Shown here: positions 1 through 64,000 of the stretch, piece after piece
How the letters are laid out: every line of letters begins with the position of its first letter
Numbering within the stretch: the first letter of the stretch is position 1
Assembly (NCBI GenBank): GCA_020283715.1
Contig: JAIQCW010000314.1
Coordinates: 1-64,000 of the forward strand
Length of the DNA stretch: 64,000 nt
Reading direction: 5' to 3'
Source: Cytauxzoon felis
Taxonomy: Eukaryota; Apicomplexa; Aconoidasida; Piroplasmida; Theileriidae
Program-made: the position numbers and the translations under genes
Notes under the pieces: generated by a model
Databases searched by the model: none
What the model saw: only the letters and a program-made list of their open reading frames with translations
Told to the model about the DNA's origin: nothing

Positions 1-1857
1 CAGTGACTTGTATTGTTCATAATTGAGATGACGACATTTACCATTTATATTACAACCATAATAACTTGGGATAATTAATGATGTTTTATCATTGAGAATG
101 GAGAGGATTATCAATTCTCCTCTATCTTTATTGAAGATATCAATCATAATACAGTGTTCATACTTGTCCTTAGATTTCCATAGTACAAGATTACAATAGA
201 TTACCTTGGTGGCACGATTAGGAGATATGAGAATAGCAGTATGAGTGGTCTGACCATCTGATTTATTGACATAATATAATTCATCTAACAATGGCAAGTA
301 AATTTCTATATCCTTAGTTGGGTATGGATACAAATAATCTCCACCTTTAGAGTCTATAGTTCCGTAAGTTGAATCAGTCAAGTTATAATTATCCCTAAAT
401 GAATCATCAATACGGGAAGCTGCTTCCTTAGCAAGAGCCTCAAGTCTTTTCTTTTCCTTTTCCTCTTCTTCCCTAGCCTTCCTTTCAGCTACAGCTCTAA
501 CAATAGCCTTTTCTAACTCCTTCAGAGTCTCTTCAGCCACTTTGATATTTTCTTTAGCCATTGATGCAACATTTCTCTTATTTTTAGCCAATTCTACAGC
601 ATTATTATATTCCTCTTCCTTTAATCTAGCATCTTCTATAGAATTCTTAGCCTCTAGGGAAGCAGCCTTAAGCTTCCTCTGAACATCCTCTAATACTTTC
701 TTTGCATCATTATATTTCATTTGAGCCTCTTCTAGAGCCTTCTCAGCCTTTTGTCTCAATTTTTCTGCGGTTCTTAATTTGACATCCTTATATTCCTCGT
801 CAGCTTCTTCTTTAATCTTATACTCTACTTCAGCTGCCTCTTTGGCCCTCTTCTTGGCTTTCTCCACTTCAATTCTAGCTTCCTCCGCCTTCTGTCTTCT
901 TTCTTCTTCTATAGCCTTCCTTCTCTCCTCTCTGGCTTTCTTTTTTTCTTCTTCATTGACATCTATTCCATCTATCCAATCATATTGATCTTCTATTACG
1001 CCCTGTTCATCATCTTCATCTTCATTGACATCATCTCCTTCTTCCTTGGCATGTTTAACCAAAGTTGCTTTTTTTGTAATATCAATATCATCATGCCCTG
1101 ATACACTACCTTTGGATAATCCTGGATACAGTCTATATGTAACAGTTGTTGGGGGACTTGTACGTTTTTTTCCAAAGAAGCTCAAAGAAACAAATGCCTG
1201 CTTAGATAGGGAAAGATTAACCTCACTTGGTAATTTAAAATCTCCACCAGCTTCCCATACAATACTATCACTAGCAGTTACAATCAATATATAATAACCA
1301 ACTTTTGGAACAAAACGAAATTTCAGATTATTTTTATCTTTGGTACATTTAACATCAATGGCATCACTACTCTTCCTTTTATTAAGATCAACATTTACAA
1401 ACGTTGGGGGTCTTAACTTTCCCTTCATATCACGTCTACATGATTTTAAAGCACCAACAACAAAATTAAAAATACCTTCTGGTATAAATTTCCATTCATT
1501 ATTAAGGCGGATATAATACTCGTATGTAGAATCAAGGGATCCTGAACTTTTCTTAAATATAAATTTGACAATCAAAGGCTTTTCAATTTCTTTGAAGTAA
1601 AGAACATCCACTGTGTTGCTACCTTCAAAATTAACAAATTCATAAAATAAATGATTACCATCTATAATACATTTGTAAGCATATCCTCTTTTAGGACTTA
1701 AATTAACTGAAATGATGTTACCTTCATCCTTATACTCCACATTGACGCTATCTGTTGTCAGCTTGGACTTTATATCAATATCTATCGGTTGAACATCCTT
1801 GCTCCCAGGAATTTTACATTCACATAATGCGATAATGAAGAGTGGAATGAGATACAT
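1..1857 (-). CDS. Secreted FAINT-like protein with long coiled coil (3' truncated by window edge)
   Basis: The frame is open without a stop from the ATG at 1857 to the left edge (619 codons), so the C-terminus lies outside the window. A hydrophobic N-terminus (MYLIPLFIIALC) followed by a polar region is a signal peptide. Residues about 20-130 and 145-230 are two beta-rich units with the pattern of FAINT/DUF529 domains (IDIDIKS...TDSVNV, then alternating hydrophobic strands ending in a Trp). An acidic linker (DDVNEDEDDEQ) leads into a Glu/Lys/Ala-rich coiled coil at about residues 280-475, and a further globular region follows. The N-terminus is clearly paralogous to the next gene (3115-4059), so the two are a tandem pair. 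FAINT proteins of Theileria are secreted or host-directed; a specific function cannot be given. Confidence 0.8.
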   Translation of the reverse strand, partial: MYLIPLFIIALCECKIPGSKDVQPIDIDIKSKLTTDSVNVEYKDEGNIISVNLSPKRGYAYKCIIDGNHLFYEFVNFEGSNTVDVLYFKEIEKPLIVKFIFKKSSGSLDSTYEYYIRLNNEWKFIPEGIFNFVVGALKSCRRDMKGKLRPPTFVNVDLNKRKSSDAIDVKCTKDKNNLKFRFVPKVGYYILIVTASDSIVWEAGGDFKLPSEVNLSLSKQAFVSLSFFGKKRTSPPTTVTYRLYPGLSKGSVSGHDDIDITKKATLVKHAKEEGDDVNEDEDDEQGVIEDQYDWIDGIDVNEEEKKKAREERRKAIEEERRQKAEEARIEVEKAKKRAKEAAEVEYKIKEEADEEYKDVKLRTAEKLRQKAEKALEEAQMKYNDAKKVLEDVQRKLKAASLEAKNSIEDARLKEEEYNNAVELAKNKRNVASMAKENIKVAEETLKELEKAIVRAVAERKAREEEEKEKKRLEALAKEAASRIDDSFRDNYNLTDSTYGTIDSKGGDYLYPYPTKDIEIYLPLLDELYYVNKSDGQTTHTAILISPNRATKVIYCNLVLWKSKDKYEHCIMIDIFNKDRGELIILSILNDKTSLIIPSYYGCNINGKCRHLNYEQYKSL

Positions 1858-2481
1858 TCTCTCCCAGTTGAATGATAATTCAGTTAATTGACATGTTAAG
1901 AGGAATAATATCTCATTCAGGTGATGAATGCAGGAGATAGATTACCCTTATAAAATAATATTAATGGGGATAACAAAATATACAAGATTAAAAATTAACA
2001 TAAAATAAATAGAAGTATCATTCTTTAACAATTAGATAATATATTGTGATATTAAAATAATCTAATTCTATCATTAAAACTATCTTGACCATAGATACGC
2101 GTTAATTTCATTCATCGTAGTTAGAAAAAAACTGGGGTAAAATAAGTATAATGGGGCGATGTTGTTAGTATCCAAGGCCAACTCTAAGAGTAGTCTATAA
2201 TAGAAGAAACATAATTTAATAAGACGCTGACTATGTATTCTACTAATTGTTGTTGTTTACTCTATTTATTTGTTAATCCGCTTCCCAGAAATGAGCATAG
2301 ATTATCTTTACATCAATGAGATCTGAACCCAGAACTTTAATTATTTTAAACACTCTATAACGAGTATACCATCATAAGTGAATTTGAGCACGTTTCATGG
2401 TATTGATAAGTTTTAACATTCATATCTAAGAGTTAGAGATTGTCTATCTGCAGATAAACAGTCATTCATTCATTCATGAAG
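1858..2481. other. AT-rich intergenic spacer
   Basis: No open frame with coding character on either strand. The part next to 1857 should hold the promoter of the leftmost gene. The segment 2230-2450 is slightly less AT-rich but has stops in all frames. Confidence 0.6.
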
Positions 2482-2770
2482 TTCCAGCACCTGAGGTCCA
2501 ATCCACTCCACTCGATGTCCAATCCATCTCTCTTGGTCTTGCAGACAGCTCTTCCACCGAGGTCCAACCCAACTCTCCTTCTACTCGGCGTGGTGTCCTC
2601 TCCATTTATCTAACCTCGACTCCCATGGATCGTCTCGGATTCATCGCCACGATCTCTGGGAGTGACTCTACTCTTTAGAGATAGGTAATTGGAAGAGCTG
2701 ACGGCAGGACGACCTCAGGTGGAAGAGCTGTCTGCAAGACCAAGAGAGATGGATTGGACCTCAAGTTGAC
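2482..2770. repeat. Modular hairpin-repeat block 1 (intergenic)
   Basis: Contains gtcttgcagac (2537), a cggcgtgg core, the GAC/GTC stem-loop at 2618-2634, gccacgatctctgggagtg, ctctttagag, and the inverse copy agagctgtctgcaagac near the right end. The block therefore reads as a long imperfect inverted repeat. Confidence 0.9.
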
Positions 2771-3114
2771 TAGAGATACATAGATCTTGGCCTGCAGTTG
2801 TAAGGTGATGAATGATGATTTTAGACATAGGCATATATAATAAATATTATAATATATAATAAAAAACTGCATTAGAAAATTTAAAACTGATTTAGTTTCT
2901 TTATTAAAATATTTTACACTATGGGATTTATATGTTAGTTAATCCTTTAATCTCTTGATAGTTAGTGAATATAGTTAGATGGAATGTAGAATATCAATTA
3001 CTTTGATCAAAATCATAAGCATCATTTTAATATATGGGGGATTTTAACCCAATAATTATTAGATTATTGACATCCTCACAGACGTTGTGTTTCTATCAAC
3101 CTTTACCTCTTCAA
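2771..3114. other. AT-rich intergenic spacer
   Basis: Short interrupted frames only; no feature recognised between repeat block 1 and the stop codon of the FAINT gene ending at 3115. Confidence 0.6.
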
Positions 3115-4059
3115 CTAGTTTTCATCTTCAGTAGCATCTTCCAATATAAACTCTTCAATTTCATCTCCTAAATTGTAAAAACTTAATCCATCTAAATAAT
3201 TTTGATCAGATGATTCACTCCAATTAGGGCCTTTGAGTTCCTTCAATTTATGGTCAAAATCGCTCTTCACAATTGAACTAAATTTATTTCCATCTTCCTT
3301 CTTATAGAAAAGTAACTCTGTTTTTCTCGGATCCCGTACGACTAATATTAATAACATTTGAGACTTCAAATGATACATCTTAATATTATAACATCCATAG
3401 ACATCATCATTCTTTTTCCAAATACTACTATCCCCGAACTTAACTTCTGATATTACACTATTCTTATCGACGGTATATATTCGTGTATCTACTCCATCCT
3501 CTTTAATATTTACCCATGTCACTGAAGTATCTTTTGTCTCAGCTGTTTCATTGGATATATCTACTGTAACTGGTGTCCTAACAATCTGGTTATGATGCGA
3601 ATAATAACGGTAAACCACAGTATCCCTATTGAATGGTTCACCTTTCTTCATTTTATCAACGACAAATGCATGTAATCCAGAAGTCATCCTTCTCCAAATT
3701 TTATCATAACGGAAATAATAATACCCTGAAGTACCACAACATAGTCCATCTGCATAATTTAATACTACAATAATGGACTCATCAGTAGCTTTTGGACACA
3801 TAACTTCAAGGTGTTTATATTTTTCACCATCTTTTGGCTGATAAATTATGATACCACCATCTGTAAAGGACTCGATTTTAGCTTTATTCTTTGGTTCAAT
3901 TTTATAAGTTACCATCTCATTATCTTCAGTCTTACTAACATTGACTCTATCTGTAGATTCTCTAGTATTAATATCCAATACTACTGGTGTCTTTTTATCA
4001 TCAGCTGATATGGATGTGTAAGGACATAATGCGATGATGATGAGTGGAAGGATATACAT
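3115..4059 (-). CDS. Secreted FAINT-domain protein
   Basis: A single exon of 314 residues. Residues 1-19 (MYILPLIIIALCPYTSISA) form a signal peptide with a plausible cleavage after SISA. The body has at least two FAINT/DUF529 units: about 25-130 (VLDINTRESTDRVNV...YYYFRYDKIWRRM) and about 170-280, where ISEVKFGDSSIWKK...YNIKMYHLK...LLFYKKE is the canonical arrangement of this fold. The C-terminus is acidic with no transmembrane or GPI segment, so the product is probably soluble and secreted. FAINT domains are characteristic of Theileria exported proteins. It is a paralogue of the gene at 1-1857, sharing the signal peptide style and the first domain. Confidence 0.9.
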   Translation of the reverse strand: MYILPLIIIALCPYTSISADDKKTPVVLDINTRESTDRVNVSKTEDNEMVTYKIEPKNKAKIESFTDGGIIIYQPKDGEKYKHLEVMCPKATDESIIVVLNYADGLCCGTSGYYYFRYDKIWRRMTSGLHAFVVDKMKKGEPFNRDTVVYRYYSHHNQIVRTPVTVDISNETAETKDTSVTWVNIKEDGVDTRIYTVDKNSVISEVKFGDSSIWKKNDDVYGCYNIKMYHLKSQMLLILVVRDPRKTELLFYKKEDGNKFSSIVKSDFDHKLKELKGPNWSESSDQNYLDGLSFYNLGDEIEEFILEDATEDEN

Positions 4060-4620
4060 CTTCGAATAAAGAGGTTAAGTAATATATTCTTGTAAGTATT
4101 TATGGAATCATTGTCATTTGAATGATGCGATGAATAGTATGATTAATTAAAACCAGCCTTCAATAATTGCATATACAGAGGTACATATACACATCTGGCT
4201 AATTATGCATAATATACGGGTAATACCAATGACATGGGAAGATTGGTAAATAAATATAGATTGTATAACCTAAACTACCCTAATAATTCATGGGTGTTTA
4301 GCGATTTATATGAAATATTACTTCCTAGAATCATACTAGTAATAATGGGGTATTTTATCAACTCGTTACCAAATGATTTATGGTAGCCAATCGAAGCAAA
4401 AAAGTATTTAACTACAGAAGTAATGATACCTTCATTGACTAAAAAACTGGAATCCCACAATTAAATGGGTAATACTAAAAGCTAAATTTCCATATTATGC
4501 ATGGCTGATAAAACAATTTATTTATATAACCTTCTATTAATTTTAGTGTATGGTCTAGTCCTCCAGTAGTCTTTTCCAGATGTTGGAAATCTGTACCAAG
4601 GCCAAGTTTTGCTCCTAATA
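4060..4620. other. Intergenic region with short unassigned frames
   Basis: On the minus strand a short open frame starts at 4460 and ends at 4275, and a second open frame runs about 4660-4500 overlapping the 3' end of the SRP54-M-like gene. Neither has a recognisable domain or convincing splice sites, so they may be 3' UTR or decayed coding sequence. No modular repeats here. Confidence 0.4.
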
Positions 4621-5611
4621 TTATTTGTGAAGGTAGAAATTGTGGTGAACGTACGGCAGCTTCTTGTAGTGTATTTTATTCTGCATTTCTTTAACCTTTA
4701 AAGCCTCTAATGAATCAGTTTTGGGATATAATTGCTGCGATAAACGGCCTATAGAAAAATATTGTTGGAGTATTTCAAATGATCAAGAATGTACCTATTG
4801 GCCTTTGATACGCTAAAAATTCGCGTTCTTTGTGGCTAGTTGGGAGATGTCGACCAAGTACAATACGTCTAAAGTACCATGTACGATCGGTTTTACAAGT
4901 ATCGTAATGCAGTAGCATTTCATCTACTTCTTTAATTGTGACCTATAAATTACTCATATGCTCACCGTAAAAATTACATACCCCTACGGCTTCTGCTATG
5001 ATTTTTTTAGCGTCAAAGCTGATAATCTTGTAATCATCAGATTCCAATTCACTTCTGGTCAACTTTGTCATCATTAAATCTAAAGAGGTCAAGTGAGGAG
5101 GTGTATTGAGGTGATATTCAAAGATGTCAAGTTTAACTTCAACTTACGCTGATTTTTTAATTGCAATAGTGGTCCTGTTATCTGATCATCTTGGATACGA
5201 CCTTTACCAATCAATTTGAGCTTTAGACAGAGGTCCTATATGTGACATTTTTGAGATTTTGTTTCTTACCTCTAAATATTTACTAAATAGTTCAAATGTA
5301 AATCTCCCCGGATATGACATTAATCGTTCCACAGAGTACTGGAAATACTTCTCAGCCTCGATATTCGGATCTTTCTAAAAAATTATATTAATATCAACCA
5401 CTATAAAACATACAGAATTTGGAGCAATTAAATTCGTTATACCATCCCATAATTTCGTAATTCTACTCTGATCATCTCTACTAGGATATAAAAGCTTATT
5501 AGTACTCTCCTTATTCTGTGGAATCTTATCCAGCCTATTAAAAGGACGCCATATGGATATAAAACGTTTATTATATGAAATTATAAAGTTTATTATACTG
5601 CGATTATACAT
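4621..5611 (-). CDS. SRP54 M-domain-like protein (six exons)
   Basis: Exons by eye on the minus strand: 5611-5399, 5374-5270, 5235-5148, 5079-4982, 4942-4795, 4748-4621, giving 259 residues; all introns are 23-53 nt with GT-AG ends and consistent phases. The middle resembles the C-terminal M domain of SRP54/Ffh: GRFTFELFSKYLE matches the family's G-x-F-T-x-x-x-F-x-x-x-L start, and MTKLTRSEL...AKKIIAEAVGVTIKEVDEML matches the 'MT...ER...R...IA.GSG.tv.eVn.LL' segment. No GTPase NG domain is present. The remainder is not recognised. The ATG immediately follows the stop of the mitochondrial carrier gene (taa-atg, 5614-5609), so the two genes abut head to tail. The C-terminal exon is the least certain, since an alternative splice would change the last 25 residues. 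Confidence 0.55.
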
Positions 5612-7262
5612 TTACGTTAATATTCTTAATATTTTGTTATACAAATAACCATACAATAAACACTCGGGTAACATCAATACACACCTTGTACAATATCCAC
5701 TATACAACCGATTCATCGAGCACGACTACATTAGTAATTTATAAAAAAACACTACTAAACATACGCGAAGATAATCATAAAGTCTTAAATTACTTTTCCA
5801 TGATTCATATTGATATCTAACCCTGTAAATGTGTGATGAAATGGGATATACTACGAATCACCCATCAACAAACCTTATTGTATCCAGCGGATATGTAATT
5901 GATTTAGCAATAAATACGGTAAATGAACTAGTGATAATGTTCCATGGGTACAATTCAATAGGTTTCAAATCTAATGGATAAAATGACACATAAATAATGA
6001 AACATACCTTTAGCCTTTAATATCTTCTCCTTTAAAATCGGATGTTTAGATAATTTATCGTTAATATCACAAATCAATCTAACATGAAGTGTATAATTGA
6101 TTGGAATCGTTATTAACAAATGTAACGACGTCGACGCCAAACATATACTCAATCCACTATACAATTTCTTTATACCTATAATTAAAATCATCATTGTGCG
6201 TCCATCCATCGAATATTCATTCCATATATTCCACTGGCCATTCCACCGTAGGTTATCCTGCCGTCAGCTCTTCTAATTACTTCCCCCTCCGCTTCCCTGA
6301 GATCAGATACGGGTTCCACTTGAGGTCCAATCGCGACGAGATACGTATAAAGTGATGGAATCTATGATTGTGAAGATAACTCAATGAATAATGGATGTAC
6401 TTCTGATGTCAATACTTTATTGAAAAGGAATTTGATGATTGTATCAAGTTTAATAAACCTTACTTCGTTCCAATTTATATTCATTGAGATATCCTTACAA
6501 ACATGGATTCCATCACTTTATCCTTATCTCGTCGAGATCAGAAATTATACCTGTAAGCGATCTACGGGAGCTGGAAGGGGAGCTAGAAGAAAAAGCTGTC
6601 TGCAAGATGACCTCAGGTTTTACTAGAAGGTAGTGGGAATAGATGTTATAATCTTGAGTTAATATGAGATCAAAACATACCATACATATTTTTGGTATCT
6701 TTGATGTACTGTTTGATTTTAGTAGTCGTTGGTGGTTTGGTATTTATGAGCCTTGTGTAAGCAGTATCGAATGGATAATTGAATAAATGTGCGATATAAC
6801 ACGCTGAGAGTGTTTCGAAATATCTTTTAATTAAATTTATGCTATTTTTTTCATGTTCGTTTATATATTTCAGATTCATTAGTGATTTTCCATAGAGATA
6901 AACGGCTGGAAAAATAATACCTGATGATATATTGCTCATACAGCCGCGCCACAAATCTTTAAACCCATTGAGGCAATATAAATCTATAGACATTGACATC
7001 AATCTTATACTTTAAATTAATTTGACTTACCTTTAAGTATATTTAAGGGACTTACTCTCTGATTATATATCTGAGATAACCTACATGAGCGATAGAAGGG
7101 AGCAAATAGAAACCTTTGAGCAGTTAGTGGTATAGTATGAGTAAGGAATTGAGTGAATTGAAGTCTTTTGTTAGTGACGCGTTTTTTAGATCTCTTGAGA
7201 TCATTTAATCTTTTTAATTCTTCAACAATTCTCTCATACTTTTCGGTATTTATATTTAACAT
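5612..7262 (-). CDS. Mitochondrial carrier family protein (six exons)
   Basis: Exons: 7262-7031, 6983-6681, 6175-6008, 5970-5874, 5822-5765, 5725-5612; 323 residues, the usual carrier length (about 300). Threefold carrier architecture is visible: the signature Pro-x-(D/E)-x-x appears as FNYPFDTAYTRL in the second repeat and ITYPLDTIRVRYQ in the third, with DLWRGCMSN, KLYSGLS and RLYSGYC at the matching 'L(Y/W)(S/R)G' positions. The first repeat is degenerate, with no clean PxD/E motif. Carriers exchange metabolites across the mitochondrial inner membrane; the pattern recalls ADP/ATP-type carriers but the substrate cannot be inferred. Intron 2 (6176-6680) is inflated by modular repeats and one copy of the 240-bp element. 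It is transcribed in the same direction as the SRP54-M-like gene, with no spacer between them. Confidence 0.8.
6237..6340. repeat. Modular repeat block 2a (carrier intron 2)
   Basis: Holds cctgccgtcagctcttct, the GCT/AGC stem-loop (cgcttccctgagatcag) and the ccacttgaggtcc linker, wholly within the second intron of the carrier gene. Confidence 0.9.
6320..6545 (+). repeat. 240-bp dispersed element, copy 1 (carrier intron 2)
   Basis: Shares gaaaaggaatttgatgat, attcattgagatatcc and tctcgtcgagat with the copies near 8150, 11757, 25266 and 29347. Its left end is unusual: 6320-6380 is an inverted copy of its own right end (cgacgagata...gtgatggaatc against gattccatcac...tctcgtcg), giving terminal inverted repeats absent from the other copies. 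Confidence 0.85.
6545..6625. repeat. Modular repeat block 2b (carrier intron 2)
   Basis: Reverse-oriented modules: gcgatctacgggagctgg, agaaaaagctgtctgcaagatgacctcagg. Together with block 2a it brackets the 240-bp element. Confidence 0.85.
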
Positions 7263-7354
7263 TTCACATATAATTATACATTACATCTGGTCGTGGGTCC
7301 ACTACACATACACATTATACTGATGTCGATCGATATTATTTATTATGACTAAAT

Positions 7355-8899
7355 ATGAAATACAATGATGAAGAAGAATATAAAATCAATAGAATTTCTA
7401 TAATTATACACATTATACTAATTATCGCAACTTTACTTTCTGGTACGTTCATGATAGTTGTTTGTAGTCTCCTGAGGTATCAATTAGCTTCTTGAGAACC
7501 CTGGAAGTCTATCACTTTCTTCTTTTAACTACTGATCTTCATGTTTCTATCCTATTAGGTATACTCCTCGGTATGTATTATATGCGTCCCTCAATAAGTG
7601 TCAAGATATCGGATGATCAAAATGAAGTTGTGAATAATGTCTGGAATTTGAAGTATAATAGTCAATCAAACCAGATTATAACTGGTGGAAGGTTTACAAA
7701 TTCATTTACAATTTATAACAACTCTATATTTCCAATCAAATTTAAGCCAGATGAGATTAAAATTTATCATTACCCTATAGGAACACAACTATCATGTATA
7801 TTTCTATACTCAAGTACGCTATATATAGATCTACATTATATATATACCTAGATGATAGACATTTTATCGGTGATAGTGAGATAAACAATATAAATCAATT
7901 ATATGATTCAATAAATCATCAATCGGAAAATAACTTTCTATCAATGAAGGATCTTAATGTAAGTTAATATAACCTCAAACAGTTTATGAGTGAGTTGTTT
8001 ATACTCCACCTTGTTTTCCCACTACCGTAGTGTATAACCTGATGTCTTTCCACTAGGCGTGGTGCCTATTCTATTTACTTCTCCTTCCAGCTCCCGTAGA
8101 TCGCTTCCAGGTTCCACTTGAGGTCATGTACTGTCTTCCACTTCTTCATTTTTACCTCTTAAATTTGAGGGAAATCCTGAATTTCTGGGGAAACTACTGA
8201 CAATATCTCAATCATTAATGAACTTATTTCTGATATAAATATCTCATTGAAAAGGAATTTGATGATTGTATTTAATTTTATAATCCTCACTTTAATCCAA
8301 TTTATATTCATTGAGATATCCCTTCAAACATAGATTCCATCACTTTAGTCATATCTCGTCGAGATTAGATTTTTAACCTAAGTGGAATACCCGAAGCTGA
8401 TCTCAGGGAAGCGAAGGGGGAAGTAAATAAAGGAGCCGTCTGCAAGACGAAGGAAAGGACCTATGGTAGACGTGAGTGGAAAACATGTTGAAGGTCTAAA
8501 ATATAATGATGATTTAACATTTTGATTTCATATTAACTTGTATAGTTGATGGTAGATTCATGTAAAGGTGGTATGATGAGTGCATTTTCATATGATATGA
8601 ATTGGAACGTTGGTTTTTCATTACCATTGAATGAAATTTGGCGTGTTTATAATATGTATAATGATTGTATTAGATATAAAAAATTATTATTTTCTATAAA
8701 AATGGAAGGGAATTATACAAACTATTGGTTTTTTAGTGGTCTTTTACCAAATTCTTATGAACTTATTATACCTATGGAATGTTATGTTGACAATGAATTG
8801 AATAATCATTTCAGAAATTATGTACCACCATCACCATTACCAAATAATCCAACGTTGTTTCATAATCTCAAAAATGATCCATCACTCTTTCAAAACTAA
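7355..8899 (+). CDS. Membrane-anchored conserved protein, LEA14/NDR1-like layout (four exons)
   Basis: Exons: 7355-7442, 7559-7795, 7852-7958, 8546-8899; 261 residues, all junctions in phase. A short acidic N-terminus is followed by one membrane segment split by intron 1 (IIIHIILIIATLLSG/ILLGMYY, about residues 15-37). The rest is a beta-rich ectodomain; ISVKISDDQN...FTNSFTIYNNSIFPIKFKPDEIKIY resembles the start of LEA14/NDR1-type domains, which occur in apicomplexan membrane proteins. The C-terminus is Pro/Asn-rich (PPSPLPNNP). Intron 3 (7959-8545) is filled with modular repeats and one 240-bp element. Function unknown. Placement of intron 2 is inferred from the need to skip an in-frame stop. 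Confidence 0.65.
8015..8150. repeat. Modular repeat block 3a (intron)
   Basis: Contains ccactaggcgtgg (8051), the AGC/GCT stem-loop (agctcccgtagatcgct) and a ccacttgaggt linker. Located in intron 3 of the gene at 7355-8899. Confidence 0.9.
8150..8380 (+). repeat. 240-bp dispersed element, copy 2 (intron)
   Basis: Collinear with copies at 11757 and 25266: tttctggggaaact, gaaaaggaatttgatgat, tattcattgagatatcc, atctcgtcgagatta. Flanked on both sides by modular repeats within the intron. Confidence 0.9.
8380..8475. repeat. Modular repeat block 3b (intron)
   Basis: Reverse modules: agctgatctcagggaagcg, agccgtctgcaagacgaagg, ending just before the exon at 8546. Confidence 0.85.
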
Positions 8900-9014
8900 C
8901 GAGCATCAAACTATAGTGAATTAGGGAATGATCGTATTAAATCAAACGTATACAATGTTTATACATAAGATCACAAAGTCATAATTCACACTATATTGCA
9001 GCTTCTCATTGTCT

Positions 9015-9222
9015 TCCACTGAAGGTCCATACTTTATATTGCATGGAGCTCTCCACTTGAGGTCCTGCCGTCAGCTCCTTTATTTACGTATCTCTAAAGA
9101 GTAGAGCCACTCCCAGAGATCGTGGCCGTGAAGAAGGTGGTGAGGATATAACCTCAAGTGGGCCCGCAGCTGATCTCAGGGAAGCGGAGGGGGACTGAAA
9201 TAGAAGAGCTGTCTGCAAGACC
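9015..9222. repeat. Modular repeat block 4 (intergenic)
   Basis: Contains attgcatggagctc, cctgccgtcagctc, ctctaaagag, gccactcccagagatcgtggc, agctgatctcagggaagc and agctgtctgcaagac. It fills the gap between the genes at 8899 and 9472. Confidence 0.9.
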
Positions 9223-9471
9223 TATTGTGAAATACTCATTGGAAAGATTTATGACTGTAGTAATAGAACAGAGCATAGGTGCTTGAAAACTTTAAAGAGG
9301 TTGTATGTAATTTGTGCCGTGTCAACCATTGAATTATGTCTATATATATGGTGTTGGACATATAATTTTATAAAATTTGTAAAATATGGCTTTAACTTGT
9401 ATAATATAATTTTAAAAATGAATTTTAATTTAATTGTAGTTTATTAGTGTAATATCGTATGTATTTTAGTT

Positions 9472-10146
9472 ATGGACTCTAAAAGTCTTTTCCATGAGCT
9501 GGACTGTGTATGGTCTACCATCTTTACAGAATGCCCAGATCTAGCTCCTGGTTATAATGATAAATTATTAAACAGTTCTATCGCGAATGAATTTATAAAA
9601 AGTGGTTCTAAAAATGAGATTTATAGCCTGAAACGCACGCTGAAATTGATATTTGAGAACTGTGATCCGGACTATCTAGGTGAAGCTGTAGAAATGTTCA
9701 TTAGAATAAGGCAGGAATTAATTGTATGTTGATTATATTTGTTAAAAATTATATTAATTATTTACACATCTTCAGTCTACATTTTCTGAAGTATCCAAAG
9801 AGTATGAATTCGATAAGATGTTAACAGACGCCTTAAAATTAGTGGTCATTGATTCATTTAACCGTAAGAACAAGGATAAAAATCAGATTACGGCGTTGCC
9901 AGATCTGGGCAAGACTGAATCTTATAAGGTTTATGAAGAGAAGACTAAGGAACTTTGTGATTTACTACAATCAATTATGGAAACCAATGATCAAATGGCA
10001 TGGCTTAATGATGAGATAGCTGAGGTATATTTTATGAATATATTCATGCATATATTTTTATATTAATACAGATGGATATGTTGAATGAGACGATTAATGA
10101 ATACTTGACCAAGATTAGAACACATAAATTTAATGTTAATGAATAA
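9472..10146 (+). CDS. Small helical protein, unrecognised (three exons)
   Basis: Exons: 9472-9723, 9776-10024, 10072-10146; 191 residues, all introns phase 0 with clear GT-AG ends. The sequence is helical throughout; residues about 1-84 hold FHELDCVWSTIFTECPDLAPGY and the segment LKRTLKLIFENCDPDYLGEA, and the C-terminal part (about 135-185) is coiled-coil-like (ELCDLLQSIMETNDQMAWLND). Size and layout recall small kinetochore MIND-complex subunits of the Nnf1/PMF1 type, but no diagnostic motif is visible, so this is only a suggestion. No signal peptide or membrane segment. Confidence 0.7.
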
Positions 10147-10374
10147 TAGTTGATTGTTGTTTACTTTTTTATAAAAAAATTCATTACAATTTTTATATTC
10201 TTAAGTAGTATAATTGCTCGAGTTAGTATTGGTTTCCCCAGTGACTTTGTTGTTGTAAATGTGAATGTATGGGGATTGAAGTAGGTGTGGGTTAGTTGTA
10301 TTAATAATTAGATTCTTCGGTCTTATTAGAATATTAATGCATTATTTCCTATTGATAAAGTATTGTTATTAAAA

Positions 10375-12273
10375 ATGGATAGGATGCGTGGAAATGTTGC
10401 AGGTAATACAAGTAGCAGGAATGGTATGGATCGTGTTTCTGGTCGTCAAGGATATCGACATGATATGATGGAGAGTCGCCGCGGAAGTGGTTACAGTCCT
10501 AATAGATATCATAATAGAGATTATGAAAATTATGGTAGATATGATAGATATGATTATAATAGGTATGGTGGTGGGTATAATCAAGGTTCACCGGGTAGAT
10601 ATCATGGTAGGGATTACAATGATCCTGGATATAATGGTAGATATGATAATGGTTATGGTAGAGGTGGTGATTATCAAGATGGTTATTATGATAATATGCA
10701 GGATAGAAGATATAATATGCCAACTAGAGAACGTCCAATGCCATATGATCGTCGTGGTGCCCCTAATAGTCGTATGGATTATCAAAGATATGATAATGGG
10801 CGTTATAATAATCGTCAAGTAAATCCACCACATTATCAAAGTACTAGACATCCAGGTGGTAATGATGTATGGGATCATGATGTTAAATTAGGACGTCCAT
10901 CCGGTGGAATATCTAGTGGACCAATAAGAAGAAGTTATCATCAGAATTCTGTTAATGGTAATTTTACTAAAATTTTTATTGGTAATATGAGTGGTAAAGC
11001 TACAGAAGAGGAATTAACAAATGCATTCTCAATGTATGGACCAATTAATAAAGTTGATTTTAGGCGTAAATTTGCATTCGTTGATTATACCAGACATAGA
11101 GATGCTGAAGCCGCTATTAAAGATATGAATGGTAAAATGTGTTGGGGATCCAGAATTAAAGTACAACCACATGTTGAACAAACTAGGAGACCACAATTAA
11201 CCAGAGAACCTAAACTCGAATGCCAAATTACTGTTACCAATCTTGATCAATCAATCAGTTGGCAAGACCTTAAAGATTTTGCCAGGCAAGCCGGTGATGT
11301 TAATTATGCCTCTATTATTATTAGAGGTAATAAAAGATATGGGCTCGTTGAATTTACACACGAAGATACACTCAAAAATGCACAAGATAAACTCGCCGGT
11401 AAAAAAATCGCCAATAATAAACTCGATGTTATACTCTGCCCAGTCTCTGAATACCTCAAACAAATCGATCCAAATGGATCTAATCAGTACGTTTAAACAT
11501 TTTATTACCACTCATCACTTCACAGATACGATCTCGATACCTACGAAGCCGATGCCAATGGAGATGAATGCGAAAAGGTATGAATGAAATAATCTCGTCA
11601 ACAATTACACTCCATATGAGGTCCAATCCGACTCTTTTCCACTCGCCGATCCTCTCGAGGTCAATCCAACTCTCTTCGTCTTGCAGACAGCTCTTCTATT
11701 TACTTCCCCTTCCAGCTCCCGTAGATCGCTTCCAGGTTCCACTTGAGGTCCAATCACTATCATCATTTTTACTTGCAAAATTTGAATGAATTCCTTCATT
11801 TCTGGGGAAACTCATGACAATAGCTCAATCATCATTGAATGAAATTCAGATTTTAATACTTCATTGAACAGGAATTTGATGATTGTATTTAGTTATCTGG
11901 CTTCTATTGGATTCCCAGTTATATCCATTGAGATATCCTCTCAAACATAGAATCCGTCACTTTATACGTATCTCGTCGAGATTAGTAATAAACCTCAAGT
12001 GGAATACCCGTAGCTGATCTCAGGGAAGCGAAGGGGGAACTAAATAAAAGAGCTCCATGCAATGGAATAGATGGACCTCGAGTGGAGAGCTCCATGCAAT
12101 GTGAAAGAACGTGACAGTCATGTAACCTCGAATGGAGATGAAATAGAGTGTAATATACATCATGTGTGTATTATTCCTCCTTTAGTTGTCTATATAATTT
12201 CAATTAATATTTGATTAAATAGGATGCAAAGGTATATCAAGATTCAAATTTGGATTCAGTTGATTATGACTGA
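10375..12273 (+). CDS. SRSF1-like splicing factor with two RRMs (three exons)
   Basis: Exons: 10375-11486, 11526-11577, 12223-12273; 404 residues. Residues 1-165 are low complexity, rich in Arg/Tyr/Gly/Asp. RRM1 lies at about 199-267 (RNP2 KIFIGNM; RNP1-like KFAFVDY). A second RRM lies at about 283-355 and carries SWQDLKD, the invariant heptapeptide of the pseudo-RRM of SRSF1-type SR proteins, so an SR-like role in pre-mRNA splicing in the nucleus is likely. The Arg-rich tract is N-terminal and RS repeats are lacking; the C-terminus is acidic (DLDTYEADANGDECEK). The start is the first ATG after an in-frame AT-rich leader. Intron 2 (11578-12222) contains modular repeats plus a 240-bp element. 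Confidence 0.85.
11613..11756. repeat. Modular repeat block 5a (SR-protein intron 2)
   Basis: Modules: ccactcgccg, gtcttgcagac, and the AGC/GCT stem-loop at 11714-11730 followed by a ccacttgaggtcc linker. Confidence 0.9.
11757..11985 (+). repeat. 240-bp dispersed element, copy 3 (SR-protein intron 2)
   Basis: Same order of landmarks as copies 2 and 4: tttctggggaaact, attgaacaggaatttgatgat, ccattgagatatcc, tatctcgtcgagatta. Confidence 0.9.
11990..12140. repeat. Modular repeat block 5b (SR-protein intron 2)
   Basis: Reverse modules including agctgatctcagggaagcg and two agctccatgcaatg cores, separated by linkers. Confidence 0.9.
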
Positions 12274-13003
12274 TTGTTACTGTATTTTTTTATGAAAATC
12301 AATAGGGTTTAGTTATTAAATGTAGTGATTCATGGGGATATTTATAATTTCTCTTTTATGGTGTTTGGGAGATGTTATAATTAAATGGAAATTTAATTAT
12401 TAATCTGGTGTAATTGGTATCCTATTGAAATGTTAATAAATTTATTTGGAATAATTGTTAATAATATATAATTTACTAATTATATTTTTTTTTGTATTTT
12501 GGAAAATTTTTTTATGAGGTTTTGTTTAGTATAACGGTATATTATTATTATAAAATGTATATATAATTAACATTCACTATATAATACATATATTATTTAT
12601 ACCTATTTTATATTTTAAAAATCCTTTGGGTTTATATATAAACTGTTTGGATTCATTATAATATTACCTGATAATTTTATTATGACTATAATATACCATC
12701 TAATATTCCATTAATTCTATTTCATGTATTATAATTACCTATATCGCATCTCTTGGATTTTAATAATTTAATTGTATAACCCCATTATTCACTTGTATGG
12801 GGTTTTTATCACTATTTTTATAGGGTTGTATCATGAATATGGGGGTAATTCATGTATAATAATATAATGTATTTTACAGATTATATGTTAATATTATATC
12901 ATTAGGATAGATGGTATAGATATATCAGATGATATTAATATAGAAATTTATTAATGAGATTAGGAGAATATTTTATTTTAAAGTGGAGATTAAATTAGGA
13001 TTA
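12274..13003. other. AT-rich spacer between convergent genes
   Basis: Lies between the stop of the SR-like gene (plus) and the stop of the PPPDE gene (minus). Long A/T runs, no open frame of note, no modular repeats. It should contain both 3' UTRs and polyadenylation signals. Confidence 0.6.
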
Positions 13004-14505
13004 TTAATCCTCAGTTAAAGGTCTAGAACATTGTCCAGTTAATTTACGTTGTAATGAACCAATAGCACGGCTAATACCAACAGTTTCATCAAATTGCTAT
13101 AAATTAATAGATGAAAATATTATTAAATACAAACCTTCAATTTAGCAGCACCACTATTTATACTTGCACGGGTCCAATTTATCTTATTCTGTAAACCCAT
13201 AACCCAAGATGGTATACTACCAACACCCAATTCCCTACATAATGTATCCGCAAAATTCAAGCAATTCCTATAAATAATTTATATAGACAATTAAGTGCTC
13301 ATCCATCTCTATTCCACTCGAGGTCCAATCATACTATTCTTCCACTAGGCGTGGTGCCTCTTCTATTTACTTCCCCCTCCGCTTCCCTGAGATCAGCTGC
13401 GGGTAGTCCACTTGAGGTTACATCCAACACATCCTTAGCACCATCTTCCATCATTCCCATGATGGATGATCCATCACTAACTTCAACTTCACCACGATCT
13501 CCGGGAGTGGCTATACCGTATACGGGGAGGTAATTAGAAGAGCTGTCTGCAAGACGACCTCAGGTGGAACGCCGAGTGGAAGAAGAGTTGACTGGACCTC
13601 GAGTGGAGGAGCTGACGGCAGGATATGCATGGTTTAAATTATATAATGGCATACCTTTTGAGTATATCATAGCTATTTCCTGGCCATTGTTTTTTGAGTT
13701 TATCGATGATTTCGGTAACTTGTCTGGGTGTGAATTTGGTTTTGCCTAGATCGATAGTTTTGCGATAGACGTGCGATGAATGGAATCTTGGGAATGATTG
13801 CATAACTCCGGTACCACCTAATGATGTATATCCGAAATTATATTCATATCCATAGATTTCTACACCTGCATGATAGGCACCAGCACCAAATGTACCAGCG
13901 ACTACATTAACTACTTTATTTACAGATTCTAGATCATATATATTAAGATATACATGTCCATATTCTGTTGGTATTCTATCTAATGGTGTAAATCTACCAT
14001 GTCTTGTACTATTATTACGTATTAATCTTAGATTAGATCTATGATTAATATTTGTTAGATTATCACTTAAACCTCTACGTATAACAATATTATCACTTTT
14101 TAAATCACTTATTAATGATGCATTTTGTTTTTTAACATCTGTATTTGATGTATTATTATCTGGTTCATATAATTTCCCAGCAGCATTTAATGCTCTATGA
14201 TTATTAATGGATGCATTAAGTAGGGCTTGACTAATAATTGTATTATTATTATTATTATTATTATATACATCACGTGATGATTTTATATCATTACTATATA
14301 CATCACGTGATGATTTTATATCATTACTATATAAATCACGTGCTGATTTTGTATCGTTATTACTATATAAATCACGTGCTGATTCTATTACACCACCTTT
14401 AGTATCGTGGTAAACATCTCTAGACTCTGGTAGTATTGTATTAATATTCTCATTAGTAGATGTAATACTAATACTTCTACTAGTCAATTTTAAATCATCT
14501 ACCAT
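13004..14505 (-). CDS. PPPDE/DeSI-family cysteine peptidase (three exons)
   Basis: Exons: 14505-13655, 13267-13135, 13096-13004; 358 residues. The PPPDE (DUF862/DeSI) fold starts near residue 182: [11 protein letters not shown], then [16 protein letters not shown] with the catalytic His, then after the intron [13 protein letters not shown] with the catalytic Cys. Family members remove ubiquitin or SUMO; which modifier is used here cannot be told. The N-terminal ~180 residues are Asn/Ser-rich and hold about four tandem units of the type [18 protein letters not shown] (DNA 14266-14400). Intron 1 (13268-13654) separates the catalytic residues and is filled with modular repeats. Confidence 0.85.
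13308..13622. repeat. Modular repeat block 6 (PPPDE intron 1)
   Basis: Contains ccactaggcgtgg, the GCT/AGC stem-loop, the 75-nt [10 protein letters not shown] box in reverse (about 13430-13480), ccgtatacgg (13526), gtctgcaagac and ctgacggcag. Confidence 0.9.
14266..14430 (-). repeat. Coding tandem repeat in PPPDE gene
   Basis: Four to five degenerate units of 33-36 bp (catcacgtgatgattttatatc type), in frame, encoding the RDLYSND/RDVYSND repeats, next to a poly-Asn (att)n run. Confidence 0.85.
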
Positions 14506-14932
14506 TATTCTACATTAATAATAAATTTAAATATATAGAATTAAGAGCTTTTATGATCATGCATTAAATATATGCACCTTTATGCATCAATAAAATTACC
14601 GTTAATTTACAATACTAATAATACAAAATACAACATCAATATCTAATAAAATCATTAGATTCTATAATATTGATATTAAAAAACACCATAAATATTAAAT
14701 CCAAGTGGAAGTCCTAATGGTCATGTCATCCATCCAAAAAAAAATTTTTTTTAAAAATTCTTTTAATATAATAAATATTATTGTCTATAATAATATATTT
14801 ATATATAAAATTATATTATTATAGTAATAATATACAATATAAACTAATATTATATCATCAATCAACAATGGGAATTTTATCTACATTAAAATCTTATAAT
14901 TTAAATCACTTTATATATTATGTATATTTATA
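14506..14932. other. AT-rich divergent promoter region
   Basis: Spacer between the divergently transcribed PPPDE (minus) and FAINT (plus) genes. Long A/T runs (about 14738-14765 and 14790-14850); no repeat modules or open frames. Confidence 0.6.
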
Positions 14933-15457
14933 ATGATTTATTTTATATTTATATTTTTTTTAATTAAATTTATATATTCAATAGCAATTGATGAAGATTC
15001 TATACCTAATGGCAGTTTTAATATAGGTCGTAATGGATTCGAACCTATTACCATAAATATCAATAGTTTAAATAATACAAACAATTATAATATTACTCAA
15101 GATAATGATAAAATACCAACAACTATAAGATATTCAGCTAAATCTAATAAAGAAATCACTAAAGTTATCGATAATGATTTTATCATATGGAATATGTCTA
15201 ATCCCAATCAAATTGTATCATATATTACAGTCTTTCTTAAAAATAATAAACCAAATACAGTACATATCAATATGTCTAAACCCTCACTACCATCGTATTA
15301 TGCATTTGAATTAATTGATGACATCTGGATACAAGAAGATCCTGAAGATTCATTAAAACGTATCGGTAAACTCAATGATAGCTTCATGGCCCACATAAAT
15401 CTCAGTTTCTTTTATATCATATTCCTAACTTCCTTCATCTCAAGATTGATATATTAG
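14933..15457 (+). CDS. Small FAINT-like surface protein, probable GPI anchor
   Basis: A single exon of 174 residues. The N-terminus (MIYFIFIFFLIKFIYSIA) is a signal peptide. Residues about 40-135 form one FAINT/DUF529-like unit: ITININSLNN...NKEITKVIDNDFIIWNMSN...IVSYITVFLK...YYAFELIDDIW. The C-terminus ends in a hydrophobic stretch (HINLSFFYIIFLTSFISRLIY), consistent with a GPI-anchoring signal or one membrane segment. Several N-x-S/T sites occur. The likely location is the parasite or host-cell surface. The translated region starts right after a long AT-rich leader; no upstream ATG in frame competes. Confidence 0.75.
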   Translation: MIYFIFIFFLIKFIYSIAIDEDSIPNGSFNIGRNGFEPITININSLNNTNNYNITQDNDKIPTTIRYSAKSNKEITKVIDNDFIIWNMSNPNQIVSYITVFLKNNKPNTVHINMSKPSLPSYYAFELIDDIWIQEDPEDSLKRIGKLNDSFMAHINLSFFYIIFLTSFISRLIY

Positions 15458-15524
15458 TCAATCACACAAACTGCAGTCTTAATGTTTTAAATACATGCAT
15501 ATATATAATATCAGATCCCACCGA

Positions 15525-15655
15525 AGTCCTATCCACCTGAGGTCCAGTCCCTACCTTCACCTTCCTTTCCACTCGCCGTGGTGGCTCTTCTATTTACCTC
15601 CCCTTCCAGCTCCCGTAGATCGCTTCCAGGTATTCCAATTCCACTTGAGGTCCTT
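15525..15655. repeat. Modular repeat block 7a (intergenic)
   Basis: Modules ccactcgccgtgg and agctcccgtagatcgct with linkers, downstream of the GPI-type gene. Confidence 0.9.
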
Positions 15656-15774
15656 AACTTCATTTCAATAGTATTGTGGCTATGAATGTTATAATATTGA
15701 GATCTACAACTGGATAACTGTGATTAAGGGGACCGAGGAAATTTCTACGTTGTTAACCCCGAAGAACAGACATC

Positions 15775-16035
15775 CACCTGAGGTCTTCCACTAGGCGTGG
15801 TGCCTTCTTCCAATTACCTATTCTAAAGAGTATAGCCACTCCCGGAGATCGTGGCGAAGTGAAGGTAGTGATGGATCATCCATCATAGGAATGATGGAAG
15901 ATGGTTCTAAGGATGTGTTGGATGTAACCTCAAGTGGACTACCTGGAAGCGATCTACGGGAGCTGGAAGGGGAGCTAATTAGAAGAGCTGACGGCAGGAC
16001 GAAGAAAGGTGGATTGGGCTTCGAGTGGGATCTGA
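15775..16035. repeat. Modular repeat block 7b (intergenic)
   Basis: Contains ccactaggcgtgg, ctctaaag-type hairpin, gccactcccggagatcgtggc, one plus-oriented copy of the 75-nt box with the ccatcat...atgatgg hairpin (about 15870-15940), gcgatctacgggagc and agctgacggcagg. Confidence 0.9.
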
Positions 16036-16072
16036 TTAATGATTAAAGTATATATATGAATATGAGAATAAT

Positions 16073-16693
16073 TTAGCAGCATTTATTTTTTTTGATACGT
16101 TTGGTTTTATTTAATTCTACGATTGGTTTATTATTGTTATTGGTAGCGGCGATGAATTTATCATAATTATCGCTGATAGCGGCTAATAGATGTGTGAAGA
16201 CATCATCGACATTTTCTGAATTGAGGCATGAAGTTTCGAAGAAGATAAGATTTTTATCTTTAGCTAATCTGAAACCATCTTCGTATGATACTTCTCTTAT
16301 ATTTATAAGATCTGATTTATTACCAACAAGTGCAATGATCATATTAGGATCAGCATATTCAGATAATTCATTTAACCATCTAGTAACATTATAGAATGTA
16401 TTTTTAGATGTAATATCATATACAATAATAGCTCCACAAGCACCACGATAATAAGCTGATGTAATAGCACGATATCTTTCTTGTCCAGCTGTATCCCATA
16501 TTTGTGCTTTAGCTATTTTACCATTATTTAATTGTACATTTTTAGTAGCAAATTCAACACCAATAGTACTTTTAGAATCTAATTTAAAATTACCTTTAAC
16601 AAATCTATTTAATAAATTACTTTTACCAACATTAGTATCACCAATTAATACAATTTTAAATAAATAATCATAAGTTTGATTAGAATCCATCAT
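16073..16693 (-). CDS. RAB11: Rab11-family small GTPase
   Basis: A single exon of 206 residues, normal for Rab. All G motifs are intact: G1 GDTNVGKS (residues 18-25), switch I with [11 protein letters not shown]3 WDTAGQE, G4 GNKSD, and G5 degenerate as ETSCLN instead of ETSAL. The switch II run [13 protein letters not shown] and [12 protein letters not shown] are typical of Rab11. The C-terminal tail KNKCC is a double-Cys geranylgeranylation site. Rab11 directs recycling-endosome and inner-membrane-complex vesicle traffic and cytokinesis in apicomplexans. Apicomplexans have Rab11A and Rab11B; which one this is was not resolved. Confidence 0.93.
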
Positions 16694-17185
16694 TTTTATT
16701 TAAAATAAATTAAATAATTTATGCGAATTATTATCGCAATTTATTTTAATAATTAAATTTATATATAGAAAATGATGATGTCATTAACAGAAAATTTTGA
16801 TGCATATCTTGAAAAAAAATTTTTTTTAATTAAATGAAATTTCATAAATTAAATTAAAGGAAAAAATTTTTAAATTTATAAATCTATTAATATAAATTTA
16901 ATAATAGATAACATTTATATTTAATATAATATATTAATTTACCCCTCAATATTTATAGATGTATAATTCAATACATAATATAATCAATAAAAAAATATAT
17001 TTATAATCATCATCAAATTCTAATTATAATATTAAAATTTCTATCATTAATATACATTTAACTAAAATCTTACAATACATTAGTTTTTTTTTGATATATC
17101 ATAATGTAATATTAAACCACCCATCCCAACATACACATAATAAGAGACATTTATTATACCCTGAAATATAATGTCTATATAATAT
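16694..17185. other. AT-rich divergent promoter region
   Basis: Between Rab11 (minus) and uS8m (plus). Long homopolymer A/T tracts, no repeat modules and no credible frame. Confidence 0.6.
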
Positions 17186-18218
17186 ATGTTTAACATAAGT
17201 ATATTTATATTCTCTATAACCTCAGTTCTAATGAACCTTAATATTAGACATCTCATCAGTATAATACAAACAAGGTTAGTCTTGTATAAGACAGTATACC
17301 CAAAGTCCAAACCACCTCTCTTCATCCTGCCGTTCCACCTGAGGTCTTCATCCTGCCGTCAGCTCTTCTATTTAATTCCCCCTCCGCTTCCCTGAGATCA
17401 GCTACGGGTAGTCCACTTGAGGTTACATCCATACCTTCTCGTTCCTCCGGGTTGACATTGTCTGTTCCTCCGGGTATAATTCCTGTTCTTAGGGGTTGAT
17501 ATATTTTCTTACACTCACCATTCCACCCGAGGTCGTCCTGCCGTCAGCTCTTCTAATTACCTATCTCTAAAGAGTATAGCCACTCCCAGAGATCGTGGCG
17601 GAAGTATAGTCATAGGACATCGGTGGAGATCTTAAGTGGACTACCCGGAGCTGATCTACGTGAAGCGAAGGGATAGGTAATTGGAAGAGCTGTCTGCAAG
17701 ACGAAAGAAAGGTGGATTGGACCTCAAGTTGAGAGTTGACGACAGGATAAATATTAATTACTTTTAGATTCATTTAGGTGCGTTCTTTGAGATGCAAAGG
17801 GCTTGTGAGATGGTAGTTCCGTTGTTGAGGACGGATGCTCAATCGCAATGGTGTAGTTATCATCCATTGAATGTACAGATTTTACAACTGTTACTTAAGG
17901 AAGGTTATATAAGAGGATATTCAGTATATGGTACAAGGATTAATATTTTATTGAAACATTATAAAGGAGCACCTGTATGTTGACAACAGTTAATCTATTA
18001 TACACCTTCAGGTTATAAAGAATATAAGAGTAATATCCAAACCCAGTAGAGATATCTGGGTAACACCACATGAACTCAAATCTAGAACAAGATTCAATAC
18101 AGGACTATGGATATTACAAACATCATGCGGCGTCATCTCACATCGAGACTGCATTAATATGAACATCGGTGGAAAAATGCTCCTTGCAATCAATAACAAC
18201 TACCAACACTTTTGTTAA
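17186..18218 (+). CDS. Ribosomal protein uS8, probably mitochondrial
   Basis: Exons: a probable N-terminal exon from 17186, then 17778-17974 and 18012-18218. The second exon encodes QILQLLLKEGYIRGYSVYG and the last SKPSRDIWVTPHEL...GLWILQTSCGVISHRDC..NIGGKML, the strand-turn pattern of S8 proteins (SKPGRR..V, G..I.ST.KGVM...A...N.GGE). The best-looking donor after the N-terminal exon (AG/GTTAGT at 17275) gives the wrong phase; a weaker GTATAA donor at 17259 restores it, so the N-terminus is uncertain. Piroplasm apicoplasts encode their own S8, so a nuclear intron-containing copy of this divergence is most likely mitochondrial. Intron 1 carries about 440 bp of modular repeats. Confidence 0.8.
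17308..17752. repeat. Modular repeat block 8 (uS8m intron 1)
   Basis: Two half-blocks in opposite orientation around 17430-17510. The middle holds a rarer module, gttcctccgggttgaca followed by a second gttcctccggg, also seen in altered form near 51400 and 15745. Confidence 0.9.
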
Positions 18219-18329
18219 TCGCATATTCAATATAATAATCATATACTCACACTAGACGCAGTAAATACAATTAACATGTCGATGTCAGTATAGGTCTTAT
18301 CCTATAACTTTCTTTTACATTCCTATCCA

Positions 18330-18655
18330 CATGAGGTCCAATGATACTCTGCTTCCATTCGCCGTTCCACCTGAGGTCGTCTTGCAGACAGCTTCTCTAT
18401 TTAGCTATCTCTAAAGAGTAAAGCCACTCGCGGAGATCGTGGCGGTGAAGGTAGTGATGGATCATCCATCATGGGAATGATGGAAGATGGTGCTAAGGAT
18501 ATGTTGGATTGGACCTCAAGTGGAATACCTGGAAGCGATCTACGGGAGCTGGAAGGGGAGCTAAATAGAGAAGCTGTCTGCAAGACGAAGGAAAGGTGGA
18601 TTGTAACATCAGGTGGAACGGCGAGTGGAAGGATAGATGGATAGGACCTCAGGTA
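18330..18655. repeat. Modular repeat block 9 (intergenic)
   Basis: Contains gtcttgcagac, ctctaaagag, the 75-nt box in plus orientation (about 18455-18520), gcgatctacgggagc and agctgtctgcaagac. It ends less than 200 bp before the CWC22 start. Confidence 0.9.
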
Positions 18656-18850
18656 TCGACAACTCACTATTTATTTTAATTCCATAAACTACGGTTAAAT
18701 TTAGTTATAATTAATTTTTTTATAGTTATAATTGAGTGTATATTATTATTTCTATTATTTATTTAATATTTATATTACATGTAGTTCTTGTCACTACATC
18801 ATTTTATTTATTATCGCAATAATTTGTAAGATGTATTGAATATTATTAAA

Positions 18851-20539
18851 ATGTCGATGGCTAATGAAGGTTCTATTAATAATAATTTGAAATCTATAAA
18901 ATCTAGTAGAACTGGTGGTGTATATATACCACCTTTTAAATTATCTCGTTTACAGAGGGAGGTTGAGAAGGATTATTCGATTGAATATCAGAGGCAAGAA
19001 TGGGATCGTTTAAAGAAGCGTATAAATAGTATTGTTAATAAATTAACATCTAGTAATGTACCGGATTTGATAGTTGAGTTATTAGAATGTAATATTATAC
19101 GTGGTCGTGGTTTATTTGCTAGAACATGGATACGTGCTCAGATGGCATCACCTGGATTTACTCATATATATGTATCATTTTTATGTATAGTGAATTCTAA
19201 ATTTCCAGAGATTGGTGAATTAATAATAAAGAGGATATTATTACAATTTAGACGTGCATATAAAAGGAATGATCGTATAGTATGTCAAACTTGTATTAAA
19301 TGTATAGCACATTTAGTTAATTATAAAATTGCTCATGAGATTATATCATTACAATTATTATCTATATTATTAGAGAATGTTACAGATGATTCTATAGAAT
19401 TAGCTGTAGAATTTATTAAAGATGTTGGTAATTATCTATTAGATTCATGTAAACAAGGCTTAGATGCTATATTTGATAGATTGAAATTAATATTACAATC
19501 TGGTAATATTGAAAAGAAGACTCAATATACTATTGAAAAATTATGGGAAATTAGACGTGATAAATTTATTAATTATCCATCTATATATGATGGTTTAGAT
19601 TATGTAGATGATGAAGATAAAATTACACATGATATAGATTTTCTAGATGATACTATTACCTCTGATGAAATGCTTAATATTTTTAAACCTATAGAACCAG
19701 ATGTTTATATCAAAGAAGATGAAAAATGGAATCATATCAAAAATACACTACTTGGTATAACTGATAAGAAGGGTGGTGGTGGAGGTGGTGAAGGTAGTGA
19801 TGGAGGAGATGGAGATGGAGATACATCATCAGATACAAGTATAGATTCAGATGAGGAGGAGGAAGGAGAAGGAGATGGGGATAATAATAAATCTATAATA
19901 CAAGATTATACTGATCAAGAATTAATAAATTTAAGAAAAACATTATATCTATGTATAATGTCATCATTAAATTATGAAGAATGTGTACATAAATTATTAA
20001 AATTAAATATACCACAAGGTTATGAATATGAAGTATGTAATATACTTATAGATTGTTGTTCAATGGAAAGGACATATCAATTATTCTATTCATTACAAGC
20101 TGAACGCTTATGTAAATTAAAACAAATTTATCGTGATGGATTTATAGAATGTTTTATTAAACAATATAAATTAATACATCGATTAGATACTAATAAACTA
20201 CGAAATGTTGCTAAATTTTTTACACACTTATTATATACTAATGCTATTACTTGGATTATATTTCAAAATATATATCTAACTGAAGAAGATACTACATCTT
20301 CATCACGTATTTTTATTAAAATCATCTTTCAAGAATTATGCCATCATATGGGTATCAACTCATTACATCGTAAATTAAATGATCCAGATGTTATACCATA
20401 TATCAATGGACTCTTCCCTACCAATAATACCAAACATACCAGATTCGCAATCAATTTCTATACCGCAATCGGATTAGGCGCAATCACTAATCAACTCAGA
20501 CAATCACTCAATCAACACGTTAATGATAATAAATCATAA
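18851..20539 (+). CDS. CWC22: Pre-mRNA-splicing factor CWC22
   Basis: A single exon of 562 residues. TGGVYIPPFKL near residue 27 is the conserved start of CWC22 (nucampholin). The MIF4G domain follows at about 45-235 (KRINSIVNKLTSSNVPDLIVELL..NIIRGRGLFAR split motif region), then a Gly/Asp/Glu-rich low-complexity linker (about 310-355), and the MA3 domain at about 360-480 (LRKTLYLCIMSSLNYEECVHKLL). CWC22 joins the spliceosomal B/C complex and loads eIF4A3 for the exon junction complex in metazoans. The RS-rich tail of animal CWC22 is absent. The ATG at 18851 is used; a second Met lies two codons later. Confidence 0.93.
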   Translation: MSMANEGSINNNLKSIKSSRTGGVYIPPFKLSRLQREVEKDYSIEYQRQEWDRLKKRINSIVNKLTSSNVPDLIVELLECNIIRGRGLFARTWIRAQMASPGFTHIYVSFLCIVNSKFPEIGELIIKRILLQFRRAYKRNDRIVCQTCIKCIAHLVNYKIAHEIISLQLLSILLENVTDDSIELAVEFIKDVGNYLLDSCKQGLDAIFDRLKLILQSGNIEKKTQYTIEKLWEIRRDKFINYPSIYDGLDYVDDEDKITHDIDFLDDTITSDEMLNIFKPIEPDVYIKEDEKWNHIKNTLLGITDKKGGGGGGEGSDGGDGDGDTSSDTSIDSDEEEEGEGDGDNNKSIIQDYTDQELINLRKTLYLCIMSSLNYEECVHKLLKLNIPQGYEYEVCNILIDCCSMERTYQLFYSLQAERLCKLKQIYRDGFIECFIKQYKLIHRLDTNKLRNVAKFFTHLLYTNAITWIIFQNIYLTEEDTTSSSRIFIKIIFQELCHHMGINSLHRKLNDPDVIPYINGLFPTNNTKHTRFAINFYTAIGLGAITNQLRQSLNQHVNDNKS

Positions 20540-20571
20540 TTTTATATCTACCACTTGTATTGCCGTAAGCT

Positions 20572-20842
20572 TTCCACCTGAGGTCGTCCTGCCGTCAGGT
20601 CTTTTAATTAACTCCCCCTCCGCTTCCCATAGATCAGCTACGGGTTCCACTCGAGGTTACATCACTATCTTTTACAACTTTATCGTCTTGAGACAGCTTC
20701 TCTATTTACTTCCCCCTCAAGCTCCCGTGGATCGCTCTCGGGTTTTCACTTGAGGTTACATCCAATACATCCTTAGCACCATCTTCCATCATTCCCATGA
20801 TGGATGATCCATCACGACCTTCATCACTACCTTCGCTACGTG
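20572..20842. repeat. Modular repeat block 10 (intergenic)
   Basis: Starts 33 bp after the CWC22 stop. Contains cctgccgtcag, GCT/AGC and AGC/GCT type stem-loops, and the 75-nt box in reverse (about 20762-20830), immediately followed by the 350-bp element. Confidence 0.9.
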
Positions 20843-20844
20843 TG

Positions 20845-21195
20845 TCCTGATGTTAGTTTTTACAATAGGGTAAATGATAAAAAACACCATATAGGTAGGG
20901 TTATGCGGGTAATAAACACCATTTCCACTACATTATAAGTGTCTATTGAAGATATCTCTATGAATATAATATATACTCATATATCAATACAATTGAGTGA
21001 TGAAGTATAGTTATATAATGATATACAAGTATTTATATAAATAATAATTACAATATATATACTATATAACTACTAACATGATGTGAAGTATACTACCTAT
21101 ATAAGATAGTAATAGATATATATAAATAATTATACATCATAAAATTATTATAATATTAAACTTCAGTTGTAAATGATTAAAAGAAGATATTTATT
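20845..21195 (+). repeat. 350-bp dispersed element, copy 1
   Basis: An AT-rich element sharing acaccatataggtaggg, ccactacattataagtgtc, gatatctctatgaatata and atgatgtgaagtatactacc with a reverse-oriented copy at 34490-34835. In both copies one end abuts the 75-nt box of the modular repeat. Confidence 0.9.
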
Positions 21196-21236
21196 GTATT
21201 ATAATTCAATTAATTAGTATATTATTAGAATACATG

Positions 21237-21325
21237 ACCTCGATTGGAACCCGTAGCCGACTAACGGTAGGCGTAGGGTGAGGTAAATAGAGAAGCTGTC
21301 TGCAAGACGACCTCAGGTGGAGAAA
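21237..21325. repeat. Modular repeat block 11 (intergenic)
   Basis: A short reverse block: degenerate agccgactaacggtagg stem region, agctgtctgcaagac, cctcaggtgg. Confidence 0.85.
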
Positions 21326-22074
21326 ACCACCACGTAGTGGAATGTTATGACAATTATAGTTCATATAAACATATCTCTGTAGTACGAGTTACTAGCTACA
21401 TTCATCGGAACTTGTTGTATTCAATATATATAGCATGTATTATATTTCAAGTATTATTAGATTGATTTTAACATGTATTTTTATAATTTTTTTTAAATTA
21501 CAAAATGAACATTAAAAAAAATTGTACAAGAAAAATCATTAAATTCTATTAAAGAATAATAAGAATGAATAGAAAAAGGTTAAATATGATTATAAGATTA
21601 ATAAAAGATAAAAATCTTTACATAATCAATAATAAATTAAACCTGTTTTTATTTTTGTTTTTTAGAAAAAAAATGAAATGGGATGTTAAATAAATACGAT
21701 GATCACCCAAATAGGGTAGAATTCCACATGTAATCATTTTTTTTTAAAATCCATTCCTAATTACATAAAATTTAGGATGGCACACAATAAATTAAATAAT
21801 AATAATAATAACATCACTTTAATTCAATTAACTTTAATAACGATAACTATTTTATTTAAATGCTCAATAGCCAACAACAGAAATTTAACATAATAAAATT
21901 TTAAAACTACATAATCATCATCTATACACAACCTATTATAACAAGATCAATTCATCATAACCTTAACAATGGCAACATATAGAAAACAATATAACCTCCA
22001 ACAATAAATTCAATACACAAATATCTTAATACTATAATATTTACAATACACCTAACGTACAATACTACTCTCCA
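21326..22074. other. AT-rich intergenic spacer
   Basis: No frame above background and no repeat modules. The A-rich runs near 21480-21530 and 21660-21680 are unremarkable for this genome. Confidence 0.6.
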
Positions 22075-22420
22075 TTCCACTCGAGGTTACATCACCACTC
22101 TTCGTCTTACAGACAGATCTACACCTGAGGTCCATCTTTTCCATTGCATGGAGCTTCTCTATTTACTTCCCCCTCCGCTTCCCTGAGATCAGCTACGGGT
22201 AATCCACTTCCACTTGAGGTTACGTCCTCACTATCTTCTACCAAACCTTCACCTCCTTCACTTCCGCCACGATCTCCGGGAGTGGCTCCACTCTTTAGAG
22301 ATAGGTAAATAGAAGAGGCGCCACGCCTAGTGGAAGGAGAGTTGGATTGGACTTCAGGTGGAACGGCGAGTGGAAGACAATTGGACTTCAGGCATAGAGC
22401 TGAAGTGGAACTGAATATAG
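22075..22420. repeat. Modular repeat block 12 (intergenic)
   Basis: Contains ccattgcatgg (22141), the GCT/AGC stem-loop at 22177-22193, gccacgatctccgggagtggc, ctctttagag and the reverse core gccacgcctagtgg. Block between the 350-bp element region and the CELF-like gene 3' end. Confidence 0.9.
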
Positions 22421-22553
22421 TGGTCACCACACTTGGTGGTATACCTCAATTGTAGAGAGGAATAGTATTAGACCTCGTGTGGAAATAGTAGTGTCACTAA
22501 TTTCCATAGGTCATTTGGGTGATTGTAATGAAACCGATATATTAACTTAATAT

Positions 22554-23977
22554 TTAGTATGGATTGTATTGCATTTGGTATTTATGGGTTAGATTTTGTG
22601 GTTGTGCTTGGGTTGTAACAAATGTTTGTTGTGGAAATGTTTGTAAAGGTGTAAATTGTTCGGTTTGCATAAAGTGTTCTTCACCTTTTTTTAATTGTAC
22701 CTTTAAATATTTACCACCAACACTGAATCCATTCATATTTTTAATGGCAATTAGTGCAGATTGTGGATTATCATATGATATAAAACCAAATCCACGATTT
22801 CTACCAGCTGAATCACGTTGTACACGAGCACTTATTACAGTACCAAAATGTTTAAAATGCTCTATTAAATCTATATCATTCCATGTAGCTGGTACATGAA
22901 ATACAAACAAATTAGCACCTGGTGGTCCAAATGATGAACCACCTGCTACAGGTGGTCTTGTCATACCCAACATCATCTGTGTCATCTCTATAGGCTTTTG
23001 CCATTGAGTCTGTCCAGTACTCACATTATAATAATAAGGTACACCTTCAGCTGTTGTAAACTGCTGCCATAAACCCATCGACATACCAGGTACCGTCGGA
23101 CAAGCCGGAGCAGCATACGGCTTACCAACACCCAAACTTTCACCCATATTTCGCTGTGATGCATACACAACCTCCAATGGCTGAGTCGAACCCTAAAATT
23201 ATATTATCATAAAAAGAAAATATCAAACATAAACCATAGTATCCATTCCACTCGAGGTCTTGATAACACCACCTTGTCTTCGACTCGCCCTCCACCTGAG
23301 GTCCAATCCGCCTCTCCTTCCACTAGGCGTGGAGCCTTCTCTATTTATTCATCTCTATAGAGTATAGCCACTGCCGGAGATCGTGGCAGTGAGAGGTTAG
23401 TGATGTAACCTCAGGTGGAACCCGCAGCTGATCTCAGGGAAGCGGAGGGAGAGGTAAATAGAAGAGCTGACGGCAGGACGACGAAAGGTGGAAATGGAAA
23501 TGGGTTGGATTGGACCTCGAGTGGAACCCGAAAGTGATCTACGGGAACTTGAGGGGGAAGTAAATAAGGAAGGCTCCACGCCTAGTGGAAGATGTGGTAT
23601 ACTAGGTTCGACCTCAGGTGGAGGAGAGTTGGATTGGACCTCTGGTAGATGGAAATGGATTCATGTACAAATATATGATTATGTATATAAACATACTTCG
23701 AAAATGATTTTTCCATTGAGTGATTCTATAGTGAGGGAGGCGCTTTTATTATCTTCGAATGTGACGAATGCCCATCCATTATTTTGTTTGGATTGATCGG
23801 GCATATAGAAGAGTGAAACGGGTTTTCCATATTTAGAGAGTTCAGTTTTGAGTTGATCCTATATGAAATGGGGATTGGATGAAGGTGTTGTAAACATACT
23901 TCTGTAATTCTACTTGGTATAGAACCGACAAACAATTTAGTATTAACAGACATGGATGTAATAGATCCGTCTGCCAT
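22554..23977 (-). CDS. CELF/Bruno-like RNA-binding protein with WW domain (three exons)
   Basis: Exons: 23977-23900, 23858-23697, 23192-22554; 292 residues. RRM1 at about 11-92 has RNP2 KLFVGSI and RNP1 NGWAFVTF. A WW domain follows at about 120-147 (LWQQFTTAEGVPYYYN...TQWQKP with both Trp). RRM2 at about 174-249 has NLFVFHV and RNRGFGFISY. The two-RRM CELF/Bruno-like arrangement with an intervening WW is known in apicomplexans and plants (UBA2/FCA-like) and points to RNA processing or translational control. The C-terminus is Gln/Thr-rich. Intron 2 (23193-23696) interrupts RRM1 and carries a repeat block. Confidence 0.88.
23247..23650. repeat. Modular repeat block 13 (CELF-like intron 2)
   Basis: Contains ccactaggcgtgg, ctctatagag (a substituted form of ctctaaagag), ccactgccggagatcgtgg, agctgatctcagggaagc, ctgacggcag, the AAGT/ACTT stem form (aagtgatctacgggaactt) and ccacgcctagtgg. 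Confidence 0.9.
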
Positions 23978-24908
23978 CACAAAAAAAACAACAATAGTTA
24001 AAAAAAATAGGGAGATATAGTGGTATAGTAATGAGAGAGAGATAGGAAAAAAAAGGTTAATTATTAATTAAGGAGAATATTAAGCAGTTAACTGCTTACA
24101 ATATTTAATAATGAATGTTATGAAAATACATATTCCTTTATAAATAGCTTTAAATTAATTAAATGTTTTGGTAATATCCAAATAATTACATAATAATCCA
24201 TAACACAATTGATACATATTCTACATATATATAAATATAAATTAACCACCTATACTGGTAGTAATTTAAATACTCCTCTATTATACAAATTTTAATGTTT
24301 AATTCACTTGACAATTATTGATTCTTTAATACATTAAATCATATACCCCATCACATATCCCACCTTGTGAGGTTACAATTTATGTCTATAATAACGTCAT
24401 AACGTTATATTAATATTATATATACCTTCCATTATATAAACCTCTTTTATGCATTATATGCATGAGCCCACATTAATTTTAATTACATTTACATGTACTT
24501 AATACAAATATATAATATTATTTATTTTTATTTCACTATTTATATTTCTATATTAATTGTAATTACACTATATTTAAAAAAAATTCTTGTCATTATATAC
24601 AATTTTCAAAATATCAATCATGTATCATCATGAACCCGCTATTTATATATAACTATAATAACTATTGATTATTATCATCTATATTATAAATAATATATTA
24701 CACATTATATATAATATAATGTATAACAACTATATAATAATATATTAAATCATAAAGATAATTTATATAATTAAATAATGTATTTCAAATATAATAAATT
24801 ATCAACTCTATATTAATATACACATTTATATAAAAATCATCAAACAATGGATATATCTATCATCTATACCAACTTAATATAGATTAATATATTTTTCTAA
24901 TTTAAAAT
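23978..24908. other. AT-rich divergent promoter region
   Basis: A 930-bp spacer between CELF-like (minus) and PDE (plus) genes. No modular repeats, no frame. The stretch 24470-24830 is almost pure A/T. Confidence 0.6.
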
Positions 24909-27900
24909 ATGGATAATAATCCCATATTCAATGATGATGAGATTTATAATAAATCTAATATATTTTATAATAGTAAAGGTTCAAACAACTTCAATATACT
25001 CAAATTCGGATCAGCACAAATCGGTATATTCGGATACAATTTTAAACGACCCACTGAATTCCACTATCTACCCAAAAATACACAACTAGAAGAACAAATC
25101 ATAGATTTCATTACCGAAATATCAAATGAATGTATGTTTATTACCATAAATACTTGTATACTACACTCGAGGTCTTTCCTGCCGTCAGCTCTTTTAATTA
25201 TTTCCCCCTCCGCTTCCTTGAGATCAGCTACGGGTCCAACTTGAGGTCTCCACTTGAGGTCCAATCACTGTCTTCCACTACTTCATTTTTACCTCGAAAA
25301 CTTGAAGGAATTTCTTCATTTCTGGGGAAACTCATGAAGATTACTCAATGATTATTGGATGGACGTCTGATGTTAATATTTCATTGAAAAGGAATTTGAT
25401 GATTGTATTTAATATTGTCATCCTCACTTCATTCCAATTTATTTCCATTGAGATGTCCCAACAAACGTAGATCCCGTCACTTTAGACGTATCTCGTAGAG
25501 ATTAGGAATTAACCTCAGGTGGAACCCGTAGCTGATCTCAGGGAAGCGAAGGGGGAAGTAAATAGAGAAGGCCGTCTGCAAGACAAGATAAGACCTCAGG
25601 TGCAAAGCTCCATGCAATGGATAAGATTGGTCTCGAATAAATGACATAATTCAATTTAATTTATTACTTCTAGGTACATTTGTTGGTAATAATGGTCGTA
25701 CTAAGCGTCCGAAGAGTATGGTGTTTTGTAATACACCAAGTTTAAATGAAATGTCAAGATTTCCATTAAAATATATGCATAAAGCACTTGAAGATTTATA
25801 TGCACTTAATCTAAACGAGTGGAGTATAAGACGAATAGTCCTCCTTTCCATATTTATCATCGTACTCACAATCATACTATGGCCACTCACTACACTCACA
25901 TTGGATAGAAGATGTATGTCATTCTATACACATAACCACTCTGAACCCATGTACCATGATTTTACAACCTTGACTTTTCTACCTTCACTTCTACTCGACT
26001 CTACCGAATGCCCATCAATATCTATTCCTCCTACAGATAGATCTCCACTTGAGGTTACATCTCCTTTCCCACTCGCCGTGGAGGCTTCCTCCAATTACCT
26101 ATCTCTAAAGAGTAGAGCCACTCCCAGAGATCGTGGCGAATCTAGTTATTGGACCTCAAGTGGAACCCGTAGCTGATCTCAGGGAAGCGGAGGGGGAAAT
26201 ATATAGAGAGGCTCCATGCAATGGAAAAGATGGACATATGGTGGAGCTATTGTGTGTGGTTATATGTATAATATTAAATTAATTATAGGTATATGGTATG
26301 GTAATGATTATTTGTATATTTGTTTTCATATGTTAATGGGTTTGAGTATATTATTATTTTTATTACCGATTTTATCATTACATATAAAATTTAGACATTT
26401 AACAGAATTATTTTCTTATATCACCTTAGGTTCTGTATGTTTTTATATAATTTTTATTAAAATATCAGATTGGCTTTATTTGGGGATGTTGGCATATCAT
26501 TAATAGCTTTGATATACATGAATCATGTTCTAAAAATACTTTAATCGAACTCATCACTTCTAGAAATACAATATCAACCTTAGATTATATCTATGGATTC
26601 ATACCCATCATCGCACTCGATTCATTCATACCTTCCAGGTATTTTAATCCACATCCAATACAATATGTACTCTACAACTAGTACAATCCACTACTCTATC
26701 ATTTCCACATTTCCTTGTCCTGCAGACGGCTCCTCCACCGAGGTCCAATCCTACTCTGTTCCACTAGGCGTGGTGCCTCTTCCAATTACCTATCCCTGAA
26801 GGGTAATGCCACTCCCGGAGATCGTGGCAAAATATCCGAGACGATCTATGGGAGTCGAGGTGAGGTAAATAGATAGGCCACCACGGCGAGTGGAAGAGTA
26901 GTTGTATTAGACCTCCAGTGTAATGTAATTAATTTTAGATTGATATTTATGATTATATTGACATATAATTTTACAGATCATCTAAGACCTGGATATTTCA
27001 TCTACAATTTGTTGTATTATATTCTATAAGTACATTGGTGGTGGGTATAATAAATCCATCACGTGTACCATGGATATATGTGTATGTTTGTAAATTCTAA
27101 TATAATAATAATTATAGGTTATTTCATATATTAGCTTATATATTTGTAACATTTTTATTATATTTTGGTAATTATAATTCAGAAGTACAGATACGTATAT
27201 CATTTTATAATTGGTTAACAACATCTGAAAGGATAGCTCGTATGGAATATGATATTAAGAATAATTATAATAATACATATAAAATAGCTACACCAGCTGA
27301 ACATATATTAGATGGTATTATAAATTGTACAAGTATAATTGAAAAATTATATTATCTTATTGATGATAATTATCCTGAAATATCTTATTCATTATCTAAA
27401 TTATATACTATGATAAGAAATTGTTTATTACAAATTACAAATAATGATGATTTATATACTGTACCACATTTAGAATTATATAATGATTTAGGTAAAGAAA
27501 TGGATATCATCGATGAATTCATACCACATCCTAGAAATGATGTAATAAATTCATACAATCTCTATAAAGATAATCTTTATAATAAAAATCAATCGAATAT
27601 CTCAAATCCACCTGAAGTCCAATCCAACTCTCTTCCACTCGCCGTTCCACCTGAGGTTACAACCTCGCGTTCTCCTGCAGAGAGCTCTTCCAATTACCTA
27701 TCTCTAATGAGTAAAGCCACTCCCAGAGATCGTGGCGGTGAAGGTAGTGATGAAGGTATTGATGGATCATCCATCATGGGAATGATGGAAGATGGTGCTA
27801 AGGATGTGTTGGATGTAACCTCAAGTGGATTACCCGCAGCTGATCTCAGGGAAGCGAAGGGAAAAGTAAATAGAGAAGCTGTCTGCAAGACGACCTCGGG

Positions 27901-29221
27901 TGGAATGATGTATAGTACTGGACCTCATGTGGAACCCGAAAGTGATTTACGGGAACTTGATGGGGAGGTAAATAGAGAAGGCACCACGCCTAGTGGAAGA
28001 AGAGTAGGTTTGGATATCGGTGGCGAAGCTGACGGCAGTACCGAACCTCAACTGGAAAACCGTCTACAAGACGAAAATAATTGTCATGAAGATACCTCAA
28101 TTCTACAATCATCAGGTAGTCTTAGTTATGAAATATATAATAGATTTGGTATATTATTACATGGTGTTGATGATTTATCTGGTTTATCTGATGATACATT
28201 AGATATTGATATATTTTTGAATGATTGGAATTTTGATATATTAGATTATTTTGATAAGAATAAGTATGCATTTGTAATATTAGGTAATATATTATTGAAT
28301 GAATTTAAATTAAATTATAATATAGATGATAATAAAATGTTATCATTTTTGATGGTAATAAAAAATTTATATAATGATATAGTACCATATCATAATGATG
28401 CACATGGTTTATTTGTTGCACACAAAATATATATATTATGGAAATATATAGGTATATATAATAATATGAGTATATTAGATAGAGGTATTATATTAATAGC
28501 ATCATTATGTCATGATGTTGGACATCCAGGTAGAAATAATACATATTTTATAAATATTGATCATCCATTATCTAGATTATATAATGATATAAATATATTA
28601 GAAAATTATCATACATGTATATTATTTAATATATTAAGATTAAATAATTGTAATATATTTAATAATTTTAATAATAATGAATATAAAATGATTAGATTAC
28701 ATATAATTGAATTAATATTATCTACTGATATGAATGATCATTTTGAAATTATATCAAAATTTAGATTAAGAAAAAATTCTAATGATTTTTCTATTAATAA
28801 TATAAATGATATTTATTATATTAATAAAATGTTAATTAAAGCTGCTGATATATCATCTTGTACTATTAATTGGAATTTACATTTACAATGGGTACAACGT
28901 ATTATTAATGAATTTTATTTACAAGGTGATGATGAATTATTATTAGGTTTACCTATTACATCTTTATATGATCGTAATAAATATTATGAAATACCTAAAT
29001 CACAAATCACTTTTATTAAATATGTTACATTACCATTATTTAATGAATTAAAATCTATTAATCATAATGATATCGAAAATAAATGTATACATGAAATCAA
29101 TAATAATATCAAACAATGGGAAATTATTAATAATAATAAACATAATATCATCATACCTCACACCAAACATTATCATCTCAATGATGTACTCAATATCAAA
29201 CTAGCCATACCAATTGAATAA
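24909..29221 (+). CDS. Membrane 3',5'-cyclic nucleotide phosphodiesterase (six exons)
   Basis: Exons: 24909-25131, 25674-25913, 26289-26434, 26469-26638, 26977-27081, 27118-29221; 995 residues, phases consistent. About six membrane segments occupy residues 130-320 (for example VLLSIFIIVLTIILWPL and HILAYIFVTFLLYF). The catalytic class I PDE domain spans about 660-970: YHNDAHGLFVAH holds the first metal-binding His, HDVGHPGRNN the HD pair, TDMNDHF follows, and AADISS gives the last metal-binding Asp. It hydrolyses cGMP and/or cAMP at a membrane; apicomplexan PDEs of this layout control PKG-dependent egress and motility. Residues about 458-615 are encoded by an in-frame modular repeat block (27605-28077), which is not part of any PDE fold. 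Introns 1, 2 and 4 also hold repeat blocks. Confidence 0.88.
25160..25265. repeat. Modular repeat block 14a (PDE intron 1)
   Basis: Modules cctgccgtcagctc and the GCT/AGC stem-loop (gcttccttgagatcagc), two linkers. Confidence 0.9.
25266..25505 (+). repeat. 240-bp dispersed element, copy 4 (PDE intron 1)
   Basis: tttctggggaaact, gaaaaggaatttgatgat, ccattgagatgtcc and tatctcgtagagatta are in the same order as in the other copies; modular repeats lie on both sides. Confidence 0.9.
25515..25640. repeat. Modular repeat block 14b (PDE intron 1)
   Basis: Reverse modules: agctgatctcagggaagc, gccgtctgcaagac, agctccatgcaatgg. Confidence 0.9.
26040..26240. repeat. Modular repeat block 15 (PDE intron 2)
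   Basis: Contains ccactcgccgtgg, ctctaaagag, gccactcccagagatcgtggc, agctgatctcagggaagc and ctccatgcaatgg. Confidence 0.9.
26722..26925. repeat. Modular repeat block 16 (PDE intron 4)
   Basis: Carries ccctgaaggg (about 26804), the exchanged form of ctctaaagag, plus ccactaggcgtgg, gccactcccggagatcgtggc and the GAC/GTC stem (gacgatctatgggagtc). Confidence 0.9.
27605..28077. repeat. Modular repeat block 17, inside the PDE open reading frame
   Basis: About 470 bp of repeat with no stop in the PDE frame. It includes the full 75-nt box (about 27755-27825), ctctaatgag, gccactcccagagatcgtggc, agctgatctcagggaagc, gtctgcaagac and the AAGT/ACTT form. It encodes peptides such as PPEVQSNSLP and ADLREAKGKVNREAVCK. 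No better GT-AG pair was evident at its edges, so it looks translated, but removal by splicing cannot be excluded. Confidence 0.85.
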
Positions 29222-29249
29222 TATATCATAAACATCATCCACTGTTTCA

Positions 29250-29347
29250 CTCGAGGTTATCTCCACCGTAGGTCGTCTTGCAGACAGCTTCCTCTATTTA
29301 TTTCCCCCTCAAACCCCCGTAGATCGTTTTCGGGTTCCACCTGAGGT
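29250..29347. repeat. Modular repeat block 18a (intergenic)
   Basis: Contains gtcttgcagac and the AAAC/GTTT form of the covarying stem-loop at 29311-29329. Confidence 0.9.
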
Positions 29348-29590
29348 TAATTTCTAATCTCGGTGAGATAAGGTTAAAGTGACGGAATCCATGTTTGGAG
29401 GAACATCTCAATGAATATGAAATAGAATGAAATGAGGATTAGTAAACTAGATACAATCATCAAAGTCCTGTTGAATGAAGTATTGACATTAATATTTCAT
29501 CAAATATTCATTGAGTAATCTTCAGTAGTTTCCCCAGAAATGAAGAAATTCCTTCAAGTTTTCGAGGTAAAAATGAAGTAGTGGAAGACA
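29347..29590 (-). repeat. 240-bp dispersed element, copy 5 (reverse, intergenic)
   Basis: The only reverse-oriented and only intergenic copy: atctcaatgaat, atcatcaaagtcctgttgaat and gtttccccagaaatga match the complement of copies 2-4. Confidence 0.88.
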
Positions 29591-29745
29591 GTGTTTGGAC
29601 CTCAGGTGGAGACCTCAAGTGGAATACCTGGAAGCGATCTATGGGAGCTGGAAGGGGAAGTAAATAGAAGAGCTGTCTGCAAGACGAAGGAAGATAGTGA
29701 TTGGACTTCGAGTGGAATTAAGAGTAGGATTGTAACCTCTGGTGA
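29590..29745. repeat. Modular repeat block 18b (intergenic)
   Basis: Reverse modules: gcgatctatgggagctgg, agctgtctgcaagacgaagg, and flanking linkers. Confidence 0.88.
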
Positions 29746-30046
29746 AGGATGTGAATGATCATATGGTATTGGTATCATCAGGTCTAGCGTGGGAAATATG
29801 TTTGAATTTTCTTCGCATAAAATTTCTCCGCCTTTGCGGATGTTGTAATTATATCATTTGGATATAGTTAATGTAATTGATTGTTGAAATTTCTACATGT
29901 ACTTTAAATATAATATGTGTTGGCCTTTAGTATTATTAGTACCATAATCTGGATCCATTGGATTGGTGTATATGCCTTTTTTACTGTTATGACATTATTA
30001 TCTTTAGCCCTTGTACTATTTACTGTATCGTTTATATTTTTGTATA
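29746..30046. other. Intergenic spacer
   Basis: A short minus-strand open frame (about 30050-29905) continues past the FAINT fragment but has no recognisable domain. It is possibly decayed 3' coding sequence of the fragment at 30047-30803. Confidence 0.4.
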
Positions 30047-30803
30047 TTAAATTTTATACCAATGTAGGGTTTTATATTTACTAAATTTTAATTCATTAAA
30101 ATCAAACTGTCTAACCATCTCATTGAGCTTAGATTTAATTGTAGCCTTATCAGTAGCACTAAGACCACTAAGAGCTGTTGGTACATTTATCGAACTTAAT
30201 TCTGTAGCTTCTCTCCACTTTGTACCCCTATGGTACCATTTGTTGCCATTATCATAACATAAAATCAGAGGTTTACTACGGGTATTATCTGATGTCTGAT
30301 AAAATACCCAGAATTTGTTGACATTAGAAATGGGAGTACCTTCATCTAAATCTGCAACACCTCTAACAGTATTTCCATTATGTGTAATGGTATGTATCAT
30401 CATGGCAACACTCGCTGTATGTTTGTAACCTATGAAGTTAGTTCCACTTAAATCTTCTGATGCTACAGTAATTATTTTATTACTCGTTACATGTGAAATA
30501 ATTTTACTAGTTTGAAGTATATTTCAAATTTAAAATAGATTTTAATTTAATATAACCTGTATCTGCATTACCAGAAGCAGGGTTAAGGTTATCTTTAATT
30601 CCTTTGAGGTTAGTTGCAAAGTCGGAAATAGTGTTTGGATTATAGCTACTATAACTAGTACTTTCATCGCTCCATGTATATGGAGGACCTCCCTTCTCAC
30701 GTTTATACCATGTGTTAGAATGTAATTTATAAAGTGTGGTTAATAAAGTCAGTAAATTAGTAAATATTATAAAAATGGAAATCAAATCATTTAATCTAGT
30801 CAA
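30047..30803 (-). pseudogene. Broken FAINT-array fragment
   Basis: Two minus-strand frames, 30803-30507 and 30403-30047 (open upstream to about 30505), are separated by a change of frame near 30505 without a convincing intron. The first carries NTWYKREKG...NPNTISDFATNLKGIK and the second FIGYKHTASV...IHTITHNGNTVRGV...PLILCYDNGNKWYHRG. These match consecutive parts of the FAINT-like units in the loop of the gene at 42720-45463 and in the ORF at 61696-63618. No start, signal peptide or membrane segment is linked to it. It is best read as a decayed, displaced fragment of that loop array; a one-base assembly error cannot be ruled out. Confidence 0.7.
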
Positions 30804-31565
30804 AGGAATAATACATGCAGTAATATATGGCTTAACGTCTAAATTTTAAATGTTTGTGATTTATCAAAAATTATGGGGCCACCATAATATGGTGCTGGTT
30901 GATTTTTTTTAAAACGATGTAGAGGTACAATAATAGATTATTAGATTGATATTTAGTTATAAATATAACTATTAATCACCTTAAATACACTTGTAACCAT
31001 ATAAAAATTCACTGTAACATTAGCACTATAAATAAACATTTGGGTGTATATAAACAATCGATACAAAAAATAGTTTAAAGAATATACTTGTGGTATAATT
31101 ATTAACACACTTTGTATTAACACCATAAAATTATAATTTATAATGATTCAGATAAAATGTATATAATCTACTTTGTAGAAGTTCAGACGTAATTTTTAGA
31201 TCCATAAATATTATATAGTATGAATAAATAAATTTCAAGGAATAAAGATCTACTGATCTGAATCTATATTTTATTCAAATATGGAAATTTTATATATGAT
31301 ATGAATATAATATAAAAATGCAATTTATATAATAATATGTTGTATATTTATTTATATATTGTTTGAATATTACAAATTAATGTGTTAAATGGTTGGAATG
31401 TTTATAGATTACATATTAAAGGAAGATATTTTATACGTTGGGTATGTCCCCATTATTATATATAACAGATCAGGATACTGATTTTGATAGCATTCTTATT
31501 AATTTGATGATTATTCTTATATAAATTAGATTATTCATCGTTGTTTTAGTAGTTGTATTAATAAA
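30804..31565. other. AT-rich intergenic spacer
   Basis: No modular repeats and no frame above background. The right end should contain the promoter of the secreted gene at 31566. Confidence 0.6.
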
Positions 31566-32765
31566 ATGAAATTATTATTATGTATTCCTTGTATATTATT
31601 GACTAAGCTATGCTTAGCGGTAAATATTTATCTAGATATAAATGATCCGGGTGATAACCCATATTATACAAGAAATATTTCCAATATTTCACAGTTAAGG
31701 GAAATAACGCTTAAAGCTGTAGAAGATTCTGGTTTTGTATCTGTAAGAGAAGGTGGTACAGTCATATGGTCATGTTATAGATCGCATGCGATTGCGGTTA
31801 TATTAATTGAAGATCGTAGAACTAATATTATTAAAGGTGTATCATTAAGTTTTAAATATAGTAATGCAGTTATTAGTAAAATATTTATACTAAGGGTTGA
31901 ACAAAGTTGGATGTTTGTGTCTAGAGTTGATTTTAATGAGTTTGTATCTGCTGTGCGTCGTGGAATAACCCATCCAATAGGTCTTCCTAATCCGACTGTA
32001 GAGTTAGATTTAAACTATAGATTAGGTACTAATTATATAGATGTTAGAGAAAAATTAGATAATTATATTTTAGATGTGATATTTATTCCAAAACCAAAAG
32101 TAAATATTACATGTATAATTGAAACAGGTAGAATTTTATGGAGATATAATGATAAAGTACCAGATAAAATTGTTGCTAGTGTAAATAAATTAAATAATGA
32201 ATTGATATTAGCCAAATTAAGATTTGATTCAACATTATTTGGTTTGTATTATATATTTCTTCTAAAATATAATAATGAATGGATACCGGTTACAAAAAGT
32301 ATATATAAAAATATACATTATGATGTAATGATTGGTAGTTATAATGAAAAGAATGCTATAATACATCAGAATAATGCATATGTAGATATACGTAGAGCAG
32401 GAAATTATGCTCATTATACTACAAATGCTGATAACAATCTATCACATACATTATTCTTTGAATCTAAACCTACTAGTAAATATAGAATATCATGTGTTAC
32501 TGATGGAAATATTGAAATATATAAATGTGATCCTGATGAAGAAATTAGGACAGTAAGACATTATCATGATCCAGAATCAAGAGAACCAACATGGGTTGAA
32601 ATATATGTATATAATCCAGGTAGAGATACAGGTCTATTATTTCATTATAAATATTATAATAATATATGGCAACCAGGTACTTATCAAGATTTTGATATAT
32701 ACATGAGACAAGGAGCTCAAGGAGAAGATGAAGAATCAAGTGATGGTGATGGTATGCAAACATAA
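31566..32765 (+). CDS. Secreted FAINT-like protein
   Basis: A single exon of 399 residues. Residues 1-18 (MKLLLCIPCILLTKLCLA) form a signal peptide. The mature part shows three units of about 110 residues with FAINT-like strand patterns: about 20-130 (IYLDINDPG...ILRVEQSWMFVSRV), 140-250 (VELDLNYRLGTNYIDVRE...YNNEWIPVTKS) and 260-380 (AYVDIRRAGNYAHYTT...LLFHYKYYNNIWQPG). Each starts with a (V)xLDIN-like strand and ends near a Trp. The C-terminus is acidic (EDEESSDGDGMQT) with no anchor. This is a relative, not a close copy, of the two FAINT proteins at the left end. Probably secreted; precise function unknown. Confidence 0.8.
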   Translation: MKLLLCIPCILLTKLCLAVNIYLDINDPGDNPYYTRNISNISQLREITLKAVEDSGFVSVREGGTVIWSCYRSHAIAVILIEDRRTNIIKGVSLSFKYSNAVISKIFILRVEQSWMFVSRVDFNEFVSAVRRGITHPIGLPNPTVELDLNYRLGTNYIDVREKLDNYILDVIFIPKPKVNITCIIETGRILWRYNDKVPDKIVASVNKLNNELILAKLRFDSTLFGLYYIFLLKYNNEWIPVTKSIYKNIHYDVMIGSYNEKNAIIHQNNAYVDIRRAGNYAHYTTNADNNLSHTLFFESKPTSKYRISCVTDGNIEIYKCDPDEEIRTVRHYHDPESREPTWVEIYVYNPGRDTGLLFHYKYYNNIWQPGTYQDFDIYMRQGAQGEDEESSDGDGMQT

Positions 32766-32879
32766 CAAATGTAATATACTATAAATTTATATCATAAAAT
32801 TATATATATACTCAATGTCTTTTAGCTTATATTATTATAATAATTTAATATAAATCATACCACTTCTTTTATATATCCG

Positions 32880-33365
32880 TTCCACTCGAGGTCCAATCCA
32901 CCTCTCCTTCGTCCTGCCGTCAGCACTTCACTGAGGCTACAGCCAGTGTTGCTCTTGCAGAGAGCTCTTCCATTTACTTCCCCTTCCAGCTCCCGTAGAT
33001 CGCTTCCAGGTTCCACTCGAGGTCCAATCACTATCTTCTACTCTTCCACTAGGCGTGGCGCCTTCTCTATTTACTTCCCCCTCAAACTCCCGTAGATTGT
33101 TCTCGGGTTTTCACTTGAGGTTACATCCAATACATCCTTAGCACCATCTTCCATCATTCCCATGATGGATGATCCATCACAACCTTCATCACTACCTTCA
33201 CCTTTGCCACGATCTCTGGGAGTGGCTTTACTCTTTAGAGATAGGTAATTGGAAGAGGCTCCACGCCTAGTGGAACAGTAGAAGATAGTGATTGGACCTC
33301 GGTGGAAGAGCTGTCTGCAAGACGAAGAAAGGTGGAGAATGAGTTGATTAGACCTCAGGTGGAAT
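32880..33365. repeat. Modular repeat block 19 (intergenic)
   Basis: A large block including cctgccgtcag, gctcttgcagagagc (32953), AGC/GCT and AAC/GTT stem-loops (the latter at 33085-33101), the 75-nt box in reverse (about 33127-33195), gccacgatctctgggagtggc, ctctttagag and ccacgcctagtgg. Confidence 0.92.
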
Positions 33366-33388
33366 GTATGTATATATAAGTGAATATA

Positions 33389-34207
33389 TTAAAGTTCTAT
33401 ATTATGTATGGTATTTCCAGTGAGTTCTAGTATTGGTTTATAAAATTTATTGAATTGTTCATGTATTGATATGAAATCGGTTGTTAATTGTTGATTTACA
33501 TTGAGTATATCATGTTCTTTAATACCTTCGATACATCTTTGTATTAATTCATTAGTAGATTCTGAATGTAAATTAATGAATTTATTAATATTATCTTGTG
33601 TAATATTATAATTATTATATATTATATTATTATATAGACCATTATTAAATATAAATAAATATGTAATAGATGGTAATATTAAATTTAATGATTGTCCTAT
33701 AATTAAACATATATGATAATACATTTTTAATAATAATATTTGTATATATAAACCTGTTTGTGTTATTTTTATAATAGAATATTTAAAATTATAATTATCT
33801 ATTGTATATAATTTATTTGTAAAATTTATAATAAAATTTGATGTTATATTATTATAATCATTAATAATTAAATAATTTTTCTTTTCATTCCTTATTAATT
33901 CTAAATTATTATTTAAATCTCTTTTAAATTCATCATTTAATGATATAATTTTTTTTAATTTTTCATCATCATTATTCAATACTTTTTTTATATCATCAAT
34001 TATTAAATTTGTTACAGATTCTATAATGTTTTTTAATTCTTTACAATATTCTAATTCTATTTCCATCATCGATTCTAATTTATCATCATCTACTGATGAA
34101 TAATTATTAAATATACAAATAATAAACTTGTCTATTATCAATAACCTTGATAAAAATATAATTAATACATATTTAAAAGACATTTTTAATTTATTAAAAT
34201 CACACAT
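33389..34207 (-). CDS. Unrecognised helical protein, hydrophobic N-terminus
   Basis: A single exon of 272 residues (or 264 if the second Met, MSFKYVLII, is used). The N-terminus (FKYVLIIFLSRLLIIDKFIICIF) can act as a signal peptide or anchor. The remainder is Asn/Ile/Lys-rich and helical, with a coiled-coil-like stretch at about 45-115 (CKELKNIIESVTNLIIDDIKK). A second hydrophobic segment lies at about 160-190 (YYHICLIIGQSLNLILPSITYLFIF). No family motif recognised. The neighbour 35068-35814 has similar size, composition and orientation but no clear sequence match. Confidence 0.6.
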   Translation of the reverse strand: MCDFNKLKMSFKYVLIIFLSRLLIIDKFIICIFNNYSSVDDDKLESMMEIELEYCKELKNIIESVTNLIIDDIKKVLNNDDEKLKKIISLNDEFKRDLNNNLELIRNEKKNYLIINDYNNITSNFIINFTNKLYTIDNYNFKYSIIKITQTGLYIQILLLKMYYHICLIIGQSLNLILPSITYLFIFNNGLYNNIIYNNYNITQDNINKFINLHSESTNELIQRCIEGIKEHDILNVNQQLTTDFISIHEQFNKFYKPILELTGNTIHNIEL

Positions 34208-34317
34208 TATTTATACATGCACCATATATAATAGCTGATGTAAATTATTAAATCCAATTTATACACATGATATCAGTGAAATTAATATAAATGAAGAATA
34301 GTACTTTCACCAATGTC

Positions 34318-34440
34318 CAATACAACTCTTCATCTCCACCTCTATTCCACTCGCCGTGGAGGCATTCTCTATTTAGTTGTCCCTCCGCTTCCCTGAGATC
34401 AGCTGCGGGTTATCCACTTGAGGTCTCCACCTGATGTCTA
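34318..34440. repeat. Modular repeat block 20 (intergenic)
   Basis: ccactcgccgtgg, tttagttgtccctccgc and the GCT/AGC stem-loop, then a linker and the 350-bp element. Confidence 0.88.
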
Positions 34441-34489
34441 TCCATTAATAATATATAAATTAATTGAATTATAACTATTATAATTATAT

Positions 34490-34835
34490 ATAATATCATT
34501 TATAATTCAAGTATATAATTCTAATAATTTTATGATGTATAATTATTTATATAAATCTATTACTATCTTATATAGGTAGTATACTTCACATCATGTTAGT
34601 ATTTATATAGTATATATATTATATATATTATTTATATTAATAGATATATATCTTCCTACAACTATACTTCATCCTTCAATTGTATTGTTATAGTAGGATA
34701 TAGTATATTCATAGAGATATCTTCAATAGACACTTATAATGTAGTGGAAATAGTGTTTATTACCCGCACAACCCTACCTATATGGTGTTTTTTATCATTT
34801 ATCCTATTGTAAAAATTAACGTCATAACACCCCTA
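34490..34835 (-). repeat. 350-bp dispersed element, copy 2 (reverse)
   Basis: Reverse complement of 20845-21195: ggtagtatacttcacatcat, tattcatagagatatc, gacacttataatgtagtgg and ccctacctatatggtgt. Divergence is concentrated in simple-sequence stretches. Confidence 0.9.
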
Positions 34836-34844
34836 GCGAAGGTA

Positions 34845-35030
34845 GTGATGGATCATCCATCATGGGAATGATGGAAGATGGTGCTAAGGATGTGTTGGAT
34901 GTAACCTCGAGTGGAAGTGGATTACCCGCAGCTGATCTCAGGGAAGCGAAGGGGGAAGTAAATAAGAAGGCCTCCACGGCGAGTGGAATGGATGGTAGGA
35001 TTGGGCCTCAGGTGGATGGTAGTGCATATA
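34845..35030. repeat. Modular repeat block 21 (intergenic)
   Basis: Begins with the 75-nt box (plus orientation) directly at the edge of the 350-bp element, then agctgatctcagggaagc, ccacggcgagtgg and linkers. Confidence 0.9.
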
Positions 35031-35067
35031 CTTCAGATCATCATTCATATATTTGTGTATATATCAA

Positions 35068-35814
35068 TTAGATTAAATTTAGTTTATCGATAATTGTGGA
35101 GTGTGTATTAAAGTTATTAAAGAGTTGATTGAGTATGTTATATTTATTATTATATTTGATATCTTGAATCATATTTGAGATGAATATTTTATAAGATTTA
35201 TAGATATATGGTGTTAATAATGCGATTGATCGTTCACCATAGAAATTTGTATAATTATTAATATTATCTGGTATATTAGTAATACCATTAATGAAGATAT
35301 TTTTAGTATATAATTCAAGTTGATTAGTATAATAATATTTAATATTTAATAGATTATATAAATATTTTATAGTATTAAACCATATAATAATATAATTAAT
35401 AATAATATGTTCTTTAGCTGTAATATTAGTAATTAATAATTTTTTATTAATATTATTATCATCAATTAATATATTTTCTGTAGAATAATAATAATAATTA
35501 TAAATTATATTAAAATCATTAAATAATGTATTTAATAATTTACTATTTTCATTATTAAATGTTAAATTTATAGTATTTCTATCATTATATAAATCTCTAT
35601 CATGTAAATGTCTTATATTATTACAATCAATACCTATTGTATTTATTATATTATTTAATGCTTCTTGTGATTTTATATAATTATCCTTGACATATTGTTT
35701 ATTTGTTATAGTATATTCTGTTGTTTTCATTAATATACATGATAGATGAAGTAGATGGAATAGTAATTTATTGAAACCTATATTAACCACCTTCATCAAC
35801 TCCTCCTCCTCCAT
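35068..35814 (-). CDS. Unrecognised helical protein
   Basis: A single exon of 248 residues from MEEEELMKVV; the frame is also open upstream to a Met at 35985, but that extension falls in an atypical low-complexity segment and is probably leader. Asn/Ile/Tyr-rich and predominantly helical, with two moderately hydrophobic stretches (KLLFHLLHLSCILM near residue 15 and EHIIINYIIIWFNTIKYLY near residue 140). No recognisable domain. Neighbour of the similar-sized gene at 33389-34207 on the same strand. Confidence 0.55.
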   Translation of the reverse strand: MEEEELMKVVNIGFNKLLFHLLHLSCILMKTTEYTITNKQYVKDNYIKSQEALNNIINTIGIDCNNIRHLHDRDLYNDRNTINLTFNNENSKLLNTLFNDFNIIYNYYYYSTENILIDDNNINKKLLITNITAKEHIIINYIIIWFNTIKYLYNLLNIKYYYTNQLELYTKNIFINGITNIPDNINNYTNFYGERSIALLTPYIYKSYKIFISNMIQDIKYNNKYNILNQLFNNFNTHSTIIDKLNLI

Positions 35815-36060
35815 TTTGAAGTGAGGAACGATCTTCCGAACGAAGTGAGGAAGGAGGATCCGAGTGTCGAAGACCGAGGATCGATATGAAGTCGAAGACT
35901 GAAATCGTAGACCAAAGGTCGAGATGAGGAAAGAAAATAGAGATGCAATATGAAAAATGGGGATGAGAAGAAAATATGGATGCAAGATGGAAAATGGGGA
36001 CTAGGAAAATATAGATGCAAGATGGAAATTTATAGACACCACTACAATGCACACCACTTC
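35815..36060. repeat. Purine-rich low-complexity segment upstream of 35068-35814
   Basis: The plus strand is G/A-rich with degenerate repeats of the type atggatgcaagatggaaaat (for example 35965-35995 and 36010-36030) and a gaacga/gaagtgagga/cgaagac series at 35820-35915. Composition is unlike both the AT-rich spacers and the modular repeat. Open frames on the minus strand here follow from purine bias. Confidence 0.6.
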
Positions 36061-36197
36061 ACACATAACTTCACACTTCGCTTCAGTTCACACTTTACTT
36101 CCTTCATGTATATAAATAATAGATTAATTTCATCATTATATGTGTGTGTACGTCTGTTACAAACTTCATCACTATATTCGTGTTACAAACATAATCA

Positions 36198-39100
36198 TTA
36201 CAATCTGTAAAGATTTTTTTTAATATTAATAAAATATTCATAGATAAATTCAAGTGCATTTGATTGTATAAGATTATTATCAGTAATAAATCTTCTTTTA
36301 ATAATATTATAATTCATATTAATATTAATAGATGAATAAATTAAATAATATTCTGTAATTAATAATAATTTTGTATTTGGTAAATTAATAAAATTATTAA
36401 ATAATATTTTTATACATTCTAATGATAATTTATATTCTATACCAATATCTAAATCATTTATATCTATATTAAATAATTGTTTATAACATGATATAATAAT
36501 CATATCTAATATAGTTAATATACCTTTAATAATAGAATCATCTATATCTATACCTATTTTAAAATCACCACATAAACTAGTCATTAATAATCTTATACGT
36601 GATGTAATAAATGATAAAATATTTGGTGTATTATTATCATCATTCATTAATCTCATATTATCAATATATTTTTTACTAATAAATAATATAAATCTAGGAT
36701 ATAATTCATATTCATCATCATTATCTATAATATCATCATTAAATATCTCTATAAATCTATTATAATCCATATCTATTAATTCATTACCATAATCATAACT
36801 TCTATTCATATCTGATAATAATAATGATGAATTCATATCCATAGATGATAATAAATCACTACATCTCATTGGTGTACCCGAACTCATAGGCTTTATAATA
36901 TATGAATCATTATAAACTCTATCAACCCTAATAGGTGTCTCAATAGATGATATATCAATACATTCTTTACCATGAAAATATGTCATCAAATTCATATCCA
37001 AATCAACAACTTTATCATTATTTGGAGGTTCTATACTCGAAGTCGTCCTGCCGTCAGCTTCTCCAGTTGAAGTCTTTCCACTAGGCGTGGTGCCTTTTCT
37101 ATTTACTTCCCCCTCAAGTTCCCGTAGATCACTTTCGGGTTCCACTTGAGGTCCAGTACTACACTTCATTCCACTCGCCGTGGTGGCCTCTCTATTTACA
37201 TCCCCTTCCAGCTCCCGTAGATCGCTTTCGGGTTTTCCACTTGCCGTTCCACTTGAGGTCGTCTTTTTCCACTCGCCGTGGAGGCCTTCTCTATTTACTT
37301 CCCCCTTCACTTCCCTTAGATCAGCTACGGGTTCCACTCGAGGTCCAGTACTACTCTTCATTCCATCTACATCTTCACCTCCGCCACGATCTCCGGGAGT
37401 GGCTTTACTCTTTAGAGATAGGTAATTGGGAGAGCTCTCTGCAAGAGGAACAGACGTGGATTGGACCTCAGATGGAGAAGCCTCCATGGCAGTGGGAACA
37501 GAGTTGGTAACCTCAGGTGGAATAGACATGGATTGAACTTCATGTATTATATTTTTATCTTTTATGCTTTTATAATTGGGTTTATGATTATATGGTTCGT
37601 TTATCATGAGTAGTAGTAGTATAAGTTTATAATTTATTTTCGATCGTAACGTCATTAATTTAATGCATTTTTTATCGATGGAATTGATGGTGATGATTAG
37701 ATTTTTAATGATTACTATATTATTTGTTAATATTAAATATAATAATTTCGGTATATATAGAATTTTATTAAATATTATTAATAATTGTAAAAATAAATTA
37801 TAATTATCTAATGTCCATTGGAAATTATCATGAAAATCTTCTATAAATTCAATTATTATATAATTTATAAATTCATATATACTCTCATTATATAAATTCT
37901 TATTTATATCATTTAATAATTGTAATTTTATATTATAATCTGAATATTTTAATAATTTATAACTTTTATATATTATCATATCATTTAAAATATGGGGTAA
38001 ATTATTAAATAAATTATATTTTGTTAATATAGCCATTATTATTGATATATTTATATCTATATCTTTATTATATTCTTTATTTATATCTAATAATATTGTT
38101 ATATATTTTATATATATTAATGATTCATTATAATCTATTGGTATTAATTTTATTCTATCATTCAATTTTAATAATAATAATTCTATATCATCAATTATAA
38201 TATTCTTAATTTGCCCCATAACCCCATTTACTTTCAATGATCTTTTAAGATTAATATAATCGATATAAGAATCATACCATAGATTATTATTATTATTAAG
38301 ATTAATTTTAACATTATATAATAAATTATATAATTTATAAAATATAGATATATTATTTATATATATATCATTATTCAATAACAATAATATAAATTTTATA
38401 TTAACATCTAAATTTTTTAACCCCATAATATCCCCCACATACGATAGAAATGGATTACAGAGATCACCTTTATATAATAGATATATTAGAAATAGTGAGT
38501 ATTCGATTTTATGTTTATGAATATTATTAAATAATAACCAATCATGAGTATTAAGTGATTTAATTAAATTTAAACCATCTTGTATTTTATTATTAAGTTT
38601 CAATCTACATTTATAAACATCTAATAATCGTACAATAACAATCATTAAATCACGAGCTAATAAAATAATGTCGGGATTGTGAGGTTTTTTATCACCATAA
38701 AACCCGATAATATTTTCTATGGAAATTCCCGAAGCAGCACGCTTTTTCCTTGATGATTTTATAGAAGTTGGAAGTTGTTTATGATTGGGAGGTTCTACAT
38801 TTGATGTCCAATCAAACTTTCTTCCACCTGAGGTTGTCCACTCGCCGTGGTGGCTTTCCTCATTTACCTCCCCCTCCGCTTCCCTGAGATCAGCTACGGG
38901 TTCCACCTGAGGTCCAGTACTATTCCTCATTCCATCACTAACTCCATCTTCCATTCCACTCGCCGTGGTGGCTTTCTTATTTACTTCCCCCTCAAGCTCC
39001 CTTAGATCGCTCTCGGGTAGCACACTCGAGGTCATCTCATTGTCTTGCAGACGACGTCTTCTTTTTAGTCCACCTCGACTCCCGTAGATCGTCTCGGGTA

Positions 39101-40778
39101 ATTTACATCCAATTGAGGTTACATTATTACCTTCTCCAAGTTTCGTCGTCTTGCAGACAGCTTCTCTATTTAGTTGTCCCTCCGCTTCCCTGAGATCAGG
39201 TACGGGATTATCGCCACGATCTCCGGGAGTGGCTTTACTCTTTAGAGATAGGTAATTGGAAGAGGCTCCACGCCTAGTGGAAGGAGAATTGGATTGGACC
39301 TCAGGTGGTGAGGCTCCACGCCGAGTGGAATCAGTGATTGTAACCTCAGGTGGAGAGTCATCCACATCACGGCCTATGGTAGAATCATCATCGAATGAGA
39401 TTGGTGGATAGACTTTATATTGAGTTCCATCTACAATACTGACGATATTACGTCTAGTTGACATCTTCTGGACATTGCTACCATCTACATCATTACCACT
39501 TCCCCCACAATTATATGAAAATGGTGTAATATCATTCAACTTATCTAATAATAATTCACAATTCTCCTCAATGATATCATTAACGTTTAGATAATCACTC
39601 GTTAGGAGATCTAACCATACCTGTAGAAATAATTGACAGTCTTTGGTCCCTATACCATCGAAAAGGAATTTGAATATGAATCGAGCATTGTATTCATCAA
39701 GAGTAATCAAATTTAAACCAGACATTTTTATCATGTTTAATGACTCTGTGACATTTAGGGGGTAATTTAATATCATATAGGAGATGTACAAATTACAATT
39801 TGTTAATTTCGATAATTTAACTATATATTTAAAACAACGAATCCCACCCAACAATAAAACATTTTTAAAATTAGCGCTGTTACATATTAATGTCAACCAA
39901 TTTAATAACTTCCCACATATAATTTCATTACGTACACAAATATATGACCCATACTTAACATAATCCAATGCAAATTCCAACCACTTGGATAATATCAAAC
40001 TGTAAATGTTCCGTGATGGCATATTAAACTCTTCAGCATCTGATAAAATGACATCCTCCTTACTGTACAACAATAAATAATCCATAAATGTACAATACTG
40101 ATCCGATAATGTATTTATATACACCTCACGCACCTTTAGAGGGAACAATACATTAAAATCAAATGCTATAGAAGGTAAAGTGTATAGTACATATAAGACA
40201 ATCTGTCTCGGTACCAAATTCAACAATGAAATAGGCACATCACGTACATTATTAAATAAATCCACATCATCTGTACCAAAAATCGATAGAATTATAGCAT
40301 TATAACATAACAATCCAGGAATAGTTTCATTTTCATCATCAATATCCACAAAATTAAGTGATGATTTACATAAAGATATCAAAATTGATATCACCCTAGC
40401 ATAATACTCCTTCAATGATATCTTATCATCCAATTTATCAACAATAGTAGATAAACCCACTCTCAGATTGTCAATCATCAACAATAACAACTCCTTCATC
40501 ACCAATTTCTTGTCATTGTCATTCAATTTCGACAACTTCTCAATCAATACAGATGGTAATTTTATATTCAAATACCTCACTACAGGGTCAGATTCCACAA
40601 AAATTTCGTCATTAGTCGATAACAAATCCCTAATATCAACCTCCAATAATACCGATAATATATGTAAACACGTCCTTAAACAATTGACCTCGTAAGATAA
40701 CGCGTTCTTCAACTCCTCAATATCCTCATCATCTGACCTCTTCGTAACCAATGTTATCAACCTGCGATATAATTTCAT
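36198..40778 (-). CDS. Large helical protein with two in-frame repeat insertions
   Basis: A single exon of 1526 residues. Residues 1-465 are Leu/Ile-rich, amphipathic and helical (for example LKNALSYEVNCLRTCLHILSVLL), consistent with an alpha-solenoid; 665-1080 and 1255-1526 continue in the same style. Residues about 471-663 and 1081-1251 are Pro/Ser/Gly/Arg-rich and encoded entirely by modular repeats; they interrupt the helical protein without breaking the frame. No catalytic motif, signal peptide or membrane segment was recognised, so the family is not assigned; a scaffold or transport-type solenoid is only a guess. The start is the first Met of the frame, close to a short AT-rich spacer shared with the divergent RNR-like gene. 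Confidence 0.7.
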   Translation of the reverse strand: MKLYRRLITLVTKRSDDEDIEELKNALSYEVNCLRTCLHILSVLLEVDIRDLLSTNDEIFVESDPVVRYLNIKLPSVLIEKLSKLNDNDKKLVMKELLLLMIDNLRVGLSTIVDKLDDKISLKEYYARVISILISLCKSSLNFVDIDDENETIPGLLCYNAIILSIFGTDDVDLFNNVRDVPISLLNLVPRQIVLYVLYTLPSIAFDFNVLFPLKVREVYINTLSDQYCTFMDYLLLYSKEDVILSDAEEFNMPSRNIYSLILSKWLEFALDYVKYGSYICVRNEIICGKLLNWLTLICNSANFKNVLLLGGIRCFKYIVKLSKLTNCNLYISYMILNYPLNVTESLNMIKMSGLNLITLDEYNARFIFKFLFDGIGTKDCQLFLQVWLDLLTSDYLNVNDIIEENCELLLDKLNDITPFSYNCGGSGNDVDGSNVQKMSTRRNIVSIVDGTQYKVYPPISFDDDSTIGRDVDDSPPEVTITDSTRRGASPPEVQSNSPSTRRGASSNYLSLKSKATPGDRGDNPVPDLREAEGQLNREAVCKTTKLGEGNNVTSIGCKLPETIYGSRGGLKRRRRLQDNEMTSSVLPESDLRELEGEVNKKATTASGMEDGVSDGMRNSTGPQVEPVADLREAEGEVNEESHHGEWTTSGGRKFDWTSNVEPPNHKQLPTSIKSSRKKRAASGISIENIIGFYGDKKPHNPDIILLARDLMIVIVRLLDVYKCRLKLNNKIQDGLNLIKSLNTHDWLLFNNIHKHKIEYSLFLIYLLYKGDLCNPFLSYVGDIMGLKNLDVNIKFILLLLNNDIYINNISIFYKLYNLLYNVKINLNNNNNLWYDSYIDYINLKRSLKVNGVMGQIKNIIIDDIELLLLKLNDRIKLIPIDYNESLIYIKYITILLDINKEYNKDIDINISIIMAILTKYNLFNNLPHILNDMIIYKSYKLLKYSDYNIKLQLLNDINKNLYNESIYEFINYIIIEFIEDFHDNFQWTLDNYNLFLQLLIIFNKILYIPKLLYLILTNNIVIIKNLIITINSIDKKCIKLMTLRSKINYKLILLLLMINEPYNHKPNYKSIKDKNIIHEVQSMSIPPEVTNSVPTAMEASPSEVQSTSVPLAESSPNYLSLKSKATPGDRGGGEDVDGMKSSTGPRVEPVADLREVKGEVNREGLHGEWKKTTSSGTASGKPESDLRELEGDVNREATTASGMKCSTGPQVEPESDLRELEGEVNRKGTTPSGKTSTGEADGRTTSSIEPPNNDKVVDLDMNLMTYFHGKECIDISSIETPIRVDRVYNDSYIIKPMSSGTPMRCSDLLSSMDMNSSLLLSDMNRSYDYGNELIDMDYNRFIEIFNDDIIDNDDEYELYPRFILFISKKYIDNMRLMNDDNNTPNILSFITSRIRLLMTSLCGDFKIGIDIDDSIIKGILTILDMIIISCYKQLFNIDINDLDIGIEYKLSLECIKILFNNFINLPNTKLLLITEYYLIYSSININMNYNIIKRRFITDNNLIQSNALEFIYEYFINIKKNLYRL
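37025..37535. repeat. Modular repeat block 22, inside the 1526-residue ORF
   Basis: Contains cctgccgtcag, ccactaggcgtgg, the AAGT/ACTT stem-loop (37116-37134), three ccactcgccgtgg cores, AGC/GCT and GCT-type loops, gccacgatctccgggagtggc, ctctttagag and ctctgcaagag. Read on the minus strand it yields runs such as TGPRVEPVADLREVKGEV. Confidence 0.9.
38790..39365. repeat. Modular repeat block 23, inside the 1526-residue ORF
   Basis: About 570 bp, the longest block. Contains ccactcgccgtgg twice, GCT/AGC, AGC-type and GAC/GTC stem-loops, gtcttgcagac twice, gccacgatctccgggagtggc, ctctttagag, ccacgcctagtgg. No stop in the minus-strand frame. Confidence 0.9.
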
Positions 40779-40995
40779 ATTTCCAATTTTAAATATTAAT
40801 ATAATACACTACATTGGTATAAAATTCTATATTACAATATACATTTTCAAAATTTGCCCCTAAATTACACCCAGGGATCTCCCACCCCTCCCCAAATATA
40901 CCGCTTGCTATATATACAAATACAAGTCTAATACTCATATATCGATATAATTAGATTATTTCTAATGTTAACATATTTAATTTTATATATTAATC

Positions 40996-42168
40996 ATGGC
41001 AGCTTTGAAAGGTGTAACATTTTTACCGTCGAATGAAATCACCAAAGTCCAGCAGAATGAGGTTGTCTTGAAGGAGAACAGTGATCGATGGGTTTGTTAA
41101 GAATTATCATACTTTACATTTCTTATAGGTCATGTTTCCTATTGAACATGATAATTTTTGGGTTTGTTTGATATCCTTTTCTTTAATCTATTTTTCTATA
41201 GGTCATGTACAAGGAACTTGAGAGTAACTTTTGGGCGGCTGAAGATTTCATCTATTCCGAGGACAACATAACAGATGTGTCTAGTGAAGTGGTTGATACT
41301 ATCAATAATTTAGCTTCATATCATATTATGATGTTTGTTTTTCCATCTAATATTAATTTAACTCTAGGGATCATGATAAAGTTTGTCGACCCGCTACACT
41401 GACTCTAGATCTGCTAAGCCAATCACAATTAGCAGAGGCTCGAGCTTATTACGGGTTCCAATTAACAGATGAAAACATTCATAGTGAAACTGTAGAACTA
41501 ATGTTGTTGTCGACGAAGACGAAATTAAATCGCGAATCTGTATGTTTGAACAACTACCAACCTGATTTATACATAATAGGGGAGAGATAAGATTGAATGG
41601 TTGAAGGATAAGGTTGCTGGAACAGAATGTTTCATTGGGAAAGTCTTATTATCTGTCATATCAAAATTATTATTCTCATCAGCACTGTCAATCTTCAAAG
41701 ATTATTTAAACCACTCCAAAATACTTCCAACATATGCATCAGCTTTAAATTCTATTCTAAATGATCGTCTATCACACGCCAGATTCTCATACTCTCTCTC
41801 TTTATTAATGGAATACAAATTGGTCAAAGAAGAGGTACATTCACTGTTAAACGAGGCAAAAGAACTCGAAATTCAATTTGCTACAACTGTACTACCACTT
41901 GATTCAATGAACTTAACACAAGGTTAGTTTTATGGGGTCCCCATTTTCCCAATTGTATATAGGTGATATAGAGTACTTTGTTGAGCACGTTGTCAATCAA
42001 ATTCTAGCAATAGGTTGTTACGACCCATTGTATAAACCTGAATTTGATGTTAAATGGCTGAATTATTATGAAATTGATAGAACTTTCACACAGGCCAGTG
42101 CCAGGCCGAACATTCACGAAACTGTGGAGCAGTATACTACCGGAATCAAATTTGATGAAGATTTCTAA
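40996..42168 (+). CDS. Ribonucleotide reductase small subunit-like, degenerate (R4 type; six exons)
   Basis: Exons: 40996-41091, 41129-41161, 41202-41332, 41368-41539, 41580-41922, 41963-42168; 326 residues, introns 35-40 nt. R2 family landmarks: FWVMYKELESNFWAAEDF (usual W.mYk.a..sFWt.eEid), EARAYYGFQLTDENIHSE (ligand Glu and His kept) and the R1-binding tail FDEDF. However, the radical Tyr four residues after that His is Val, the Glu of the VEGIFFSGS motif is replaced (VISKLLFSS), and the Glu of RDEGLH is replaced (NDRLSH). It should therefore not form a diiron-tyrosyl radical. Plasmodium has a comparable second small subunit (R4) that partners with R2; this is its likely counterpart. A normal R2 should exist elsewhere in the genome. 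Confidence 0.85.
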
Positions 42169-42382
42169 TTAAAATTTAATCTAGTTTTTAAATTATATTT
42201 AATTGCAATTTATATTTTCTGAATATATTAGTATTTGCACCATAAAAATGTTGGGCAAATTGGATTTTTTGTATAATTAAATTTAGTTGTATGACCGTTA
42301 ATTACATTATATTACAAATGGAAATGTACAGCATGTGATATATCTGAAACATAATACGTATAGTTCTTGGTTTATACTTGCA

Positions 42383-42652
42383 GACAACTCTCACTGAGGT
42401 CCAATTCTAGTCTCATTCCCACTCGGCGTGGAGCCTTCTTCTAATTACCTATCTCTAAAGAGTACAGCCACTCCCATAGATCGTGGCGATGAAGAAGGTA
42501 GTGATGGAAGTAGAGTTAGTACTGGACCTCGAGTGGGACCCGCAGCTGATCTCAGGGAAGCGAAGGGAGAAGTAAATAGAAGAGCTCCATGCAATGGGAA
42601 AGAGACATGGATTGGACCTAAGGTAGAACGGAGAGTGAATAGACCTCAGGAT
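42383..42652. repeat. Modular repeat block 24 (intergenic)
   Basis: ccactcggcgtgg, ctctaaagag, gccactcccatagatcgtggc, agctgatctcagggaagc and agctccatgcaatgg, ending just before the upstream box of the first multi-pass gene. Confidence 0.9.
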
Positions 42653-42661
42653 ATTATTCAT

Positions 42662-42690
42662 TAAATAATGGGAGGGTGATAATTTGGAGT
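42662..42690 (+). promoter_or_regulatory. Conserved upstream box of multi-pass family, copy 1
   Basis: taaataatgggagggtgata followed by atttggag starts 58 bp before the ATG at 42720. The same sequence precedes the other three family members at 57-63 bp. Confidence 0.75.
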
Positions 42691-42719
42691 AGAGATGGAT
42701 AATAGAGTGCATATCAGAA

Positions 42720-45463
42720 ATGAGTAGTCTAGATTGTGGATCTGCTCGTTTTGAATGCATAATAGAGAGTACACCCGAAGTATATTATAAACACGTAGTC
42801 GAAGATTCTAAAGCCGGCGGTGGAATCAATGAGGATGAAGATGATGATATTGTAAGATGGGTAGTCATGATAAACATCTATGTAAGATATCTATGTTCCT
42901 AGCCGGTTTTATATTCTTCACACCTCATCGTATCGCAATTACATGTGCAAATCACGTTGTAAAGAGGTATCATTTACCCTTGGGTACTGTTGCTATGTTT
43001 GTGTATCGAATACATAATTTAATGGAGTTAGGTAGCTTTGCCGGTACTGTCGTAAATACGGCAATAAAGTTATCAACGACCACCTTGAATGATAAGAATA
43101 AAACGATGTTAAAGAATTGTGTATCAGGTGTATCTATCTGGCTAATGTTTGTTTGGTCTATCATCACATGTATTTCATTCATGGCTGGTGGAGAATATGG
43201 ATATTTTGGTGAATTTTTTTGGAATATTGTTATGCTTGTTTTTATTTATGGTGTGTATTCAAATTCCGCCATGGGTATTGAAGGATTGAACGCTCCGTTT
43301 TATATTGTTGGCCTCCCGTTATTTGGAGTATTCACTTTTGTGTTCCATAAATTATATAAATGGTTATATTACATTTATTTCTGGGATGAATATGATTATA
43401 TCCTTGTTCTCTACCAAATATGGATTATGATGATTCTATCATTTGCAACATCTGTTGTGTGGACCGTAGCCAGAGCAATGGATGATTCGGATTCTCAAGG
43501 TTGTGGAGGTGTTGAAATTGATATAAGTCAAAACCATGGGACTGGTGCCAGTGATACGAGTTATTACGTATCTGGAGGAGAGAAAATTCAAGTGATGAAT
43601 CAACCTGTTAGTGGTGGAACCTGGAAATGCTACAAACATTCCAAGTCTTCTGGATCATTTACACTTAAAAAGATAACTCATAGTGATGTTTTAATGAGAG
43701 GAGGAGGATTGAAAGATAATATGAATATGGAAATTAGACAAGGGGGTGCTATATATGTTTATTATTCAGATCAAACTAATATAAATCAGCCTAAGGTAAT
43801 ATGTATATCTAAAGATAATCCTGCTACTCCTTCTAATAATACCTGGTATAAGGCAGGTACTTCAGCCAATAATTGGAGTAAAGTCTCCGGTGCTTTAACT
43901 ACTAAAGATCCAACTGGTCTTCAAGATTCAGACCTAAATGGAGCTGGTGCTGGAACCATTACTCCTAAAGGTTGTAATTATGTAATTAAATTAGACAAGA
44001 GGCCGGCTCCTACCAAAACTATTAAGTATAGAACAAAGGGAGCATATGTTACTGTTACCCAAGGTAGTCCAGCACCTGGCGGATATACAGCTTATGAACA
44101 TCGAGTTTCAATTTCTGGCAATAATACAATTATATTTAAACACAATGGAAATAAGTTAACAGAAGTAACTGAAAGTGATATATCAAAAATCTTCGTATAT
44201 TATAAGGGTGGTACACATGACCATAATCGTGAATTCCCTCTAATATTCTGTGTTTATAAAGGTACAAATGTTCAGACTTATTACAAGAGAGGACAGACCT
44301 GGAATAAAGATGATAGTCTAAAGGACATAAATCCAGAAAGCCCTAGTGGTGATGATCTTAATACACTTGAAAAAGCACTTGAGGATCTCATAGATAAATA
44401 CGAAGTTAAGCTTGAGAAAGAGAATGAATACAAGGCACGTCCTCACCCTAACACTAGTGGTCAAATTACTGTTTCACCATTAAGCCAAAGCGGAAGTTAT
44501 AAAGGTTATAAACATACTATTCCTGGTAGTAATCAGAAGATAAATCGGATAACAATACACGGATATGCAATAAAGGGTATTACAGAATTAGATGATGGTT
44601 CCGGATTTACTGGAAAACAATACGTATACGTATATTTTGAAAAGAATGACGCTGATGGAGCTCGTCAGAAACCTATATTGATATGCTTATCTGAAAGTGG
44701 TGGAACTAGTGGAAACACGTGGTATAAACGTATAAGCGCAACGACATGGCAAGTAGACAGCACATATGGTAATACACATAATCCAAACACTATTTCCGGA
44801 TTTGCAGATAAACTCGATGCAATTAAATATGCAATTCAGCCGTACTCCGGTCTTGCTAAATTATTTGGAATGGGTGAAGACAAAGATTATCACATAATAC
44901 ACTGGTCCCCGATTTTTTTGGTAGCCCTTTCATTAGGTACAGTCTACGCTTTCTACCCCGCTATATCACCCTATCAATTAGTTGATGATCCCTTTGATGG
45001 TAAAAAGATTGAGCTATGGATCCAGGCTATTTCTGCTACACCCCACATTGCATTTGCCATAACTCAAATTTGTGAAATAGGCCCAGGTAGACTTTGGAAG
45101 AATTACGAACATGAATGTAATAATGAATATTTGTATGCAATTTATCACGCTACATGGTTATTTTTTATTCCATATATAATATGCATTTACATTTTCTTCT
45201 CCATGATGCACTTTCCTGATGGACGTATTGGTAAATACTTCAGGGCAAGTGTATTTAGAACCGGAGTTCTATGTGTAGTATTCGCCTGGGTACAAGAATT
45301 TATGGAGGCTGTAGGATTCGGTGGTGGTATGGGCGCACAAGTGAGCGGTAAATGTGGAGATACTTATAATGATGACGCTGGAACGATATTTGGATTTATG
45401 TTTCTTGCATTTATGATAGTATCCATGTTTACCGAAGATTTGAAATTATTATTAATTATTTAA
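42720..45463 (+). CDS. Multi-pass membrane protein with FAINT-like loop array (Tpr-like family, member 1)
   Basis: Exons: 42720-42851 and 42887-45463 (35-nt intron); 902 residues. The start is chosen because the conserved upstream box lies 58 bp before it, as in the other members. N-terminal ~45 residues are acidic, then five to six membrane segments (from MFLAGFIFFTPHRIAITCA to SFATSVVWTVARAM). The centre, about residues 235-700, is a hydrophilic array of FAINT-like units with the pattern (I)YVYY...PK(V/L)ICIS...TWYKR. The C-terminal ~190 residues add about five segments beginning IHWSPIFLVALSLGTVYAFYP. The end domains recall the Tpr/Tar or nucleoside-transporter-like families of piroplasms, but the assignment is by architecture only. 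Transport or surface roles are possible. Confidence 0.8.
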
Positions 45464-45481
45464 TGTATTTATAAAAAAATT

Positions 45482-45600
45482 TAACATGGGGTAAATGGGG
45501 ATAATTTACACTACATTCAATAATTAGTGATATAATTTCTTCTTTATTCAGCACTATAAATTTTAAAACTGCCCCATAATTGATATGGGGTTCCACCGTA
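45482..45600. repeat. 3' flank duplicated with multi-pass genes, copy 1
   Basis: ggggataatttacac, aattttaaaactgcccca and gaattgatatgggg-type strings recur at 54178-54290 after member 3. The flank was duplicated with the genes and then runs into a modular block. Confidence 0.8.
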
Positions 45601-45662
45601 GGTCCTGCAGACAGCTCTTCTATTTACTTCCCCCTCCGCTTCACATAGATCAGCTACGGGTA
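45590..45662. repeat. Modular repeat block 25 (intergenic)
   Basis: A minimal block with gtcctgcagacagctcttct and a GCT/AGC stem-loop with an altered loop (gcttcacatagatcagc). Same position relative to the gene as block 31. Confidence 0.88.
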
Positions 45663-45683
45663 ATATAAATCTATAGCTTTTTT

Positions 45684-45714
45684 TAAATAACGGGAGGGGA
45701 TAATTTGGAATAAA
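45684..45714 (+). promoter_or_regulatory. Conserved upstream box of multi-pass family, copy 2
   Basis: taaataacgggaggggataa then tttggaataaag, starting 63 bp before the ATG at 45747. Confidence 0.75.
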
Positions 45715-45746
45715 GGAAAAATGGAGTTAAGGATATTGTTATAAAT

Positions 45747-47684
45747 ATGCCAAATCCATTTAGTCCTGAGGCAAAGGCCGCTATGTTCTTTGCGGGGTTC
45801 ATCATGTTAACTCCTCATCGTATCGCAATGGTTTGTGCTTCACATATTCTTAAACGTTATCATTTACCTGTGCCCACTGTTAGCCTTTTTATTTACAAGA
45901 TCCACAATCCCATGGAGCTTTCAAATTTATTCACCATGTATTTTGCAAATCTCATAACTTGGATGAATGATGCCACGTTTAAAGCAATAGCTATTAACAG
46001 AATATTATCTATTTTAGGTGCATGGATGATGTTTTTATCATCAATCATATCGTACATCTTATTTGTTTCAGGTAGTGACTTTGGATATTTCGATAAATTT
46101 TATTGAGTATCATATTTATTTCGTTTACCAATGGTATTTTTTCCAATCTTGCTTTTGGTGTAAATTTTAATACATCGTTATATGGAGCCGGTGTTCCTTC
46201 TTCAGGATTTGCTACATTCATCCTACATTATATTTATAAGGGATTTTATAAAATCTTTTATTGGGAGGATTACGATTATAAATTGGTTATTGTACAGTAC
46301 TTGTTCACTGTAATTTTATTATTTGCAGCTTCCATCCTATGGACCGCAGATCAAGTCCTGCAAATGCAACCAGAAGATAATGGAACTGATGATGATCTAA
46401 CTACTCAACAAGATGATGCTTCTAACGTTGAAATACGAATTGAAAAGAAGAAACTCGGCTATAATCATAGCACTGGACTGGATATATATGTTGATACTCA
46501 AATTGCTGAAGATAATATTAAAGTTTTTTTGAAAAACAATAATCCCAAGAGTGGTTTTAAATGTTACATGCATAAAGTGAGGGGGAGTAGTGCTACTCAA
46601 TATAAAAAGATGAATAAGAACAACCTTACATTTAAGAATAGTGAAAATATACTTGAAGGTATAACTCTGGGTGGTAATGTCCATGCTGTTTACGTCTTTT
46701 ATAGCGGAGCTATGGACATTCCAATAATAATTTGTGCTAAAACAGATAGTGGTACTAATTCATACAAGTACTTTAGAAAAAATTATCCTTTTTTAAAGTG
46801 GGGTGATGGTTGGAAAGATATCACATATACTGATAAAGCTGAAGTTGGTAAAATTAGCGGAAGTAAAGGTCCTGATGACGCTACGAATAATGAACTTAAA
46901 AATGAACTCGATAAATTAACGGGAGAATTGATTTTGGCTTTCATTGGTATAATGATTTCTATAATCTTTGTTTCTGTTATGATTGGTGTGATAACATCGT
47001 GTTTCTCATCAAAATTCTATGGAATCCCAGTTGCATTGATTGTATATACAGCGGTAACTATAATACTAAGTCGTGATACGGGTATAGGTGAATTATTTAC
47101 TAAACCTGAACATTTATCACCTGTCCTCATGTTGGCATTTTCCTTGGGTACTGTCTATGCCTTTTATCCATCTATATCACCGTATTCCTTAGTCGACCCA
47201 GATTCTGGTAAAACCATAAATTTATGGATTCAATTTGTTTCAACCTTACCCACATACGCAATTACAGTTATAGACTTAGTGGATGATTCTAAAGGTGAGG
47301 AAACTGTTATACTAAAATAGGACCAGGCTCTAAGTGGGAAAATAAGAATGATACCAGTAATAATAAATATACAAAGAGGCAGTTCTGGCATTATCAATGG
47401 TTGTTTGCTATACCTCACATGTTATGCATTCATATATTTATTAGAACCCTACATTTCCCTGATGGTCTAATTGGGCGTTATGTGAAGGACAATATTTGGG
47501 TGGCTGGTATTGTGGGTAATATATTTAATGCTGTTCAAGAATGGCTTGAGGCCATTGGATTTGCTGGTGGTGGGAAACAGGGAAATTCATTTTTCAATCC
47601 AGCCGTATCACAGTTCAATGGTCTTATGTTTTAACCACGTGCATGATTACCATGTTTACCAAAGATTTGTATTTTTTTAATTAG
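45747..47684 (+). pseudogene. Multi-pass membrane protein with frameshifts (Tpr-like family, member 2)
   Basis: Opens as MPNPFSPEAKAAMFFAGFIM and follows its paralogues. The frame breaks near 46100-46104, where paralogues have Tyr/Phe-Trp-x and this copy lacks one base (tattgagt), and again in the T-run 47627-47632 near the C-terminus. Between them a 26-nt GT-AG intron at about 47295-47320 joins the frames cleanly. Domains: five to six N-terminal membrane segments, one FAINT-like unit (about 46420-46810), a short membrane pair, and the C-terminal half with HLSPVLMLAFSLGTVYAFYP. Both breaks are single-base losses in short homopolymers, so assembly error is as likely as true decay. Confidence 0.7.
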
Positions 47685-47878
47685 ATATTGCCAATTGAAC
47701 CATCGTTACATAAATTATAATTTTATGTATGGGGTTAATTATCCCTATATACCCCATATACAAAAAATTTCCCCCATGAGCTTTTAATTAGATATGATAG
47801 ACTATACATCCAAAATTAGAACTTACACTTAATGAACTGACTTTGTTGTAAATAATGTTGACATTAGATTGAATTGTA

Positions 47879-49227
47879 TTAAACGAAGCTTTTGACTTCG
47901 AAGAATGAGCTGATGTAATAGATTTGGAAACAACAGAGTCCAATTACAATAATCATTTGCACAACTGACCAAAATATAATCCTCGAATTCATCTTATCAA
48001 TAATCTTAGAATATAAAAACTCCCTCGTACTATACGCCTCCATTCTATTCATTATCGAACGAGTCTGTAATAATAATAAACGCCACATATAAAAAACACC
48101 ACAATAATTATCACTATAATACATTCCTTGCCCCACTGCAGATGGCTCTCCACCTGAGGTCCAATCCTACCGTTGCCACTCGCCGTGGTGGCTCTTCTAT
48201 TTACCTCACCTCGACTCCCATGGATCGTCTCGGTTCTTCGCCACGATCTCCGGGAGTGGCATTACCGTTTACGGGGAGGTAATTGGAAGAGGCCTCCACG
48301 GCGAGTGGAACAGTGGTTGTAACATCAGGTGGGACGACTGGTATTGATAGATAGGGGTTTATCTGTGGTTATGTTGATTAAACATACAGTATCGAGTAAT
48401 CTATCGGCGAATTTGAGTACATCTTTGAGATCATCTACAGTTGACAATGTTGCTAATCCCTTATTACTATGTGATTCAATTCTTGTCGCAATAACAGCTG
48501 TTACTGGTGTACTATCCAAATTTGTTATACACAATGAATAATAACCCGCTTCCAGAAGCTATAAATATATCCACATAAATGTATAATATCATACTACAAC
48601 ATTCTTCCTATTGCAGAGAACTCTTACTGAGGCCAAATTCTAGTCTCTTTCCCACTCGCCGTGGTGGCTCTTCTATTTACCTTCCCCTCCGCTTCCCTGA
48701 GATCAGCTACGGGTAGTCCACTTGAGGTCCAATCACTAACTTCGCCCACGATCTCCGGGAGTGGCTCTACTCTTTAGAGATGGGTAAATAAAAGAGCTGT
48801 CTGCAAGACGACCTCAGGTGGAATGGCGAGTGGAACTGAGGGTGTAACCTCAGGTGAGAGCTGCCTGCAATAGGAATAGACGTGGGAATGTCTAACACTA
48901 TGAATATGAATACAAACCTCATAACTGACGTTTGAAAAATCTATATCTTCAATTGGCTTTTCGTCGGATGGTATTGTAGTATTAGTGCTGACTTTGTAGA
49001 GCTTGACATCGACGAGGGCTTCCGGTGGTATAATCGATACAGAACTTAAGAATTATATAATGAATAAAAAATAATAGGAAATACCCTAGTAGTTTATCGC
49101 CAGAGAACGCGTTTGAAGTGAAACAACGTGATTCTTTAGATGATAGCGTTATATGTACAGCGTTTATATATAAAATGAAATTCAAAATTATACAGAATAT
49201 TATATTATTATTAATGATGGAACTCAT
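47879..49227 (-). CDS. p24/TMED (emp24/gp25L) cargo receptor (four exons)
   Basis: Exons: 49227-49085, 49044-48918, 48558-48388, 48064-47879; 208 residues, typical of p24. Signal peptide MSSIINNNIIFCIILNFILYINA; GOLD domain from about 24 (SKESRCFTS with the first conserved Cys; GYYSLCITN with the second); coiled-coil stretch (DDLKDVLKFADRLLD); one C-terminal membrane segment (FWSVVQMIIVIGLCCFQIYYI) preceded by a family-typical (N/S)RIIFWS; and a short cytosolic tail FFEVKSFV with the Phe pair used for COPII/COPI binding. It cycles between ER and Golgi in early secretory vesicles. Introns 2 and 3 are both enlarged by repeat blocks. Confidence 0.9.
48138..48340. repeat. Modular repeat block 26 (p24 intron 3)
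   Basis: Contains ccactcgccgtgg, the GAC/GTC stem-loop (gactcccatggatcgtc), gccacgatctccgggagtggc and ccgtttacgg (48265), another paired variant of the ctctaaagag module, then ccacggcgagtgg. Confidence 0.92.
48615..48880. repeat. Modular repeat block 27 (p24 intron 2)
   Basis: ccactcgccgtgg, GCT/AGC stem-loop, ccacgatctccgggagtgg, ctctttagag, gtctgcaagac. Confidence 0.9.
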
Positions 49228-49412
49228 TGTTCCTGAATTTATACAAATTTATTTATATCATATGCTCGGAATACTTTAAAAAATTTGCCTCAGACACTAC
49301 GGGCAAATAATGGTGTAACAAGTTTGTATACTATTCACTTTGGAAATTTATGGGTTTAATACCCTTTGTATAAATATATGCCTATTATTTTAGTACATTC
49401 GTACTACTCTCT

Positions 49413-51015
49413 ATGGAAGACGGTATAAGGGCTCATTTGAATATAGAGGAGGCACAGAAATTGTTGAATGATATAAAGTTAACTGAAGACAATGATCAAT
49501 TATTGAGATTTAATACTATTGTCAAGAAGTCAATTGAAGAGTTGATATCCACAAGTCATCCAAAATCACCTAATCCAGCCATACTGAAGGTATGTAACTC
49601 TACACATTTTTTGAAACACGTATATTCTACAGGTACTAAATGATGCTTCAAGTTTGGTTGATGATAAATTGATACCTAATAATCCCAAAGGTTCATTTGC
49701 CTTTAAATCTCCTAATAAATTCAAGTCTGAAGAGGTATGTGTTAGTAAAGCCGTGCCTGCAGTCAATATTGACGTTGTTTCGTCGAATGAGCCTATGTTA
49801 AAATTTGGAAAGCATTATGTCATAAAGAATCAAACTGATTTGAGGTTAGTGGAAGTTTGATGTGATTTTACATAATCTCCATTTCTATAGGATAGCGAGA
49901 ATGGAAGTAGATGTCGTAGGGTCGGTAATTTTAGAGAATTTGGTGCGTTTTTTGGTCAAGTTTAGAAATAATTTTCCCCATTACAGAACAATTGTGAAAT
50001 TGTTCTGTTAAATGTAGTTGAATCAGTTTATATTTCCAACGTCACCAACAGTTTAATTTGGTACGTCTCATTCACATTTAGATAGGCATTACTAACTTTA
50101 GGATTAGTACAATCAAATCATCAGCCATCATTGACACGATAAAAGATACAAAAATGATAACAGCCTGCAGACAGTTGAGAATAGCAAGTGGTTACAATTG
50201 CCGGTTTTATGTACACACTGTCACTAAACCCATCATCGAATTGTGAGTTCTGCAGTTTAATATCTAACGAAGGCCTTATAAACTCTTGCCATATCGTCAT
50301 CTCTACCCGAGGTTCAATCCACCTGAGGTCGTCTTGCAGACAGCTCTTCTATTTACTTCCCCCTTCGCTTCCCTGAGATCAGCTACGGGCAATCAACTTG
50401 AGGTCCAATCACTATACTTCCGCCACGATCTCCGGGAGTGGCTATACTCTTAGAGATAGGTAAATAAAAGAGCTGACGGCAGGATGGACTTCAGCTGGAG
50501 AGCTGTCTCCAAGACAAATATAAGGCTGTTCTAGAAGGTGTTGATATAACATCATGTTCATTCCAGTATCTGTCTCGGGGAAACTAAATAGAGTTGTCAT
50601 CTGCAGGATGAAGATAGGAACTGCAGTATAATGGATATTGAAGTTACAGAGATATCTATATATTCCTTGCATAGTAGAGCATCTATTTATAGTGTCTATA
50701 TGTATATCTATAGATCAAGTGAGATATCATTTTCTGGTAACCATTTATGTTATGAGAATTATGAAGATCATTTAAAGGTAAATTATTATTTATGATAATT
50801 ACTTTAATTTTAATTTAATAAAGACTTCAGGACTGGATGGTTTGGTTAAGAACGATACGGTTGTGGATTTCAGCTGCCACTATATAAACAAGACACCCAA
50901 TTGGCACATACTGGAAGATAATGTAGAATATAAAATAAGTATATCAAATGAAGTCGATGCACATAATAATATAAAGTTAAATGATAATGATTGGTTAATG
51001 TTGAAATCACTTTAA
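49413..51015 (+). CDS. TBCC: Tubulin-folding cofactor C (TBCC) (seven exons)
   Basis: Exons: 49413-49589, 49633-49844, 49891-49942, 49987-50060, 50102-50242, 50714-50777, 50824-51015; 303 residues, phases consistent throughout. The N-terminal 120 residues are helical and poorly conserved, as in TBCC. The C-CAP/TBCC beta-helix covers about 130-260: VDVVGSVILEN, CEIVL...VYISN, then ITACRQLRIASGYNCRFYVHTVTKPIIE, which has the Gln-Leu-Arg run that includes the catalytic Arg finger stimulating beta-tubulin GTPase. After the repeat-bearing intron the conserved end DFSCHYINKTPNWHIL matches the family's 'DF.W....SPNW'. It acts in the tubulin heterodimer-folding supercomplex. Confidence 0.88.
50310..50625. 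repeat. Modular repeat block 28 (TBCC intron 5)
   Basis: gtcttgcagac, GCT/AGC stem-loop, ccacgatctccgggagtgg, ctcttagag (one base shorter), ctgacggcagg and a decayed right part. Confidence 0.88.
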
Positions 51016-51078
51016 TTTCATTTCCCCATTGATTTGTTTGATTCCTTATATTATGTATTGATCATTCATGTAGTAAAT

Positions 51079-52140
51079 ATGAAAGAGAACAATGAAGATG
51101 TAGATATACAGAATAATATTAAAACATTATTAATTGAGCGTAAAACGTTAAGAATCTCAATTAAAAGGTTGAAAAATCAATTAGATAATGGTACAGTCGC
51201 GACAACCTCTTTAATTATTACATTTTAGATGGCCTTTCAAATGGATTATTGTCCAGTAGAAGTATAACTGATACTCTAACTAATAATAAAAATAAATCAA
51301 AGGTAAATTTATAAGCATATAACATATTCCACTCGGCGTGGTGGCTCTTCCATTTACTTCCCCTCGGATTCCCGTAGATCATCCTCGGCATAATACCTAC
51401 CCGGAAGAACATAAATATGTCAACCCCTAAGAACAGAGAATTCTACTTGGAACAACAGGAATTCTACCCGGAGTAACAGACCTCAAGTGGAACCCGCAGC
51501 TGATCTCAGGGAAGCGAAGGGGTAGGTAATTAAAAGAGCTGACGGCAGGACGACCTCAGGTGGAGATCTTCATGCAATGGAAAAGATGGACCTCAGGTCG
51601 AATGGCGAGTGTAATAAAGATGAATTGATATGACGGATCAAATAACTGCAAACGATGTTATTAATCTATTAATATATATAGGAGGTTGAAGTTGAAGTAG
51701 AGGATGATGATCTCGAGAAGCGTCCTCGTGTATCGGATGATGTTGAGACTAAGGATCGTCACAAGCGTTTATTGAGGACTGGTTTATTTAATCATTTAAA
51801 GAGGGCAATGGAAGCTTTAACGAGTGAAAAATCGGATGAAAATGTGTGTTTGAGATTCATTTAATCGTCACTAAATTCTCTTTTAGATTATAAAACATAT
51901 TGAAAAGGATAAATTGATCGACGATAAATTGGAGGAAAAGAGGAAGATACAATTGGATAATATAACAAAAGACAATGAGGTTTGTATTTTCTCCTTCAAA
52001 ATTTCAACACTTTAGGAACAATTGAAAAATAATGAGGAAAGATTAATTGAAGTTAATAATTTACTCTCCGAACAATACACTCTTCTTATGGTATGTTTTA
52101 TCCCCATCTTTAGATGATCTCTGTGATCTGGAGGAGGTAA
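51079..52140 (+). CDS. Pinin/SDK/MemA-like coiled-coil protein (six exons)
   Basis: Exons: 51079-51190, 51229-51302, 51682-51843, 51887-51979, 52016-52090, 52114-52140; 180 residues. An N-terminal short coiled coil is followed by a basic segment (LEKRPRVSD) and KDRHKRLLRTGLFNHLKRAMEALTSEK, which resembles the R.kRmfg.LlgtLqkf..E core of pinin-type domains, then Lys/Glu-rich helices. Pinin is an exon-junction/splicing-associated nuclear protein. The match is moderate and the protein is short. The last exon is taken from the edge of a modular repeat, which supplies the stop codon (gaggaggtaaatag). Intron 2 carries another block. Confidence 0.6.
51330..51622. repeat. Modular repeat block 29 (pinin-like intron 2)
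   Basis: ccactcggcgtgg, a variant stem with loop tcccgtagatc, the gtcaacccctaagaacag module related to 17460-17500, agctgatctcagggaagc and ctgacggcagg. Confidence 0.88.
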
Positions 52141-52175
52141 ATAGAAGAGGCTCCACGCGAGTGGAAGGAATGGAC
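52125..52175. repeat. Short modular repeat block 30, overlapping a CDS end
   Basis: gaggaggtaaatagaagaggctccacgcgagtgg; provides the end of the pinin-like frame. Confidence 0.75.
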
Positions 52176-52206
52176 TTGATAATTTGCACGAGGATATCTT
52201 GTTTCC

Positions 52207-52237
52207 TTAAATAACGGGAGTGATAATTTGGATTAAA
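52207..52237 (+). promoter_or_regulatory. Conserved upstream box of multi-pass family, copy 3
   Basis: taaataacgggagtgataat then ttggattaaag, starting 57 bp before the ATG at 52264. Confidence 0.75.
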
Positions 52238-52263
52238 GATGATGGATATGAGGTTGAAATAAA

Positions 52264-54156
52264 ATGAATGAACAAATTACAAGTGTTATAGAACCTGGAA
52301 AACTCAACAGTTGGTCAGCTGATGGTGCGCAACATAAACCTTCTGTATTCCGTCACAAACTAGCAATGTTTCTAACAGGATTTATCATGTTAACACCACA
52401 TAGGATCGCCATTTTATGTGCCCCCTATATTGTTAAACGATTCCATTTACCTCCATCTGTCGTTCCTTTATTCATTTACAAGATACATAACCCTATGGAA
52501 TTGGCGAGTTTAATTGGGACCACAATACAAGTTGTATTAACAGTGATAATAACTGCAATATGCAACCAGACAGGAACAAAAGGTTTATTTGGTGTAAATA
52601 ATAAAATTGGCGCTTATGATTATAGCGGTAATAAATGGAATGATCCCGCCAATGCTGATGAGAATACCTCTATTACTCAACTCAAGGCACTATTTTCTAT
52701 TATAATTGCATGGATTATGTTTTCAACTAGTATACTCACGTACATTTTCTTCATAACTGGTGGTGATTATGGATACTTCAATAAATTCTTCTGGAGCGTC
52801 ATCTTTAATGCCTTTGCCAATGGTATGTACTCATCCATTTCATTTAGTGTCAATACAAATGCTGCTATTTATGCTGTGGGATTACCCCTCTCTGGATTCT
52901 TCACCTTCGTCTTCCACAACTGTTGCAAATATTTATCCAATAGATTTAATTGGGAGGATTATGATTATACGAGGGTTCAGTTACAGATTATATTCACTAT
53001 TTTGATTTTATTTATAACCGCTGGTTGCTGGACATTTGATCAAGTTTGCCAGATATATGGAGATCCCGGTGTAGCTAAAGGTAGTAGTACTGATAAAGTT
53101 GCTGCAACACTTCCTGGTCAAACCAGTTTTGGTGAACTTTTTGATACTACAAATTCTCAAGGTATACGTCACTGGTCTCCAATATTGATGCTGGGTTCTT
53201 CTTTAGGCTCTGTTTACGCTTTTTATCCTGCAATTACACCGTACATGCTTATGGATATTGATGAAGCTAACGATCTCGATCAATGGATTCAATTCATATC
53301 CTCTATACCAACACTTGTAATAGGGTTCCTAGATGAATTTAACTTAGGTCCAGGCGGTATTAGCGCAGGGACTTGGGGGGAGTTTATAGCTAATGATAAA
53401 ACAAATTATAAGGATATTGTACTCTCTAAACTTGATGATGCTGAAGGAAATATCAAAACTGCTATAACCGCTCTTGGAACCGATCGAACTGCTCAAGCTA
53501 ATAAAGCTAAACTTAGTACAGTTAAAGGTAAAATTGACATTGCTAAGCAGAGGGTTAATGCAATAACCACGGGTGCAGAATTTAAAGATACTGCTTCTGG
53601 TAAAGGTAAACAAGCAGTAGATGCTCTTGACGCAGTTAATTCAACAGCTACTGATCAAATTACCACTGCTGATTTCAATACAGGTGGAACAATTACAGCC
53701 ACAGATATTACAACACCTATTACAGCAGCTAAAAGCAAATTTGAAACTGCTGAAACCAATGGAGTTGGTCATTATGCAAATCCTAATAAAGCTCATCCTA
53801 ATACCGCAAATAATTGGAACATTGGTGGTAATGGTAGATGGTATTGGAATCCTATAGGCTGGGGCCCATTTATTCCATATATTTTATGCCTCCACATCTT
53901 CATTACAATGTTACATTTTCCGAATGGTTTAATTGCAACCTTTCTCCATTCTAAACAGTGGTTACTGAAATGCATCTGTATATCCTTCAATTTTTGGCAG
54001 GAGATAATGGAAATTATTGGATTTGCTGGGGCGGGTAAACAATCGAATAAGTCAGGTTATGCTATGGTTTATAACAGTTCTGTGGGTACATTCAACAACT
54101 TTTTCTTCTTTTTTGTCATGATAAATTGCATGTTTACCGGGGATGGACAGAAATAG
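52264..54156 (+). CDS. Multi-pass membrane protein (Tpr-like family, member 3)
   Basis: A single exon of 630 residues. The N-terminal membrane domain (about 35-270) starts LAMFLTGFIMLTPHRIAILC and includes the family GYFNKFFW and FNWEDYDYTR motifs. The C-terminal part begins HWSPILMLGSSLGSVYAFYP (about residue 302) and ends with IIGFAGAGKQ. Unlike member 1 there is no FAINT array. Instead a hydrophilic Ala/Thr/Lys-rich insert (about 385-500, for example NIKTAITALGTDRTAQANK) with coiled-coil and low-complexity character sits between C-terminal segments. An extra loop of about 35 residues (GTKGLFGVNNK) sits between the second and third N-terminal segments. Intact frame; function unknown. Confidence 0.82.
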   Translation: MNEQITSVIEPGKLNSWSADGAQHKPSVFRHKLAMFLTGFIMLTPHRIAILCAPYIVKRFHLPPSVVPLFIYKIHNPMELASLIGTTIQVVLTVIITAICNQTGTKGLFGVNNKIGAYDYSGNKWNDPANADENTSITQLKALFSIIIAWIMFSTSILTYIFFITGGDYGYFNKFFWSVIFNAFANGMYSSISFSVNTNAAIYAVGLPLSGFFTFVFHNCCKYLSNRFNWEDYDYTRVQLQIIFTILILFITAGCWTFDQVCQIYGDPGVAKGSSTDKVAATLPGQTSFGELFDTTNSQGIRHWSPILMLGSSLGSVYAFYPAITPYMLMDIDEANDLDQWIQFISSIPTLVIGFLDEFNLGPGGISAGTWGEFIANDKTNYKDIVLSKLDDAEGNIKTAITALGTDRTAQANKAKLSTVKGKIDIAKQRVNAITTGAEFKDTASGKGKQAVDALDAVNSTATDQITTADFNTGGTITATDITTPITAAKSKFETAETNGVGHYANPNKAHPNTANNWNIGGNGRWYWNPIGWGPFIPYILCLHIFITMLHFPNGLIATFLHSKQWLLKCICISFNFWQEIMEIIGFAGAGKQSNKSGYAMVYNSSVGTFNNFFFFFVMINCMFTGDGQK

Positions 54157-54177
54157 CATAGAGGGTGATCCATAAAT

Positions 54178-54290
54178 TATAACAATTATATGGGGATAAT
54201 TTACACCACATTTCCACCATACCTATATTTCATTATTAACCACCATAATTTTTAAAACTGCCCCAGAATTGATATGGGGCTCCACCTGAG
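54178..54290. repeat. 3' flank duplicated with multi-pass genes, copy 2
   Basis: Counterpart of 45482-45600, with the same ggggataatttacac and aaaactgcccca strings and the same junction to a modular block. Confidence 0.8.
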
Positions 54291-54355
54291 GTCGTCTTGC
54301 AGACAGCTTCTCTATTTACTTCCCCCTCCGCTTCCCTGAGATCAGCTACGGGTAA
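54278..54355. repeat. Modular repeat block 31 (intergenic)
   Basis: A minimal block: cctgaggtcgtcttgcagacagctt and a GCT/AGC stem-loop; positional homologue of block 25. Confidence 0.9.
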
Positions 54356-54375
54356 TATACATCTATAACTTTCTT

Positions 54376-54405
54376 TAAATACGGGAGGGTATAATTTGGA
54401 ATAAA
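54376..54405 (+). promoter_or_regulatory. Conserved upstream box of multi-pass family, copy 4
   Basis: taaatacgggagggtataat then ttggaataaag, starting 59 bp before the ATG at 54435. Confidence 0.75.
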
Positions 54406-54434
54406 GAAAAATGGGAGGATGAAAAACAAATGAA

Positions 54435-56777
54435 ATGAGTCCCCATAATAATGTTGTTTCTGAAGATGCTACTCAGAAGCAGGTTAAGGAATGGATTGGT
54501 AAGGCTGCCATGTTTATGATGGGTTTTGTTATGTTAATGCCTCATCGTATAGCGTTATCATGTTCCCCTTATATTGTGAAAAGGTATCATTTACCTATGC
54601 CTACCGTTGGATTATTCATTTATAAAATTCATAGTCCCATGGAGCTTGCGAGTTTATGTGGTACGTTTTTGGCTAATGTTTTAACTTGGGTTAATGATGC
54701 TACCATTAATACAATGTATTTAAAGAGGTACTGTTCCATAACCTTCATGTGGTTAATGTTTCTTTGTTCTGTACTAACCTATTTCCTATTTGTATCCGGT
54801 GATGAATTTGGTTATTTAAATTATTTCTATTGGAATATGGTCTTCTTTACCTTTATATACGGATTCATGTCATCTTTTTCCTTCGGAGTTAATTTTAATA
54901 CTTCAATGGCTGCTGCTGGATTACCCACTTCAGGAGGATTTACATTTATGTTACATAAAGTCTATAAATGGCTTTACAACACATTTTATTGGGCTGAATA
55001 TGATTATTACCTCATGATTCTCCAAATATCCACCACTATTGGATTTTTTCTCTTTACTTCCATTTTGTGGACTGGGAATGAATTATTGCAAATAATGTGC
55101 CCATATTATGAAGAGTGGCAAATTAGAATAAAAATTCTAATAGCCAATGGAGTTCATTCACCAGATGGTGGCAATTGGAAAGTTGCTAAGCAAAGTAATA
55201 CTGGTGATGATGCTCCAGAGGATGTTAGAAGGATTGCCAACGTTATGAATAACGCTGAAGATCAAAATAAAGCCCGGTGGTTTAACACTACCATTCTAGA
55301 TGCACTTGGTGAAATTACATCTGATGATCAAGTTAAAAATGCTGGTATTGTGGCTTTAGTTATATTTGGCGTGGTAGGAATCGCAGGTTTAATTCGTGGA
55401 ATTATTCTTTGTTCAACGTTGTACGTGCACGATGAAGATGTTCTGAAAACTATAAGGAATTTTGGAATTTCATTTGTTGTCATATCCCTCATTCCTATCT
55501 TCTTTGGTGTTGTCATTGCCAATCACAGAGAAAAGGCTATGCTTCGTTGGTACACAGATCTAGATACCGGTAGAACTAAAAGAGGATTAAAAGATCTATC
55601 AAGTAATAGTAGTACTGATCCAAAAATTACCGGTTTTGGAACTGATACTAGCGGTAATAAAACTCAGGATCACGCTAAAAAATTTGCCAGGGCTAACTTT
55701 GTTGCGTCTGTGGGTATCGGTGTTTTAATAATTGTATTTATTGTAGTCGTTTTATTTTCTGTAATATTATTTAAAAAGGATAGGGATTCATTAGTTTCTG
55801 TTGTATTCCTCTTTACCTTTATCGTTGTACTAACTATTTCAGTATTTCTGGGTGTAATAATAGTTGGTAGTTTCACCATTATAGGTGAGACATTGGGACA
55901 GCAGTCACTTGTTAATAGCAGTGGTAAAATAAATGGTGGCATATTATTGTCTTATCTAGTAGTATCTATAACTACAGCATCATTTATGATTTTCATTAAG
56001 AGAATGCCTTATATTTACTGCATTATTTGGAGCTTCTTAATCTATGGTTTAGGTGTTGCTATTTTATCAGCCATAAATGTGGACACAGGTATAAAGAAAT
56101 TATTTAAGGGCGATGAACATGCCGGAAAAGATTGGTCTCCTATTGGTATGCTTACATTATCTATGGGTATTGTTTATTTTTTTTACCCGAGTATTTCTCC
56201 GTACCAATTGGTCGATGACGAGGATGTTGCCAATAGTATTGAACTTTGGGCACTATTAATATCATCGATCCCCACTCTCGCCGTAGCTCTTTTGGATATT
56301 GATTATAATCCGGGCAAGAAACATTGGTACGTAATTGGGCCCAATAGAAGGTGGTATAAAAATCCTGCTGATAAAATTCATAAGGAAACAGTTTCCAATC
56401 CTGCAAATGAGACCAACAAAGATTACACCGATGTTAGCAATTTTACATCTGATCAACATGCATGGTGGCATCTTACGTGGGTATTCATCATTCCATACTA
56501 TTTGATTATTTTCCTATTCTTTACTATGTTACACTTCCCAGAGGGTAGAATTGGTAAATTTTTTAAAGGACACTCTGTTAGAACAGCATTACTATCAGTT
56601 TCATTTAATACAGTAGAAGAATTGATGGAAGTTGTAGGTTTTGCCGGAGGTGGCATGCAAACTGGATTTAATGGTCCAATCACACAGTTCAACGTTCTAT
56701 TGTCTTATTTCGTGATGACAGTATCCATGTTTGCTGGTGACGTGTATAATTTTTTTAGAAGGCCTATGACATTTTAG
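54435..56777 (+). CDS. Multi-pass membrane protein (Tpr-like family, member 4)
   Basis: A single exon of 780 residues. The N-terminal domain is shared with the other members (AAMFMMGFVMLMPHRIALSC, then segments to about residue 220). The centre differs from all siblings: about residues 225-560 carry a soluble stretch followed by six or so additional membrane segments (for example AGIVALVIFGVVGIAGLI, SVGIGVLIIVFIVVVLFSVIL, VVFLFTFIVVLTISVFLGVII). The C-terminal domain begins DWSPIGMLTLSMGIVYFFYP and ends VVGFAGGGMQ. Intact frame, upstream box and spacing as in the family. It is either an ancestral full-length form or a third type of central cassette. Confidence 0.82.
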   Translation: MSPHNNVVSEDATQKQVKEWIGKAAMFMMGFVMLMPHRIALSCSPYIVKRYHLPMPTVGLFIYKIHSPMELASLCGTFLANVLTWVNDATINTMYLKRYCSITFMWLMFLCSVLTYFLFVSGDEFGYLNYFYWNMVFFTFIYGFMSSFSFGVNFNTSMAAAGLPTSGGFTFMLHKVYKWLYNTFYWAEYDYYLMILQISTTIGFFLFTSILWTGNELLQIMCPYYEEWQIRIKILIANGVHSPDGGNWKVAKQSNTGDDAPEDVRRIANVMNNAEDQNKARWFNTTILDALGEITSDDQVKNAGIVALVIFGVVGIAGLIRGIILCSTLYVHDEDVLKTIRNFGISFVVISLIPIFFGVVIANHREKAMLRWYTDLDTGRTKRGLKDLSSNSSTDPKITGFGTDTSGNKTQDHAKKFARANFVASVGIGVLIIVFIVVVLFSVILFKKDRDSLVSVVFLFTFIVVLTISVFLGVIIVGSFTIIGETLGQQSLVNSSGKINGGILLSYLVVSITTASFMIFIKRMPYIYCIIWSFLIYGLGVAILSAINVDTGIKKLFKGDEHAGKDWSPIGMLTLSMGIVYFFYPSISPYQLVDDEDVANSIELWALLISSIPTLAVALLDIDYNPGKKHWYVIGPNRRWYKNPADKIHKETVSNPANETNKDYTDVSNFTSDQHAWWHLTWVFIIPYYLIIFLFFTMLHFPEGRIGKFFKGHSVRTALLSVSFNTVEELMEVVGFAGGGMQTGFNGPITQFNVLLSYFVMTVSMFAGDVYNFFRRPMTF

Positions 56778-56834
56778 ACGAATTTTGTTGTATGAAAATT
56801 TCTGTTGAATCCCATTACATATAAACTGAATATG

Positions 56835-56990
56835 ACCTCAAGTCTCCATATTGTCTTCAAACCAAGTTACAGCCATCTTTCCTTCCACTAGGCGTGGAGC
56901 ATCTCCACCCGAGGTCTTGCCACTCGCCGTGGAGGCTCTTCTATTTACCTATCCCTGAAGGGTATAACCACTCCCAGAGATCGTGGTATT
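56835..56990. repeat. Modular repeat block 32 (intergenic)
   Basis: ccactaggcgtgg, ccactcgccgtgg, ccctgaaggg and ccactcccagagatcgtgg. Confidence 0.88.
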
Positions 56991-57304
56991 GATATTTTAC
57001 TCATATTAATTTCATATAGAGATATAATTTGAAGAAGCATTATGAAAATATGTCGAATTTTATCGCCACTGTAACACAACCAACGATTTTTTTGGCATCC
57101 CAAAAAGTATAATGACCGCTTAGAATCGTTGAGAAATAATACTCGAGATTTCATACATAAAAAACTTGAAATCATAAACAATACCACATACTAATTAAAC
57201 TTTAATCTAACATTAATAAAATAAATCATTCATAGAGCTCTCTCCATATGTCTTATACCATCTGTCACATCTACCCCGTGATGCCCATTTACTTGTCTTC
57301 ACAC
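56991..57304. other. Intergenic region, possible minus-strand remnant
   Basis: A minus-strand frame at about 57187-57000 (SRVLFLNDSKRSLYFLGCQ) has some coding character but runs into repeat sequence and has no recognised domain or partner exons. Treated as unassigned. Confidence 0.35.
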
Positions 57305-57515
57305 TGATTTCCTGCCGTCAGCTTCCTTATTTACTTCCCCCTTCGCTTCCCTGAGATCAGATGCGGGTATTCCACTTGAGGTCAAATTACTACCTTCACA
57401 TTGCCACGATCTCCGGGAGTGGCTATACTCTTTAGAGATATGTAATTAGAAGAAGCCGCCACGGCAGTGGAACGAAAGTTGTATTGGACCTCAGGTGTAG
57501 AGGTGAGTGGAATAT
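57305..57515. repeat. Modular repeat block 33 (intergenic)
   Basis: cctgccgtcag, GCT/AGC stem-loop, gccacgatctccgggagtggc, ctctttagag and a shortened gccacggcagtgg core. Confidence 0.9.
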
Positions 57516-57744
57516 TGATTATAAATCGAGCGGAGAAGATTATTATGATATAATTATTATAAGGTATAAATATGTGTAGTTGGTTAATAACAAATTTACA
57601 ATAGACATGTGACAATTAAATTAATTAAAATTCTACTTCATTTGTGGGATTATTTTTTAATTCGACTACATTTATATATACCCCCTATTATTACAATTGT
57701 ATTAGTTCCTATTCCCGCACACCATCAATCTTAGTTCGTCTCGC

Positions 57745-57960
57745 AGACAACTCTCACTGAGGCCCAATTCTAGTCTCTTTCCCACTCGCCGTGGCGGCCT
57801 TCCTTATTTATTTCCCCTTCGCTTCCCTGAGATCAGCTACGGGTTTATGCCACGAACTCCGGGAGTGGTTCTACTCTTTAGAGATAGGTAATTGGAAGAA
57901 GTCTCCACGGCAGTGGGAAGGGGGTTGTAACCTCAGATAGAGGCTGACCTCTATTGGAGA
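57745..57960. repeat. Modular repeat block 34 (intergenic)
   Basis: ccactcgccgtgg, GCT/AGC stem-loop, gccacgaactccgggagtgg, ctctttagag, ccacggcagtgg. Confidence 0.9.
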
Positions 57961-58036
57961 GCTATTGATGATAAAATTATAGCGCAAGGCATGTGGAAGT
58001 GTAATAAGGAATTGATTTTCGTGTTGAATAATGAGT

Positions 58037-59733
58037 TTACAAGTCGACGGTTGTGAACCAATTTTTGATTTCTTGGATCATTTCAATCGAGTCGGGGAAA
58101 TCTGTGTTGATGTTCAGTGGCCAATGAATGAACATACCACAGTCGTTTAGAACGTCGATAAACGCTTGATTTGTATATTCAAATTGCTGAGTATTGAATT
58201 TGACATTGAGATAATCGATAAAATCTGCATTTAAACAATCTGAATATATCCATAGGCCTTCAACGATATTTGAATCATTGACGTCGATACAAAATTCAAA
58301 ACCACCAAAATCAAATCTATTCTTCAAGACTTTACAATTCAAATGACGATTACCGTAGATCCAATTCTCGTCCTATTGAATGCTCATCAATCACATCTCA
58401 ATTCCAACCCACCGTCAATTTATTATAACAACTCGTGAATGCATCATCATTCAAATCGAATGTCTTATCAATATATATTATCTAATCATTATCATAACTT
58501 TGTATTGACAGCATGCAAGTGAGTTATTGTGTATTGGTACGTTCAATCCGCTACCTTATCTTCAACTAGGCGTTCCTTTGTCTTGCAGACGGTTCTCCAC
58601 TTGAGGTCTAATCCTGCCGTCAGCTTCTCTATTTACTTCCCCCTCCGCTTCCCTGAGATCAGCTGCGGGTTTATGCCACGATCTCCGGGAGTGGCTCTAC
58701 TCTTTAGAGATAGGTAATTGAAAAGGCTCCATGCAAATGGGAAGGTGGTTGTAACCTCGGGTGGAGGAGCTGTCTGCAAGACCAACCTGAGCTCAGAACT
58801 ATCTGCATAACAGAAGGTTGATTCCAATCAGTGGAATCGACAATAACTTTCACTGTAATGCTTGGCAGAACTTCAACTTACATCTTTATTTTGTACGCCA
58901 TAATGCTCTACAGCTTCGTTGATAATTGCGCTGCAGATTTCATCGTGATTTGTGTCAGGCTTAAATTGCTGAAGGTTTGTTACACGCGCTTTAACGCTTT
59001 TAATATTGTGTTTCTGGTGGTTTAGGATTATAAATTCATTCAACTCACGACAAGTTTTGATCTATCGGGTGTTAAATATTTATCTAAGGACCCTTTATTA
59101 ACATTTATTAACAATGTACCTAGAAAAGTCGATTCCAAATACTGTATGAAAATACCATGATGTAGAGCAATATTGGACATAAGTTTAAACGCGGCACCGG
59201 AGAACTGAATATATCATTAATTGTGCGAGAGACTTTAGACATACCTTCAACCCATCAACGCAAAGGTCATTCCTACCCATGGGTGAACATTTATGTTTAA
59301 TGACCTTTTCAACAGCGCTACATATCAATTTTGAATTATTATTAAAATTGTAATTCTTGGAATCTGATATAAACGTAAAACATGTATTACCGAGGTCCTG
59401 TACGAATTCATATCATCAATCTGAAATACATACTTGATAGACAGCTCCTCCACCTGTAGGACGTCTTACAGGCTTAACATTATCATTTTTAATATTGACA
59501 AGATTACATTCTGACCATATATTTTGGTGTCTCCCAATAATGACGCATGGTGAATTGCGCCAAAAATAGATTAGTGGTATTTGAGATTTAGTAATGTTTA
59601 ATTTACTCTTGTCATAACTACACATTAAATAATATTCTAAAGCTAAATTAAAGTAAATATCATTCTCTTTGGAAAAAACAACAGTTAATTTATTGAATAA
59701 TACTTTGGATTTATTAATTAATTGTCTAAACAT
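58037..59733 (-). CDS. LplA: Lipoate-protein ligase A family (seven exons)
   Basis: Exons: 59733-59434, 59397-59245, 59204-59156, 59119-59049, 59013-58882, 58463-58413, 58372-58037; 363 residues, all phases consistent. The LplA/BPL catalytic fold is clear: PLIYFWRNSPCVIIGRHQN, VRRPTGGGAVYQDLGN (lipoyl-AMP site), MGRNDLCVDGLKFSGAAFK with the catalytic Lys, LHHGTLLINVN, and the C-terminal accessory domain starting KLTDENWIYGN. It attaches scavenged lipoate to E2/H proteins; the N-terminus (MFRQLINKSKVLFNKLTV) is Lys/Arg-rich without acidic residues and could be a mitochondrial targeting peptide, as for apicomplexan LipL1. Intron 5 (58464-58881) holds a repeat block. Confidence 0.9.
58560..58800. 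repeat. Modular repeat block 35 (LplA intron 5)
   Basis: gtcttgcagac, cctgccgtcag, GCT/AGC stem-loop, gccacgatctccgggagtggc, ctctttagag, ctccatgcaaatgg, agctgtctgcaagac. Confidence 0.9.
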
Positions 59734-59830
59734 TTTATTTTGAATCTCAAATATAATACAATTGTCTCCTAATAATACTAACCATTATATTATTAATCTT
59801 TATCAACCACATTATTAAATTTCCTATCGA

Positions 59831-59903
59831 GCCTCTTTAGCTCAGTTGGTAGAGCGCCAGACTTTTAATCTGGTGGTCAGGGGTTCGAGCCCCCTAGGAG
59901 GCT
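59831..59903 (+). tRNA. trnK-UUU: tRNA-Lys(UUU)
   Basis: A 73-nt cloverleaf without intron: acceptor gcctctt/aggaggc with one G-U pair, D arm gctcagttggtagagc, anticodon arm ccaga-cttttaa-tctgg (anticodon TTT), variable loop tggtc, T arm agggg-ttcgagc-cccct. Internal A box (tagctcagttggt) and B box (ggttcgagccc) for RNA polymerase III are intact. A short T run (tttttt) beginning about 9 nt downstream serves as terminator. The 97-bp gap to LplA and 160-bp gap to the RCC1-like gene are otherwise empty. Confidence 0.97.
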
Positions 59904-60064
59904 GACTAATTTTTTTAAACATAGACAACGTATATATTTATTTTAACTATTATTAACAATTACAACTGAATTATTGAATGAACAATTTATATATTTGACA
60001 TTTTTACTAAAACTGTCATCTCCGCCTACTCTAATCTCCTCTGGCCTTGTTATGCATCTGCCTT

Positions 60065-63000
60065 CTATTGTGTAAATGATTCATTTACCGATATAAACAT
60101 ACTATTTATATTCAATTGCTTTAAATTATTATTTCCCCAGCCGTAAATACGGCCATTATACAATAGTGAGATGCAATGGGTATTACCGCACGATAATGAT
60201 TTTATTCTATCGGCCAGTTTGACGAATTGGATCGTATCCATCTTTATACTACCACATTGACCACTTTTATTATCTCCAGATGATAATATATAACCATTGT
60301 TACTGAATTATATATATTATTCGAATTTATTTGAACTCGGGATATTGATTCCACATAATGTAGCCATGTCTCCAACAGGAGTTCACAAGAGGTTATAACC
60401 TTATGTTCGTCTTGCAGACGGCCCCCTGTACTTACTTCCCCGTATACGGCAATGCCACTCCCGGAGATCGTGATGGAACTGTAGAGGATGTAACCTCAAG
60501 TGGAATACCTGGAAGCGATCTACGGGAGCTGGAAGGGGAAGTAAATAGAAGAGCTGACGGCAGGACTAATTCAAGTGGAAAGATCAGCCTTATACTACGT
60601 TCGTGTGATACTAACTTGGTATTGATGTGTAAGATTGTGAAGTTGCTTCCTGTGACTAGATTCGGTTGGTAGATATTGATGATGTTGTTATAATGTTGTG
60701 GTAAATATTTATTGACATTTATGGGGTTGTATTGCAAGTGTCTATATCAATATTATAATTGAATATGATATACTAACCGTTCCTTTTGATTGTAATAAAT
60801 TGTTTGTCTTTTGGAGGGTACTAATGATTAATGAACATCTTTTTGATGATAATTATCAACATACCATAATTTTTGACACAATTCTTATATGTATCATCTA
60901 ATAATAATGAACGACCCCTAGTATCTCCCAAAAATAACTGCGATGATGAATCATCACCAAATCTATAATTATGGGGCATTTTATTGTAAGATTACGGGGA
61001 AATTTACGTATAGATATTATTTTTATCATCTATACAGATGGTATGATTGCTTCCACAAGAGACATTTACAATTTTATTATGGGGATTATTAAATTTTACC
61101 TGAAATGGAAATATGGGGTCTAAAATTAATTAATACTTTTGTCATTGGTATATTATCATGATCTTTTCCCTTATTATTTACATTGTATACAAGGTATGTA
61201 GAATCAGTAGTTGTCCTCATAGGTTTCTTACCACATTGACCATAGAAGTTATCACCAATACAATCTATAATGTATATATTGTATCCAATTAGATGAGATT
61301 ATTCATACAGAGAGCTCTCCATCTGAGATCCAATCACCGTTGGTCTTGCAGACAGCTCTTCTAATTACCTATCTCTAAAGAGTAGAGCCACTCCCGGAGA
61401 TCGTGACTGTGAAGAGGTATTGATTGACCTCAAGTGGATTACCCGCAGCTGATCTCAGGGAAGCGAAGGGATAACTAAATAGAGAAGCTGTCTACAAGAC
61501 AACCTCAGGTCGAACACTTAGTTGTATATAAGGTGAAGCATAGATATAAATACATGAAGATAAATTAAATATATAATTCCACTAAGCCATACATAATGAT
61601 ACCAATCTCTATTTACTTTATCCTTATCATAAGGTGGAAATCCATAATCCTGTTGATAATCAATCCATCTTTTACCGTGTTCAATGATGAAATTATCAAA
61701 TTATTATGAAATTTAATTCTAAGAATTTAACCTGTATATTTAATATACCATTAATCTTAGATTTAATTGCAGGCTTATCATTTTCATTAAGACCAGTCGA
61801 TGCATCTACATCCAAATCCGAATGGTATTCCCACTTCTTACCTCTACCATACCAATGATTTGTAGCAGTACTACCAGTAACACCAGTTTGATAATACAAG
61901 AGTAGAGGTGTTTCAAGTTTAGGAGTACCATCTTTCACTTCATAAAATACCCATACTTTCTTATTTGCAGCAATAGTTATAGTGCTATTAGAATCCAATT
62001 CCTGAATACCCCTGATTGGAATTCCGTAATGTGTAATCCTATTTATCATCATAGCACCACTATAAGAGTGACGGTAACCTATGAAACCGGTAATTGTGTT
62101 ATTAGAATCTACAGTAATATTGTCACCCTGAGGGGTTGCTTTATATTGACTAGTTTCCACAAGCTTAATTTCGTATTTATTTTTGAGTTCCTCGAGATGA
62201 GTTCTAAGTGAACTAGCAGCACTCATATCATCTGGATCTACACTGGAAAGAGTACCCTCTAATGTCCATGTTTGTCCTCTCTTGTAATAATCCCACGTTG
62301 ATTCGCTTTGTCTCTTAACACAAATAATTAATGGAAATTCATGCTCAGTATCATTATTTTGGCTGTAATATACAAAAACTGCTGTAACGCCTGTAGTTTC
62401 GGGTATTTCCTTCAATGGAATATCATTATGCTTAACTGAACCTAATTTGAATTGAGTAGTTCCATTACCAATTTTATGATCATATCTGATATAGTCTCTT
62501 GGTACTTTCGTATCATCACCGACCTCTTTAGTAACAGTAATCACTCTCTTGCTAGGATCATTATTATCACCCGTTACATATTTAATAGTATTAGAGATGC
62601 CCGTCTGCTTGGGAGCATAATCCAATTTTAAAATGTACTGTGGTTTAGGATAACCTGGATTACTAGCAACTGCAGTGTTAATTATACCGAGTTGATCTTT
62701 AAGATCAGTACCAATTGTAGTACCATTCTCAGCCGGTTTTATATTAGTAAAATTAGTTGTAACATTTTCCCATGTAAATCTACCATCACTCTCCTTCTTC
62801 CGCTTATACCATATATTGTTATCAGAAGTTTCAGTATTATCCTTTGTATGATCCTTTGATAGGCATATTAACAGAGGTTTCTCGCGATTTCCACCAGCTT
62901 CTTGTGATGTAAAATATACAAATACACCTCCATTATCTCCGGGTGTAAAACTACTAAGCTCATTTGTAAGTTCTTTTATCACATGACCGTATATTGTTAT

Positions 63001-63972
63001 CCGATTTATCTTTTGATTTTCTGGAATAGGGTGTTTAAAACCTTTATACGTTCGATCACTGCCACTTTCTTCAACTGCTGTAACACTAATTGTATCATTA
63101 CCAGGACGTCCTTTGTATGCAGCATTCTCCCCAAGCTTAACTTCAAATTTCCCTTTAACATCATCAAGTTTACTTTGAAGTGTTTGAAGACCAGCACCTG
63201 GACTTTCTGGATTTACACCTTGAAGTTCAGTTTCTACCTCCCATGAATTCCCTCTCTTATAATATTTCCAAGGCTGTTGGCCTGTACTAACACAGACAAT
63301 TAGAGGAAATTCATGATCGTCATCTCCAGTTTGGCGATAATATACATAGACTGCTGTAACACCTGTATTCCCTTGTACTCCACTCAATACCTGATCGTTA
63401 TGAGTAACTGAATCTAAATTGAATGTACCTCCACCACTACGTGCATGCTTATATCTAACATAATTAGTTGGTACTATATTTCCATCACCATCCTTCTTTT
63501 CAACTTTAATTTGATTGGTTCCAGATCCATATAAAGCACCCTTATCAGCTTGGTCACTGGTAGGTGCTACACTTGTATCAATTTCAATTCCTCCACCACC
63601 TTTTTTCATTTCATTCATCTGATCCCATGTCCATAATATTAATTATGTATCCTCTTTCCACTCTTCGTGGTTGTCTCATTTATTTCCCCCTCCAGCTCCC
63701 ATGGATCGCTTCCGAGTTAAAAGTAAAACTTACATAATTTCCCGTCTTCTGTAATAAATGCAGCATGAGAATCACCAACACTCATCTTTTTTATTCTAAT
63801 TGACGAGAAAAATGAACGCTCAGGAAACTCTAGAGTTTCAACATTGTTAACCTTTCCCTCTTCAATAACCTTCGACACATCACGTATAACACATACTGAA
63901 CGCATTTCAGATTAATAATTATCCATCATTCTCACCTTTACCATCAGATTTCAGCAAATAAACCTCATTCAT
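60065..63972 (-). CDS. RCC1-like beta-propeller protein (eight exons, one giant intron)
   Basis: Exons: 63972-63936, 63895-63734, 61264-61137, 61099-61008, 60962-60865, 60820-60778, 60741-60616, 60302-60065; 307 residues, every junction in phase. RCC1 repeats are evident: VGDSHAAFITEDGKLYCIGDNFYGQCG across the giant intron, VSCGSNHTICIDDKNNIYTFGDDSSSQL, and SLSCGNTHCISLLYNGRIYGWGNNN. RCC1-type propellers act as guanine exchange factors or protein scaffolds; the specific partner is unknown. With about five visible blades the protein is short, so more 5' exons may lie beyond the window, although the ATG at 63972 is a plausible start. Intron 2 (61265-63733, 2469 bp) encloses another open reading frame; intron 7 holds a repeat block. 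Confidence 0.8.
60405..60580. repeat. Modular repeat block 36 (RCC1-like intron 7)
   Basis: gtcttgcagac, ccgtatacgg, ccactcccggagatcgtg, gcgatctacgggagc and ctgacggcagg. Confidence 0.9.
61315..61515. repeat. Modular repeat block 37 (RCC1-like intron 2, left)
   Basis: gtcttgcagac, ctctaaagag, gccactcccggagatcgtg, agctgatctcagggaagc, agctgtctacaagac. It lies on one side of the nested ORF. Confidence 0.9.
61696..63618 (-). pseudogene. Displaced FAINT-loop array nested in RCC1-like intron
   Basis: An open frame of 640 codons from the first Met; the frame is open a few codons further upstream and there reads LILWTWDQM, the end of the last N-terminal membrane segment of the multi-pass family. It continues KKGGGGIEIDTS, equivalent to GCGGVEIDIS in member 1, then five to six FAINT-like units (for example VTAVYVYYRQTGDDDHEF...KYYKRGNSW). 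It stops before any C-terminal membrane domain. There is no signal peptide and no upstream family box. So it is the loop cassette of a multi-pass gene, cut out near the membrane boundary and placed, on the same strand, within the RCC1-like intron between two modular repeat blocks. Whether it is expressed is unknown. Confidence 0.75.
63655..63718. repeat. Modular repeat block 38 (RCC1-like intron 2, right)
   Basis: ccactcttcgtgg (a decayed ccactcgccgtgg) and a stem-loop agctcccatggatcgct; abuts the 5' edge of the displaced loop array. Confidence 0.88.
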
Positions 63973-64000
63973 AGAACACTAGAGGATGATATTCGCGTAG

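Follow-up and report, generated by a model that had tools for sequence, protein, structure and literature searches.

The nuclear genome of Cytauxzoon felis appears to carry a family of short, non-autonomous, palindromic DNA elements that work like the Rickettsia palindromic elements (RPEs) and may spread by way of host repair; we put the probability of this reading at roughly 70%. The elements are modular, with small parts that follow one another in a chain and can be exchanged. These are A modules that resemble terminal inverted repeats (TCCACYYGAGGT), H1 hairpin cassettes, of which there are several kinds, linkers, and H2 hairpins whose loop is constant. The order within a unit is A, H1 hairpin, linker, H2 hairpin, and usually two units stand head to head. 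We defined a core as the loop, exact or with one mismatch, in linker context (326 exact and 38 one-mismatch copies; four exact loops lack the context). This definition replaced a looser search, with up to two loop mismatches, whose 1370 matches were largely background. Of 120 pairs of neighboring cores that lie within 350 bp, 93 are arranged head to head. The module clusters that hold a core (147 of 219) span 28,718 of 245,865 bp (11.7%), with a median cluster span of 197 bp. The first-pass annotation of this DNA knew of no named element of this kind in piroplasms, and our literature search, whose coverage of piroplasms was partly thin, found none either.

Exact matches to the loop pattern (TCCCNNNGATC) number 67 in the window (the whole 64,000-nt stretch of DNA that was analyzed) and 7485 in the 8.62-Mb assembly, versus 43 in that assembly for the reversed pattern, which served as a control. 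Seven types of complementary stem account for 6924 of the 7485 loops genome-wide (2440 + 2670 + 1172 + 92 + 222 + 161 + 167, or 92.5%), and the other 561 are unsorted. The first-pass annotation had cited six hairpins whose stems change around a constant loop. All six are present, and in four of them the loop is constant; at 29311-29329 (CCCC...) and 33085-33101 (...GATT) it is one base off. The gamma type (CAC/GTG), which was absent from that list, is the most abundant stem type genome-wide. The H2 hairpins are as follows, with copy numbers for the whole genome:

2618-2634, + strand: type delta, GAC-TCCCATGGATC-GTC; 167 copies
11714-11730, + strand: type beta, AGC-TCCCGTAGATC-GCT; 1172 copies
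15837-15853, + strand: type gamma, CAC-TCCCGGAGATC-GTG, with a small H3 hairpin before it; 2670 copies
22177-22193, + strand: type alpha, GCT-TCCCTGAGATC-AGC; 2440 copies
29311-29329, + strand: AAAC-loop-GTTT, loop CCCCGTAGATC one base off; 161 exact-loop copies of AAC/GTT
33085-33101, + strand: AAC-loop-GTT, loop TCCCGTAGATT one base off; present where it had been cited
37116-37134, + strand: AAGT-loop-ACTT; 92 copies of AGT/ACT
51367-51383, + strand: GAT-TCCCGTAGATC-ATC; 222 copies

The pairing of the stems is genuine, yet it is a difference between about eight subfamilies. We sorted by stem the 326 copies from the window and the loci that combine an exact loop with linker context; eight types of complementary 3-bp stem cover 306 of them. 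Outside these types there are 7 chimeras, each combining two types, point mutants in which a pair is either broken (8) or retained as G.T (4), and 1 other. Covariation was scored on ten representatives that include every stem type, some in two variants (4 pairs, 40 cells). Pairs are formed in 87.5% of these cells versus 56.8% in shuffles, and the unpaired cells (5 of 40) are all at the outermost pair. The covariation score was 1.011 versus 0.304 in shuffles, with 0 of 500 shuffles as high, and a control in which the partner was slid gave at most 0.211; two more measures, which count pairs or pair types, were equalled by 123 and 175 of the 500 shuffles. When the arms of the eight stem types were re-dealt, full pairing arose in 3 of 20,000 deals. 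The claim that stems co-vary around a constant loop beyond chance is upheld by the comparison with all 500 shuffles and by the re-dealt arms. The accompanying picture of independent pairings was borne out in part: covariation between types is significant, but the subfamilies are few (about eight), and deviations within a type are single-arm decay or chimeras.

Two more hairpins show the same pattern of paired changes. The GTGGN hairpin (H1 tally, 115 matches) has arms GCC/GGC in 57 cases and GGC/GCC in 36; the other 22 are non-Watson-Crick, including five GGC/GGC. For the small hairpin that precedes the CAC/GTG type, 22 of 135 units fall outside the pattern, and the 113 fitted units read CTC/GAG (82), CCG/CGG (12), CCC/GGG (9), or otherwise (10). 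Counting against uniform pairing, only 86 of 182 TGC-loop matches have complementary arms over 4 nt; the chief reason is that CCTGCCGTCAGC, a common module, is unpaired in that register.

Paired stems could also arise by intramolecular template switching (quasi-palindrome correction), in which one arm serves as template for the other without any selection on the fold, the loop being the part that is never copied. All 24 copies in the fixed flank C[CT]TC-NNNN-loop-NNNN-TCGG have arms that pair over 3 bp or more around the same loop, with six different left-arm sequences, which resembles the replacement of whole stems. However, the stems are 3-5 bp, which is short for this mechanism; the 7 chimeric stems and 8 broken point mutants were left uncorrected; and several stem types are one base pair apart, so that block copying is unnecessary. 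We regard template switching as possible but doubtful, although it has been discussed as an origin of perfect inverted repeats and of concerted evolution of their arms (PMC6649704).

The H2 "loop" is complementary to the "loop" of the opposite unit in the same element, which the first-pass annotation missed, and the composite is therefore also able to fold as one long hairpin. Parsing into modules gave the following composites:

8050-8447, + strand: long form beta> ... <alpha, loops 307 bp apart
11612-12135, + strand: long form with beta> and <alpha units and the common AT-rich interior, loops 299 bp apart
13314-13622, + strand: typical composite outside an ORF, A> c> linker> alpha> A> spacer hairpin> <gamma <linker <a <A <A <b; 13330-13580 folds as a long hairpin (z -4.5)
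48150-48332, + strand: composite delta> <gamma
48652-48872, + strand: composite alpha> A> <gamma <a <A (z -1.84 for 48640-48830)

The type of H1 cassette at one end of a composite does not depend on that at the other: the two agree in 16 of 76 cases, not above the shuffled mean of 14.4, and we dropped matched end cassettes as a candidate for long-range covariation.

A structured RNA or regulatory element, with a fold selected in mRNA or in a small RNA (for example, as a 3'-end or stability element), would agree with the RNA folds, as seven of the nine stretches folded have z scores between -1.8 and -4.5. It would also agree with the enrichment of cores behind stop codons, as a core lies within 600 bp in 42 of 59 downstream flanks of genes versus 20 of 57 upstream flanks. 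But two of seven 141-nt composite pieces have z above 0, no better than shuffles, and the DNA z-scores are weak. Copies lie within coding sequence too, and Rfam 15 at gathering scores matched tRNA alone in the window. (A lax Rfam search of 11600-13640 gave one chance-level match, at 12725-12810, apart from the elements.) Moreover, the orientation of downstream copies relative to the gene is random (38:37), which favors a DNA element over a strand-specific element of mRNA; for copies solely upstream of a gene it is 17:10, a sample too small to judge. We set aside a known RNA family, as the elements have no Rfam match, and an mRNA-level element because of the random downstream orientation, and we consider the RNA explanation as a whole quite unlikely. 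The first-pass annotation had suggested selection on a fold or templated copying; the paired changes it pointed to are real, but the orientation disfavors the strand-specific mRNA form of that suggestion. It had noted neither this random orientation nor the in-frame insertion into genes.

Most copies are outside long ORFs (189 of 240 copies in a contiguous sample are not in long open stretches), and of the 57 long open stretches, 16 contain one. Among 320 copies with a listed stem (window and loci L003-L041), 103 are in open stretches of at least 250 codons, and 102 of these 103 are on one strand in a type-specific frame. (ORF scoring was limited to listed stems, so ORF copies lack stem variation by construction.) The loop-to-loop distance is 1 modulo 3 in all 16 composites that lie in ORFs of 200 codons or more and in 30 of 64 composites outside ORFs; 23 of those 64 keep the coding frame open. 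The bias towards one strand and one frame is partly ascertainment, because a frame-breaking copy would terminate the open stretch. In the 64 composites outside ORFs, the sense frame is open in 25 and the antisense frame in 13, so openness alone predicts about 2:1, far short of 102:1.

In the cases examined, composites within ORFs add roughly 80-140 residues each. Frame and module parse place these inserts in the window:

27608-28071, + strand: in-frame insert in a cyclic-nucleotide phosphodiesterase ORF (27242-29221, +; PF00233, E 5.9e-66), preceding the catalytic domain
37047-37520, - strand: in-frame insert cluster in a 1526-aa ORF (36198-40778, -)
38824-39353, - strand: further in-frame insert cluster in the same ORF

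Inserts are also found in conserved genes. In protein alignment, residues 338-476 of the RNA polymerase III subunit RPC1 occupy the place of four residues of human RPC1 between aligned parts; this insert has 43% GC versus 30% in the sequence before it. The inserts in AP-1 gamma are missing, at the protein level, in T. equi, Babesia sp. Xinjiang, and B. duncani.

cf76 is a vaccine-candidate antigen of the cat parasite C. felis. Sequence comparison shows that the cf76 encoded in the assembly is the published 723-aa record, with inserts at about residues 177-272 and 575-657. Indels of module size within the first insert distinguish two alleles, which match completely from about residue 300 onward. 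The strongly seroreactive C-terminal fragment has 225 residues, of which about 83 come from the element, and two published primers for cf76 fragments map within the element. The gene is described as a single exon that was cloned from cDNA, the RNA having first been treated with DNase (PMC3748084). An assembly artefact was rejected: both public cf76 alleles here carry inserts, and others amplified cf76 from eleven samples (PMC3748084). The tandem polymorphism of cf76 is given as 30 bp (PMC3748084), and we tentatively equate it with the 33-bp tandem unit in this assembly. Among 663 candidates of matching length (a scope that does not extend to unannotated genomes), matches to the cf76 repeat region were limited to two cf76 records. 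The copies in ORFs are probably translated, to judge from the cDNA for cf76 and from open frames for the other genes.

The element might instead be a protein-coding module that spread for its peptide (a surface decoy, or a targeting or interaction tag), with the copies outside ORFs as debris. That would account for the shared strand and type-specific frames of the open-frame copies, for the element-derived share of the seroreactive cf76 fragment, and for the presence of a copy in 16 of 57 long open stretches. We think this very unlikely: 189 of 240 copies are outside long open stretches, and among the host proteins are RNA polymerase III and a vesicle adaptor, neither of them a surface protein. 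Also, pN/pS in ORFs is near that outside (0.65 versus 0.84 for alpha, 1.46 versus 1.66 for gamma), so the peptide is not what is conserved, and we set aside purifying selection on it. Even less probable is that the inserts in genes are introner-like introns that are spliced out. Introners are expected to be orientation-specific in genes, and the orientation-specific presence of copies there fits. However, all 16 of the composites in ORFs keep the frame, which splicing would not need, and the RPC1 insert has no convincing flanking GT..AG pair, although frame-keeping GT/AG dinucleotide pairs exist. In addition, cf76 is described as a single exon, and its cDNA clone contains the element (PMC3748084).

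The dispersion of the elements and the cf76 alleles suggest that the elements are mobile, although neither an empty-site pair nor a fresh insertion was observed. The enzyme search covered the Y1 transposase and reverse transcriptase families. The Y1 transposase (PF01797) had 0 matches in the genome, and the same family matched 5 of 14 control genomes. In the incomplete assembly that was searched, there was no reverse transcriptase beyond telomerase: the single RVT_1 frame (C56) bears Telomerase_RBD. We therefore set aside a retroposon or a REP/RAYT system. Target-site duplication gave no signal in 47 A>...A< clusters with approximate boundaries (mean best direct repeat of 1.06 versus 1.30 for re-dealt flanks).

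The same evidence bears on a MITE-type element, mobilized by the transposase of an undetected or extinct DNA transposon whose terminal inverted repeats would be the A modules. A> is the outermost module at the left end of 82 of 147 clusters and A< at the right end of 75 of 147, and a long form with a common AT-rich interior exists. We nevertheless consider this explanation unlikely, given the lack of a target-site duplication signal and end modules that vary in number and order. In addition, a survey of 64 apicomplexan genomes, C. felis included, reports no class II transposons (PMC9141347).

Given that these limited tests yielded neither a Y1 transposase nor a reverse transcriptase other than telomerase, and no sign of target-site duplication, host repair is the most likely route for the palindromic elements that we propose; this is a guess, and the terminal A modules would also suit a TIR transposon. 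The elements would spread as DNA, by templated insertion or ectopic gene conversion at breaks, and would then be filtered. Copies would persist where they break nothing, in 3' flanks or, in the right frame, in tolerant protein loops. Stems would remain complementary because copies that fold would alone propagate, as the hairpin would belong to the intermediate of copying or insertion, and recombination between copies would swap the H1 cassettes and A modules.

Protein-coding palindromic insertion elements have so far been known mainly from bacteria, and here there are thousands of copies in an apicomplexan nucleus. It may be, though we hold this at somewhat lower than even odds, that self-spreading, exchangeable hairpin cassettes have colonised a eukaryotic nucleus and rewritten proteins in frame genome-wide (in perhaps one in four long genes, RNA polymerase III among them), forming much of the immunodominant part of a vaccine candidate, with one epitope family common to hundreds of proteins. 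For the serology of cytauxzoonosis, part of the strongly reactive cf76 fragment and two published cf76 primers fall in a repeat that is present thousands of times. The system also allows tests of how repeats spread without an enzyme of their own, of whether it is selection during copying or template switching that keeps the hairpins paired, and of how essential proteins tolerate inserts of 100 residues. The 11.7% coverage of the sampled sequence is in a genome for which the survey reports no transposable elements (PMC9141347).

Several known systems resemble these elements. R. conorii carries several hundred RPE copies in all, and the double-hairpin elements of fungal mitochondria are reportedly comparable mobile-like hairpins. 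RPEs are short palindromes, about 150 bp in Rickettsia and Wolbachia, that lie between genes and, encoding peptides, in frame in unrelated housekeeping genes (PMC10969869, PMC2996958); the elements here are likewise intergenic and in frame, with a median cluster span of 197 bp and long-hairpin folds. In contrast to RPEs, of which 44 gene insertions are described in R. conorii (PMC10969869), they have about 7500 loop copies in an apicomplexan nuclear genome and are built of hairpin cassettes that can replace one another, with constant loops framed by stems of several types; the likeness is one of mode of life, with nothing to suggest homology. The palindromic GC clusters of fungal mitochondria also merge and shuffle hairpins in a mobile-like way, are GC-richer than their surroundings, and have constrained stems; but they are mitochondrial, largely intergenic, and have putative target-site duplications (PMC4478555), whereas the elements here are nuclear, are also in genes, and show no duplication signal. 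MITEs are alike in being non-autonomous, in high copy number, and with ends like terminal inverted repeats; the elements here differ in having no target-site duplication signal, fixed ends, or found parent transposon. PARCELs are coding palindromes that have spread in bacteria and some eukaryotic microbes, but they are tandem 25-aa repeats associated with membrane proteins (PMC2996958), and the copies here are dispersed, mostly outside long ORFs, and in unrelated proteins. In the mitochondria of Nematomorpha, hairpins again lie within translated genes of a eukaryote, and template switching has been considered as their possible origin; they are long perfect repeats, most of them confined to one species, in conserved protein sequence (PMC6649704), whereas the elements of C. 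felis are a dispersed insertion family.

We counted 67 exact matches to the loop TCCCNNNGATC in the window and 7485 in the assembly (3754 forward and 3731 reverse copies in 8,623,106 bases and 181 contigs), versus 43 for the pattern read backwards. The assembly is in all likelihood that of Tarigo and colleagues, which is reported as 361 contigs and 9.1 Mb (PMC3748084). Unless stated otherwise, densities and fractions refer to a contiguous sample of 245,865 bp, which consists of the window and further C. felis stretches from the same assembly (L003-L021). Another 20 short loci (L022-L041) are centred on places resembling the gene for the surface antigen cf76, and genic copies are over-represented in them.

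The first-pass annotation had described six hairpins in which both stem arms change together around a constant loop. All six are present, with the loop one base off in two of them. Eight complementary stems cover 306 of the 326 exact-loop copies with linker context. Genome-wide, the seven stem types listed below sum to 6924 of the 7485 loops (the remaining 561 were left outside the type counts).

Stem types around the exact loop: genome-wide count; count for the backwards control
GCT/AGC: 2440; 0
CAC/GTG: 2670; 0
AGC/GCT: 1172; 0
GAT/ATC: 222; 0
GAC/GTC: 167; 0
AAC/GTT: 161; 0
AGT/ACT: 92; 0

For ten representative stems, the percentage paired, the number of cells with both sides changed, and the covariation score all exceeded 500 of 500 shuffles, and pairing was far lower in every slid register. 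(Measures that count pairs or types were matched by 123 and 175 of the 500 shuffles.) When the flank is kept constant as C[CT]TC-NNNN-loop-NNNN-TCGG, each of the 24 copies pairs over at least 3 bp, and six different left arms occur. The paired change therefore holds up between subfamilies, where none of the 500 shuffles scored as high. It does not extend to variation within a stem type: no compensated double change was seen inside any type among the 326 copies, so the covariation is a property of about eight subfamilies. The 20 copies that deviate from the eight stems comprise eight broken stems, four with G.T, seven chimeras, and one other. Across the genome, some stems (for example in GATTCCCTGAGATCATC and AGTTCCCTGAGATCACT) are found with central loop letters that are typical of a different stem type, which suggests loop exchange or independent stem changes.

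Covariation was also found in H1, another hairpin module of the repeat (GCC/GGC in 57 and GGC/GCC in 36 of 115 matches). The same holds for a third hairpin module, H3, in which 103 of the 113 fitted units belong to three complementary types (22 of 135 units were unfitted). The TGC-loop register of H1 is complementary in 86 of 182 cases and gave no comparable covariation.

A pattern parse yielded a regular grammar, A> H1> linker> H2> A> (spacer hairpin), followed by mirrored units, where A resembles a terminal inverted repeat and H2 carries the constant loop. The core (H2 with its linker context) is present in 147 of 219 module clusters (median span 197 bp), and these 147 clusters total 28,718 bp, or 11.7% of the contiguous sample. 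Neighbouring cores at most 350 bp apart lie head to head in 93 of 120 pairs, and in 55 of the 93, CAC/GTG (gamma) faces GCT/AGC (alpha), an arrangement in which the two H2 loops are complementary to each other. RNA folding gave a single long hairpin through both loops for both longer stretches and for six of seven 141-nt pieces, while in the seventh the hairpin ended before the second loop. The z-scores for RNA ranged from -4.5 to +1.3 (above zero for two of the seven pieces) and were weaker with DNA energies. The long hairpin and the local hairpins are mutually exclusive folds. H1 cassettes at the two ends of a composite were alike in 16 of 76 cases, with 14.4 expected, which indicates independent assortment.

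In a long form, two alpha/beta units (GCT/AGC or AGC/GCT stems) lie about 300 bp apart. Their AT-rich interior of about 240 bp is common, as judged by eye, to 9 of 12 candidate pairs. The long form is possibly older than the others, or parental to them. An Rfam search with the second copy listed here gave no match.

Long forms of the element in the window
8050-8447
11612-12135
about 25195-25620

A core lies within 600 bp of the ORF end in 42 of 59 downstream flanks versus 20 of 57 upstream flanks. Orientation is random downstream of genes (38:37) and is 17:10 for copies that are solely upstream of a gene. Of the bases in the contiguous sample, 38.6% fall within open stretches of at least 250 codons. 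These hold 51 of 240 listed-stem copies, so coding sequence is avoided and yet is far from free of the element; part of the other 189 copies could belong to shorter exons or to introns. With L022-L041 included, 103 of 320 copies lie in such stretches, and 102 of these 103 share one strand and the frame typical of their type. Some of this bias is ascertainment (about 25:13 sense to antisense is expected from openness alone). The distance between loops is 1 mod 3 in all 16 composites within ORFs of at least 200 codons. Outside ORFs it is split 30:19:15, and 33 of 64 composites lack an open frame on both strands. This implies that outside copies are not kept for coding and that inside copies are filtered for frame. 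A repeat copy is present in 16 long open stretches (counted tile by tile, with the one odd-strand copy included), compared with a total of 57 such stretches on the joined contigs. Around G000:C164 36337-39651, a 3670-codon open frame contains several repeat inserts.

Some inserts interrupt conserved genes. L006:7447-9699 encodes the middle of the largest subunit of RNA polymerase III (RPC1), with an insert at residues 338-476 (about 135 extra residues); human RPC1 has only four residues between the aligned parts. The insert's flanks show no convincing splice sites, though frame-keeping GT/AG pairs do exist. At its end, this open stretch encodes repeat-like peptide, which may reflect a following intron or a second element. 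AP-1 gamma adaptin (L028:289-2913) has several inserts after the trunk that are absent from Theileria equi, Babesia sp. Xinjiang, and B. duncani.

A similarity search with the phosphodiesterase ORF at 27242-29221 led to cf76, and the best aligned stretch was repeat-encoded peptide. In this assembly cf76 is at C114:6540-8708, in agreement with the reported contig00195:6540-8711 (PMC6310948), and its protein is identical to the published record across 723 residues. In this protein, inserts span approximately residues 177-272 and 575-657, and the latter makes up 83 of the 225 residues of the C-terminal fragment, for which the strongest reaction with survivor sera is reported (PMC3748084). The same report describes amplification of cf76 and its fragments from cDNA, with DNase-treated RNA; two of its fragment primers map inside the element. 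A comparison of two public alleles shows module-sized indels and substitutions in the first insert as well as in its immediate flanks, and identity from about residue 300 onward. In this assembly, the tandem repeat at residues 636-657 (L022) has a 33-bp unit; the polymorphism given for this region is 30 bp (PMC3748084).

Other features of the window include FAINT domains (PF04385), known from the Theileria lineage, in two ORFs. Three large ORFs listed below presumably resemble the Theileria Tpr family; a Pfam search with them gave no match. By eye, the middle of the first is similar to the ORF at 61696-63618.

Large ORFs and tRNA in the window
42857-45463, membrane-protein-like ORF
52264-54156, membrane-protein-like ORF
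54435-56777, membrane-protein-like ORF
59830-59904, tRNA-Lys (TTT), the sole ARAGORN match and the sole Rfam match at gathering score in the window

Copies inside and outside ORFs share a DNA pattern. The pN/pS ratio is similar in the two settings (0.65 in ORFs and 0.84 outside for alpha; 1.46 and 1.66 for gamma), which implies that constraint on the peptide is at most weak. Among the two families searched for in the genome, we found no Y1 transposase, and the sole reverse transcriptase frame bears a telomerase RNA-binding domain. A survey that includes C. felis reports no transposable elements in this species (PMC9141347). There was no signal of target-site duplication in 47 A-bounded clusters, whose boundaries are approximate (mean best direct repeat 1.06, versus 1.30 for re-dealt flanks). 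We favour a scenario in which the element would spread at the DNA level, being copied in association with repair through a hairpin intermediate, so that pairing would be selected at each round. The main rival, template switching without selection, seems to us rather unlikely.

In mostly non-subscription literature, partly thin on piroplasms, we found no published description of the element in Cytauxzoon or Theileria, and, besides the tandem PARCEL repeats, no dispersed family of coding palindromes in a eukaryotic nucleus. Without claiming family membership for either, we note two parallels among known systems: Rickettsia palindromic elements have the same mode of life (PMC10969869, PMC2996958), and the GC clusters of yeast mitochondria show a similar modular shuffling (PMC4478555).
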